Of a stretch of 64,000 nt of DNA, positions 1 to 64,000 are shown piece by piece (positions within the stretch are counted from its first letter, which is position 1; every line of letters begins with the position of its first letter). The notes beneath the pieces were generated by a model. That model made no database searches. It saw only the letters and a list, made by a program, of their open reading frames with translations, and had not been told where the DNA came from. Position numbers and translations under genes: made by a program. The stretch comes from Pleurotus ostreatus/Saccharomyces cerevisiae fusant. Taxonomy: Eukaryota > Opisthokonta. The stretch is taken from contig JAMQCK010000032.1 in assembly GCA_024196135.1 (NCBI GenBank), positions 62,001 through 126,000 on the forward strand. The letters are read 5' to 3'.

Positions 1-854
1 ACGAACGAGATCTTGATGCTCTCGAGGATGTCGTTCGGGCAGGTAAAGCCCTTGAGCCAGACGACGCGCTTGAACGCGATGCCGCGGCGGTCGTGTAACT
101 CATGCAGCGGCTCGAGCGCGAGGTTGCGCATGTGGGCCTCCTCGAGCGGGTAGTACGCCGCGAGTGGGTCCTCCGTCATGCCCGGCACGCGTCGTATGCG
201 GAATGGAATGCCGAGGAGAGTGAGCACGGCCTCGCAGAGATCGACGAGGGTCTCGGTCGAGTCTGTCGAGCCGTAGTCGAGCATGCTCACGAAGAGGTTG
301 GTCGTGCCGAGGCGCTTGGCGAGCTGCACGACGACAGCCAGCTGATCGACGAGGAAGTGGTCCGCGGAGTGGATGACAATGGCAACGTAGTAAAGGTGGT
401 CTTGTGAGATCATGTCGTTATACAATGTCGTCGCGTGCTTGTTCTGGCCGAAGGGGCGGGTGAGTGTTGGGCACAGCGCGGCGACCCAGCCATTGAGGGA
501 GAGGAGATGGTCGATGGCGGAGATGAGGTTCTGGGTGGAGATTGAGGACGTTTCCTTATTTATGATGAACGGGAGCTGGTAGCGGTCCCAGAAGTCGTCC
601 ATGCCGTCCTTTATGGTGTCTTGGAAGAGCTCTGGGCGCTCGTCGCGGCCCATGCGAGCCTGGAGGAAGCGGTGCTTCTGCACATTCAGGCTCTTGTCCC
701 CCCGGGTCGCCCGCTCGATGAAGTTGTGTTCCTGGATTTCGAGTGCGGATTCTGTGGACGAGGAGGAAGAGGAGAATAGATAGCGAAGGAGAACGATAGC
801 AAAGAGAGCGAGAGCGAGGCGGGTCAGTGACCGCCGACGGAGGGCTATGGCCAT
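1..854 (-). CDS. GT69 (CAP59/CMT1-like) mannosyltransferase, C-terminus outside window
   Basis: Probable type II membrane glycosyltransferase of the GT69 family (alpha-1,3-mannosyltransferases such as cryptococcal CMT1 and CAP59), acting in the Golgi on glycans or cell-wall polysaccharide. The frame is open without introns from the ATG at 854 to the window edge (284 codons). Residues 1-10 are basic (MAIALRRRS), followed by one hydrophobic segment (LALALFAIVLLRYLF) and a serine run, the usual signal anchor. The family signature follows at about residues 185-265: NLFVSMLDYGSTDST, then MRNLALEPL, then FKRVVWLKGF. In this family the segment after that carries the next acidic motif, which is cut off here. 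The family call is firm; the acceptor substrate cannot be read from the sequence. Confidence 0.85.
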   Translation of the reverse strand, partial: MAIALRRRSLTRLALALFAIVLLRYLFSSSSSSTESALEIQEHNFIERATRGDKSLNVQKHRFLQARMGRDERPELFQDTIKDGMDDFWDRYQLPFIINKETSSISTQNLISAIDHLLSLNGWVAALCPTLTRPFGQNKHATTLYNDMISQDHLYYVAIVIHSADHFLVDQLAVVVQLAKRLGTTNLFVSMLDYGSTDSTETLVDLCEAVLTLLGIPFRIRRVPGMTEDPLAAYYPLEEAHMRNLALEPLHELHDRRGIAFKRVVWLKGFTCPNDILESIKISF

Positions 855-1893
855 GGCTGCGAGATGGTGGCCGGAGACAACGTGCGCGACGGCGAGCTCG
901 CTGTGATCGCGTCAATGCACGCTTGTTCCCGAACGCCGACGTCCTTCTCGGCCTTCCGACCCCACGAACCTTTCGGGAAGCAGTATACCCCGCGCTGCTT
1001 CCACTGCATACGCACAAGCACCTTGAGACCCATCTCCGTGCTGTCTTGATTCAGGATGCTACGCGCACATCGAGCGTCTCGTCAAATCAACGCGCTCAAT
1101 TTTTGAATCGCTCTGGCATGCCAAGTGCTCTTCAGACCTTAGTCCTCCTCGACATCTCCTCTCTGTCTCACAGTCGTCCTTTCCCGGTTATTCGGGGACC
1201 GCGTCAAGCTCTAAACCTGCCAGGTGATTGGCCTTTTCTGATAATGCAGTCACCGCTCGTCCTGAGTCTATCTAGGTACGTGTGTCCACATATTGGATCT
1301 CCCTTGAAGCTATGCATCTCAACTAATTATGGCCAGGACTTTGCAGTGCGACAATGTTCAGGTGCAATTCCGCGAAGTTGTGTCTCCTGCACTGAACAGC
1401 GAACAAGTACTTCTTCTTGACCTTTGGTCTGTAGTGCTGCACTAGCTTTCGTATGTATGCCGGAAGCTCCTGGCCAACGTCGAACGTGAACACCTGCAAT
1501 GATATACTCTATCTTCTTCGCATGCCCTTCCCGACCCTCGGGACCGACTTGGTACACTCGCCTTCTCTCGGCCCTGACAACATGAAGACCTGTGGATAGC
1601 ATTGAGCACCGGCGTCAATCAACGTTCGCTTCCCCTGCTCCTCGCCCACGAGCCAGTCTTCCTCGGCCCTCGACATATCTCCTTCACCCACGAGACATGC
1701 CTACCACATGCGCACGGGCTGATAACGCGCAGTAATCTGCCACACGAAGCGCGCGCCAGAACTTGACCACCACCAGGTTACGCCTCTATCCATTTGGACA
1801 CGCCTTCGCCCACCAGGTTGCGCCGCACGTTTCGCTATCGCGCATGTGCGCCAGTCAGTAGATGGTAACGCATGCATGGATTGACACCCCGTC
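855..1893. other. Intergenic, no gene recognised
   Basis: About 1 kb between the glycosyltransferase start and the promoter of the secreted nuclease. Several short frames exist on both strands, but none has a recognisable motif or splice-supported extension. It must hold the promoter of the leftward gene. I see no RNA gene or repeat. Confidence 0.6.
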
Positions 1894-1994
1894 TATATAA
1901 CTACCGCACCAGGATGGCGTGCTATTGAGTCGGTTCCCCGTCCCTCCCCTCTTTCCCTTCCCCTCCCTTCCTCGGTCCTTCGACTCGTTCGACC
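1894..1994 (+). promoter_or_regulatory. Promoter with TATA box and pyrimidine-rich leader
   Basis: TATATAA at 1894-1900, about 95 bp upstream of the ATG at 1995. It is followed by a long C/T-rich tract (about 1930-1990), as seen at many highly expressed filamentous-fungal genes. Confidence 0.55.
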
Positions 1995-2981
1995 ATGTCC
2001 CGCTTCGCATCTTTCGTTGTCCTCACTCTCGCCTCCTTCGCGGTCGCGGCTCCGTTCCAGCCACGGGCCCTCAACCCGCGCAGCCTTCCGAACGTGATCT
2101 CCGCGTCGACGGCCAAGTCTTACCTGGCTGACCGTGCGCACTGTCTTCCTTTGGTCATTCACCAATTGCTGAACTACTTTCCTTCAGTGACGGTGGAGAC
2201 TGAGTCCAACTCGCCGGCGTACAGTCGTGACCGGTTCCATACCTGGATCACCAGTGAGTAATGGCGTAACTTCAAGTCATGGCCAGATACTGACAGGTTG
2301 ATCTTGATAGTCGAGGGCACCTGCAACACCGTTCGCATCTTGTCACGTCCCGAAGAAGGCCTAAATTGACATCGTACAGCGCGAGTACATTCTGAAGCGG
2401 GACGCTACCAAGGTCACGGTGCGTATAAGCCTCACTTTCCGTCTAGGATGAAGCTCACTTTCTGTTCAGGAGGGTAGCGATTGCTACCCGACCAGCGGCG
2501 AATGGACGTCTGCATATGACAACGTCAAGACGACGCTGCCATCTGACCTTGACATCGTCAGTATTCGCTTTGTTGATTCTGTTCGTTCAGATGCTCACGA
2601 CCTGCCCTAGGACCACATCGTTCCGCTTAAGGAGGCCTGGGTATCTGGCGCACGGAACTGGGATGACGACCAGCGCGAGGCGCTCGCGAACGACGTGACC
2701 CGCCCGCAGCTCATCGCGGTCACCGACAACCTCAACCAGTCGAAGGGTGCGTTCATCATCCGCTCTTTGTTCTCGTCCAACTCTTGCCATACTCATTCAA
2801 TGATGGAAAAACGTCTGCTGACAATCGTACAGGCGACAAGGATATCGCCGAGTGGGTACCGCCGCTCAGCAGCTTTGTTTGCACGTACGTGCAGGCTTGG
2901 GTCCAAGTCAAGCACTACTACAAGCTCTCCGTCGACTCAGCCGAGAAGTCGGCGATCTCGAAGTACTTGGCGGACTGCTAG
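1995..2981 (+). CDS. Secreted HNH-type nuclease (DUF1524 / GmrSD C-terminal-like)
   Basis: Predicted extracellular nuclease of 211 aa from seven exons: 1995-2133, 2188-2253, 2311-2330, 2380-2418, 2470-2556, 2611-2746 and 2833-2981. All junctions are GT/AG and the reading phase is consistent. Residues 1-20 are a signal peptide (MSRFASFVVLTLASFAVAAP). The mature part has the family pattern: SRDRFHTWIT, then GTCNTREYILKRD, then the catalytic core DIDHIVPLKEAW with the DH pair, and RPQLIAVTDNLNQSKGDKD with the conserved N and K. Cysteines in GTCNT, SDCYP, FVCTY and the final ADC could form disulfides. Secreted proteins with this core are common in fungi and Streptomyces and are thought to degrade nucleic acid outside the cell. 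The third exon is only 20 nt, which automated prediction can miss. Confidence 0.85.
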
Positions 2982-3250
2982 AGGACAACCGTCTGTGTAT
3001 GAGGGGAGGAAGCCGCAGAAGAGCGACCAACACTTTCCAAGACTCGGGACTATGGGAATCCAGAGGGCACTTCAGCACGCTACCGATTGTATATACCTTG
3101 TACTTACCTGTGTACACTGTTCTTTTTACGACCTTCGAACGAGAATTCCGGAACACCTGAGCATTGCTTATATGAAGTACAGTGCAGATCAACCAAAGAT
3201 CGTAGGTAGCGTTCGTCCGTGTTTGCCCCTCATGCGCAACCCTCGCTCCC

Positions 3251-4639
3251 TCAAGCATACTTCTTCACGTCCTCCGGCGTGGGGCCGGTCGGGTCCGCCG
3301 ACGCGGCAAGGTTGCACTGGTGAAAGGCCCGCACTTGTTCCTTCGTGAACGCGCCGACAACGGTGTGAAGAACACCGCGGTTGTGGAAGATGACGAGATC
3401 CTTCGGTTTCCAGTCGTGAGGGTAGACGAGCTAAGCAAAGTCAGGACTGGACTACGAAGCGTGTCAGGAGAAGAGACTTACCGGCGGCGCAATAGCAGGA
3501 CGCTGCATCTTGTACAACAGATCGCGAACCTCCTTGAGGTCGGTGATGTGTGCGCCGTCAGGGTAGAGCGCTCCCTCACGCTTCGCGCCCTCCGGTAGGG
3601 GGTCGACGATGAGCTCAGCGGCACCGCAGGGGTGCACTTGGAAGTGCAGCTCGCCTGTCACGGGGTTCTTCCAGGTCTGAGCAGCGTTAGCATATAATCT
3701 CGATGCATATACTCAGAATACTCACCACAGGCAGTGTCTTCCGTTTGCTCTCCTCCCAAGGCGGCAGCTCGTCGAGCGGAAGCTCAAGCCCCTCGCTCTC
3801 CAGCCCGAGACCGGTCGACAACGCGTGCGCCGGCGCCATCCACACATACGGGTGCGGTGCGTACTTCACGCGCGAGCGCACCGCCAAGCTCTTCAGCTCC
3901 TGCGGCAAGATGTCGAACATCGTCCGCCCCGACACGAACGCTGTCGTGCCCAGCGGTACCGGCAGCTCATCGCCCGTCTCATCGTCGTAGCGGCACACCT
4001 GCGTCGGGCCATCGGGGACCTCAATGCCGTACAGGGTCGTCACCTTCGGCGGGGAGAGGTCGTAGAGCGCGGCGTCGATGTGCCAGCGGTAGAAGCGCGT
4101 GTGACCCTTCGCCTCATCCTCTGGCGAGACACGCGTCTTATGGAAGGTGGTGTGCGAGGGGTGCTTAAGCATGGCTTCGGCGAGGCCCTCATGGTTGTAC
4201 ACAGTGCCATTGCCGATGAGCTGCACCTGGGGGACACGGGGTATGGTCTGCACGAGGTGAGCATGGTGCCAAGGGCATCGCAGAAGGACGCACCTTCAGA
4301 TCGGGATGCAGGATGGACTTCTTCTCGCTGCCCGTCTTGTTGTTCCCGTGTCCATAGCTCTCGCAGGATGGATCAAAAGCCTTGGTGAGCGCATACTGCT
4401 TCTCCGGCGAGAGATCAGTGCCCCGGAATAGGAGCGCATCATGCTACAGCGAGAGGCATTAGCTTGCGACCCCAATCCCTCTGCAGAGTAAGCACCTTGT
4501 ACAAGGCCTCCTCGATCTCCTTGAACTCTTCCTCCGTGAAGTTCGCCGGGTCAACGCCCCTAACCTCACGCCCAAAGTGCTGGAACTTGGACGGATCGGC
4601 GCTCGCAGGGAGCGGCAGCGGGATAAGTTCGATGGCCAT
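3251..4639 (-). CDS. TauD/TfdA-family Fe(II)/2-oxoglutarate dioxygenase
   Basis: Non-heme iron, 2-oxoglutarate-dependent dioxygenase related to taurine dioxygenase, probably cytosolic, about 390 aa in five exons. Clear introns lie at 4444-4495 and near 4250-4290, 3675-3725 and 3430-3480. The start is the only in-frame ATG (4639). The iron-binding HxD is seen in YRWHIDAALYD. The distal histidine is in HNRGVLHTVVG, followed by the helix with HQCNLAASAD near the C-terminus. The stop follows VKKYA at 3251. Relatives use sulfonates, phenoxyacids or other carboxylates; the substrate cannot be decided here. No pathway partners lie next to it. Confidence 0.85.
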
Positions 4640-4720
4640 GATGTCGCTAGTCGATCGCAAGGAGCTCAGAGGAGATGGAGGTGCAGAGCAAGAGCCGTAA
4701 GCAGTGCGGCTATCGCCCCC

Positions 4721-4729
4721 ATATATAAG
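4721..4729 (-). promoter_or_regulatory. TATA box of the dioxygenase gene
   Basis: On the minus strand this reads TTATATAT, about 82 bp upstream of the ATG at 4639. Confidence 0.45.
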
Positions 4730-5394
4730 TCTCGGCGCCGATAGCTCACTCGCAAGCCTCCGTCGGCCGGTCGGCCACGCCCATGTGAGCGGCTAGCAGG
4801 GAGCTATCGCGCGTAATGCAGCGAACAGCGCGGCGACGGAACAGTCATGGAGGAGCAGGGACTGGCTGCGAGCCGCTGGCTTGATAGGCGCGCATGGCCG
4901 GGGCGCACGATCTCGGGTGGTCTCGACAGCAAACATGCGGCCTTTCGTGTCGTTATCGCGCCGCCGAGGAGGTTCAGCCCTGCACATACGGTCAGATAGA
5001 AGTGCGTCCGTTCGTCCTGGGGGGAGGAAGACCGCGGCGAAGGTGCACAGATGATGAGATCTCACTTGATGCCAGTAATGAAGAACAATGGCTTCCTGAT
5101 AGGGGAGCACAATGCATTGCCCTAGGTTCCCAGGTTCGATGTCCAGGTGATAAATGAGAGTATTAGTCAAGTCCATATCTATACGACGTTATTCCTGTAC
5201 TACGAGAGAATGACAGCGGTCCGATGGTCGTGAACATACATAAGAGTGAGCGAACAAACAAGTCAGCCAGAGCGGTCAGATACAAGTACCCAGATATCCC
5301 CAGCCCTATAGATCCAGCAATAAATCAAACGCGTATATGTATCACCTCAACAGGAGCGCAGAGGTAGAGGCCGCGGGTATACTCGTAGGGTATA
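4730..5394. other. Intergenic, no gene recognised
   Basis: About 660 bp holding the upstream promoter of the dioxygenase and the 3' flank of the CorA-type gene. Small frames here show no motif. I see nothing else. Confidence 0.6.
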
Positions 5395-7598
5395 CTATAT
5401 TGCGCGGTACGCCTGCACGAAGATCAGTACGTTGCATCGTGCGATTGCCCTAACGAACTCACCTTGACTGCATTCCGCGCAATCCACCTCTTCTGCAGAT
5501 AGTGGAATATGCGGACGAAGTCACCCCACATGAAGACGGCGGTGACGGCGACGATAATCGGGATTGCCAACTCCCAGAAGAACACATCCGAGTTATTGTT
5601 GACGCTCCAGAACTCGGTGAAGTTCATTCCCTGGGGCTCTGCGTCAGCCATGTTGAACTACTGAAAGGGAAGAGAGCTTACGAAGTAGCCAGTCAAAAGC
5701 GTCATAGGCAGGAAGATGATCGTGGCAAGCGTTAGACGACGCCTATCGGTACGTTAGCACAAAGGTTCCTCGTCGAAGGAGCGTTACCTACATGATTTCG
5801 TTCATCTCGTACGACGTCATCTGCAAGGAATCGTAAGCTACTGGACCCGCCTGTTGCGGGGCAGAAACGTACATTGAATGTGTAGTCGATAAGGTTCTCC
5901 GTGATGTTGGCGAACATATCTAGACTTGACAAGATATAGTCCATGTGGTCGTACACATCCGCCTATGAAGCACGCATTAGCCTCTCTCATCGCGGTCGAG
6001 GAACAACTGCAACCCACCAAGTAGATCTTGCTCTTATGGCTCATAAACCCAGTCACCTTCTTCGTCTCCAACTCTTCCGGGTCCACAATCGCCAAGCACC
6101 GATCCAAGTCGTACCGCCTCAACCCATAGATGACCGTCTTGATCGGCTCCAGTGTCCGCTTGTGCAAGATGAGGTCGCCCGAAATGATATGCAGATTCCG
6201 CACGGTCCGCATCTTCGGCTTGAGCAGCACCTCGCGCTCGAACTGCGTAATCCGGTCGTGGAACGCGTCGATGACCTCCAGGCCCTTGTCGACGAGCAAG
6301 TCGAGTAGGCTTTGTACGAGCAAGGACGGGTCGGCGGACTTGCGCAGCAGGGTGTCGCGTTCGCGGAGGCGCGCGGCGATGGGGGCGGTTAGGGATTGCC
6401 CGGACGGGGAGGCGGAGATGGAGATGACCGTGCCATCGCGGAGGAGGAAGATATAGAAGGGGGAGACGCGGACGGGTACGCGTCCATCACGCTTGAGCGC
6501 CTCGACGGTCACGTCCTCCTCGTTGCGCCTCTTGCGGTCCTGCAATACGCGTGAGATGCTGCTGCGCAATGGAACTCGATAGTGCACGCACCATATCTTC
6601 GAGTACTTCCCGCGTGGAAGCAACGGGTCTGAGCAATGGCCGAGACATGGGTACCTTGGGCTTCGACTCAATGTCGTCGGCCACTACTGCACCCCGACGC
6701 CATGCTCTCCGCCGGCGGGTGAGTGTCTGTGGTGCTGAGCCATACACCGTCTTCTCCTCTGAATCTTCGCTTGCACTTTTCCGGACCATCTCGTACGACT
6801 CTCGGACGTCGTCCACCTGCACCGGGGACTCGCATCTCCTAAGAGTGCTGCCGTATGCAGGTGTGGCGGTGGGGTCGATGGGGTCGTCCTCATTACCGAG
6901 CTCATGACAGAGTATGCGGATGAAGAGGTGACGAGAGTAGTAGTCGGCCTTTGAGCGGTTCCCGCTGCGTTGATGGAGAACATCTTCGAGCGCGAGGGGA
7001 TGCAGGTCTGTGCGCTGTCAGTGGCAGTAAGACGGCTGAGTGCACTACACGCACCGTAGGCCAGCGATACGGCCTTGATCACATCCCAGCTAATCCCGCT
7101 AATGTTTATCCACCGCACCTTGACCCACGCATCGCGCTCGCTGGCTTGCTCGTCCCCCATGAGGTCGACGAACTCCTTGTTCGTCATGCGCCCCGCGCTC
7201 AGCGACCAGCCCGAGTAGTCGAACAGCTCAATCACGCAGTCCTGGTGGATCCCCCCGTACTGCACGTCCGCCGTCGCGCGCCGGGGGTCAATACCGGGCT
7301 CGCTGCCGACCCCGCGCCCGCGAATCATGTTCGTCCCCCGGTGCATAGCGATCACCTTGCGCGCCGCCGCCCGAAAGCGCTGGATTGGGCGCAAGGGCGC
7401 GCGCCGGCTGCTGGGGGAAGACTTGACCGTGTACTTTGAGGGGGAGCGGAGGGGAAGGGTAGCGCCCGCCTGCGGGGCCGCCCCTCGCGCGAAGCTGCGC
7501 GGCTCGCCGTCGTAGGTGGGCGATACGGCCGCGGGGTAGTCCTCATCTTCCGAGGTGAGGGACGCGCCCTCATCGCTGAACGAGTTCTCGCGAGGCAT
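5395..7598 (-). CDS. CorA-like Mg2+/divalent-cation transporter
   Basis: Membrane transporter of the CorA/Mrs2/Alr superfamily. The long N-terminal cytoplasmic half starts at the ATG at 7598 (MPRENSFSDEG). The first transmembrane helix is LTLATIIFLPMTLLTGYF, joined across an intron to the family signature GMNF; a second helix follows (WELAIPIIVAVTAVFMW). A short basic tail ends in a five-codon last exon (AYRAI, stop at 5395-5397). GMN directly after helix 1 is the selectivity motif of CorA channels, which act as pentamers. The upstream region contains HPLALEDV and coiled helices typical of the stalk. Several introns of about 50 nt interrupt it. Whether it sits in the plasma or vacuolar membrane is not visible. 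The gene diverges from the next gene across about 355 bp. Confidence 0.85.
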
Positions 7599-7953
7599 GG
7601 CGGGTGGCGCGGCGACGGTTGCTGCTGGCTGCGCGAATGCACGAATGAAGGTGGAGGTTGATCTTGCCTCGTTGCATTCCACAATTATAGATGGCTGATG
7701 TCTGATCGCCGTTTCCAGCCCGGGCGCCTGTCGCCGTTTGACCCCTGGACTTCATCATCGCTGTCGTTTGACTCGCTGAAGTGCAGCGAAAAGAGACAAG
7801 GCCCTTGTTGCGTATTATCGTGGGCCAAGGACGAGACAGGTTGACATGTATTTGGCACGCGAGAAGACTTTCCAAATTGGGCTATCTCTTTGTTCTTTCA
7901 TTGCGGATGTTGCGTCATGAAGATCAGCCTCCGTCTTCCCTCACGCTCTCACC
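7599..7953. promoter_or_regulatory. Divergent intergenic region (CorA-type gene / flavin-binding gene)
   Basis: A 355-bp gap between two divergently transcribed genes, so it must hold both promoters. The C/T-rich stretch just before 7954 resembles a fungal initiator region. I see no clear TATA box. Confidence 0.4.
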
Positions 7954-8670
7954 ATGTCCGCCCCGGAATGGCACAAAGCCCTGCAGGCCGCTCTCAGATC
8001 GAATCCCAAGTCCACCACCATCCAGCTCGCAACCTGGGACGCGTCTCTCGCGCGCCCTCGCGTTCGCACGCACGTCTTCCGTGGCTTCATCACGCTAGCG
8101 AGTGCGCCGCAGCTCCCTATCATCCTCTCCACTGTGGATATCCGCACGCCGAAGGTCGCGCAGATCACATCCAACAACAAGGTCGAGCTGACCTGGTGGA
8201 TCGAGGGCACGATGGAGCAGTATCGCATTGGCGGGACGGCGTATGTCGTTCCCCGTCCGGGTCATGCGAGCGGCTTGCACGAAAAGTTCTTTGAGGCGCT
8301 CAAGCAGGCTCCTGCGGGGTCTGCACTCGCTGAGATCGCGAAGGACAACGTGGACTGGGAGAAGAAGCGCGTGGACACCTTCAGCTCGCTGTCGCCTGGC
8401 ATGAAGGCGAGCTGGTGCAGGCCAAGCCCTGGTTCGCCCTTGTCCACGCATCCCGATTCGCCCCCGGAGAGCTGGCCGCACGCCGTAAAGGACTTGGAGG
8501 AGGGCGATGACGAAAGCAAGAAGCACTGGGAGGTAGCCCTCGGCAACTTCGCCCTGCTGCTCGTCGAGCCCGAAGACGTCGACTACGTCGAGTTGGGCAA
8601 GAAACCAGACCGTAGGACGTTCTTCAAGTATGCCGAGGGCAAGTGGGAATCAACCGCGGTCGTCCCATAG
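7954..8670 (+). CDS. Pyridoxamine-5'-phosphate-oxidase-like FMN-binding protein (Alr4036 family)
   Basis: Single-exon protein of 238 aa with the split-barrel flavin-binding fold of the pyridoxamine phosphate oxidase superfamily. It begins MSAPEWHKALQAAL and shows the family order: TIQLATWDASLARPRVRTHV (strand with the FMN-contacting region), then STVDIRTPKVAQI, then VELTWWIEGTMEQYRIGG, and near the C-terminus FALLLVEPEDVDYVEL. The length fits the Alr4036-type subfamily. Members are annotated from fold only, so whether this one makes pyridoxal phosphate or merely binds FMN is open. No intron or frame break is seen. Confidence 0.8.
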   Translation: MSAPEWHKALQAALRSNPKSTTIQLATWDASLARPRVRTHVFRGFITLASAPQLPIILSTVDIRTPKVAQITSNNKVELTWWIEGTMEQYRIGGTAYVVPRPGHASGLHEKFFEALKQAPAGSALAEIAKDNVDWEKKRVDTFSSLSPGMKASWCRPSPGSPLSTHPDSPPESWPHAVKDLEEGDDESKKHWEVALGNFALLLVEPEDVDYVELGKKPDRRTFFKYAEGKWESTAVVP

Positions 8671-9367
8671 TGCCAGGTATGCATGTATGCTGTCGACTTT
8701 TCGCGTTTGCTGACTACATCATAGTCGAATACGCGACTCGAAACGGATTAGGATCAGGAATAACTTGTATACCAAGCTGTGTATCATATCTCGAGGAACA
8801 CTTGCGCAGACACCTTGATGAGTTTTGGGCCCTCCCCATAGAGTCGCTATCCTTGCAGTCTGTTGTATAAGGCGAGGGACTTGCGCATTTGTGCAAGATG
8901 CCAGAGACAGGGATCAATACATCTCCGCACTCTTATACGACTAATGTGCACCGAGGCCGAGTTTACCATGCATGTATTATAGGGGAAGGTCCGCCAGATG
9001 ACCTTGAGGAGCGCACGACAGGTTCAGGCGCTTTCGACTGCGTGATGGAGGTTGAGAGCAGCCTGCTAGAAATTTGTGGGTCCCATCAGGCTCGAACACG
9101 TGACCAGCTCGACTTTGACCTGGATTGCCATTCTTTCATGTTCACTTCATCCCAACTTCATCAACTCTTCCTCCGCAGATCTCGCTTTCCGCGCTTCCGC
9201 TTCGCGTCGCTGCAAGATGCGGCGCACGGACGCGTCATCAAGACCATGTTTTGCACGCGCCGGATCGCGCTCCGCACGAGCCGGCGCGATGACGCTGCCG
9301 TTCCGAATGTCCAGATGTCGCGACTTTATTTCTCTTCCCCAACGTTCATGCAGCGCACAACGTCTTC
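8671..9367. other. Intergenic, no gene recognised
   Basis: About 700 bp between the flavin-binding gene and the ABC1 kinase. It includes AT-richer 3' flank sequence and the kinase promoter. A TTCGA-containing stretch at about 9090-9112 resembles a tRNA T-loop on the minus strand, but no matching arms exist. No gene is supported. Confidence 0.55.
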
Positions 9368-11274
9368 ATGACCGGTACCCCCTATGGCTTGTCGGCGCAA
9401 GCCCTCAGGACATCGTCGACAGCTAGATTCGCGGCTCGAACTCGCCATGCATTCGGGCGAGGACTCGCTACGAGCGCTCCCCCTCCTCCTTCTCCCTCCA
9501 GGCTTCAAAAGTATGCTAGAAGAGCGTTGTATACAGGCGCTGGGATTGGAACCCTCTGGGCGATAGACACCAACTTTAATGCATCCGCCATAACGCGTAA
9601 TTTCCGAACGATATACATGGTGCGTGCTTGAGTGCGCCTGGACTGATCATCGCTGACCTCGAGACGCAGTGCGGGGCGATAGCCTTAGACTATTCCATTA
9701 ACTTCACACCCGCCAAGGGCGAGTCTATACCACAACTCCATGAACGCGTCGCAGAGCGGATGTACAACCTCCTGACGAAGAACGGTGGCTTATACATCAA
9801 GATCGGTGCGTGTCTTGCACTCCCCCATTGTGCTCGTGACTGACTGTGCGTAGGTCAGGCCATTGGCGCGAACGCAGCCATGCTCCCAAAGCCGGTGCAA
9901 ATCAAATTCCAGTCCCTGTTCGACGACGCACCACAAGTCCCCTACTCCGTCGTCGAATCCGTCTTTCGCTCCGAGTTCGGGCGCCCCCCAAGCGGCCCAG
10001 ACGGCGTCTTCGAGATATTCGAGGAGCAGGCAGTAGCGAGCGCAAGCATCGCGCAGGTGCACAAGGCAAAGCTGCGCGGCTCCGACCAGTGGGTAGCTGT
10101 GAAGATCCAGAAGCCGGATGTCGTGCGCCAGACATGGTGGGACCTTACGACCTACAAGGGCGTGATGTGGCTCTACGACCGCTGGTTCGAGCTCCCCGTC
10201 TACTTCCTCGTCGACTACATCTCGGACCACCTCCGCCAAGAGCTCGACTTCATCCGGGAGGCGGACAACGCACGGCGGACGGCCGCATTCGTGCGCGCGG
10301 ACCCAAACTTTGCGCAGCGCGTGCACATACCCGAAGTGTACGAAGAGTACTCGACAAAGCGGGTCATGACGGCGGAATGGATAGATGGCGTACGATTGAG
10401 CGATCGCGATTCGGTCCTGCGGCTTGTAGGCGAGAAGCCACCTTTGTCGGGCACGGACGCGGCCCGACCGCTCCAAGGAGGCGCGCGCGCTGTCATGCAG
10501 ACCATGGTCGAGCTGTTCAGCGCGCAGATGTTCAGCTGGGGCTGGGTACACTGCGATCCTCACCCCGGCAACGTCCTCATCCGCCCCAATCCCTCGAAGC
10601 CGACCCAGCCGCAGCTCGTGCTCCTCGACCACGGCTTGTACGTGAGCGTCTCAGAGGAGATGCGGCGGCAGTGGGCCTCCGTATTCAAAGCCATGCTCGT
10701 CGGCGACCGCGCGGAGGTCGAGTCAGTCGTCAGTCAGTGGGGCGTCGGGCTCGGCATGGGCGACCTCTTCGCCTCCTTCGCGCTCATGCGCCCCGTCCGG
10801 CTGAAGGGCGCGCGCACCGGGCCGCCCATCTTCTCCAAGGAGGCGACGAGCGACTACGAGCGCGGCGTGCAGATGAAGGCCGCGCTGCGCAACTTCCTCG
10901 TCGACACGGACCGCATGCCGAAGGTGCTCGCGTTCCTCCTGCGCAACATGCGCATGGTGCAGGGCAACAACCAGTCGCTCGGCTCGCCTGTGAACCGCAT
11001 CCGCATCACCGCGACGTACGCGTCGCGCGCGCTCGCGAAGTCGCCGAATCTGAGCTTCGGGCAGCGCTTGCATGCGTGGTGGCAACACTTTGTCTTCCAG
11101 ACGATCATGTTCTCGTCGGACGCGGTGTTCTACTGGGTGCGCATCAGGCAGTACCTGGGGCGCGTGCTGGGGTACAAGGTGGTGGGCTTCGAGGATGAGC
11201 TGGAGAGCATCATGCGCCGGACTGCCAAGACTACCCTGGGGCTAGAGATTAACGAGGAGACGTTTGCTGGATAA
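9368..11274 (+). CDS. ABC1/UbiB (ADCK-type) atypical kinase, mitochondrial, intact copy
   Basis: Atypical protein-kinase-like ATPase of the ABC1/ADCK/UbiB family, whose mitochondrial members support coenzyme Q and lipid homeostasis. 602 aa from three exons: 9368-9619, 9670-9805 and 9854-11274. The N-terminus is rich in R, S, T and A (RFAARTRHAFGRGLATS), like a mitochondrial presequence, followed by a short hydrophobic stretch. Family motifs are complete: KIGQ (spanning the second intron), VASASIAQVHKA in the nucleotide loop, VAVKIQKP with the lysine, WVHCDPHPGN as catalytic loop and LVLLDHGL as metal-binding loop. The C-terminal extension resembles ADCK1/MCP2-type proteins. It is tail-to-tail with A1. 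Three decayed copies lie elsewhere in the window, so this is probably the functional gene. Confidence 0.88.
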
Positions 11275-11445
11275 GTTATCACACCGTACGGACACCATGT
11301 CGCTGTTGTTCGGTCTTACTCATTTCGATGGTTTCGTCTACTGCCATTGAAGTACAAACATCCGCACTGATAAATAATCGCGATAAACCATGACTCGTTC
11401 GTAGACGACACAGACTACATATTGCACATGTCTGGTTACATCGGC

Positions 11446-14254
11446 CTATGCGGATGGAGGAATCTCATCCACCAAGACGCGCGGAACCTCGTCCCCCACC
11501 TGCTCTATCCTGCGCTTCGTAATCAGACAATAGTGCACCCGGCGTATAACGCTGACAGGATTGACACTCTCTGCCAAGTCGCGGAGCAGATCTATATTGA
11601 GGACGGCGACAGGGTGTGTTTGCCCATCCTGAGGTATCGTGGCGACGTCTGTTTGATCGGGATAAGTCGCGACCACACGTAGCACATGGGCTACATCTTG
11701 GACGGGCGTAGCACCAAGACTAACACGCTGCCAAATCAACGTGTGAGCCAATGGAAAACAATGAAGACGTGAGTATCTTACTTTATCGAAGAGTCGGTCG
11801 GGCGCCAATCGCGCGATGCAGTTCTCCATCTCCTGCGTCGTGACTGCGATGTGCTCGTTCTTCAACACAAACTTCAATACAACGAGGATGACGGTCCCGT
11901 CTCCGAGCTGAAGGTTGAACAGCAAGTCCGCATGGCTGGATCGTGTTGCCACGCAGAATGGCTCCGGCGTGTTGGGCTGCGACTGCAGCCATTGCGCAGA
12001 TTCCGTCGCCCATCGCTCACTGTTCCCTTCATCCGGCCAGGATGTCGTGAATGGAGTTACTTGTGGCTTGCCGTCGTCGCGTGCACTTGTCACCCGTACA
12101 AGGCTGCATATCTCACCGGCCCAGGGAGGGTGCGGATGCGCAAATGCAAAAAGGTCAGAGAGTTTGCGAGGTTCTTTTAGGGCGAGTATGAGCAGGGGAA
12201 TGGCACCGAGGTGGACGGCTTTGTGTTTAGGCACAGTCGTCATTCTGGATGCAGCCGTGTCGCAAAGGAATCCTTCCGCAGGTGTGCACTGAGCGAACAA
12301 CGCCTTGACAAGGGGAAAGACGTATGTCGGCTCGTCCACAGTAGCTTCTGTGCCGTCGGGCTTGGATATAAATGCGAAGGCACGGCGAGCTATACGTAGG
12401 CAGTCTTCCAAGACTTTGACGGGAGCCTCTTGCAGCACGCCCATACGATGGACGGCCATATGCAGCGTAAACCACGCATGAAGATCTGAAGTGATCAAGT
12501 CAGTATTGGTCCCTCAACAGTGTACGACACGCACCATATCGCAAAAGAACCCCAGGATGGAAACCGCCAAGCCCAGCCACAAGCCTATTACACGTGCCTC
12601 TGACCATAGAATCCTCTTCGACCACGGCGTCGCTGGGCTCGATCCCGGCATAGGTGGCCACATAGGCCGTTAAGACCGTGTGCGGGTTAAGGAAGTACGC
12701 CTCGAGTAGGCAATGAATCAATGACGCAGTGGGACGATAGCTGTGTATCTTCATGAGTATAGCACCATCGAGGAGAGACCCAACGAACCGTCCACGAAAC
12801 CAGAGGTATATCCGAGTGAGCAGTTTTCGTCCCGCGACTGAATCGCGCAAGCTGGGAGGAAGGTAGTGTCGAACATACGCAATCTGTCTATCGCGGTTGT
12901 TGAAAGAACCGGTGTCCGTGCATAGCCTATACGGCGTTGCGCTCGTCGGGCAATCCAATTCGAAAGGTAAACCACTCAAGATCAGAGTAAGATCAGGAAA
13001 GGTCTCCCACGAGCGAAGCACAGCATGCAGGGCGGTGGATGGCTGATAGTTGTCGGCGTAATATTCGATGAGTCGCTGCGCATCATCGAGTACGCAGAAC
13101 ATTGGTTCGTCACGCCCAATGAACGCACGGATCTTCAGGAGTGCGTCGCTTATTCGGTGCTGAACGAAAGACGCAGTGGCATGGCGTGTGTCCAACTGGT
13201 CCACAAGGTTGGCAAACAGATCAGGGGCTGAAAGGTGGATAGAGGCCAATTGGAGCAGAAGCCAGCGCCTCCGACACGTGCGAATATCCTTGAGCTCAGG
13301 AAGACTCTCCAGAAAGAGCTTGAAGATCGTGAGACGAGCCAGCATGATACGGTCGGCGAGGTCGCGGGTGGCCTCGGCGCGATCATCCGCCTCTGTCGCG
13401 GAAGACACACCGGACAAGGCTTTTGCGGTGGATGCAGAGAGAGTTACCTGCTTAAGTCCACCTGTCAAGTCACACGAGCCCAACCCGGCGTTCTTGATCG
13501 TGCACGCGATGTAGAGGCCCCAATGCTCGCATAGGCCTTCGAAGAGCAAACGAGTCTTTCCGGTTCCCAGTGCATTCATGAGCATTCTATCTAAAGATGA
13601 GATACTATTGCAATCCAGAAGGGAACGGACGTACGTGTTTTCCCCTGCTCGAAATATATTCCGTAGACGGGCACCGTGGTCGATGGTATGACTTCGATCG
13701 CCCAGTTCGTGCAGGAGGAGAGATGGCCTATTACTCGAAGCGCTCGGTATCCGCAATGAATGAATGAATGCTGAGTAGTCCTCAGGAGCCCGCGAGGACT
13801 CGTTGGACGGTCGCCACACTGGATACGGCTCTTCATTGCCCTTGGCATATTCTAGGAGAAAGTTTTTGTGGGTGCTCTCGAAATCAGCAATGCAGGTGTC
13901 GATCGCCATGTCTGTAGGCGACTGCGCCTTTTGTGATTGCAGGTTGGCGTCTGCGAACGCCAGAAAGTCTGTCGAATGGCTTTAATCCTGACACCAAGTG
14001 TCGAGCTTCATGCACGCACCGCAGTCCCATAGGCGTTGGCAATCTTGTTCACGAATGGCTGACTGAAGGAGCGAATGTACATCGCTTCGCTTCCGCAGGA
14101 GCTCACGACAGGCGGACTCGGATACATAATCTGGATCCGCCGGTTGCAAGCGTTCATGGAAGAAGACGGTCAGAAGCTGTGAAAGCACCGATGCGTGATC
14201 TAGATGTTCTTGGAGAGCTCGGCGGAGTATGCTATGGGCTCGTTCAGGAATCAT
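11446..14254 (-). CDS. A1: NTPase plus degenerate nuclease-like paralogue
   Basis: Member of the local family. Its first coding exon (14254-14020) is exactly 235 nt, as in A2, A3, A4 and A7, and carries the N-terminal motif QPADPDYVSESACRELL. Later exons give LLLHELG, then the P-loop MNALGTGKTRLLFEGL, then Walker B MFCVLDDAQR, then LTLILSGLPFEL, YRLCTDTGSF and RGR. The C-terminal domain is nuclease-like but lacks catalytic residues: VHLGAIPL where B genes have WEN, and SSHADLLFNLQLGDG followed by VVLKFVLKN instead of QCK. A final exon begins VLRVVATYPDQTD. No frame break was found. It diverges from B1 across 146 bp and is tail-to-tail with ABC1. It is closest by eye to A2. Function unknown; the NTPase call is firm. 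Confidence 0.75.
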
Positions 14255-14400
14255 GATCGTTATGAGCAGGTCATGAACACGCGTCGGCAACAATGACGAA
14301 CGCGCGAGATCTGTGACATATTTTGTGACATAGCTCACGCATCCGGCGTCTGTTGCACTTGAGCTCATCTCTGTTGCTCTTAAGGCTGCCGTTGCACAAC
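14255..14400. promoter_or_regulatory. Short bidirectional promoter between A1 and B1
   Basis: Only 146 bp separate the two start codons, so both genes must use this region. It contains a near-direct repeat TGTGACATA (about 14311-14319 and 14325-14333). The arrangement recurs between A4 and B2, but I see no long shared motif between the two gaps. Confidence 0.5.
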
Positions 14401-17400
14401 ATGCGCCTTCAGCTCAGCGACGAGAGGATTCACGATCTGACTCGATGGCAGCATCCGGAAAGGAGTACAGAGGAGGCCGCCGTCATACTGCACGCCATAA
14501 CCATCGGGATCACCGATCCCGCACTCGACCTCGAAAGCTGCGTCCAACGCATCACCGAATATGTTGGACTCGGGCCCCTCATCGTGCAATGCCACACTGG
14601 GAGAAACTACTCTCTCGTACGCGATTTCGGTGAGACGGCCCACTCGACCTTGCGAAGCTATCTGACCTTACTCTCACTAGTCCGAAAGCTAGGAGGGGAA
14701 CGGCAGTCTCTCGTCTACCCCGGAAACCCCCCTCCTGATGCATTTCGACGTGACGTCGCTGCATTCATGGATCAGTACGTCAGAGGAAATCGCCCTCATC
14801 TGCAATGGGGACTGCCTCCCTCGGAGATCTCGCCTGCCAGTCACCACAAGTTTTACAAGACGGCTGAAATCCCTACATTGTCCAAGTCCTTGAACGTTCC
14901 GTGTCTTCTTCTGCACGAACTAGGGTCCTTTTCCGCAGATACGGAACTGCAGAGCCGCGTCGAGATGTTCTTCAATGATCACAATTCGTACGTACTTTAC
15001 TTGCTTGTCTTCGGTATCTAGTCATGCCCTTTCAGATGCTTATGCAACGCTTCTGGTTCCGGGAAGACACGACTACTTCTAGAGGGTCTCTGTCAGCACT
15101 GGGGCTTCTATTGGGTTTGCGGGAAACATAGCCTGGACATCGCTTCCGCAGACCTGCCACGCGCCATCGCTTGGGCAAAGCGCGAGCCTACGTTCAGCAG
15201 CACACTTACTGGGTCGCCTTCCGACCAGCATTCTCAACTGCAGGCTAATCGACTCCTTATTAAGAAGTTGATAGCTGCCGTCGTCCTTGCGCGTGTAACG
15301 GTGTTCAACATCTTCTTGAATGCAGTCCAGGGGCTGCGCCACTCGCGATCACGCACCTCTACGAACTACAGGAAGCTATGGCTTCGCCTTCAGCTAGACC
15401 CGCAGATCGCAGCACAACACTTCGGACTTCCCCCCGATATCTTCACCCGGCTCACCGAGCACTACTTGACCCTTGCGGTAGAAGACGTGACCGCTCAGGC
15501 AACGGAGGCTCTGGACACGATGAGAAAGCATCCCGTCGTGGCGAATGAGGCCATCTATCTCGTCCTTGATGAGGTTCAAGACAGTGCTCGCGAGCTGCAC
15601 CTGGCGTTCCGAAACCCGCATGCTCCTTCCACATCTGACGATAGCAAGCACCCACTACTGTGGGAGCTTATCCGTGCGCTGTCACTCTGCCTCTCGAGAC
15701 AGAGGAAACACGAATACATTGTACTGTCCGGCACTAGTCTGACCGCACACGATGTTGCCTCTGCTATCGATGGTCTGGACGTGCAGATGACAGACAATAC
15801 CGTCAACAAGAGTGTAGCAGTTGACAGCGCTTTGGGAGGATATCAAGACGAGGAGGATCGAGACAACGAACTGAGTGCGTCGAATGCCGGTTACGGCTTC
15901 GTATACATCGGTGGCTTTGACAACTTGTCGGCCGTGAAGAAGTACACCGCCAAAGTAGTTCCTGGCAGTCTCCTCAAACAGGTCGAATGGTCAACGTTGG
16001 AACAGCGGATGTTCAAATGGCTGAGAGGCAGGTATGCCGTCGACCTGGATGTCTTTTGATGTGATCGTGTTCTCATCACCTACGACAGGTTCCGCTTTAT
16101 AGTAGACTACCTCATCGAAGTCCTGGTACACGCTCTCACATATCCTCACCAAGTGCTGGATGAGTATGTATTCAAGCTGAGCGGAATTATGCCGAGTGAC
16201 GGCCACATCGCCCTCGTACTATCGAGAACAAACCCTGCCCTCTCTTCCCTCTACACGGGTGCCGACAATCCCCCTTCCATGATAGCGATAACAACGCCCA
16301 ACGCGATTGACCTCGCAAAGCTGTATGATCATGGTATGCGGGCCTTTTTTCAATGAGCCACGATACACGACTGATTGCTTCCATAGCACAAGCCGTTATT
16401 CCGCCCTGTACACGTGACTCCATGTGCTCCAAACAAACCCGTTGCCGAGAAGCCGGGAGGTCTCACGCCGTCACGCAGCCAAGTCCCGCAGCGGCAAAGT
16501 CGCCACCGTGTCAAGGGCATATCAAAAGTCAGTGTAGACAGTCGATTGACGCTTGTATAGTCATAAGTACACTCGAAAAGACTACACGACCATTGAAGGA
16601 AACTCTAATCAGACCATCAGGGTATTGCCACCCGATGTTAACTCTCACTGTTGCCACTGAAAAGGCATGCCACTGTACGTGATCGCAGGTAATTTTTCAT
16701 CATAATGCATCCATTGACTATCTATACTATACTACGCGCGTCTGTGGCAACCCCCAGCACGATCTGAGGGGGACAGAAGCCACTTCAGGCGGCCACCCGA
16801 TGTCAATGGCGGCGGATGGCTTTTACCGCGAGTGTAGTACACCTATACCAAAAACATACAAGGATAGGGCCACCGAGCGCGGCGGGAGGCGAGAGGGCAG
16901 GAAGTGGCGTGGCGTGGCATGATGAGAGGAGAACGAGAGGACGGCGCGAGGGACGGCGTCTGCGTTACGCGCTGTCACAGAATGATGCGAAACGGATCTC
17001 TCCGAGAACGTGGGATCACGTGTACAGGGCGGAATAACAAGATCTTTCCATAGCTACCATGCAAGGTCGCCTTATTCAGGACGTGAGAGTTGCCGTCTTC
17101 GAATTTATGCTTCGCAAGAAGCGGAACAGCATCGCGGGCGCTGGCTATTCTCAAGACATTGTGAAGATGGGTGTGGCCCGCTACACAGAGGCGGATGGCA
17201 CTCATGAAGTAACGATATCCAAGTACGTCAATATACGCCGAGATCGAAGTCGCTGGCTGATCCCATGCTTTGCATCAGTTCAGACAAAGCGTCTCAAAGA
17301 CATGCAGACAAAGCGTCCAAAAACCGCGGCACTGTTCCATCCGAAATGGGTGTGGTTCCAAGTGAGACCGAACGGCCTGCGGACATCAGTGAGCCGCTCG

Positions 17401-18506
17401 TCCTCCTCGCTCTCTCGCATCACTTCGACACCTGGTCGCCGGGATTGTACACCATGCATCACTTTTGTGGACAACGAATCCCGGGTGACGGAAACAAGTT
17501 CAATGGCTGGGAGAACTACATTGCCATCGCAGTGCTTCGCGCCTTCTCGGGTGATGAGTCTCCCGAGCTCTCGAGATTCCTTCGCTTCCACACCAAGGGA
17601 TGTGACGTGGATGCGCTGAAGAAGAAACGAGCTAGAGTCGTTGGCGTTTTCCGCGCCAGCGAACTAGATCTTGCAGGGGAGTTTACGGACAACACCCGGC
17701 CAGGGCACGACGCTCGAAGGGAATCCGAAACCCGCAGGTCACGCCGAACGTGGTGCCATATTGGAGAGGAGACCAAGTCGCCGACGGAGACACTGCGTTG
17801 GTTCGACAACCCCACGTCGACCGTCTGTTACCCGGATACCTCGTTAGGGCCCGACCTCGCATTTCGTCTGCTTCTCGACGGAAATGAATTGGTCTGGCTC
17901 CTTATCCAGTGCAAGTACCATGTCCACGGTGGCAGCAATAGCAAGGGCGACAATCTAGTATCGAAGTCGGAGCTGACCAAGGATGCGGTTCGCAAGGTCA
18001 CTCCGAATTGCTTTTACAAGACTAAACCGGAGTCTCGTGAGGTGAGTGACGGTGAGGTTTATCTCCGTCGATGGGAGTGACCGTCCAAACTTGATAATTT
18101 ACAGGACGCAGCCGAAAGGGCCGCTCGGGAGGCCGCTGAGGAGAAGACTCGTGACAGCTTCTTGGCGAGCCTCAAGCGCTTACCGTGCGCCACCAGCCTC
18201 GCAGGAACATACAGCGTCATCCGCGTGCTGGCTTACATTCCTACTTATCCTACGCTTGTGCGGCCGCGCTCGAACATCGATGACCCGGACGACGGTAATC
18301 ATCCTCTCGCCGAGCTTAAGTTAGATGAGCTACGGGGTTTACTGAAGGATTTCGAGCCGACGGACGCCATGGCGGACACGATCCTGATGGAGCTCAGCAA
18401 ACTGGCTGAGCAGGGCAAGCTTGCGAATTTCCACCCACCGTCGACTCGAGACAAGCAGGAACAATACAATTACGCTTGGAATTACTACCTGACTCATGCA
18501 CGGTAA
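14401..18506 (+). CDS. B1: P-loop NTPase fused to a PD-(D/E)XK nuclease with intact active site
   Basis: 1053 aa in six exons: 14401-14987, 15036-16031, 16089-16333, 17054-17222, 17279-18041 and 18105-18506; phases agree throughout. Order: an N-terminal helical domain resembling that of the A genes (ILHAITIGITDPAL), then LLLHELG, Walker A CNASGSGKTRLLLEGL, Walker B AIYLVLDEVQD with the catalytic DE, then MFKWLRGR. The nuclease domain has SEPLVLLAL, GNKFNGWENY with the helix glutamate, GPDLAFRLLLDG with the aspartate, and LIQCKYH supplying QxK. This is a complete PD-(D/E)XK site. The tail ends QYNYAWNYYLTHAR. Intron 3 is 720 nt because an inverted-repeat element lies in it. ATP-driven DNA cleavage is inferred from the domains; target and role are unknown. 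Confidence 0.78.
16395..16417 (+). repeat. Left terminal inverted repeat of the B1 intron element
   Basis: 23 bp starting GTTATTCCGC and ending CACGTGA. It is a perfect reverse complement of 17016-17038. Confidence 0.85.
17016..17038 (-). repeat. Right terminal inverted repeat of the B1 intron element
   Basis: 23 bp starting TCACGTG and ending GGAATAAC. It is a perfect reverse complement of 16395-16417. Confidence 0.85.
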
Positions 18507-18797
18507 TCGCGGTAAGCACCTCAATGGCTGTGGCATCGCACTCGACTCATGTGCTCCCTGTTGGTAGTAACCATGATCTCTGCCTTACAACGGTTGATTG
18601 TTTTTACTAAAGGATTGGACGCTCTCTATCGTGTCTCGCTAACGAACGGATATCCATGCTCCGCCTCTCATACACTATAACGTTCTCTTGTACATATGGC
18701 GGCTTTGCTTGATGATACGCGTAAGCTAGTGCGATGCCGTTGTATTTCTGAATCGATGCTACGCGAGCAACCAAAAACGAGAATTCGAGCATAGCAT

Positions 18798-21700
18798 TTA
18801 CTTCAACTTCGCAAGCATCTCCTTCGAAAGCTCTAGCGTAGCGATATCCGCCTCCAACGTCCTGCGTTTGTCAGCATCCGCCGCACGCACATTCTCCGGG
18901 TCGTTCTGCTCGTAATCCGCCTGCGACTCCGTCTTGACGATCTTCTCGAGCGCCAGACGCACGACATCGAGCTTCTTGTCGCACTTCGAGATCTCAACGT
19001 CCAAGTCAACAAGGCCCTGCACGACGACTCAGTTGGCGTAAGCGCGCGAAGGGCTAAAAGTCACTCGGACTCAAGGGTGTGGATGGCGACAGTGGGTGAC
19101 GACGGCGGCACCGCAACCTTCAGGAATACGCTTGAGCTCGCGCACGACCCTCACGGACTCGCAGCGCTTCGTCAACGCGACAATTGTGAGCACCTGAGAC
19201 TCAAAGAGCGCCGCACTCGCATCGGACTGGGCGAGGATGAAGACTGAGGGTCGCGGTTAGCGGCGCGTACGGGAAGTCGAGCGGTCACGTACACTGGATG
19301 TCATTCTGCAAGCTGTACGACGCCGCGAGCGACCGCCCGGTCTTCAACGCGGAGAAGACAAGGTCAAACTGCTTCTCCGCCTCGTCGAAGGTGAAGTCGG
19401 GGCTCTGGTGAGGGAATAAGATCAGTAAGGGGCATGCATGAGCCTTTGGGTGTGTACGTACAGATTCAGGGAACTTGGACAGCATGATCGAAGGCGTCGA
19501 GTCGTTCGGTCGTCTGGGCAAGCGCTGCCACAGCTCCTCCGTCACGAACGGCATGAAGGGATGCAAGAGCCTGAGGCCATGATCCAAGCAGGTGTACAAC
19601 GTCTCCTGAGCGGATCGCCTCGTTTCCGCCGAAGCGCCCTCGTCCGTCATTGGCTCCATTGCTTCCTGTACGGAAATGTGAGCACATCTATGCGACGACG
19701 GAGACATCGATGCACGGACGATGCAGACGTCGCAGAGCTCGCGGAGCCAGAGATTGTACGCCGTGGTGGTCGCCATCATGAAGTTGCGCTCCGTCATCTG
19801 CGAGTTGAGCTCCTTCGCAGCCACGTTCAGCTTGTGCAGGATCCACTTCTCGACGAGGCTCTCCTTCCCGGTGGGCTGCAACCGCATGTCAGTCATCTGC
19901 CATACCCAAATCCCACTGGGTACGCACCTTTGCCGTCGGCTGTGGCACATACGTCTCGTCGAGCTTCAACATCGCAAACTTCGTCGTGTTGAAGATCTTG
20001 TTGCAGAACTTGCGGTACCCCTCCGCGCGCAGGATCTCCGAATTGATGTCGCACCCGCCACCCGAGTATGCGCAGAGCGCGAAGCGCAGCGCGTCCGTGC
20101 CGCACTGCAGGATGCCCTTCGGAAAGTCCTTCTTCTGGCCCTCCTTCGCCTTCTTGATCTCCTTCTCGTCGAGGTTGCCCTCGAGCAGCTGCGCGTGCAG
20201 CTTCTCGAGCTCGCAGCCCTGGATCACGTCGAGCGGGTCGATGACGTTGCCGAGCGACTTGCTCATCTTGCGTCCGTGCGCGTCGCGGATCATGGCGTGG
20301 CAGTAGACCTCGCGGAAGGGCATCTGGTCGGTGAGCTTGAGGCCGAGCATGACCATGCGGGCGACCCAGAAGAAGAGGATGTCCCAGCCGGTCTCGAGGA
20401 TGGAGGACGGGTAGAAGTTGCGGTAGTCGAATGTCTGGAAAGGAGGACGGTCAGGTATGTGCACGACGGAGGCCAATGATATACATGCACGTTTTCTGGC
20501 CAACCCATGATGGAGAAGGGCCAAAGGCCGGAGGAGAACCAGGTATCCAAGACATCCTCGTCCTGCTCGAGAGTGAAGGGCTTGCCGTTGGCGAGAGTCT
20601 TGGCGCGCTCCGTCGCCTCTTCCAGTGTCCGCCCAACCACCCAGTGCTTGCCATCGATTTTCTGTCCGACAGTGAGCAAGCGGGCCGGACGCATGCGAGG
20701 GAGTGCTCACGTCCTGCTCCTCGCCCTCAACGTTGACGAAGTATGCCGGTACACGATGACCCCACCATAGCTGACGCGAGATACACCAGTCCTGGATGCC
20801 CTCCAACCACCGGTACCATTCGTTCTCGGACTGCTTCGGCTGGATGAGAAGTTCGCCGGCTCTTGTGCGCTGGACGAACTGATGAGATCTCTGGGATCCA
20901 GCCTTATGCTTGAGACTGACCTTGATCGCTTCCTCCGCGAGAGGCTTGCAGTTCACCCACCACTGTGGCTTGAGAATCGGCTCGATGACATCTCCAGACT
21001 TGCTGTAGTATATTCATGAGCAGGCCGTACGCCACCAGGTCAGCGCACCGCACGTACCTGCATATAGGGATCTGCATCGGGTTGTCCTTCTTCTCTACAA
21101 ACAGACCAGCCACCTCGAGTGCCTTCACGACCTCCACGCGCGCCTTGAACCTCGGCATGCCCTAAGAACCTCGTAAGCGCCCTGCTCCCAAGCCCAACCA
21201 CGCAGTACGTACCGCGAACTTCTCGCCCGCGTTCTCGTCGAGGGTGCTGTCGTCGTTGAGGATGTTGATGAAAGCGAGGTTATGCCTTGTACCGACGGCG
21301 TAATCGTTCGGGTCGTGCGCGGGGGTGATCTTCACGGCACCGGTAGCGAACGCCATGTCGACGACGTCCGCGTCGGTGATGATGGGCATCTTGCGGCCGG
21401 GGATGAAGGGGTGGATGGCGAATTTGCCGTGCAGGTGCTTGTATTGCGCGTCGTCGGGGTGGACAGCGATGGCGGTCTCTGGACGGGTGGTGGCGATGGA
21501 TCTCTTCAATTTCTTCGTCTGAGAAGGCCGAAATGAGGGAGATGTGCGAAGGGAAGGTGATGTACAACGCACCTGAGTCTTCTATGGGGTATGCGAACGA
21601 AGTGATGACGCCGAACTCGACCTTCTCTTTGTACCCGGGGACGGACAGGAACTCGCGACCATTCAATGCTTTTTGGTCGACCTGAGATTAAGTGAGCGGG

Positions 21701-22100
21701 GAATGATAGGGATACAGTAGCAGCGCACCTCAAGGTTGGACACCGTTGTGTTCAGCCGCACGCACCAGTTGACGGGGCGATTGGCGCGGTAGCTGATTCC
21801 GTCTTGGTGCAACCGGCAGAAGTTCTCAATGACAGCGCGGTAGAGCGGGGGATCCATAGTGTAAGCCTTGCTTGACCAGTCGTAGGAGCCGCCGAGGCTG
21901 CGTAGTTGGTTGAAGGTACAGCTCATGTAGCTGCAGGTCGAGTCAGTACGTTGAAGCAGCTGAAGTTTTGGCTACGTACTCGTCCTTCCACCCCGATGTT
22001 CTCCACGCACTTCTCGCGTCCGAGGTCATGTCACGTCTCTCCGATGCGCTTGGACAACCGCTTCTCGAGTCTCGACGGACAAAGACTTGGGGAGTGCGTC
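18798..22100 (-). pseudogene. psiValRS: 5'-truncated valyl-tRNA synthetase copy
   Basis: Second, inverted copy of the ValRS gene at 34023-37839, with the same introns and, in the middle, only a few differences per 100 bases. It lacks roughly the first 170 residues, including the HIGH-type motif; homology starts around 22100. Lesions by comparison: CGA to TGA at 22033-22031 (GETR becomes a stop), and two C residues missing at about 19093-19096, shifting frame and leading to a stop before the last exon. The KMSKS motif ([11 protein letters not shown]) is still present. The last exon has more changes (ends LSKEMLAKLK). It is tail-to-tail with B1, mirroring ValRS and B2 on the right. It is not expected to make a working synthetase. 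Confidence 0.88.
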
Positions 22101-22185
22101 GAAATGGTTGAAGCTTGAGTTTCCTGTCTGCTGAGCGTGGCCGGCTGACGCGACTTCCCCTTTGGGAAGGCCTTGTCCTCGTTAT

Positions 22186-22330
22186 AGACGCCGGCGGCAT
22201 GAGTTGCATGCCGAAGGCGCTCGCGTGCCTCCTGGTCGATGTGCGCAACCTGCACCTCGTCCACAAGTCGCATTTCGCATCACCCCGACGTACGCGTCGC
22301 GCTCGCTTGGAGCGTCGAACTTTAGTATTA
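22186..22330 (+). pseudogene. ABC1 kinase gene fragment beside psiValRS
   Basis: A scrap matching the intact ABC1 gene around 10907-11045: CATGCCGAAGG, GCTCGCG, CCTCCTG and CGACGTACGCGTCGCGC recur in order, with internal deletions. It lies just outside the truncated 5' end of psiValRS and points the other way, so it marks a rearrangement junction. No usable frame remains. Confidence 0.65.
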
Positions 22331-22489
22331 CACGCGTGGTAGCGGTCCTTTGTCTCCTAGACATGGCATTTTGCTATTGCGCTCTAACTTACGTTGGTCC
22401 CGTCCAGTGTGATTGGGCCACAAGCATCCGCATGATAATTGCTGGTTCTGACCAACTACAAACTACCCGCACACATTGACTATCCTTAT

Positions 22490-25354
22490 CTATTCGGATA
22501 GATGCGTGTCGTCCGTCCAAACGCGCGGAACTTCGTGCCCTACCAGTTTGATTCTCCGCCTCGTAATCAGTGGGTGGTGCAATCGACGCAGTACACTGCG
22601 ATAAGTGACGCGCTCAGATACATCTTGCAATAGCTTCAGGTTCAACACCCCAACGGGGTACGGCTGCCCATCTTGTGATAGCGTACTGATGTCCGTCTGT
22701 TCAGGGAACGTCGCGACCACTCGCAGCACGAACGGCGTGCCCGCGCCATCGAAGGGCGTAGCGAGACCAGACAGTTGGTGCTGCTGGTCGGCGGACGATC
22801 CAGCGACCTAGAAATCTTCAGTGATATATCACGATGGCTGACTGACGAACTCACCCCATGGAAGAGCCTGTCGGGCGCCAATTGTGCGACACAATGTTCA
22901 AAGTCCTGCGTCGTGACTGCGATGTGTTCGTTTTTGATGATTAACTTCAACACCACGAGTAGGACGGCCCCATCCTCGAGCTGGAGGTTGAACATCAGGT
23001 CCGCATGACTGAATTCCGCCGCGACGCAGAATGGCTCTGGCATGTCGATTCGTAGCTGGAGCCAGGCGGCGGACTCTGTTGCCCAACGTTCGTCAAAGCC
23101 ATCCTCCGGCCAAGATGTCTCGAAGGGTATAGTGCGCAGGTCGCCACCGTCGCCATGAGGGCGCGTCACACGTACAAGCCTGCACGTCTGATTCGCCCAA
23201 GGCGGCCTTGGGTACGCGAATTCGAAGAGGTCGCAGGCTTTGGGAGCTTCCTTGCATGCTAGCAATAGAAGGGGCACGATGGCGAGGTGGATGCCTCGAT
23301 GTATTGGTTCGTCCGTCATGCTCGGCGCGATAGTGGCAGGGAGAAATCCCTCGACAACGGGGAATTCGCGGAAAAGCAGGTCAACAGTAGGGAAAATATA
23401 GAAGGGCTCGTTTATGATAGCTTCACGACCAGTGGCACCGCCGAGCATCGCGAAGCCGGTGCGTGCCAGGTATACGCAGTCGCCAGTGAATCGGACGCAA
23501 TCTTCGCCGAGGACGAGAATGCGATGTATGGCCGTATATGCAGAAAGCAACGCTTGAAGGTCTATGAAGGTTACGCCGCCGCCAGGAATGACGGACCGAA
23601 TGCTCACCGTAGCAAAAGGTGAGGCTAGGCTGGAAACCTCCCAGACCACATACTAGATTTTCGCACTGGGCCCTCACTTCGTCATCCTGTTCCACAGGGG
23701 AATCAGAGGGCTCTATCAGAGCATACGTGGCGACACTGGATGTTAAAACGGTGTGAGGATGGACAAAGCGACTCAGAAGGAGACAGTTCATGGCCATGGC
23801 GGTGGTATAATAACTACAAAAGTGTGAGTCCGTGAACCAGCGTAGTAAGAGGAACAAATGGCGGACCGTCCTCGACACCAAAGGCATATTCGGGTCACCA
23901 ACTTCTTGCCCGCCTGCGTGGCAAGCAGCTCGGGGGGTATGTATCGCTCCACATAAGCCGCCTGCTCGCCGGCTTGATCGAACATACCGGTGTTTGTACA
24001 GACACGATATGTTTTACCTCCTTCATTTGCGGAAGAGCGAATGTCGAAGGGCAACCCGCACATGATGAGCGTGAGATCTTCAAAGCTTTCCCAAGACTGC
24101 AGTATCGCTTGAAGGGCAGTGGACTCCCCGAAGGACTCAGCATGCAATCCGAGGAGCAGTGGCGCATCGTCCAATACACAGAAGAAGGGGGCGTCACGGC
24201 CAATTATCGCCCGAATCTTGAGTAGCGTGTCTGTGATCCTACTTTGGAGGAATCCCGGAGTGGTCCCTCGAATCCGCAGCTGCCTTGCGAAGCGAGGGAA
24301 GATATCGTGATCCAGCACAGCAGAGGCTGAGAGCTGCAGTGCCAGCCAGCGCTTTTGCTGCAGATTGACGTCGCTCGGATCAGGGAGACTCTCCAAGAAA
24401 AGCTTGAAAATAGACAGTCTCGCCAATAGGATACGATCGGCGAGATCGCGGGCGATGTCGGCGTTACAGGTGGCAAGATCGGCTAGAAGTAACTGGGAAG
24501 TTGTGCCGAGGGGTATGCTCCAGAAGTCAGCGAACCCAAGTTCGCCTGTCAGATCGCTCGCCCCAAGCCCAGGAGCCCTGATGTTGCAAGGAATATAGAG
24601 GCCCCAATATCGGCATAGGCCTTCCAGAAGCAGGCGTGTCTTTCCCGTTCCTACTGCGTTCATGAACAGACTATGGAGGTTTGAGTTCTCAGTAGAGTTG
24701 TAAACGGATAACTCGACGTACGTATCACGCCCCGATTGATAGATGCTGTCCAGACGCCCAGGCTGGGCTTCAGCGCGGTCGGAATTGCCCAGCTCATGTA
24801 GAAGGAGGTTGGGAACATTATCCGAGGAGGGACACGGCAAAGCAAGAGCCTTGACAAAATCCGCGTATACTCTGGGCGTTTCAAAGGGCCCATTGGGTGG
24901 AATCCACGCGGGATATGGTTCCCCCTCGCCCCGAGCATAGTCAGACAAAACTTGCCCATACGCCCGCTCAAAGTCACGAATACGATCGTCGATGGCCTGG
25001 TCCGATGCGGATCGTGGTTTCTGCGACTGAAAGCTGTCCTTCGGAAACCTCGAGGACAAGATAACTGGTACCAAGGGCGAGTCAATCTCGATCCGAAAAA
25101 AGATGCCATGGACGCTCACAATATTCCCGAAGGGCCCGACAGTCCTGCTTGTGCATGGTTTCCTCCAAGAGCGAGCGAACTTCGATGTCTTCTTGAAGGA
25201 GCGCTCGGCAAGCTGACTCGGACACATAATCGGGGTCCGCCGGCAATAGACTTTCACAACAGAACATGGTCAAAAGCTCGGACAGTACCGTGGCCGAATC
25301 CAGCTGCTCCTCTAGAGCAAGTCTGAGAATATCTTGAGCGTTCGAGCGAGTCAT
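22490..25354 (-). CDS. A2: NTPase plus degenerate nuclease-like paralogue
   Basis: Full-length member closest to A1. Exon 1 (25354-25120) is 235 nt with LPADPDYVSESACRALL. Exon 2 has NLLLHELGNSD; the intron before the P-loop stays open in frame. Walker A is MNAVGTGKTRLLLEGL; Walker B is FFCVLDDAP, with proline where others have Q or H. It continues LTLIMCGLPFDI, YRVCTNTGMF and RICLWCRGR. The next intron has a weak donor (GTCCGC, about 23876). The C-terminal domain reads IHLAIVPLLLLA, then FSHADLMFNLQLEDG, then VVLKLIIKNEH: the aspartate is kept but no QxK. The last exon ends DDTHLSE. No frame break was found. It follows A3 in the same direction, 234 bp apart. Function unknown. Confidence 0.75.
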
Positions 25355-25587
25355 ATACGGTCGTCGAGACTGATGCGTATTGCAAAGGGGTGGTGAACGC
25401 GGGAGGCAGACGCGTGTATCTACGTGACATGAAAACGAACTACGCACGTGCCGTGTCACAATGTCGAAGTCTACGCACTCTACAACTCCAGTTGCAGAGG
25501 CAATCTCGCGACGACGAGGATTACCTGGGGGCAAGCCGCCGGTCTAGCGTACTACTCCCCGCCGACATCCAGCTCATCTAGAAAGTT

Positions 25588-28407
25588 TCATGCCTCGTCT
25601 AGGCCCTCGGAATCCACCTGTATCGACGCGTCGCCTACCATGAGTTGCTTGCGACGGTCAATCAGTGCGGCAAGAATCCGCGACCGAGTAGCCTTCCAAG
25701 GGACACTCTCCGAAACTTTTTGTAGAACATCCATCCTGAGAATAGCTCTGGGCTCCGACGAGGGGTCCTCCGACAAAGCGCCGACTTCCGTCGCTTCAGG
25801 AAACGTAGCGAACGCACGCAACATGCGCGGCCGACCTGAACCAACGATGGGCGTTCGGAGGTCTAATGAAAGCCGCTCTGTGCTGTTTGAAGCCTGGGAA
25901 GGCAAGGCCGACTATCAGCAATCGCCAACGCTCGGAAAACCATATCATACCTGAAATAGACGATCTGAAGCCAGACTATCCAGACACAGTCTGATATGCT
26001 CGGTCGAAACACCGACGTCCTTGTTCTTCAGGACGATCTTCAACGCCACGTAGAGAACATCACCCTTCGCGAGCTGAATGACGAAGAGCAGATCTGCTCT
26101 ACTGAACCCCGACGCTACGCAGAAAGGCTCTGCAGAAGTATGTTGTAGCCAGTCTGGCGATTCGGTCGCCCACGCATCTGCTGCTTCCCTTTGGGGGAAT
26201 AGCGTAGAGTAAGGAACCGCATGCAGCTCTGTTCCTTGAGAGCGCGTCAGGCGCACAAGTTTGCACGTCTGCAGCGCCCACTCAGGGATCGGTTCCGTGA
26301 AGGCGAAGATGTCGCAGAGCTTGCGATCCCCATTTAGAGTGAGAAGGAGCAGCGGGATGGAGGCGAGATGGAAGGACGGATGATATGGTGGCATTCGAAG
26401 AGCCGAAGCGGCGGACGTGGAGAGATAGCCATTCGATGGGCCCCATCGGCGGAACAAGAGATAGGCGAGGGGGAACACAGAGTATGGCTCGCAGACGACG
26501 ACTTCGCTGCCATCAGCGTCCGCGAAGGTGGCAAACTTGCGGGCGACCAGGTGTAAGCAGTCTCCCCGCAATCGGACAGTGTCTTGGCCGAGAGCAATCA
26601 GTCGGTGGAGGACAGTCTGAGCCGAACACCATGCCTGGGGATCTGGAGACGGAAGTCAGCGAGAGTATGCCTGTAGTCTCACGCACACACTCACCTTGAG
26701 GTAGAGTTGAAGCCGGGTCGTATCGATTGTGACCGCCAACCAAGAGATCATAGTCGTCACGCAGTATAGTATTAATGAGCTTCGGGCCATCTGCGGGCTG
26801 AATACCATGGTGCATACGAACATACGACGTTAGAAGCGTGTGAGGGTCCTGGAAACCGGCGACTAGGAGGCAGTAAATGAAGTAAGTTGTGATGCTGTAT
26901 CTGTGGCAGCGTAAGCCCTTGTTATACGCGAACAAGTAGAGTGATCTCACCGTCCTCGAAGCCAGAGGCTGACTCTGATCAGAAGCTTTTCCATGACTTC
27001 GGTAGACGCTAGGTCAGGCGGTAGGTAGCGACGCACGAAAGCGCGATGCGCTTCATCTCCGTCAAATGATCCCGTGTCGGTCCAAAGACGATACTCTGGG
27101 GTATCCGGTGATTTGTACTGGTCAAGCTCGAACGGCTGACCGGCCAGCACGAACGTTAACCCTTCGTATCTGTCCCAAGTAGATATGATCTGCTGCAGCA
27201 TGGTACTATTCCCCGCGGGCCGCGAATGGGCATTCTGCACATCATCCACGACGCAATATATCGGTTCGTCGGGACCAAGCAAGGTCCGTATCTTCAGGAT
27301 TGTGTCTGCGATACGCCCGTCGATGTATTCCGGGGTGGCGTCATGAGCTGACATGAGCGTGCAGCAGTTGGCGAACATGTCGTGACAATCGGTGAAGTTT
27401 GGGAATAATTGGAACATTAGCCACCGCATCCGTAGGTTCAGGTCGTCCACGCGAGCGTGCCGCAGGTACTCTTCAAAGATGATGAGCCTAGACAGAAGGA
27501 TCTGCGCAATTGTGCGGCGTGTATATTCCACATCTTCAGCAGAGAGGCCTGCGTTCGGCGTCTGTGGGGTAGTCTCGGACGTGGCCAACATGAGCGATAT
27601 GTTGAGAAGGCTATCACGCAAATCGCAGGCCCCTGGTCCGACGGGCTGAACGAAACATGGCAGGTATAGACCCCAGCGCGTGGACAGCCCTTCGAGGAGC
27701 AATCGAGTCTTGCCTGTCCCGGCGCCATTGATCAACATGCTGGAGTTTGTTCAGAAAGTCATTTCGAGACCAGGAAGATGGTAACTTACCAGCGGTGACC
27801 GGCTTGGAATACTTGATCCAAGCGCCATTGCTGTAAGAAGGTACTGGACGGGCGATTCAAGTCATGCAAAAGAAAACAGGCTGTATTATGCCCGACACGC
27901 GGAATCTTTAAATTCGCGATGAAAGTTGCGTACTGCTGCCGGTCGTCGCGACTGCTATGCTCTGTCCACAGAGGCATCCGCGTCTCACTTTGAGCATGGT
28001 GGGAGAGGATAGGCTTCTGATTACAGATGAATTCTTCGATGTCTCTTGCAAGCGCTGCGTCGGGTGGGCTTAGCGGTCCGCAGGATTGGAGATGTGCATC
28101 TTCGAACAACAAGAGATCTAGACGAGCATATAAGCTATCATACCATCGTAGAGGCACTGCACCGAGACGTACCGGAGGATAGTATCTGGTCGCAGTTTAG
28201 CGTCAAGATGGCTTCCTGTAGCAGTACGCCGATCTCAGGGCGCCTCGACAACAGGGCGCGGCACCCAGATGGCGTAACATAATCAGGATGCAGAGGTTGC
28301 AAGCGTTGGCGAAACATAACGGACAGAAGGTCAGAAAGAACGACAGAAAGGTCGATCGCTGGGCCTTGAGCCTGTCTCAGGATGGAGGAGAGCTGTTCGC
28401 GCGACAT
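25588..28407 (-). CDS. A3: NTPase plus degenerate nuclease-like paralogue
   Basis: Full-length member closest to A5. Exon 1 (28407-28173, 235 nt) starts MSREQLSSILRQ and has HPDYVTPSGCRALL. It continues CFLLHDLNRPSS, P-loop INGAGTGKTRLLLEGL, Walker B IYCVVDDVQNA, LTFVLAGQPFEL, YRLWTDTGSF and SLWLRGR. The nuclease-like part has VVVCEPYSVFPL, then FHLASIPLLLL (H where B genes have E), then SRADLLFVIQLAKGD and YVALKIVLKN in place of QCK. The last exon holds MLRAFATFPEATE and ends SEGLDEA. No frame break was found. It is head-to-head with BUD32, 187 bp between start codons. NTPase domain firm, function unknown. Confidence 0.75.
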
Positions 28408-28594
28408 GAATCGACCGTAAGAAGCAGGTAGCAAGTCTAGTTGTATTGCATTGAAACCCGACGAGACTCCAGAATCCTACGACAGAATCCGGGCTGGGAG
28501 GTCGTCAGGATCTAGGGAGGGGATGGAGGTGCAGGACGACGTGCGAATGACGGCTTAGGGTTGATCGGGCGCCCGGTCCGGCGGACTGAACTTC
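28408..28594. promoter_or_regulatory. Divergent promoter region between A3 and BUD32
   Basis: 187 bp between the two start codons. The expanded family thus shares a promoter region with a conserved housekeeping gene. I see no clear TATA box. Confidence 0.4.
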
Positions 28595-29601
28595 ATGGCT
28601 TCCACCTCATCCCCCTCATTCGACCTCATTGCGACCGCGGTTCCCGTTTCTCAGGGCGCTGAAGCAGTGAGAAAACACTCTATATGTCATTGATACTGAC
28701 CGAGAACAAGTCAGAAAGTCTACAAGGCGTGTCTATATGAAGGATCGGAACCCATCCTCATCAAGCATCGATTCGCGAAACAGTACAGACACCCGACGCT
28801 CGATGGGAACTTGACGCGCTCGAGAGTTGCTGGGGAGGCCAGGAATTTGCTGAAGTGCCTAAGGTGTGTGGTCCTCTGCAATCAGAGTGAGTGATTCTGA
28901 CCGAACACTTAGATCGGGCGTGAACGTCCCAGGCGTCCGGATGGTGGACGCTGCAGACGGCGTTCTGGGAATCGAATGGATAGACGGCATGAGCGTCAGG
29001 AAGCTTCTTCCAGGAGGCGCGGAGGATGAGGGCGCAGACTTCGCAGAAGAGGTCGACGATGCGGAAGAGGAGGAAGCGCCCGATCCCTTGCTCGAGTTTG
29101 GGCTGACAGTCGGTGAGCATTCAGCCAGCGACCGCACAATCAGGCTGACGATGGGCTCAGATGAGCTTATGGGCTACATTGGCACCGAAATTGCGAAGAT
29201 GCACTTGGTAGATGTTGTCCACGGCGATCTGACGACGTCCAATATGATGCTTCGGCGAGGCAAGAAGGGCGATCTAGTGCGTGTCCCTACTCGCTGTCCT
29301 TCGGCCTTGACTCATTCGCCAATAGGTACTCATTGACTTCGGTCTGTCATATCAATCGACCTTGGTCGAAGACAAGGCTGTCGACCTTTATGTCCTGGAG
29401 CGCGCCTTTGCATCAACACATCCAGACTCTGAGCCCCTCTTCGCCTCGATACTTACCGCGTACGCGAAGCAGATGGGCAAGGCGTGGAACTCAATCTCGA
29501 AGCGGTTAGATGACGGTGAGCACCAGATATCCCTGACTCCACTTTCCTCTCACATTCTGGCAGTACGACTTCGCGGACGCAAGCGCAGCATGGTCGGTTG
29601 A
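28595..29601 (+). CDS. BUD32: BUD32/PRPK, atypical kinase of the KEOPS/EKC complex
   Basis: Small atypical kinase/ATPase of KEOPS, needed for the N6-threonylcarbamoyl-adenosine modification of ANN-decoding tRNAs. 270 aa in five exons: 28595-28666, 28715-28863, 28913-29276, 29326-29515 and 29564-29601. Seen: [17 protein letters not shown] (nucleotide-binding lysine and family motif), [22 protein letters not shown] (catalytic loop), [10 protein letters not shown] (metal loop), and the hallmark C-terminus [11 protein letters not shown]. An acidic insert ([18 protein letters not shown]) sits after [13 protein letters not shown]. The essential C-terminal motif is carried by a 38-nt last exon. Identification is firm. 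Confidence 0.93.
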
Positions 29602-29671
29602 AGCGCTCACGACCAGGTAGAGACCAAAGAGATGCAGCATTGTATACACAGTAGCAGTAGACGCCCGCGAA

Positions 29672-32600
29672 CTATATATTGTCCTCCGGCGTGTCCTCGA
29701 TCATCTTCGCGTAGTCCTCGTAGCTCGCGAACGTCGGCAGCCGCTGCTTTTTCTTCTTCCTCTTCTCCCCGCCCTCCGCATCGCGCTTGCGTTTCTTCTT
29801 GTCGTCCGAGAAGCCCTGCCACTCGTCCTCCTCGCCAGAGGCGTCGGAGCCGTCGTACTCCAGGACACCATCGGGCCCAAAGGCGTCGTCGAGCGGCATG
29901 AGATCGTCGTCGTCAGAGGCTTCGGCGAGAGAAAGGTCGTCGGCGTCGGAGGCGGCGTCACCATCATCTCCCTCGTCGTCAGATTCGGAGGCGGCCGACG
30001 CAGCGGCGTCCTCATCCTCCCCACTGTCGAGACCAGAGGGTACCTCGTCGGAATCTTCACCATCGAGGCCTGAGGGGACGTCGTCCGACTCGTCGCTGTC
30101 GTCCATGAGATCAAGGTCATCATCGTCGCCAGCTTTCGGCATGCTAGCTTTCATGGCCTGAACGAGATCAGCATGCGATTGGTAGACGCAAACCGATCAA
30201 CCTCACCTTCCAGATCTCGGCCTCCTCCTCATCATCCGTCTCATTATCGTCTTCATCCTCGCCCTTCTCCTCAGCAGCCTTCTTCGGTGCCTCAGTCTGC
30301 TCGTCGTCACTTAAGTCGATGAAAGGACCGTTGTCATCCTCCTCATCACTGTCCTCCGCGTCGGACTCCTCAGACTCGGCCACACCCGCATCCTCCTCTG
30401 CGCTCTCCTCAGGCTCCTCATCCTCCGCCTGCACCTTCCCCTTCTGCTTCCTCGTCAGATACCGATGGAAGAACACCTCATCCACCGGCACCTCCTCCTC
30501 CCTCTTCCTCAAGAACGCTGCGTCCGTCACCAGCGGCGCCACACCGGGCACCTCCCCACGCATCAGCTTCACGGCCGTGCCGTCGACGCCGCTCGCCGCA
30601 GGCTGCATCGCACTCGCGCCGCGCGCCTTGCCAGATACGGCGACATTGTCGTCGGCCTTGAGCTTCTTGGGGTTCTTGTAGACGAAGCGGTCGAGGAAGT
30701 GGGTGAGCGTATTTTGGGAGAGGTCTGCGCTGGCGGTAAGCGGCTGGCCGGCGAGCAGCTGCCGTGCGTGAAGGGCAACGGCGGGGTGGTAGTGGTGGGT
30801 GAGCGGGAGCTGGAATGGCTTAGTGAGAGAGATTGATGAGTACAGATAGTACGTACGAGTTCGTAGAGCGGACTTGCGGACGCGTGGGCGAACAGAGGGT
30901 CACGCTTTCGGGCATCGTAGGTCTCGGTAGCAGACGCAGGAGGTATGTCGGTTACCATACTGCGCAAACCTGGCACTGAGTCGAAGAGCTGCCAAACGTG
31001 TGAGCAACATAGAGCGGATAGTTTGTCTTCACGACGCACCTGGCCGAGAAGATACAATCCGCCAGCGACGAACTCGGTCGCACCATTGCCGCCTGCAGCG
31101 AGAAGCTGCACGAGTCGCTTGACCATCGCCTTCACGCGCTCCGCGCTCGAATCTGCCTTCAACGACTTGAACAGCAGATTCAAGTACATCGCCTGCTTCG
31201 CCGAGCTCGCAAGCCGCGCATCGTGCAGCGACGCGTACAACGTGCGGTAGTACCGGTCAATGATCGCCTTCGCCGCCGCGCTCGACGCCTGGTGCATCCC
31301 CAGCGACGCCGCGATCTGCTGAATCAGCACCAGCGCCTGCAGCGAGATATTGAACGTCGACTTGTGCGTGATGAAGAACAGCGTGTCAATATGCTTGTTC
31401 AGCGCCGCGTCCGCCGAGTCGAGGCGCGCGAACGGCAGCGCGCGGTTCACGCCCGTCAGGATCGCGGAGATCAGCTTGCTCTGCGCGTCCTCTACCTCGG
31501 CGAAGCCCGCGGCGCCCGCAGCCATCTTGCCCTTGCCCTTCTTGTCCTTCGCGGGTGCGCCGCCCTTCTTTTTCTTCAGCACGTTTTTGTCCTTCACCCG
31601 TCCGTGCTTATCGAGCTCGGGCGCGGGGGTGCCGGACTCGGACGCAGCATCGCCGTCGCCCTCGGGCTTCTCACCGAGCAGCTCCTTGAACATGTCGAAG
31701 TAGAAGTTGACGAGCGCGTGCACGACGTCGCGGTCGTTCGGCGCGAGCACGATCTGGTTGCAAGTAATTGCAGCATAGTAGCGTGCGTGTGGGTTGCCCG
31801 CCGTCTTCGGGGCCGGGGCGGCGCTCTTCGATTTGGCGGACGAGGGCGCATCGAAGCGGAGGTGCTTGCCAGAGGAAGACCCGCCGGCGGGTGCGGCTGG
31901 CGCAGGGGCGGCGGCGGGACGCATGACAAGGTTGATGACTTCTCGGACGACGACGCCCTTCATCGACGGATGTTGCTGCAGAAGCTGGAGGATGTGGTAG
32001 GAGGCGCGCGAGCAGACGGTGCGTTCGGGGTCACCGAGCTTGTTGACGAGCAGGCGAAGCAAGTTCTGCTCCTGCTCGGGCTTCTCGCGGAGGAGGGTGG
32101 TGATGAGGTTCAGCGCTTGCAGGCGAACGTAGCTTAGGGTGTCCAAGGACAAGGCCTGACGGATCGTTAGCGACGTGAGTCTGATCAGGCGGCGAAGAGG
32201 CGTACCTCCAGAATTTGGAGGATAGAGAAGAAGTACTTCTTCAGCCAGTCCTCGAAGTGCCATACGATGAGGTGCTCGTCCGTCACGTCTGGATGCGTAA
32301 GTGGTTGATCGCGGAAGTACCTAGAGGGCGTGAGTACATGGCGCGCTGGTCTGAACGCGCGCACTCACTTGAGCTTCCTCCTTGGCGCACCGCCTCCGAC
32401 CCACCAATCCACCACCGATCGCAGGGCCTTCAGGCTCTCCTCGCGTCCGCCTTTGCCCTTCCCGCGCTCGCCCATGCCCTTCAGCGTCTCCAGCGCCTGC
32501 GTGTTATGCAGCGGACTGCTCTGCACGAGCAGCGTCAAAGCGCTGAGCCGATCGGACAATGTACCGGACTGGATGATGTTCGACAGGAAGTGCGCCTCCG

Positions 32601-33324
32601 ACGCGGAGTTGGATGCAGACGAGGCGCGGTAGGCGGCGACATCGGCTTCGTGCAAGCGAGCGGCCTTCGAAGCTAGCGCGGCGAGATCGGAAGGTGAGGG
32701 GGCGTTGGGCGCAGGTCCGAGAGGCTCGAGGATGGAGTACCAGTGCGAGGTTGGGGGAATGGCGAACTTGCCAGTCACAGTAACCTTCTCCGGGAGCACG
32801 ACGCGCGGCTTGGGAGGTTCGAGGGCAGCGACCTCCGCAGCCTTCTCGATCTCCTTGCCCTTGCGCTGTTTCCCATCTGGCTTGGTTTCCTTCCCCTTCG
32901 CGTGCTTCCCCTGCGGCTTGTCATCCTTCTTGTGTAATTTCGGTTCGGTAGTAGACGATGAAGGTGCACTCTCTGCGGCCTTCCGCTTCTTGTCCTTCTT
33001 ATCCTTCTTCGTGTACTTGGGGGGAGATGGATCATCGTCCGCATCGTCATCGACCGCGCCCCCACTCTTCAGACCCTTGAGGAACTTGGAAACCTCGCGA
33101 GACAGAGCGGGCTAGTGATAAGGTGAGTGGACATACAATACAATGACTTTGAAACATACGTCTTCAGCAGTACCCTTCCCTACAGTCGGCTCCTTGTCCG
33201 CATCCTTCACGAGATCATAATCGCCCTCCGTACCGCCCAGCGCCAAAACTTGGTCCTTCAGCTTCTTGTCATGTTTGCCCTTCTTCGACGGTTTCGTCGT
33301 AAAGTTCTTCCCCGCGCGTGCCAT
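29672..33324 (-). CDS. MAK21: MAK21/NOC1 ribosome biogenesis factor (CBF/Mak21 family)
   Basis: Nucleolar protein for 60S ribosomal subunit assembly, partner of NOC2 in early pre-60S particles. The first exon (33324-33160) gives a lysine-rich start, MARAGKNFTTKPSKKGKHDKK. A basic/acidic linker follows, then armadillo-like repeats (SPLHNTQALETLKGM, IVWHFEDWLKKYFF) and the CBF domain: GNPHARYYAAITCNQIVL, AILTGVNRALPFA, HKSTFNISLQALVLIQQI, DRYYRTLYASLHD and MYLNLLFKSLKAD. Then PLYELLPLTHHYHPAVA and DRFVYKNPKK. The last third is very acidic (runs of D, E and S), followed by the basic KKKRKRDAEGGEKRKKKKQ and the end IEDTPEDNI. The length (more than 1000 aa) is normal. It is tail-to-tail with BUD32, 70 bp apart. 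Confidence 0.93.
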
Positions 33325-34022
33325 GATGGAGAGGGAGAGGGGGTATGAGGACGGACGTCAGCGAACGCGGGAAGGCGAGGCCCGTCCAAGAAATTTCGAT
33401 CAGGCATCGGGCGCCTGATGGTATTTTGGCTCCGTCACCACGTGCAAAGTTGACTTTCCCTTTTCTTCCTGACTTCCACAACCACTCCATGGCAAGCGAC
33501 CCATCCCCTCTGGAACGACCTATTTTCCAATGATAGTTAAATGCAAATACTCTAACAAGCCCTATTGACTGTGATGGGTTTCTAGTCCACCTTCCGACTA
33601 TTGCAGAACGTTGACCTGCTCCGGTCACATTCCAGGATCTGCTCTCAGGTGCTGATACATCTCTGATGCCAGGATTCTATACCATCTTCATGTCTTCTTA
33701 TCGTCATATCTGTCAGCCTTCGTAGAGCCAGTCTCCCCTCTAACGCGATCACGTGTGCAGCTGATCTCAACTTAATGAGCGCGTAGCTGCGTCCTGTGGC
33801 GACTCGCAAACCTTCCGCATACTAAAAGAGCGCCATCAAGTGCAACCAGGAGGGCTCTGCTCATGAATGCTCTGCTACAAGCCGTCAAGGTGGAAGCAAA
33901 CAAGCCTTCAAGTGTACACTGGCACGCGTCGGTCTTTCCACGCCACATATTGCCTTTTGATCACGTTGTCATTGTTCAAGTGACTTGTCCGTCACGTCCG
34001 AATCCCGATCGAGTCATGATCG
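33325..34022. promoter_or_regulatory. Divergent intergenic region (MAK21 / ValRS)
   Basis: 698 bp between two divergent housekeeping genes, so it holds both promoters. Small frames show no motif. It marks the outer edge of the right arm of the inverted duplication. Confidence 0.45.
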
Positions 34023-37000
34023 ATGGCGGTAAATGCTCTGAGAGGCTTGTCGACCGCCATCTTTCGCAGAGCAATGTCTACAGTACCTGAGGCGTCCGCG
34101 GCCCCCACGACCAAGTCCGCCGCCAAGAAGGAGGCCAAACGGCTCGAGAAGGAGGCCAAGCTTGCTGCGAAGGCCCTCAAGACAGCCGCCGCTCCCAAGT
34201 CCACCAAGGAGAAGTTGAAGAAGGAGAAGGCCGATGAGCAGGAGTTCGTGAACACCACCCCGGCCGGGGAGAAGAAGGACCTGTCGCAGCCCATGTCCGC
34301 GGGGTACAACCCGACGGCGGTGGAGACGGCCTGGTATGCCTGGTGGGAGGCGCAGGGCTACTTCAAGCCGAAGGAAGACGACGGCAGCCCGACATTCGTT
34401 ATGCCCTCGCCACCACCGAACGTCACTGGTAGCCTGCACATTGGACACGCGTTGACGACCGCCATCCAAGACTCGCTTGTGCGTTGGCACCGTATGCGGG
34501 GCTACCGCACGCTCTTCGTCCCCGGGTTCGACCATGCAGGCATTTCCACCCAGTCCGTGGTTGAGAAGCGGTTGTTCAAGCTTACCGGAGAGACGCGACA
34601 TGACCTCGGACGCGAGAAGTTCGTGGAGAAGGTCGGGGAGTGGAAGGATGAGTGCGTAGCCGAAGCTTCAGCCGCTGCAGTGTACTGACTCGACCTGCAG
34701 CTACATGAGCCGTATCTCCAACCAACTACGCAGGCTCGGCGGTTCCTACGACTGGTCACGCAAGGCTTACACTATGGATCCCCCACTCTACCGCGCTGTC
34801 ATCGAGAACTTCTGCCGGTTGCACGAAGACGGAATCATCTACCGCGCCAACCGCCTCGTCAACTGGTGCGTGCGGCTGAACACAACGTTGTCCAACCTTG
34901 AGGTGCGCTGCTACTGTATTCCCATCATTCCCCACTCACTCAAACACAGGTCGACCAAAAAGCACTCAACGGTCGCGAGTTTCTGTCCGTCCCCGGGTAC
35001 AAGGAGAAGGTCGAGTTCGGTGTCATCACCTCTTTCGCATACCCCATAGAAGACTCAGGTGCGTTTGCGCCATCTCCCCCTCGCACATCTTCCTCATTCA
35101 GCTTCCCAGACGAGAAGATCATCATTGCCACCACCCGTCCGGAAACCATGCTCGGAGACACTGCCATCGCCGTCCACCCCGACGACGCGCGCTACAAGCA
35201 CCTGCACGGCAAGTTCGCCATCCACCCCTTCATCCCCGGCCGCAAGATGCCCATCATCACCGACGCGGAAGCCGTCGACATGGAATTTGGTACCGGTGCC
35301 GTGAAGATCACCCCCGCGCACGACCCCAACGACTACGCCGTCGGTACAAGGCATAACCTCGCTTTCATCAACATCCTCAACGACGACGGTACCCTCAACG
35401 AGAACGCGGGCGAGAAGTTCGCGGTACGTACTGCGTGATTGGGCTTCGGAGCAGGGCGCTTACGAGGTTTCGTAGGGCATGCCAAGGTTCAAGGCGCGCG
35501 TGGAGGTCGTGAAGGCACTCGAGGCGGCTGGTCTGTTTGTGGAGAAGAAGGACAACCCGATGCAGATCCCTATATGCAGGTATGTGCGGTGCGCTAACCT
35601 TGTAGCGTACGGCCTGCTCACGAGTATACTACAGCAAGTCCGGAGATGTCATCGAGCCGATTCTCAAGCCACAGTGGTGGGTGAACTGCAAGCCTCTCGC
35701 GGAGGAAGCGATCAAGGTCAGTCCCACACATGAGGCTGGATACCAGAGATCTTATCAGTTCTTCCAGCGCACAAGAGCCGGCGAACTCCTCATCCAACCG
35801 AAGCAGTCCGAGAATGAGTGGTACCGGTGGTTGGAGGGCATCCAGGACTGGTGTATCTCGCGTCAGCTATGGTGGGGTCATCGTGTACCGGCATACTTCG
35901 TCAACGTTGAAGGCGAGGAGCAGGACGTGAGCGCTCCCTCGCATGCGTCCGGCCCGCTTGCTCACTGTCGGACAGAAAATCGATGGCAAGCATTGGGTGG
36001 TTGGGCGGACACTGGAAGAGGCGACGGAGCGCGCCAAGACTCTCGCCAACGGCAAGCCCTTCACTCTCGAGCAGGACGAAGACGTCTTGGACACGTGGTT
36101 CTCTTCCGGCCTTTGGCCCTTCTCCATCATGGGTTGGCCAGAAAACGTGCGTGTATATCATTGGCCTGTGTCGTGCACATACCTGACCCTCCTTCCTTCC
36201 AGACATTCGACTACCGCAACTTTTACCCGTCTTCTGTCCTCGAGACCGGCTGGGACATCCTCTTCTTCTGGGTCGCCCGCATGGTCATGCTCGGCCTCAA
36301 GCTCACCGACCAGATGCCCTTCCGCGAGGTCTATTGCCACGCCATGATCCGCGACGCGCACGGGCGCAAGATGAGCAAGTCGCTGGGCAACGTCATCGAC
36401 CCGCTCGACGTGATCCAGGGCTGCGAGCTCGAGAAGCTGCACGCGCAGCTCCTCGAGGGCAACCTCGACGAGAAGGAGATCAAGAAGGCGAAGGAGGGCC
36501 AGAAGAAGGACTTCCCGAAGGGCATCCCGCAGTGCGGCACGGACGCGCTGCGCTTTGCGTTGTGTGCGTACTCGGGCGGCGGGCGCGACATCAACTTGGA
36601 GATCCTGCGCGTGGAGGGGTACCGCAAGTTCTGCAACAAGATCTTCAACGCGACGAAGTTCGCGATGCTGAAGCTCGACGAGTCGTTCGTGCCGCAGCCG
36701 ACGGCGAAGGTGCGTGCGCTGAGTAGGCGTAGGAGCGTTCGATAGCTGACATGCATGTCCAGCCCACCGGGAAGGAGAGCCTCGTCGAGAAGTGGATCTT
36801 GCACAAGCTGAACGTCGCCGCGAAGGAGCTCAACGCGCAGATGACGGAGCGCAACTTCATGATGGCGACCACGGCGGCGTACAACTTCTGGCTATATGAG
36901 CTCTGTGACGTCTACATCGTGCGTCCATCTGCGGTCTGCGCTACGAGACCGATACTGACCTCCTTGCAGGAGGCGATGAAGCCGATGACGGACGAGGGCG

Positions 37001-37839
37001 CGTCGGTCGAGACAAGACGGTCTGCTCAAGAAACCCTGTACACCTGCTTGGACCACGGCCTCAGGCTCTTGCATCCCTTCATGCCGTTCGTGACGGAGGA
37101 GCTGTGGCAGCGCTTGCCCAGACGACCGAACGACTCGACGCCTTCGATCATGCTGTCCAAGTTCCCTGAATCTGTACGTACACACCCAACGGCTCATGCA
37201 TGCCCCTTACTGATCTTATTCCCTCACCAGAGCCCCGACTTCACCTTCGACGAGGCGGAGAAGCAGTTTGACCTTGTCTTCTCCGCGTTGAAGACCGGGC
37301 GGTCGCTCGCGGCGTCGTACAGCTTGCAGAATGACATCCAGTGTACGTGACCGTTCGACTGACTGTACGCGCTGCTGACCGCGACCCTCAGTCTTCATAT
37401 TCGCCCAGTCTGACGCGGACGCGGCGCTCTTTGAGTCTCAGGTGCCCACAATCGTCGCGTTGACGAAGGGCTGCAAATCCGCGAAGGTCGTGCGCGAGCT
37501 CAAGGATATTCCTGAAGGCTGCGGTGCCGCCGTCGTCACCCCCACTGTCGCCATCCACACACTTGTCCGAGTGAGCCCTGGTCCTTTGCATGCTAACGCA
37601 AGGACTGACGCGTCGTGTAGGGTCTTGTCGACCTCGACGTTGAGATCTCGAAGTGCGACAAGAAGCTCGATGTTGTGCGTCTGGCGTACCAAAAGATCGT
37701 CAAGACCGAGTCGCAGGCGGACTATGAGCAAAACGTCCCGGAGAACGTGCGCACGGCCAATGCTGATAAGCGCAAGACGTTGGAGGCGGAAATCGCGACC
37801 TTGGAGTTGTCGAAGGAAATGTTTGCGAATTTACAATGA
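34023..37839 (+). CDS. VAS1: Valyl-tRNA synthetase, intact, probable dual start
   Basis: Class I synthetase charging tRNA-Val, over 1000 aa with about ten short introns. Motifs: [15 protein letters not shown] (HIGH), [14 protein letters not shown], the editing domain with [61 protein letters not shown] (KMSKS), a tRNA-binding helical region and a C-terminal coiled coil ending [10 protein letters not shown]. Two in-frame ATGs open the gene: 34023 adds [17 protein letters not shown], like a mitochondrial presequence; 34074 starts [11 protein letters not shown]. In yeast one VAS1 gene supplies both compartments from two starts, and the same is inferred here. It is tail-to-tail with B2 (97 bp). 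A decayed inverted copy lies at 18798-22100. Confidence 0.95.
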
Positions 37840-37936
37840 GTCAGATACAGTACTAAGGAAGGTCTTTCAATGACATATGAACAATCGCGAGTAGCCGCCG
37901 TCGCCTTCTGCTAATCAAGCTGGCCAAGCTGGCATT

Positions 37937-40900
37937 CTAGCGATCGCGAGGCCGCCGCGGTACAGTAGTCTGACGCTTTCCACGCGCTGGTCCACGTTTC
38001 TGGCGCTTGCGCTCGGGTTCATCATCATCCACATCGGTCTGTTGTCGCTCAGCACGATCGTCTCTGACCGAAGGGCCGCGAGCGGAACCTGCAGAAGGAC
38101 CAGCGACAGCGTCAGGCGCAGTGGAGGGCGTGGGTCTGGCCGACCGGCGCAATGACCTCGATGCCGATGGCTGACGAACGAATTAGCCGCAATCCCCGTT
38201 GTCTCAAGGAATAGAAACGTACCGATGTCGACGTCGGGAATGCAGACGCGGGGACTAGGTTGCGCTTGAGGGGCGTTGCCAGCTTCTTCATGCGGAAATC
38301 CCACGCAGCGTCGTATCTGTCCTGCAACGAGACGCCCTGCGGGAGCTGACACTTACCGTCGGCCTCTAGCTGCAGTACGACGTCGGTATACAGCGGCTCT
38401 ACCAGGCAATCCTGCGGTGCCATGTGTCGAGTACTTTGTCTCCAGGGGTCGATCCTGAGCTCCACAAGGGGATGCGAGTCTTTGTAGTCGCGGAAGCGCT
38501 CCAGGCGGCCCAGCAGTGGATGCACGACGATCGCGCGGAGCAGACTGTGCTCTCCGGCCAGGTGCAGCTCGCGATTCGGCAAAGCATCAAGGCAGCGGAG
38601 CATTTCAGCGTTTTTCGTCATGGCCTCCGGGTCGGACAGTGGCTCGAACGCTTGCCTCTTTTTGGGTGAGGGCTTGGATCCTGCCAATGGCTCATCCGGC
38701 GGCCCTTCCGATGGCTTAGGCTGCCCTTCCAATGGCTCAGGCGGCGACCCTTCCGATGATTCATCCAGCGTCTCCTCTAATTCCTCATCCGACGATAGAT
38801 CCGTAAGATCTGACAGCTCTTCCAAGGCATCTCCTGATGATGCCTTCGACGGCTCTCCGGACGATGCTTTCGCCTCCTCGTCGATGGAAACGGGCGCCGA
38901 TGCGCCAGGAGCATCCTCCTTCTCCTCCTCCTGAGGATTATTTGAGACTTAGTCGAGTTCAAGTCGAAGATCGAGTATTAGTGCAAACCTTCCTGACCCT
39001 GTAGAACAATTCCGGCGTTATGCTGCGAATGGCTTGGCGCATGAGATCCTTTTCTGCTGTCAGGGTTGGCGACGGCCTAGTGTGATATTTGCACTGCACA
39101 GCGACCCACACATACTTGCCGTTAGAGAGCTGAAGGACGAAGATCAGGTCGGGGCCGCAAAGGTTGTCGGGGAAGACGAAGGTGGTTGGCAAGGTCTTCA
39201 GCCACTGCAACGTCCGCGCAGAATTTGGACTGCCCTGGCCTATGTAGCAGAACGGTCGCCGGGGTTCCCGAGGTCGCGATCCTGTCTGACTTTGCGCCGC
39301 AAGTCTGGCGTTCGCAAGTTCCCCCGCCGCCCAACCAACGTCCGCGGGCCAGTCAGTGATCACCCCAACCAGCTTGACAGTCTGCTTCGCCAACTCCGTG
39401 TGCCGGCCCGGATCGCAGAAAATGAAGAGCTCGTCGAGTGCGGGATCTTTCTCTCCGGAGAAAAGTTGAATGAAGCCCTGAGCAACGAAATTCTCCCAGC
39501 CGTTGCATTTATTCCCATCGCGCTTGATATCTCTGGCGAAATGGTGGAAACTCGTGTGCACACCGGAGGGAATTGAGTTCAAGTACTGCTCAAGCCCTAG
39601 TAGTACCAGCGGCTCGTTGATATCCGCCGACCAGCCCCCGGCGATGAACTGGCCCGTTGACCCTCCAGTGTTCTCCAACGCAGCACTACAGGGCCACAAT
39701 GAGTATAGCCGAATAATGGTCCATGGGTACTTACTCGTCCGAGCCAGGGGGTATCCAAGTTATGCGAGCCAGCCCCATTTCGAGAATCGTATCCGGGTAA
39801 TCACTGCCCTTTACGACATGCTGGTCCGTCGACCTAATCAACTTGTCGAATATGTTACCGGCGATGTCCGCCAAGAATTTCTGCTGAATGTCCGCTGTGG
39901 AGATCGTGTTAAGGCGCGTGATGCGCCATATATGTCGTTAAAACTCACATTTTCTCTCTAATCTATGATAATTCATCCCGACGATAGTACGCAGCGCGTA
40001 CTGTAATGTCGCATTCGGGATGGCGATGTCAGGGAGCAACCTTTCTCCTGAACTCATGCGGACCGCGAGATACCCGTCACTGGGCATGTAGCCTGTGCAG
40101 TGACGCACCAGGTGGTCCAACAGTTGATGCCCGTACTGGAGCTGGCTTTGCATCAAGATTGCAATGAACGCAACAGCGAATCGATACCTTGGGATGGATC
40201 AGAAATTTGTATAGGATAGCGGAATTAGAATACGTACCTGCCGCGTAGCCATTTGAACGCTCTTCGTAGGAGATAACGATTTCTCTCCCGAAACAGCGGT
40301 GGTAAGACTTTGGTAGTGAAGCGTTCAAGCTGGGGGTATGAATCGAAGCCTCCGAGAGACATGTGTACTCCACTGCCTACGGTTTCAGCTGCTATCACTC
40401 CTTCACGTCCGAGCGCTCGAACCACGTCGGCCCTGGTGAGACTGGTCCCGGTCGGAACGATAATGGAACGGGTGAGGACGGAGCCGATGTGTGTGATGAC
40501 GAAGCCCAGGAGCGAATTTTCGACTACCTCGTGTGATGAGGGTGCTCCGGGTGGCGAGGGCAAGGCTCCAGATGATAAGCTTTTAAACCCGGGTGGCATG
40601 ACACTGCTGGCTGCAAAAGACTCGGGTGTCACCCGATCACCATCTACGGGAGATCCTGAGCAGCCATAAAATTGGGAGTAGACGCGAGCGGGTTCCTGAG
40701 CTTCATCGAGCACTATGTAGAAGCGGTCTGACGAGTACCCCCTCGCGCAAAGGCAAATTCTGACCTCTTCCATAGTCGTACGTGCCTCGTTGTCCAGATC
40801 CTTGTCTTTCTGCACGGCGTCGATGAGGAGACACACCGCAAGATCAAGGAAGACGTCGTGTCCAGCTCGATCGCGAAGGATGGCTGGGTCGAGTTGCAGA

Positions 40901-41845
40901 CGAAGCCAAAGGACTCTGACGTCCTTGTCAGATAGAACTCGTCCGGGCCTAGAGGACATCTGCAAGAGAAGGAGGAAGACGTGGAGGCGAGCGAGAAAAA
41001 CAGCGGATACTCGTGATTCAATTGATGACTGAGCCCAGAGTGGGTCCGTATCGAGCAGAGTATAGGCGGTCACCGGGCGATCTCTGGTAGCGCCGAGTGC
41101 AGATTGCATATCCGGCGAACCAATGTGTGTAGGATCCTTCAAGGCGCAGGTCATATAGAAGCCCCAATGCATGGTTAGTCCTTCCAAAAGGAGGCGTGTC
41201 TTCCCTGCCCCTGGTGCGTCGCATATATATCTAGAAACGAGTGCTATCAGTTTGTCTTTCGTACAGAAAGGCAGGTTTGTTACGCACGAGGCCGATTCTC
41301 CGAAGATTGCGTCCACTTGCTCCTGTGGAGCGTCTCCTAGATTGTGAAGCAAAAAGAACGGAAGATCTGACGTTTTGCTGTGCGATGGGATTTTCTGCGC
41401 GCCATAGAACTTGGCAGCATCCTTATCGTCGCCGCGATACATCCAGAGCGGTAGCGAACGTCTGTTGTCAACGATCTCAACGATTGATTGCTTGATCTCA
41501 TCGAGAAAGTCGTCTGGCGTCGTTGAATCCACCACCATGGACCAGACTTGAGGACCTTCGTCTGCGAGTGACATGAATAATTTTGGCGGTAGACTATGAG
41601 TGTTGTGACCTACCCAGTACGTGGCGCAGGACCCCATAAGCTCTTGTGGAATGAGCTTGTTTGACCAAGCGTATCAGACGGTCTTGTTGGCGATGGAGGG
41701 CATCATGACAATCAACAAGGGTTGGCGCCGGATTGACCAGACCAATCGAGACAAGGTGAATGATAGTGCTGGCGTCGTACAAGTTGGTAGGATCAAGATG
41801 TGCTGTGCGTCGATATATATCCGCATCAGTGAGATGCGCCGCCAT
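37937..41845 (-). CDS. B2: P-loop NTPase fused to a PD-(D/E)XK nuclease, with acidic linker and basic tail
   Basis: 1178 aa in eight exons: 41845-41614, 41561-41288, 41230-40238, 40187-39949, 39894-39735, 39685-38989, 38930-38223 and 38170-37937; all phases agree. N-terminal domain (IGLVNPAPTLVDCHDAL), FFLLHNLGDA, Walker A CDAPGAGKTRLLLEGL, Walker B FYIVLDEAQE, FKWLRGR. Nuclease: INEPLVLLGL, GNKCNGWENF, GPDLIFVLQLSNGK, VAVQCKYH, i.e. a complete E...D...QxK site. Compared with B1 it adds an acidic/serine/proline linker (SSDEELEETLDESSEG) and, beyond B1's end, a tail with PERKRQKRGPARGKRQ, a bipartite-type nuclear localisation signal. It diverges from A4 across 138 bp. Nuclear ATP-dependent nuclease is the best guess. 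Confidence 0.77.
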
Positions 41846-41983
41846 TACTTGCGCATAGAGCGCTAGTGAGCTCTGAGTCGGTCGTGGTTGCAATCGGATG
41901 AGGCGTGTGCGAAGGATCTCCGCCTCCGTATAGTCACGTGTAATGTTCACACGCGCGCATCGTCCATCTTGTCCCGAATCATC
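41846..41983. promoter_or_regulatory. Short bidirectional promoter between B2 and A4
   Basis: 138 bp between the two start codons, almost the same spacing as between A1 and B1. It contains TCACGTG (about 41934-41940), an E-box-like palindrome core. No TATA box is obvious. Confidence 0.5.
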
Positions 41984-44814
41984 ATGGCCGATGATGAGAT
42001 CCAAAGCGTCCTGCTTTGCGCTGCGAGGGACAAGCATGACTACGCTCATGTGCTATCCCAATTGCTTGAAGCTCTTTTTCGACGACGTATGCAACCCTTG
42101 GATCCTGATTATGTGACGCCGCAGGGCTGCATCCAACTTCTGGCCGATCATCCTGACATCGAGCTGCTCGTCAGGAAAGCCGTCGAGACACAGAATAGTA
42201 GCATCGTCGCTTCGTCAGGTGCGTGTACCCGTAATGCCACAAGGAGGGTAATCCAACACTTCACAGGTCTTTTGCGATTCGACAACACGGCATTGCGCTC
42301 GTATAGGCCTCAAATCTCGTCCGACAACACTGTTGACCGCGTCATAGAGGAATTCAAGCGCGATCATAGGACGATCATCGAAAATTTCGCCAAGAGTGAC
42401 GTACGGCTGCCTTCTTGGACGCCTACGACCGCTTGTTCAGGGGATTACGCGGATTTCATCGCCTCTCTGAATATTCCTCGCTTAGACGATTCCAAGCCCT
42501 GTCTTGTTATGCATGACCTGTGGCCTCAATTCGATATGCCGACTACGGCGCAACGGTTGAGGAACCTCTTTCAGCCAGGCCATCACACGTAAGGCACATA
42601 ATCCAAACAGCGTGGTCGATGTTTTAAATTTCAGCAGAATATTTCTAAACGGCGCGGGAGCAGGAAAGACCCGTCTTTTATTCGAGGGCCTCTCGAGGAA
42701 CTGGGGTCTGTACCTACCATCTTTCCTACAGCCACTATCTCCTGGGTCGTCCGACCTGTACGAGGCTATCTCTGCAGGACTTCATCGCATGCAGTCGACG
42801 AAGAAATTCACGGGACTCGCTACTGCCGATGTTGTCGCTCGTAATATTCACCTCGCTCGGCGCGTCTTCTTGCAGGTCCTTCTGGCCAGGCTTACGATGT
42901 TTCAATTGTTCCTCAATTGTGCCCCTTCACCGAACGACACTGACACCCGCATCCGCTGGCTGGCCTTACAACTGGCCCCCATACCTTTGGTGAAACGGGA
43001 CATATTCAGGACCCTCTCGGTTCGCGTCACTGTCCATGACGCCAGCCTGCCTTACCTCGAAGGCCGGATCACGGATACTCTCCTCGACATTCGATCCAAG
43101 CTTGGTGTTGACCAGCCGATTTTCTGTGTTGTTGACGATGTCCAACATCCCTGCCTCCAGTACCCCGATCATTTCGGAAGCTCGAGTGCTGTACAGGAGA
43201 TGGCCTGGGCCTGGGATCGCCACGCAGACCTTACTCTCATACTAGCAGGTCGCCCATCGGGAATGCCATTGGACAAGCTTGACGCGCTGGGTTATCGACT
43301 CTGCACAGACACGGGTTCTTTCAATGAACCCGATGAGCACTTGAACTACGTGCGACGGTATCTGCCCCCTCGTTTGATTTCTTCGGCGTGCGGGGAAATG
43401 CTCCTACGTCGTATATGTCTTTGGCTTCGAGGCCGGTGAGAGCAGTAGGCCGCCTTGTACTCACGAAGACAAACTCATCACTTGTCTCTAGATACCGCAT
43501 CACAGCCCTCTTTGTCCATTGCTTGATGGCCGCTGGTTATCGTCATCCGCACACCCTGTTGAACACATATCTGTGTGTGTTCGGCAAAGTCAATCCCGCA
43601 GATGGCCCCCGCCATACGAGCGCCGCGGCGAGGAAGGAGTGTAGTATTGTGGTGGGCAGTCGTGGTCGGTACGATCCAGCCCAAATTCTCTCTCAAGGTA
43701 GGCATCCAATCGTCGACATGTCCATCCGCTCATCTTTGCCAGATTTGCAGGCGTGGTCTTCTGCGCAGACAGCCCTGAATCGATTAATGACGCTGGGACA
43801 AGACGCCGTTCACTTTGCGGAGGATTGCGTACATCTGGTCTCGCTTGAATTTGCAACATTTACGCGACCCGACGCGAGTGAAGTTGTCGTCAACGAACCG
43901 CTCTTTGTCTTTCCTGTCGCGGACGTATTATTTCATCGCTGGGGTCCCACATACGGCTTCCTGAGCAGCTCTGCTGCGTCTGGGCTACGCTGCCCTCCGG
44001 TCCACAAGTCATTCCACATTGCTGCCGTTCCTTTGCTACTTCTTGCCCTGCAAGGACGTATGCGACTGTGCGACATATTTGCGTTCCCCGACCCTGCTCC
44101 ACAGTGGGTAGATCAGGTGTGCAAACTCGTGCGCCTCACGCGTTCCAACAACGGGCGCGAACTACAGGCTATCCCATACGTCACCTCGTTTCCTGGCGCA
44201 GACGCAGATGGCCCCTGGGCAATGGAATCGCCGCAGTGGTTGGGAGGCTTTGCGTCGGAGCCGTTCTGCATCGCTGCAGGCTTCAGCCACGCCGACCTTC
44301 TGTTCGCGCTTCAAGTTGGAGAGAGTCGGACGTTCTACGTTGCGCTCACGATCTTGCTCAAGAATCAGCACGTCGATGTGCCCATCACCGTCATCCAGCA
44401 CGTCTTGGATAGCCTGGACTCAGCGCATCTATTCAACGTACGCCTCTTTCTCCCCGGGATCATCTATGTAGACTGAGCTGTATTTCACAGGTAAGGGATG
44501 CGATCAACCGCCCCCAGTACCCAACGCTTGATCTATGCACACCGGTGGATGGTTCGGGGCCGCCGTCCATGCTACGTGTGTTCGCGACTTTCCCGGATGC
44601 GACCGACATTCGCATCCTACGGCCGGACAAGTCGTCGCAACCGATGGCCTCACTTCGGATGGACGTACTACAGAAGCTTTCGGAGAGTATCCCTTACGAC
44701 AGCATAGTGTCTCGACTCGATGCTGCCTTCATCCGGCGTCGGAAGGACAAGCTTTACGGAGATGCGCCTATAAGCTTCCAAGCTGAGGGTGACGATGGAG
44801 AGATTGTTGGCTAG
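41984..44814 (+). CDS. A4: NTPase plus degenerate nuclease-like paralogue
   Basis: The best-defined A gene: 859 aa, six exons 41984-42218, 42267-42588, 42638-43435, 43492-43697, 43743-44437 and 44491-44814, all in phase. It begins MADDEIQSVLLCAARD; then QPLDPDYVTPQGCIQLL, CLVMHDLWPQ, P-loop LNGAGAGKTRLLFEGL, Walker B IFCVVDDVQH (DD, not DE), LTLILAGRPSGM, YRLCTDTGSF, RRYLPP and ICLWLRGR. The nuclease-like domain has VVNEPLFVFPV, FHIAAVPLLLLAL (H for the catalytic E), FSHADLLFALQVGE and YVALTILLKNQ, so even the lysine kept in most A genes is T here. The last exon carries MLRVFATFPDATDI. It is head-to-head with B2, tail-to-tail with psiABC1. Nearest relative A7. Confidence 0.78.
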
Positions 44815-45167
44815 GACTACCGTATGAAACTGACCTGTCTTCGAATACGATGTTGTCCTTACATGGGCGTTGCAGATATAGCATTTTAGAGGTTGTTCGC
44901 TACGCACTGGATTCACAAGCGTTGCGCGTCAATGTGCGCCCTACTCCCTGACCAGAAACGTCGGGATAAGACCAGACACCGAGAATCAAACTGGTACGAA
45001 GCAGAATTTCGCGCGTCTGGATGGGTGAACAAGGCTCGCATCTCGTGGGCGAACTGGCCAGACTTCGCAATGACGAGCAGAGATAAGGCGAATGCCTGCG
45101 CTCCGATTAGACAGTATTATCAACATGTATTGAACAGTGCAAATCGTAGTATCAGATAGACGATAGC
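44815..45167. other. Intergenic between A4 and psiABC1-1
   Basis: 353 bp between the converging 3' ends of A4 and the ABC1 pseudogene. Nothing recognisable is seen. It is the counterpart of the 171-bp gap between A1 and the intact ABC1. Confidence 0.5.
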
Positions 45168-46940
45168 CTATCCAGCAAACGTCTCCTCGTCCCCCCTTCG
45201 CGGTCCGACGCATGATGCTCTCCAGCTCGTCCTCGAAGCCCACCTCGAACTCGCGCACGCGTCCCAAGTACTGCTTGATGCGCACCCAGTGGAACACCAC
45301 GTCCGACGAGAACGTGATCGTCTGCAAGACAAAGTGCTGTCACCACGCATGCAAGCGCTGCCCAAGCTGAAGGTCGACAACTTCGCGAGCGCGACGCGTA
45401 CGCCGTGGTGATGCGGATGGGGTTCACGGGCGGGCCGAGCGACTGGTTGTTGCCCTGCACCATGCGCACGAAGCGCAGGAACACGAGCACCTTCGTCACG
45501 CAGTCCGTGTCGGCGGGAAGCCGCGCAGCGCGACCTTTCAGCGAACGAGCACTGCTATGGCGTGGAGGCACATCGCGCTTGTAGCCTCTCGTCGCTTTCT
45601 TGGGGAAGATGGGCTGCCCGGTGCGCGCGACCATCAGCCGGATGGGCCGCATGAGCGCAAAGAATGCGAAGAGGTCGCCCATGCTGAGCCCGACGCCTCG
45701 CTGGCTGACGACGTACTCGACCTCAGCACGGGCACGGCCTTGAAGAGGGACGCCCAGTACTGGCGCATCTCCGAGACACAACCGTGCAAGCCGGGGTCCA
45801 GACGCACGGGCTGCAGCTGCGTCGGTTCTGAGGGAGTGGCGCAAATGAGGATCCCGGGGCGAGGAGCACGATCCACGCAGTGCGAGCTGAACAGCTCCAC
45901 TGTAGTTCGCCTGACAGCGCGCACGCCTCCCTGGAGCGGTCAGACCGCGTCCACGCCCGGTAACGGTGGCGTCTCCCAACGGGTCGCAAGACACCGTCGT
46001 GACCCGCTTCGCTGGGTACTCCTCGTACGCACGCGCTGCGCAAAGCTCGGGTCCGCGCGCACGAAGCAGCCGTCCGCCGTGCGTTGACCGCCTCCCGGAT
46101 GCAGTCGAACTTCTGACGAAGGTGGTCCGAGATATAGTCGACAAGAAAGTAGACGGGGAGCTCGAAACAGCGGTCGTAGAGTCACCTCGCGCCCTCGTAA
46201 GTCGTGAGGTCCCACCATGTCTGGCGCACGTCGTCCGGCTGCTGTATCTTCACGGTAACCCACTAGTCGGAGCCGCGCAGCTTCGCCTTGTGAACCTGCG
46301 CGATGCGGGCGCTCGCTGCTCGGATATCTCGGATCGTATCTTGGGCAGCTTGACGGGCGCCTGAAGTTGGAGCGGAAGACGGATTCCCGGACGACAGAGT
46401 AGGGGACCTCGGGCGGATCGTCGAAGGGGGACTGAGATTCGACTTGAAACGGCTTGAGAAGCAAAGCTGCGTTGGCGCCAATCGCCCGACCTGCGCAAGT
46501 TTAGCTCAAAGAGAACAGTGGGGGAGTACGATGCACGTACCGATTCTGATGTATAAGCGCCCGTTCTTCTTCAGTAGGTTGTAGAGCCTTTCTGCGACGC
46601 GCTCTCGAAGAGTTGTGGTATAGACACGCTCTTGGCGGAGCAGAGTTCATAGAGTGGTCCAAAGTTATCGGCCCGCACTACGTCTCGAAGTCAGTGAGGA
46701 GTGATCGGGATACAGCCAGCTACGCACCATGGCGGGCACGTTCAAGATGCTGGCCATCGCCCAGAGGACGCCGATCCTTGCGCCAGTATCGAGCGCTTTT
46801 GGTACTTCTGGGGTCTGGAGGGAGGTTGGGGGAGGAGTTTGCTTGTAGCGAACCTTCTCCCGAGTGTATGACAAGTCCGAGCGGCGCAGCTAGCTGTGGA
46901 AGACGTTCTGAGGGCTTGCGCCAACAAGTCATAGATGGTT
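45168..46940 (-). pseudogene. psiABC1-1: decayed full-span copy of the ABC1 kinase
   Basis: Spans the whole gene, from an N-terminal piece (AQALRTSSTASCAARTCHT in the 46742-46927 frame) to the end matching LESIM and TFAG at 45168. The reading frame jumps many times. The catalytic loop is destroyed: where the intact gene has WVHCDPHPGNVLI, this copy keeps only PRPGILI with H, C and D lost, and the metal loop LLDHG has become RLDPG. It clearly cannot encode a kinase. Its 3' end faces A4, as the intact ABC1 faces A1, which supports an inverted segmental duplication. Confidence 0.85.
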
Positions 46941-47129
46941 CACGAAGACGGCGTGAGACGCGGTAGATTGGGCGTTGAGGCTAGGACAAGATGGTCGCTG
47001 TTCCAAACAGACTTCTTTTCATTGGAACTGTTTCCGACGACGTATATACTGGCGTGAGTGCTTGGGGCCTTCATGAGTGTCAAGACGGGGTTGAGCGATG
47101 GACGCCGGGTGCCGTGAGAGAATCTTTTG

Positions 47130-47372
47130 ATGCAATCAATTCGCGGACCGGCATGCAAAGGACTGAGCCGCTATCGCAGCTTCGGCGCTGTCGCCTTCAT
47201 GGACACGAGTCACCCTATGGTCGACTACGTGATCGCGCTGGTGGACCTTCGCTCGAAGCCGAGTGAACGTCAGCTTCCGACGCCGGAGGCCGTCGAGATG
47301 ATTGCGGACGAGCTGGAGCTCGAAGGGCCAGCTCGCGAGCCGCGCTGGTACAAGCTGGCCGAGACGGATTGA
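47130..47372 (+). CDS. Short orphan frame, possible gene remnant
   Basis: 80-codon frame between the two ABC1 pseudogenes, ending EPRWYKLAETD. Its second half (from VDYVIALVDLRSKPSE) has strong third-position G/C, like real genes here, and is rich in E, L and P. I recognise no family. It may be the 3' end of a gene broken by rearrangement, or an antisense coincidence. The ATG at 47130 is only the first available one. Confidence 0.25.
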   Translation: MQSIRGPACKGLSRYRSFGAVAFMDTSHPMVDYVIALVDLRSKPSERQLPTPEAVEMIADELELEGPAREPRWYKLAETD

Positions 47373-47489
47373 TGGATGACCACGTACGTCGCGACACAAA
47401 CCTGTTCATGCGAACTGACCCTAAGATGCATTTTCATAGCAGAGGATAGGACGGTCGCTGCAAGTTGTAGTTGTATGTCGTTACCCAGA

Positions 47490-48755
47490 TGTCGAACTCG
47501 GCGCGGTCGCCGTCGAGGATGGCCTTGAAGACGGACGCCCACTGCCGGCGCATCTCCTTCGAGATGCCCACGTACAATCCGTGGTCGAGGAGCACCAGCT
47601 GCGGCTGGGTCGGCTTCGAGGGATTGGGCGCAACTAAGGACGCTACCGGGGTGAGGATCGCAGTGCACCCAGTCCGAGCTGAACATCTGCGCGCTGAACA
47701 GCTTCACCATGGTCTGCATGACAGCGCGCACGCCTCCCTGGAGCAGTCAGACAGCGTCCACGCCCGGTAGCGGTGGCGTCTCCCAACGGGTCGCAAGACA
47801 CTGTAGTGACCCGCTTCGTCGAGTACTGCCCGTACGCACGCGCTGCGCAAAGCTCGGGTCCGCGCGCACGACGCAGCCGTCCGTCGTGCGTTGTCCGCCT
47901 CCCGGATGAAGTCGTGCTCTTGGCGAAGGTGATCCGAGGTATAGTCGACGAGGAAATAGACGGGGAGCTCGAACCAGCGGTCGTAGAGTCACCTCGCGCC
48001 CTCGTAAGTCGTGAGGTGCCACCATTTCTGGCGCACGACGTCCGGCTGCTGTATCTTCACGGCAACCCACCAGTCGGAGCCGCGCAGCTTCGCCTTGTGA
48101 ACCTGTGCGATGCGGAGGCTCGCTGCTCGGATATCTCGGATACGTATCTTGGGCAGCTTGACGGGCGCCTGAAGTTGGAGCGGAAGACGGTTTCGACGAT
48201 GCAGTAGAGGACCTGAGGCGCGTCATCCCACAAGGACTTGAATTGGACCTGAACGAGTTCGGGGAGCAGAATTGCGTTTGCGCCGATGGCCTGACCTGCA
48301 CAGAGTTAGCAGGGAGCATGGATGGGGAGTACGGCGCACGCACCGATATGTATGTACGATCCACCGTTCCTCGTGAGGAGGTTGTACATCCGCTCTGCGA
48401 CGCGCTCATGGAGTTCTGGTGAACTCGCGCTGGCAAGGTAACCTTCGCGGAGTAGCCTCAGGCTATCCCCCCCACACTGCGTCTCGAAGTCAGCGATAGT
48501 CCGGGGGACACGGCTAAGCACGCACCATGTGTACTGTACGAACTTCACGCGTTATGGGACGCATTCACGTTGATGGTCATCGCCAAGAGGAGGCCAATCC
48601 CAACGCCGGTATGCAAAGCTCTTCTAGCATCTTGTGAGGGTTTGGGGGGAGACGGATGTGGGGAGGCGCTCGTAGTGGATCCTTGCCCTGATGCATGGCG
48701 AGTCCAAGCCGCGAGTTCAGCAGTCATCCGAATGTCGGAGACGCGCACGCTTTAA
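47490..48755 (-). pseudogene. psiABC1-2: second ABC1 copy, 3'-truncated
   Basis: Another decayed ABC1 copy in the same orientation as psiABC1-1. N-terminal piece RRALHTGVGIGLLLAMTIN, then LHERVAERMYNLLTRNGGS (close to the intact gene). Out-of-frame middle segments follow, then MVKLFSAQMFSSDWVHCDPHPG, where the catalytic loop is still readable before the frame shifts again. Homology stops around 47490, so the last quarter is missing. Independent lesions from psiABC1-1 suggest separate decay after a further duplication. Confidence 0.82.
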
Positions 48756-49225
48756 CCGAGCTTTGGATTAGGTGCAATCTCTCCAAATGTGTAGAGGACA
48801 TACCTCGAGCCCTTCAGCAAGTTCATGGCTTCCCCAGCAACCGGCGAGCGCGTCAACTTCTTATATCATGCAGTGTCTGTACTGCATCGCGAATCGGTAC
48901 TTGATGAGGATGGGTTCCTATATAAAGGCGCCTTGTGAGGTTTTTTGGCTTGCTATAAGAGAGGCCCGAGGCTATATGCAGCATGTCTTCGCTGCTTGGG
49001 CACTTTCGAGGGCCAGGTATCGCAGTCGCGACGAGGTCGGATGAGAGACGAGGTAAAGGTCGATAGGCCGGCCCGATCTTCCGTTTGACCCCTAGCCGCC
49101 GAAGTTCCATGTTGTCCCGAACGCTAGCCATCTACGTTCGCAGCTATCGTTCTGGCCCATAGCTTTCTGCAATACAACAAGGTCTGCCATCTGCTTTCTT
49201 CGAATCAGTTGCCTTCGCTGTTGTC
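48756..49225. other. Intergenic upstream of A5, with a TATA-like site
   Basis: About 470 bp between psiABC1-2 and the remnant of A5 exon 1. CTATATAAAGG at 48918-48928 looks like a TATA box pointing towards A5, roughly 300 bp before its former start. Nothing else is recognised. Confidence 0.4.
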
Positions 49226-52017
49226 ATCTCGTCCGAGCAACTTCCATCTATCCCAAGCCAAGCCCAAAACGACGACTTCCCTGTCGTACCTTGTCACTGA
49301 CATCTTCCGTCAACGCTTGCGACCTCGGGATCCCGACTACGTGACGCCGTCGGGGTGTCGTAACCTGCTGTCCAGGGGCCTCGGGATTGGCACTCCTAAG
49401 GATACTTTCCTCAGGTTTGTCCATTTGATAACATGCATATTGCTCTTACTCATGAATGCGGTCTTCTGCATTCCAGAGCATCCATATGCAAGCCTGCAGC
49501 CCTAAGAACCCTGCCGACGAGGCGCTCGAAAGAGAGATGGAAGCATTCAGCAGCAATCATCAGCATATCCTGCTCGACCGTGCTCGCAATGGCCGGCGGA
49601 CACGTCTGTGGACAGCCTCGTTCGAGGGAAACGATCGACCGGATTACGAGGACTTCATCGCGAGTTTGCAGATCCCATGTCTCAGCGCTTCGCGGGCATC
49701 TTTCCTCCTGCATGACTTGAATGTGACTACATCGAATACCACGCCCCAGCGATTGAAGGAAATATTCCAGACGGGTCGGCACATGTGAGTAGTCGTTAAC
49801 GTCGGGTTGAAATCGTGACCGTCTGAACTTGTTGAAGCATCATCATCAACGGGGCAGGAACAGGCAAGACGCGACTACTCTTTGAGGGGCTGTCCACGCG
49901 TTGGGGTCTTTACCTGCCATGCGTGTCGAATACCTCCGTTCCAGGGTCCCTTGATTTGAACACAGGCCTCCTACAGCTTTCATCGTTATCCGCGCGCAAG
50001 GATGCTCCAAAGGCCCAGACGAGCGATCATGACTCCCGAAGCGCAGGGAACTCGCGGCGCATCTTCACGCAGATCCTGCTGTCCAGATTGACGCTCTTCG
50101 AGCTCTACCTTCGGCATGCTCCCCTCGATGACCCGAACGTACGGATGCGGTGGCTCAGATTCCAGCTGTTCCCTTCCGCTAAACTGTGTTACGACATGTT
50201 CGACGACTTCTTCAGAGCCATATCCGAACACGACGCAAGTATGGAATACCTCGAGGGTCGTATTCGCGATGCTATCTTCGGTATACGATCCTTACTTGGT
50301 CACGACGAGCCTATATACTGCGTCGTGGATGATGCTCAGCGTGCCCATCTGCAAAGCTTGGCAGGACCTGGACCTACCACGGCTTTGCGGCAGATGCTAT
50401 CTGTCTGGGAGAGTTTCGATGCGATGACGTTCGTGCTGGCGGGGCAGCCGTTTGACCTCTCCCATTTCCATAACTCAGGCGCCACGCCGTATCGGCTCTG
50501 GACCAACACTGGTTTCTTTGATGGGGACGAGGAGCAGCGTCGCTACGTGCGTCGCTACCTACCTCCCGATCTGCAATCGACTCAATCGACTGAGAGGCTT
50601 TTGAACAGAATTTGCTTATGGCTTCGAGGACGGTGAGAACAGTTCCTTTTCTAGTTTCGCTCGGAAAATGTGCTGACGATAATCCAGCTACCGTATAACG
50701 ACTTACTTCATCTATTGCCTTCTCACGGCTCGCTTCCAAAACCCTCATACGCTGCTGACATCCTATGTTCGCATGTACGCGGGTGTTCACCCTGGAGATG
50801 GCCCTATCCACACAGACTATCGGTTGCGCAGCGATTACAATCGGTTGGTCTCTGGTCACTCTCGTTATGACCCAAGTCAGACGCTCCCTCGCGGTAAGTC
50901 GACATATATGTGCGTATACAATTGCTCATCTGTATCAGATGTCTATGCGTGGTCTTCGGCACAAACGGCCCTCCATCGAATGATTGCACTCGGTCAGGGC
51001 AGTGTACAGTTCACAGGAGATTGCTCTCGCCCGGTCTCCCATAACTTTGCCATCTATGCGGACGCAGATGGCTCTGAGGCCATCTTTTGCGAGCCTTGCA
51101 TCATAATCCCACTCGCACGTCTCGTTTTCCACCGTTGGGGCCCTTCATACGGCTACCTCTGCACGTCCGTCGCCTCTGCCCTTCAAGATCCACCACACGA
51201 GTCGCCCCTCCATCTTGCCTCGATCACTCTACTATTGCTCGCCCTCAAAGGCGATCGCAAGCTCTGCGACGTCTTCGCATTGGCGGGACCACTCCCGGAG
51301 TGGGCGCAGCAGACGTGCAAGCTTGTGCGCCTGTCGCGCTCGGAGGAGGGGAATGCACTGCATGTCGTTTCGTATGAGACGCCGTTTACTGGAGGCCGCG
51401 ACCAGGATCCTTGGGCGACCGAATCGCCAGGCTGGCTGCAACACGATGCAGCGGAGCCCTTCTTCGTTGCGTCCGAGTGTAGTCGAGCGGACCTGCTCTT
51501 CGCCATCCAGCTCGCGGATGGTGACGTCCTCTACGTGGCGCTGAAGATCATGCTCAAGAACAAGCACGTCGATGCTCCCATCGAGAACATAGAGTCGTGC
51601 TTGGCGAGCTTGGATCCGGACCGCTTGTTCAAGGTATGGCCTGAGTCTACCCGCACTGACAACGAAGACATGCTGAGCTCGCTTTCGCAGGTGCCGACCG
51701 GAGCAGGCCTTTCCCTGGATCTGCAGACGCCGATCGTTGGCTCGGGTGAGCCGCGCATGTTGCGCGCGTTCGCCACCTTCCCGGATGCGACCGATATCGG
51801 CAGTCTGCAGCAGGATACCTCCTCGCAGCCCAGAGCGGCGCTCAGAATGGACGTGCTCCAAAAGCTATCAGAGGATATCCCTTGGGATGCTACGCTGCGG
51901 CGAATATGTTCTGCGCTTATTGATCGTCGCAAGCAACTCATGGTTGGTGACGAATCAGTACGGGTGGATGCTGAGGGCACAATTCAGGACACGGAGTCAG
52001 AATCGTCAGATGACTGA
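49226..52017 (+). pseudogene. A5: NTPase plus degenerate nuclease-like paralogue with ruined first exon
   Basis: Closest to A3. The former start at 49226 is ATC where A3 has ATG (peptide SSEQLPSIPSQAQ against MSREQLSSILRQAQ). The frame then shifts before FRQRLRPRDPDYVTPSGCR, and about 46 nt of exon 1 are missing before a GT at 49415. The acceptor expected before GTCTTCTGCA is GCG rather than CAG. From 49456 onward the frame is good: SFLLHDLN, INGAGTGKTRLLFEGL, IYCVVDDAQRA, MTFVLAGQPFDL, YRLWTNTGFF, ICLWLRGR, then SRADLLFAIQLADGD and YVALKIMLKN, and a last exon with MLRAFATFPDATDI. A shortened protein from the ATG at 49456 is possible, so 'pseudogene' applies strictly to the N-terminal domain. 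Confidence 0.6.
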
Positions 52018-52103
52018 CGAGGGGCAAGAAGAAGTAGCGGAGTAGATGAAGATGGCAGGGCGAGGATATGCATGCCGAAGCGCGGGTAGAGGCTTACGCG
52101 TAC

Positions 52104-52180
52104 GAAGGTACTACGTATTCTACGTTGTCGCACTAGTATTCTCAGCTTCGATTTGTGCATCTTCGTATCGTAATTTGCGA
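52104..52180 (+). pseudogene. Possible fragment of the one-TM protein gene
   Basis: Translates as a hydrophobic run ending SSYRNLRIK, which matches FSYRTLQIK and the preceding helix of the gene at 55348-55947 (about 8 of 24 residues identical without gaps). It lies where A6 should have its first exon. The match is short, so chance cannot be excluded. Confidence 0.3.
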
Positions 52181-52302
52181 ATTAAATGCCCTTGCGCTGG
52201 TCGCAGCTCAGCACGACTGGAGGACATGCTGATTCCGCTCGGCACTTGCCGGGGAAGCACCGGCGCGACGGCTATCCCTGCAAGTGGTTGTCTCGAACCC
52301 TC

Positions 52303-54885
52303 ATGTTCTCTCCGATAAAGCACGAGGACGTTGACATGCAACCAGAAGGCCAAGATCCGCAAAGTCTCGACAGAGCCCTCGAAGACTACATCCACGAGTG
52401 CTCACTCAGGATTATCCCGGCGCTGTCTGCCTACGCCAACAGCAAGACCATGGCGTTTCCTGACTGGACAGCCGCCGTCGGCGACCTTGATGTGCCGACT
52501 GACTATATGGAATTCATGCGGTCACTTCGCATTCCTTGCCTCCCCGATACCAATCCATCGCTGCTCCTTCACGAGCTCGGGTGCGAAAGCCATCCGGCGG
52601 CGGCTGCGTCGCGCCTATCCAGTATATTCCGTCCTGGCCAACATACGTAGGCGCGTATAGCTTCCGCATTTGCAAACACTCATACGCATCTGTCCAGCGC
52701 CTTCGTCAATAGCTCGTCGACGGGAAAGACACGGCTGCTATACGAGGGCTTATGCAAGCATTGGGGTCTCTATGTCTCTTGCAACGGCAAACCACCACGT
52801 CTGAGCTCAGGCGATATACTCGCGGGTATTCAGCTTGCCGATCTTCAAGAATTGAGTGGCGTCGACGCCACTGACTCCGCCCGGGCCCAGATCTCTGAGA
52901 CCAACGTCGAGCAAATGCATGACCTCTCTATTCGTGTACTCTTATCTCGACTCACGATCTTCAAACTATATCTGACGAGCCTCCCGGACGCGCGCGATCT
53001 CAAACATCGCAAGCGCTGGCTTCTCCTTCAGATCGCACCGAGGCACATGGTGCTCGAAGATGTGTTCGACGGTCTCGCATCGCGGCTGAACATCCGCCAC
53101 ACGACGCCGGGATACGTTCAACAGATGATTGAGGCTACTCTAGGCGAGATTCGCTCAATCCTCGGCATGAACGAGCCTTTCTTCTTCGTCGTCGATGATG
53201 CACACGCCATTAGTGACCAGTTCTCCGAGGCTTTCGGCTCATCCACTTGTATACGAGAATTGACAAGACCCTGGGAGGGTTACGATGGTCTGACTATGGT
53301 TCTGAGTGGAGTTCCCTTTGACATGGCTCCCTTTCGCGATGCTTCGTATCGCCTGTGCGTGGACACGGGCTCTTTCTCTGATGTAGAGAATCAACGGCGG
53401 TATATACGACGTTACCTTCCTCCAAGGTTATGCGAGTCAGAGGATGGGCAGAAGCTGATCAACCGGATATGTTTATGGTTCAGAGGACGGTGTGTGCGGC
53501 CTCTCTTTCTGCGCGTCTTGGCTAATGGTCTGCAGATATCGCTTGACTGCCTTGTTTCTCACCTCTCTGCTCATGGGACGCCTTCTATTCCCCCATACCT
53601 TGCTTTCTGCGTTCATCGCGGTTAATGCGCGGGTCGAGCCCGACGACTCCCCGCTCATCAGGGATGGACTCGTTCGTGCTGGGCACGAGAGGCTTGTTCA
53701 TGGGCTTGGGGTCTACGATCCTATCACATACCTCAACAACGGTGAATAACCTCCAAGGGCGCAGCGAAACTGCTCTGACGGGTCCCCCAGATATCGAAGC
53801 TTGGTTTACTGCGCATATGGTGCTGCATAGGATGATCGTATTTGGCGAAGAAGGCTTCGAGTCGACGACAGATTGCTTGCATCTCGTGACTTGTTGTCTC
53901 GGCGCCTTTAACAATGCGGAAGGCTCGCAGGTCGTTGTCGACGAACCAATGTACATTTTCCCGCTCGCCGACATCTTCTTCCGGGCAGGCATAGGGTCCG
54001 CCTACGGGTTCCTCGCGAAGACAGCTTCATCCGTGCTTCTCTCCCCTCCGCTGCACAACTCGATCCACCTTTCATTCCTTACCCTTCTGCTCCTCGCACT
54101 TAAGGGCAACCGTCGCCTTTCCGACCTTTTCCTGACCAACGACCTCGACACCCTGCCATGCGCATATAAGTCGTGCAAGCTCGTTCGCGTGACGCGGGAG
54201 GAAAGCGACGGGAAATTACGCGCCACGCCCTTCATCACCGGGTTCCCGGAGACGGAGTGCGACGAGAGATGGGCAACGGAGTCTCCAGACTGGCTGCAAC
54301 ACGCCGCGCCAGAGCCCTTCTGCGCTGCGAAGCTGTTCAGTCACGCTGACCTCCTTTTCGTCGTTCAGCTGGCGGACGGCAGCCTGCTCCCCGTCGCCCT
54401 GAAGATCATCCTTAAGAACGCTCAGATCTCCGTCTTGACGACGGAAATTGAAGAGCATCTGGCGCGCTCGATGTACGAGCGCATTTTCAAGGTATGTCGG
54501 ACCCCGAACGCTAGAATCTCGCGCAATGCTGAATCTTCCACAGAAGGTCGATCACATAGACGTTCGGCAGAGCATATTCGCCTCCAATACACCAGGAGTT
54601 GCAGGCGATTTGGTCGTGCGACCAATGCTACGAGCATTCGCAACTTACCCGGACGCGACTTACATCGACCGGCGGCCCGACAACTCCTCGCAGCCCATCG
54701 CTGCCCTCAATGTCAGTCTTTTGCAAGGGATTGCAGCTGATATCCCATATGACAGCGTCCTGAACCGGCTATACGCAGCGCTTATGGTACCGCGAAAGCA
54801 GCGCCTCGTAGGCGACGATTCTTTGCAGGTGGATGAGTCGGTTGAAAGTTATCGTGCGCGTGTACCGTACACACATAAATCGTGA
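52303..54885 (+). CDS. A6: 5'-truncated NTPase plus degenerate nuclease-like paralogue
   Basis: Outlying member that lacks the 235-nt first exon and its PDYV domain. The first ATGs in frame are 52303 and 52336 (MQPEGQDPQSLDRALE). It then has SLLLHELGCES, joined across an intron to the P-loop VNSSSTGKTRLLYEGL, with S where the others have G. Walker B FFFVVDDAH, LTMVLSGVPFDM, YRLCVDTGSF, RRYLPP, ICLWFRGR. The nuclease-like domain has VVDEPMYIFPL, IHLSFLTLLLLAL, FSHADLLFVVQLADGS and VALKIILKN. The last exon has MLRAFATYPDATYI and ends RVPYTHKS. No frame break is seen inside. Loss of exon 1 may make it non-functional or simply shorter. Confidence 0.68.
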
Positions 54886-55347
54886 GGTCTGAGATGTCTC
54901 TGTCGTGGTCGTATCCGTGTCGCACCCTCTATACGAGGTGAACGTACTGTAGTTGTACGCAACTTGGTCGGTGGGTCCGAGTCGGTGCTGGTCCGCCATT
55001 CCGTACAGCGTTGAACAGCTGATCACCAGACGCCAGTCTTTGCGACACGCAAGACGCAGAGTAGATCACTCATAGGATGGCGTGTCCTGATAGATGGCAT
55101 CGTCCGGCCAAAGATGAGGGTAAGAGCAGAAGAGCACCGGCAGATGCCGGGAAGGGCTTTGCCACGTGCAGAGCGGGGAACAATGGCAATGACGCATTTG
55201 GCAACCATCTATGACGCACTGACGTCACTGAACGCGCACAAAACCAGCGCGCGTCCTCCACGGCGACACCTTGAACGCTACCACTATCTTTGCGCACAGA
55301 GCCCTCGACTGCGAGCTTCGTCAACGAGCACCGCGACCGCATCCGCC
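54886..55347. other. Intergenic, no gene recognised
   Basis: About 460 bp between A6 and the one-TM protein gene. The open frame continues upstream of the ATG at 55348, but its content before that is not supported as coding. It contains the downstream gene's promoter. Confidence 0.5.
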
Positions 55348-55947
55348 ATGTCCTCCCCGTCATCATCCAAGAAGAACCTGCCCCCAAAGCGTCAGGCGCC
55401 CGCGATGCGGCCGGTCAAGCCGCCGCTCTCGACGGTGTCCTTCTCGAACTTCATCTACGTCCTCGTCGCGCTCCTCGCGCTCACGGCGGCCTACTTCTCC
55501 TACAGGACGTTGCAGATCAAGACTGAAGTGCGTGCCAACGCTTCCCTGCCATCTCAGACGACCGGACTAACCGCCTCACCCGCCCAGGTCGGCGGCTGGT
55601 GGAACCTCGCCCTAGGCAAACGACCGAACTACATGGCGCCCCCAGAGGGCAGGCATCCCGACAAGATCGGCAAACACGCCAACGACGAGACCGTCGAGTC
55701 CCGCATCGAGGCGCTGGCAGAGGCCCTCGGCATCAAGTCGAACGACCTCGCGTCCGCGATCGCCGTCGCCGTGAAGGAGTACGTGCCCCCCGCCAGCCTG
55801 TCCTCGATTGCGTCGTCACAGACGGGGGATGCGGTGGAGGCTATGATCACGGAGACGCCGGAGAAGGGGCAAGGGCAGGCGGCAGGGCAGCCGAAGAAGG
55901 GCGAGGCGGGGTGGATGGATACGTTGGTGGGACTGGACGAGCCGTGA
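55348..55947 (+). CDS. Conserved-looking single-pass membrane protein, unknown function
   Basis: 179 aa in two exons (55348-55527, 55588-55947; phase 0 intron). It starts MSSPSSSKKNLPPKRQ, a basic and proline-rich cytosolic-type segment. One transmembrane helix follows at about residues 33-53 (FIYVLVALLALTAAYF), then SYRTLQIKTEVGGWWNLAL, GRHPDKIGKHANDETVE, and an alanine-rich helical part (SRIEALAEALGI, LASAIAVAVKEYVPP). The tail is rich in G, Q and K and ends TLVGLDEP. I do not recognise a named family. A possible fragment lies at 52104-52180. Confidence 0.7.
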   Translation: MSSPSSSKKNLPPKRQAPAMRPVKPPLSTVSFSNFIYVLVALLALTAAYFSYRTLQIKTEVRANASLPSQTTGLTASPAQVGGWWNLALGKRPNYMAPPEGRHPDKIGKHANDETVESRIEALAEALGIKSNDLASAIAVAVKEYVPPASLSSIASSQTGDAVEAMITETPEKGQGQAAGQPKKGEAGWMDTLVGLDEP

Positions 55948-56017
55948 AGCATATACCGTGAATGCATAGCATGGACAATAACCATGCAATTTCGTATACT
56001 ACAAACATACACACTTG

Positions 56018-57267
56018 TCAGCGCACTGCGTTGAATCGCTGACGCTCTTCCTGCTCGCGCCGGATATCTTCTTGCTCTAACCGTGCATTGAGCGCGGCGT
56101 GGATTTGCAACGCGCACTTTTCTGCGTCCTATGACAGCGGTCAGACCAGGTAGCAGCAACATCAACATGATCAACGTACGTTCAGCAACCTGTCCATATC
56201 TCCCAACGGCACCTCCCCCGCGCCCAGCAGTCTAAACGCCTGCAATCTCGGACCCTCGTCGAACGAGAACGCCGCAAAGCACCGCATCGGTGCACTCAGC
56301 TCCTCTTGAGGGCTAGCGTCGATGAAATAAGCAGGCGATGGAGGCATCTATCGTCTCTTGATCAGCCACTGAACCTTTTCTCCCAACCTAACCCAACGCA
56401 CCAAGTTCAACGTCACGCCCACCGGCCAGCGCTCCCTGCCGCTCAGCACCTCGCCCTCCTCCCAGTAATCCAGCAACTCAAAGTCGGCCGCCGCGCGCCC
56501 CGCCTCCCGCGTGTCGAATGCGCTCGCGGCGGGCCCGTCGACGTCCATATCGCCCGCGCCCGCGCCCTGCGCCGCGTTCTTGCCCTTCGCGCCCGATGTG
56601 CCGGACGCAGCGCGGTACTCCACCGCGCGCGTCCGCGGCACGCGCGTATCCCACAGCGCCGCGCGCGCGGCCATGAAGAGCGCGTCGGGGACGCTGCCCG
56701 CGGCGGCGAGGACGACGCAGTCGAGCGCGAGGAGCCAGGCCTTTTTGGCGGGGATGATGGTGAGGGAGGCGGGGAGGAGGGAGGGGTGCGCGAAGGTGGT
56801 GTCAAGTAGGGAGGTGAGATCGGCTTGGAGATCATCGAGCGCAGGTGCGGTGAGTTGTGGGTAGGCCTGAGGAGAGCTGTCTGGGTGTTAGTTAGTTCCG
56901 GCTGAAAAGGGCGGGGTACAGATGTAGGAGCAGTAAGATGAGGGTGTATACACGAAGGGGGAGGTGGTGATCAAGATCAACAGAGAAAGGCTCACCAAGT
57001 CACCGAGCACACCACGCCCTGCCGCTCGCCGTCCGCAACATCCACAACCTCTAGCTTCGTCGCCGCCCACACCTCCGTGCCGCCGCTCCCATCCTTCCCC
57101 GCGCCAATCGTCAGCCTCGCGCTCCCGCTCGCCAGCGGCGCGACGCCCGTCTCCAGCTGAACGTCGCGGAACTCGTGCAGCGCGCGTCCATCTAGGCGCG
57201 TCGACGGGTCGAGGAGGATGCCCGCCTGGATGAACGACTTCTCCGCCTTGGAGATCGGGGCGGCCAT
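56018..57267 (-). CDS. RRP42: Exosome core subunit RRP42 (RNase PH-like, EXOSC7)
   Basis: One of the six RNase PH-fold subunits of the RNA exosome ring, for 3'-5' RNA processing and decay in nucleus and cytoplasm. Start MAAPISKAEKSFIQAGIL (SKAEKSFI matches the family SEAEKVYI), then RLDGRALHEFRDVQLETGV, SARLTIGAGKDGSGG, and VCSVTCSPQAYP across the first intron. The C-terminal half has LTIIPAKKAWLLALDCVVL, ALFMAARAALWDTRVPR, an A/G-rich insert (about residues 205-235), FIDASPQEELSAPMRC and a charged helix ending ERQRFNAVR. Four exons. Yeast and human RRP42 are likewise catalytically inactive subunits. The chief alternative, RRP43, fits less well at the N-terminus. Confidence 0.85.
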
Positions 57268-57620
57268 GTAGATTTTGAGCTCTCAGTCGTGTGCTTTCGG
57301 GGAGAAGGTGTACGAATGGGAGTGAGCAGCCTCAAATGTCAAGTCAAAGGTGAGTGTCGCGCAGGAAAACAAGGAATTCCCGATCTGGAAGTATTGTCGG
57401 GGACCAAACCTCTGCGGCAATTGCCGGCCTTCTTGCTCTCCCGCGTTGACGAGCCACAAATTGCAAGACACGAGTGAGGACCATATAGGCCCCTCTTCTG
57501 TGCCTCAGCACACTGCTAACTTCTTCCTTCCGATAAACGCCTACAGTCATTGGGGGATGACGCATACAGGTAATTGCATGGATGTACTATGCGACTAGCC
57601 CTGCTCGAAATCCTTCTTAC
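57268..57620. other. Intergenic, no gene recognised
   Basis: 353 bp between the RRP42 start and the 3' end of A7. It carries the RRP42 promoter. No motif is recognised. Confidence 0.5.
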
Positions 57621-60421
57621 TCACTCCTCTGCCTCGAAGCTGATGGGCGCGTCCCCAAAGAGCCGGTCCTTGCGACGGCGAATGAGTGCAGCGTCCACTC
57701 GGGACAATATACTGTCGTAAGGGATGCTTTCCGATAAGTTTTGCAGCACGTCCATCTTGAGGGTCGCCATCAGCTGTGACGAACTATCGTGTCGCAGGAT
57801 ACGAATGTCGGTCGCATCTGGGAAGGTCGCAAATACACGTAGCACGGAAGGCGCCCCTGATCCCTCCACTGGGGTGGTCAGATCAAGCGTTGGGCACGTT
57901 GCGCTATCCAGCGCATCCTTCACCTGTACAATACACCTCAGTCCGCGAATCAGATGATTCCAGGGAAGTGAACTCGTACATTGAATAGATGCGCTGTATC
58001 CAAGTTCTCTAGGACGCGCTGGATGGAATCGACAGGCACGTCAACAAAGCGATTCTTGAGCAAAATCGTTAGCGCAACACGCCCGACCGTCCGTGAGCTG
58101 GACCGCAAACAGCAGATCAGCGTGGCTGAAGTCTGATGCAATGCAGAAAGGCTCCGGCGCTAGGTTCTCCAGCCATTCCGGCGATTCGATTGTCCAAGGG
58201 CCTCCAGAGTTCTGGGCAGGAAAAGAGGTAGTGTACGGGACAGCGCGTAGCTCGCGCCCGTTGACAGAACGCGTAAGGCGGACAAGCTTGCACACCTGCT
58301 CAGCCCACTGAGGCGCGGGGTCTGGGAACGAGAGTATGTCGCATAGCCGCATGTGTCCTTGCAAGGCAAGAAGCAGTAGAGGGACGGCTGCGATGTGAAA
58401 CGACTTGTGGACGGGCTGATGGCGTAGTCCGGACGCAGCAGAGCTGCTCAGGAAGCCGTATGTGGGACCCCAGCGGTGAAATAATACGTCCGCGACGGGA
58501 AAGACAAAGAGCGGTTCGTTGACGACAACTTCACTCGGGTCGGGTCGCGTGAATCTTGCAAATTCGAGCGAGACCAGATGTACGCAATCCTCCGCAAAGT
58601 GAACGGCGTCTTGTCCCAGCGTCATTAATCGATTTAGGGCTGTCTGCGCAGAGGACCACGCCTGCAGATCTGGAAAAGATGAGCGGATGGACATGTCGAC
58701 GATTGGATGCCTACCTTGAGAGAGAATTTGGGCTGGATCGTACCGACCGATGGCTCCCACCACAAAACTGGACTCCTCCCTCGCTGCGACGCTCGTACGA
58801 CGGGGACCATCCGCGGGCTCCACCTTGGCGTACACTCCCACGTAGGTGTCCAACAGGGTATGCGGATAACGATAGCCGGCAGCCAGTAAGCAATGGACGA
58901 AGAGGGTCGTAATGCGATACCTGGAGGCACTGAGCTTGATACCGCATGAGTCAGGCAGTGTATCACGCTTACCGGCCTCGCAGCCAGAGACAGATACGAC
59001 GCAGGAGCATCTCCCCGCACTTCGACGAGGTCAATTGAGGAGGGAGATACCGCCGCACGTAATTTGACTGTTCGTCGGGGTCATCGAAAGAGCCCGTGTC
59101 CGTGCAGAAGTCATAACCCAGCGCATCGACATGGTCCAAAGGCATCCCCAATGGGCGGCCGGCCAGTATTAAAGTAAGACCTTCGTGGCGACCCCAAGCC
59201 CATGCCATCTCCCGCAGAGCGCTCGAGCTACCGAAATGCTCGGGGTACGTGTCGCAGGGGTCCTGAACATCATCGACAACACAAAAGATCGGCTCGTCAA
59301 CACCGAGCTTGGATCGTATCTTGAGGAGGGTATCCGCGATTCGACCTTCGAGGTAGGGCAAGCTGCAGTCAAGGACACTGATGCGAACTGAGAGTAGCTT
59401 GAATATATCCCTTTTCACCAAAGGTACGGGAGCGAGCTGTAGGGCCAGCCAACGAATGCGAGCATTTGCGTCGTTCGGATAGGGGGCACTGTCCAGGAAT
59501 ATTTGGAACACCGTGAGCCTGGCAAGAAGGACCTGCAGAAAGACACGTCGAGCGAGATGGGTATTACGAGCGACAGCGGCTGCAATCGCAAGACCTGTGG
59601 CCTTCTTCGTCCACTGCATGGAATGCAGTCCTGCTGAGATAGCCTCTTGCAGGTCAAACGATCCCGGAGAAACAGATTCCATAAGAGCCGCAGGTACAAG
59701 CCCCAGTTTCTTGAGAGGCCCTCAAGCAGCAGGCGGGTTTTTCCCGTACCCGCGCCGTTTAGGAAGATGCTGGGAAAGGCTAGTATTTTCGACCATGCTA
59801 GTTGAGATGTGACTTACGTATGACGGTTCGGCTTGAAGAGGTTCTTCAAACGTTGCATCGTGGTCTGCGCATCGGATGGAGGCCACAAATCATGCAAAAC
59901 GAGGCAAGGTGTAGAATCATCCACGCGAGGGATATGAAGCGAAGTGATGAAATTCGCGTACTCGCCTGGACATTCAGCTGGAGTTGTCCACGTCGGTAGC
60001 CGCATGTCCCTCTTGACGTATTGGAGGAGGATGTTCTGGAAATCGCGTATGAATTCCTCGATAACGCGGTCTACAGCGTGGTCGGCCAAGATCTGGGGCC
60101 TGTACGACCGCAACACCGTGTCCTCGAATCGCAGAAGATCTGGCAGGGGCTGGCAGCAAGCCCTTCTGCGGCTTTTTAGAACTCACCAGAGGAGACAATG
60201 AGATCGCAATCCTTCTTGCTAATAGCTTCATTGACAAGCAAGGCGATGTCGGGTCGTCGGCACAGAAGTGAACGGCAGCCTTGCGACGTCACATAATCGG
60301 GATCCATAGGTTGCATGCGCCACCGGAAGAGGATAGACAATAATCGGGATAGTACATCAGCAGAGTCAAGCCTCTCTTCGAAGGCGATAACCAGGGTTTC
60401 TTGAACCTCGTCGACCAACAT
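57621..60421 (-). pseudogene. A7: frameshifted NTPase plus nuclease-like paralogue
   Basis: Close relative of A4. Exon 1 (60421-60187, 235 nt) is intact with QPMDPDYVTSQGCRSLL, and exon 2 has CLVLHDLWPP. The P-loop exon starts LNGAGTGKTRLLLEGL, but one base is missing after WGLYL (about 59685) relative to A4, so the frame jumps to SPGSFDLQEAI. Beyond that, Walker B IFCVVDDVQD, YDFCTDTGSF and ICLWLRGR are readable. A second shift, 5 nt short against A4, lies at about 58080 between FAVQLTDGR and VALTILLKN. Two independent frame breaks make a full-length product unlikely unless the assembly is wrong. The last exon (MLRVFATFPDATD equivalent) remains open. Confidence 0.75.
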
Positions 60422-60739
60422 GCATATGATGGTTCGGGACAGGATGCCACGCAGGAGTCCTAATATGGTTCGCCTGTTGTTTTGTGAACGCTACAAGTTC
60501 GACGCCACCTAAGCATGCTGACGACGACGATATGAGGCCCCGGTGCTCGTCATGCTGCCCTTCCTCGCGTCGACCTAACAGGTGCTATGTAGCGCAGAGT
60601 TCCTTGAAAACAATCCTTGCATCCGACGTGAATAAATATACGCATTCGTAGAGTATGCCTAGTTTACAAGGAAGCCATGCTTCCGTGAGTGTACAATCTG
60701 GATGCCGCAGTCCTTTGAACGCAGCGCTGGTAGTTTCCT
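60422..60739. other. Intergenic, no gene recognised
   Basis: 318 bp between the former A7 start and the LKR/SDH stop. Nothing is recognised. Confidence 0.5.
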
Positions 60740-63700
60740 TCAAACTCGCCTCCCCTTCTTCTCCTTCAGCCTCTGCCTTTCAGTAAACACATCCAAGATC
60801 GCGTGCTTGTCGCCGCCCTCCGGCACCCGTTCAACAGTTTCCTTCATCCCAATGCCTCTTTCTTCCAACCCCTCTAACACCGGCCCATACACACTCCCAT
60901 CCGTCGCTCCCTCTACGCCGCGCACGCCAATCCTGCCGTCCAGGACCCCGAGTGCCGCTAACGCGACCGGGATCCCCACCGTACGTGCCATAGCTGAGTG
61001 GCGGTCGTTACCGTAAGCAACGAGCGTCGAGCGATACGTGCGCGCCGCCGAGCCAGCGTCCATTGTCCGGATCTCGTGCGTGAGCGCGACGATGTCTCTC
61101 TCGCCGGGGAGGAAGCGTAGCTTCGCTGTCAGGAGGTGCGCAAAGGCATCGAGAGGTGAGAGCGCTTCCGCAGGCAGAGGCGGCAGAGGCACATCGGTCC
61201 CAGCCGGCGCGCCGGGCACGATGCCCAGCCACTTCATGGCGTCGAGGAACTGATCGGCTTGCTGAGCGGAGACCGTCTGAGCGAGTGCTGAATCCACGTT
61301 CTCCGACGCGCCATCATGAATCGCGGAATACGCAGCCGGCACGAGGTCAGCCCACTTCTCCAGTCGAATGGACTCCGTGGTGTTGAGCAAGCCAAGCTTG
61401 TAGCACGTCCGCATGAGGTTGAAGAAGCCGGGATATCTGGGGATGGTCAACGCCATCAAATGACACAGTGCACATCCAACTCACCTCAGTGTACCGCGCA
61501 ACATGGTCCCAATTTCCTGCGGCAGCCCGTACTGCGTGATATATTGCAGACTATCGCGGTTCGGCAGACCCTCAAACTCCAAGATCTCCTCCCCGTTCTT
61601 GACCGGGAACGCCGGGAAGTGGTTATCCAATACCTCCTGCCCCGCTTTTAGCGAATGTGTCTGCAGCATCGTCTGTCAGCCAACACCACCCTAAAGAAAT
61701 GCCGCTACTCACTTCCCCATCTAGCCTGAACAGTGCCGGATTCTGCGAGATCGCCGTAAGCGCCGCCCTCGGGCTCCAGCTGAACTTGTACTTGAACGGG
61801 TTGTTCGAGGCTTCCGGGGCAGGCAAGCCGCCGCAGAACGAGATGAACGACGTCGTCCGCTCGCCCTTAGTCTTGATCTCGTCGAGCAGGCGCATAGCGG
61901 AGCAGTGGTCGATGCCAGGGTCGAGGCCGATCTCGTTGAGCAAGAGTACGCCTGCGTCCTTGGCGCGCTGGTCGAGCGCGCGCATGGGGTCGGAAATGTA
62001 AGATGCAGTGACGAGGTGCTTCTTGTTCGCAATGCAAGCTTTGGCGACGACGGGATGGAGGGTGGCGGGGAGGAGGCTGCGTGAGATGCAGGTATTAGTC
62101 CAAAATCCTACGGACGGTATAGCAAACAGAAAGTCACCTTATGACCACATCCGCATCAGCTATCAAGGGTGCCACAGCACTCTCATCGGCCATGTCGATG
62201 ATGCGGTATTCAACGCTGGGATTCTCGGCTGCAAGTTTCTGGGCTTCCTGGGCGGAGTTGCTCGCTATGCGCCTGTCAGCACCTTACTGAGTACGCCAAC
62301 TCCATCGGACGACTTACCAATGACAAGCTGCACATCAGGCCGCGAGGCTATCGTCTCAACGGCCGGGCCAGCAACCATGCCACTCCCAAGCATCAGGACG
62401 CGCTTCCTACGAAGCACGCCATGATCCTGAGTCGTAGCCGGAGTCAACCCAGCGGCCGAAGAATCAGTACTCGCGAACGCCGCCTCGCCCAGCCACGCGT
62501 GCGGCTCCGTGAGTTTGCCATCTCTCGCCACCACCGCCCGCTCGACCGCGTCCGAGAACCGCTCCTCGCGCTTCGCATAGTTGACGATGATATCCTCCAT
62601 ATACGGGTATAAGACCGTGCTGAAGTGCATCGACGCGTCGAAGGGTAAAGAGGCCGGAAGGATGTCGACAGACATAATTGTCACGGGTGGTAGGGTCGGG
62701 TCCGCAGGATGCTCAATGTAGGTCGGGTGCGAAAGCGTGGTAGACTTCGTCATGAACTCGAGGCCACCCTGAAGGTGCAATGATCAGCATAGCTTCGGGG
62801 ATAGTGCATGGCTAGCAGGCTCAGCCTGAACGCACCCCAATGTCACAGCTGATGTCCGCGATGTTCTGGAACCGGAAGCCAGGGTACGCACGAGCGAGGG
62901 AAAGCGCCTTGTCCAAATCCTCCTTCGTCATGAGGCGGGGGAAGCCAGGCTGCCAGCCGACGCCATTGATGAACATGGTAAGGTAGGGCGCGACCTTTGC
63001 GAGGAGTCAAGGTAAGTAGAAGCTGGACAAGCGCGTAAGAATACGACCCACCTGCTCCGCGAATTTAGACGAGTATAGCTTAGGCGACTCATAATAAGAT
63101 GAACGATCGTATATGCCTCCGTCCTGGCGGATGAGGTAGTCCTGTGGTTGAGCGTGATATATGTACACCTACGTAAGGTACGTTAGTGGGATACCTCATT
63201 CCGAAGCCACCGTCACTCACCTTCTTGTGATCCACAGCGTCAGAACCCTGGAGTAATTGCGGTAGTTGTTCGACGGTGACCATGTCGTGAGGAAGATCCT
63301 TGAGAACCGATAATGCACCCTTGGAGACCAGACCAGATCTAGAAGCGGTGTTACGCGGTGTGCGAAGTAGGAAGACAGTCCGGCGTACCCAGTGAGACCG
63401 ACGATAATAGGGCCGAGTTGCTTGGGTATTCCGTTCTCCGCGATCATGGTGGACGTGTGATGGAAGGCCGTCTTGAGGGTTGCCAGCGTGGGCTGAGACT
63501 GAGGACGAGGAGAGTACTATGCATTGATGTGAGACTTAGGATGGGGGGAGGGACGCGCTTCAGTACTTACGAGGAACGGTGTCGCATAGCCCTTCTCCAG
63601 AAGTGAAAGTCCCAAAGAATGAAAAGCCTCAAAGGCGCCAGCAACTGAATGTCTGATGTGAACGAACGAGGAGGAGCATGACCATTGGATGGAACTGACC

Positions 63701-64000
63701 ACCAGCGAAATGTCCGAACCCAACCGTGCGCTTGCCCTCATCGTTGACAAGCAATTCATAGTCGATCAATGTGGCCGGCTTGACGTGCTTGTCTTCGTTC
63801 TGTCCACGCAAGAACTTTCGTAGCAACGGCATGTTATATGCTTGCCCCTTGGTCGTATGCGAGAACATGAGGGAGACACGAGCAGCAATCGAATCGTCCT
63901 TCGGCGAGGCAACACCATCGGTGAACACTTCCTCAAGGGGCGGCTCCTTCACTCCAAGGATGATATGCGCCTGCGAGAGATCGTCCACGACTTGTGCGCC
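60740..64000 (-). CDS. Bifunctional lysine-ketoglutarate reductase/saccharopine dehydrogenase (AASS-like), N-terminus outside window
   Basis: Lysine metabolism enzyme with both halves fused. The first half (from 64000) is LKR/LYS1-like: [42 protein letters not shown] and [18 protein letters not shown]. Later come [15 protein letters not shown] and CDIGGGLEFM. The second half is SDH/LYS9-like: [15 protein letters not shown] (Rossmann glycine motif), [52 protein letters not shown] and [15 protein letters not shown] across an intron. The C-terminus is EKKGRRV. Many short introns. In animals and plants this fusion degrades lysine; yeasts use separate LYS1 and LYS9 in synthesis, so direction here is open. 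The start codon is beyond the window. Confidence 0.88.

Follow-up and report, generated by a model that had tools for sequence, protein, structure and literature searches.

Head-to-head pairs of a predicted NTPase-nuclease gene and a paralogue with an incomplete predicted site in a fungal genome

In this genome (40.05 Mb, 1277 contigs), each of the eight B genes that could be modelled has an A gene lying head-to-head with it. As far as motifs allow a prediction, B would be an NTP-dependent nuclease and A a catalytically dead relative of it. The window, i.e., the whole stretch of 64,000 nucleotides analysed here (bases 62001–126000 of contig C525), has many short introns across it, which give it a fungal look, and contains two of these divergent pairs, A1/B1 and B2/A4, both of which we find at the positions given in the first-pass annotation. 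A1 (11446..14254, minus strand, start at 14254) and B1 (14401..~18506, plus strand, start at 14401) have 146 bp between their ATGs (14255..14400), and B2 (38112..41845, minus strand, start at 41845) and A4 (41984..44814, plus strand, start at 41984) have 138 bp (41846..41983); from the sequence and the start codons, each of these gaps is predicted to be a shared promoter.

The two A genes of these pairs have six exons each, with matching intron places, and in both the nuclease-like C-terminal domain reads without GPD or QxK; the P-loop NTPase of A1 has GTGKT and a Walker B of LDD. B1, with about eight exons, has a P-loop NTPase (GSGKT, Walker B LDE) and a predicted nuclease domain, the exon of which (17363..18041, plus strand) holds the columns that are invariant in seven B genes; the reading frame places the predicted site at 17511–17513 (the GxE glutamate), 17847–17855 (GPD), and 17907–17915 (QxK). 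B2 is similar, with about eight or nine exons, GAGKT and LDE in the P-loop NTPase, and its predicted nuclease domain exon at 38998–39684 on the minus strand. The end of B1 is taken from its last open frame, and the 3′ end of B2 is uncertain, with a spliced model unbroken to 38295 and an open frame ending at 38112. All four paired genes had been thought to be without frame breaks, and this stands: once spliced, A1, A4, B1, and B2 need neither a frame shift nor a stop, in the case of B1 only when a 720-bp intron (16334–17053) is removed from the model. This predicted intron contains a 644-bp inverted-repeat element (16395..17038) with arms of 35 nt that are 89% complementary. The element has partial relatives on three other contigs: C407 and C358 have matches to its end pieces, similarly spaced, and C874 has a match to one end, a pattern that suggests a family of small non-autonomous DNA transposons.

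The search of the genome gave 25 matches to the B1 core and 40 to the A1 core, from which spliced modelling of the matched loci produced 8 genes of the B type and 18 of the A type, 8 of the latter paired and 10 unpaired; these counts are lower bounds, and no loci were added in this genome by queries with a far B, a far A, and a C403 B. Apart from B1 and B2, the B genes lie at the end of C525 (a copy cut by the contig end), on C403 (two), and on C1130, C1271, and C1136 (one each). Start codons lie 186 and 197 bp apart in the C525-end pair and the second C403 pair and, with an inferred A start, about 121 bp apart in the first from C403, while the three far pairs have roughly 300–430 bp between modelled exons, their B starts not being fixed.

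The first-pass annotation had named B genes usually lying alone as the observation that would speak against a paired module; in this genome none of the eight does (0/8), and because the B queries also picked up A genes, a B gene as divergent as these but standing alone ought to have surfaced. The unpaired genes, by contrast, are all A genes (10/10): A2, A3, A5, A6, and A7 in the window, and copies on C1271, C1136, C1108, C981, and C332, of which the C1136 copy begins near the contig start, where a partner may have been lost. Pairing persists down to 28–37% identity in the B NTPase, and across five contigs. The second haplotype of a dikaryon could account for some of the small contigs; yet C525 has three pairs and C403 two. 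The proposal of a recurrent module kept over time is well supported inside this genome, but the two window pairs, from which it was drawn, are not independent cases, since both are in one inverted block duplication.

This block consists of an ABC1 kinase gene, A, B, and a class I tRNA synthetase. The synthetase copies adjoin B1 (18805..22066, minus strand; Pfam PF00133) and B2 (34563..37832, plus strand; Pfam PF00133 and PF08264), and three ABC1 kinase-like copies (9361–11280, 45162–46950, and 47492–48725; 74–79% DNA identity) are on the A side of both pairs. Between the halves of the block, at 30572–32320, is a gene of the CBF/Mak21 family. The synthetase arms are 90% identical, and the identity stops sharply at the end of the gene. 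Synonymous divergence is 0.14–0.32 for the synthetase, saturated or 4.3 for B, and saturated or 2.5 for A. To go by these figures, either the pairs would predate the arms by far, or conversion would have acted on the arms, or two very unlike haplotypes would have been joined; diverged cores between like flanks may also resemble idiomorphs. In a genome search at E 1e-10, the synthetase matched only its two places on C525 and ABC1 matched only on C525, so the other pairs come without these flanks.

The distinction between A and B is clearest in the C-terminal region. In B, the motifs E-P, G-x-E, G-P-D, and Q-x-K are invariant in all seven readable genes (of eight, the C525-end copy being left out), at only 22–35% identity to B1, and their order is that of PD-(D/E)XK nucleases with a Q variant. 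The C-terminal domains of A and B are homologous (hhalign 98.9%, E 1.7e-17); in the A genes, GPD is found in 0/16 and QxK in 0/16 of the readable copies (of 18, the C1108 and C981 copies not being readable). The ten near A genes retain the aspartate without the GP, and both Q and K are replaced in register; nine of the ten have a lysine two residues past the lost one, but at the position that Q, E, or D should occupy their residue is hydrophobic. In the six readable far A genes, the aspartate is lost, and five of them retain Q without K, while C332 has E-T-R; the alignment of the helix glutamate in these far genes is uncertain. Loss of the site in A thus seems to have taken two routes, and some residual function may persist in the near clade.

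In the NTPase, every one of the 26 A and B copies modelled has the GxGKT motif, and Walker B reads DE in 7/7 readable B genes and DD, DE, DK, or DN in A. The P-loop NTPase is called by motif, no Pfam family having scored above the cut-off in the exons scanned, and fold and family searches gave no match that would support a nuclease. The AlphaFold models were both poor (pLDDT 47.6 and 54.5); one of these low-confidence models has the order helix, strand, strand, strand, helix. One of the earlier suggestions for the pair, an active nuclease whose partner is regulatory or protective, fits the motif pattern of B versus A, with the amendment that A, by motif, is not an active nuclease.

Sequence comparison makes A and B old paralogues, sharing an N-terminal region, the P-loop NTPase, and a C-terminal domain laid out in a PD-(D/E)XK-like way. 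In a joint tree, B forms one clade (support 100) and A a near clade (80) and a far clade (100), which, given an assumed root on the B stem, is the picture of a single A/B split followed by joint diversification. Trees built separately for A and for B agree across the eight pairs (Mantel r 0.966; 1 of 40,320 permutations), also without the truncated B (0.978; 1 of 5,040 permutations) and for the near pairs only (0.96; 2 of 120 permutations). By this measure the pairs are inherited as units, and no swap of partners is visible, but linkage alone would produce the same match between the trees. For A, dN/dS is 0.14–0.27 in six comparisons, of which three have dS > 1 and up to four include a damaged or doubtful copy; the only one of the six between two paired genes, C1130 versus C1136, gives 0.24. 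The one B comparison gives 0.15. On these estimates, A is under purifying selection although its predicted site is incomplete. Separately, two A proteins, L041 (C1130:5241-7469) and L036 (C1136:6070-8372), are near-identical over much of their last part while their NTPases are 61% identical, which suggests gene conversion between copies.

Damage is distributed unevenly among the copies. In the window, the unpaired A5 (49281..51951, plus strand) is without its first ~23 residues, A6 (52351..54816, plus strand) is without part of its first exon and has the P-loop glycine replaced, and A7 (57651..60421, minus strand), 75% identical to A4, has two frame breaks, all in agreement with their earlier description as damaged. 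A3 (25630..28407, minus strand) is intact, again as described; A2 (22538..25354, minus strand), also thought to be intact, has one possible break at the junction of exons 1 and 2, perhaps a modelling artefact. Over the genome, frame breaks are found in 0/16 paired versus 4/10 unpaired genes (p 0.014), the four being A7 and the C1136, C1108, and C981 copies, with A2 not counted and several gene ends outside the models behind these counts. Among the A genes alone the contrast is weaker (p 0.069). It is also model-dependent: with the initial A1 and B1 queries, three paired genes were modelled with one break apiece, and with closer references these breaks vanished.

We propose, at about an even chance of being right, that the pair is a two-component nuclease, in which B is the executor and A, catalytically dead, is the partner that likely binds and restrains it. 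The two genes would be co-expressed from their short shared gap, and the proteins would form an A:B hetero-oligomer via the NTPase and nuclease-like domains, in which A would both restrain and license B, so that B would cut nucleic acid only when triggered, for instance by foreign DNA, by an invading element, or by an incompatible nucleus. In the absence of A, B would be harmful, and this, if so, would account for B never being found alone while A often is. The evidence does not separate restraint by A from help by A; restraint is our proposal.

Help is what an obligate structural heterodimer like XPF-ERCC1 or MUS81-EME1 would entail, with A as a DNA-binding or stabilising subunit that B needs, e.g., in repair or recombination. 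The likeness is real in that a predicted active nuclease (B) is combined with a predicted inactive homologue (A), and XPF-ERCC1 is such an active/inactive pair, auto-inhibited until DNA binds, by the helical domain of XPF itself (PMC7048804, in the sections available); purifying selection on A and the absence of any B without A are also what a heterodimer would lead one to expect. Multiple copies, saturated divergence between them, and broken copies are, however, unlike conserved repair genes, A and B being multi-copy and fast-diverging with an NTPase in both partners, and ten A genes have no B neighbour. Pfam scans of the A and B exons gave no ERCC4 match, and B has GPD...QxK in place of the ERK motif given in the same sections of PMC7048804. 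We regard such a heterodimer as unlikely. Still less probable to us is passive linkage, in which an inverted tandem duplication gave rise to A and B and they have since been copied as blocks, with no joint function: a single inverted block does hold both window pairs together with the genes that flank them, and linked genes copied together yield congruent trees anyway, but the pairing has survived to 28–37% B NTPase identity on five contigs, and the synthetase and ABC1 flanks match only C525 at E 1e-10, which puts the other pairs outside this block. Passive linkage also sits poorly with orphans that are 10/10 A and never B, and with a division into active and dead to which the readable copies show no exception.

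A selfish or transposable two-gene element, or a derivative of one, with A as antidote or targeting subunit and B as toxin or cutting enzyme, would suit copies that are multiple, clustered, and diverged, and prokaryotic NTPase plus REase proteins have been linked with transposable elements (PMC5289972, in part). Our scans, however, found no inverted repeats bounding either window pair, the clear inverted-repeat element being inside the B1 intron instead; the divergence of the copies is too great for recent mobility, and relatives were not found in plasmids (one query) or in viral contigs. We consider this explanation, too, distinctly improbable.

The two-component nuclease could, more speculatively, be a fungal counterpart of the paired immune receptors of plants: multi-copy head-to-head pairs whose dead member would hold back a nuclease executor until foreign DNA or an incompatible nucleus releases it, so that mismatched partners would kill, as a self/non-self recognition or toxin-antidote system. 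We put this forward as a doubtful idea. If the two-component nuclease is right, it would add a nuclease-based two-component conflict system to fungi, with an active enzyme governed by a back-to-back dead paralogue, and the role of a fungal NTPase-nuclease family would be directly testable with two genes. The pattern is easy to check in other fungal genomes: a site intact in readable B genes and incomplete in readable A genes, and no lone B. A search of the literature did not find a head-to-head pair of the A/B type.

Among known systems, the closest in domain content are the CR (Crinkler-RHS-type) NTPase plus REase proteins, reportedly treated by Zhang et al. in 2016. Proteins with these two domains are known as CR-type proteins, and helical headers other than Ubl/Crinkler occur among them (PMC5289972, in the portion available). 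A and B are like them in having a P-loop NTPase, followed by what may be a nuclease domain of the REase superfamily, and in being multi-copy and diverged, and unlike them in that no Crinkler header or sequence match was found. The Crinkler header PF20147 had no match here, nor in 14 control genomes, so this header search is uninformative; the N-terminal exons of the window gave no Pfam match. The fixed head-to-head arrangement of an intact and a dead paralogue is a further difference, as the same portion of PMC5289972 describes no such pair, and the CR-type label for A and B is unproven. Fungal heterokaryon incompatibility offers a likeness in arrangement: according to the available part of PMC12881547, such incompatibility more often rests on two tightly linked genes, some of them idiomorphs. 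A and B are tightly linked in the same way, though a nuclease pair is not among the systems that this part describes.

In plants, the partner (sensor) of the NLR pairs RGA4/RGA5 and RRS1/RPS4 represses the executor, and the P-loop of the executor alone is needed (PMC9528088, in excerpt); paired plant NLRs also appear as a precedent in the corresponding excerpt of PMC11298796. No NB-ARC or LRR Pfam match was found in the A and B exons scanned. Like these pairs and CHS3/CSA1, A and B are head-to-head paralogues encoding NTPase proteins, with executor and partner roles proposed; unlike them, the executor domain is predicted to be nuclease-like, and what distinguishes A from B is the loss of an active site rather than an integrated decoy.
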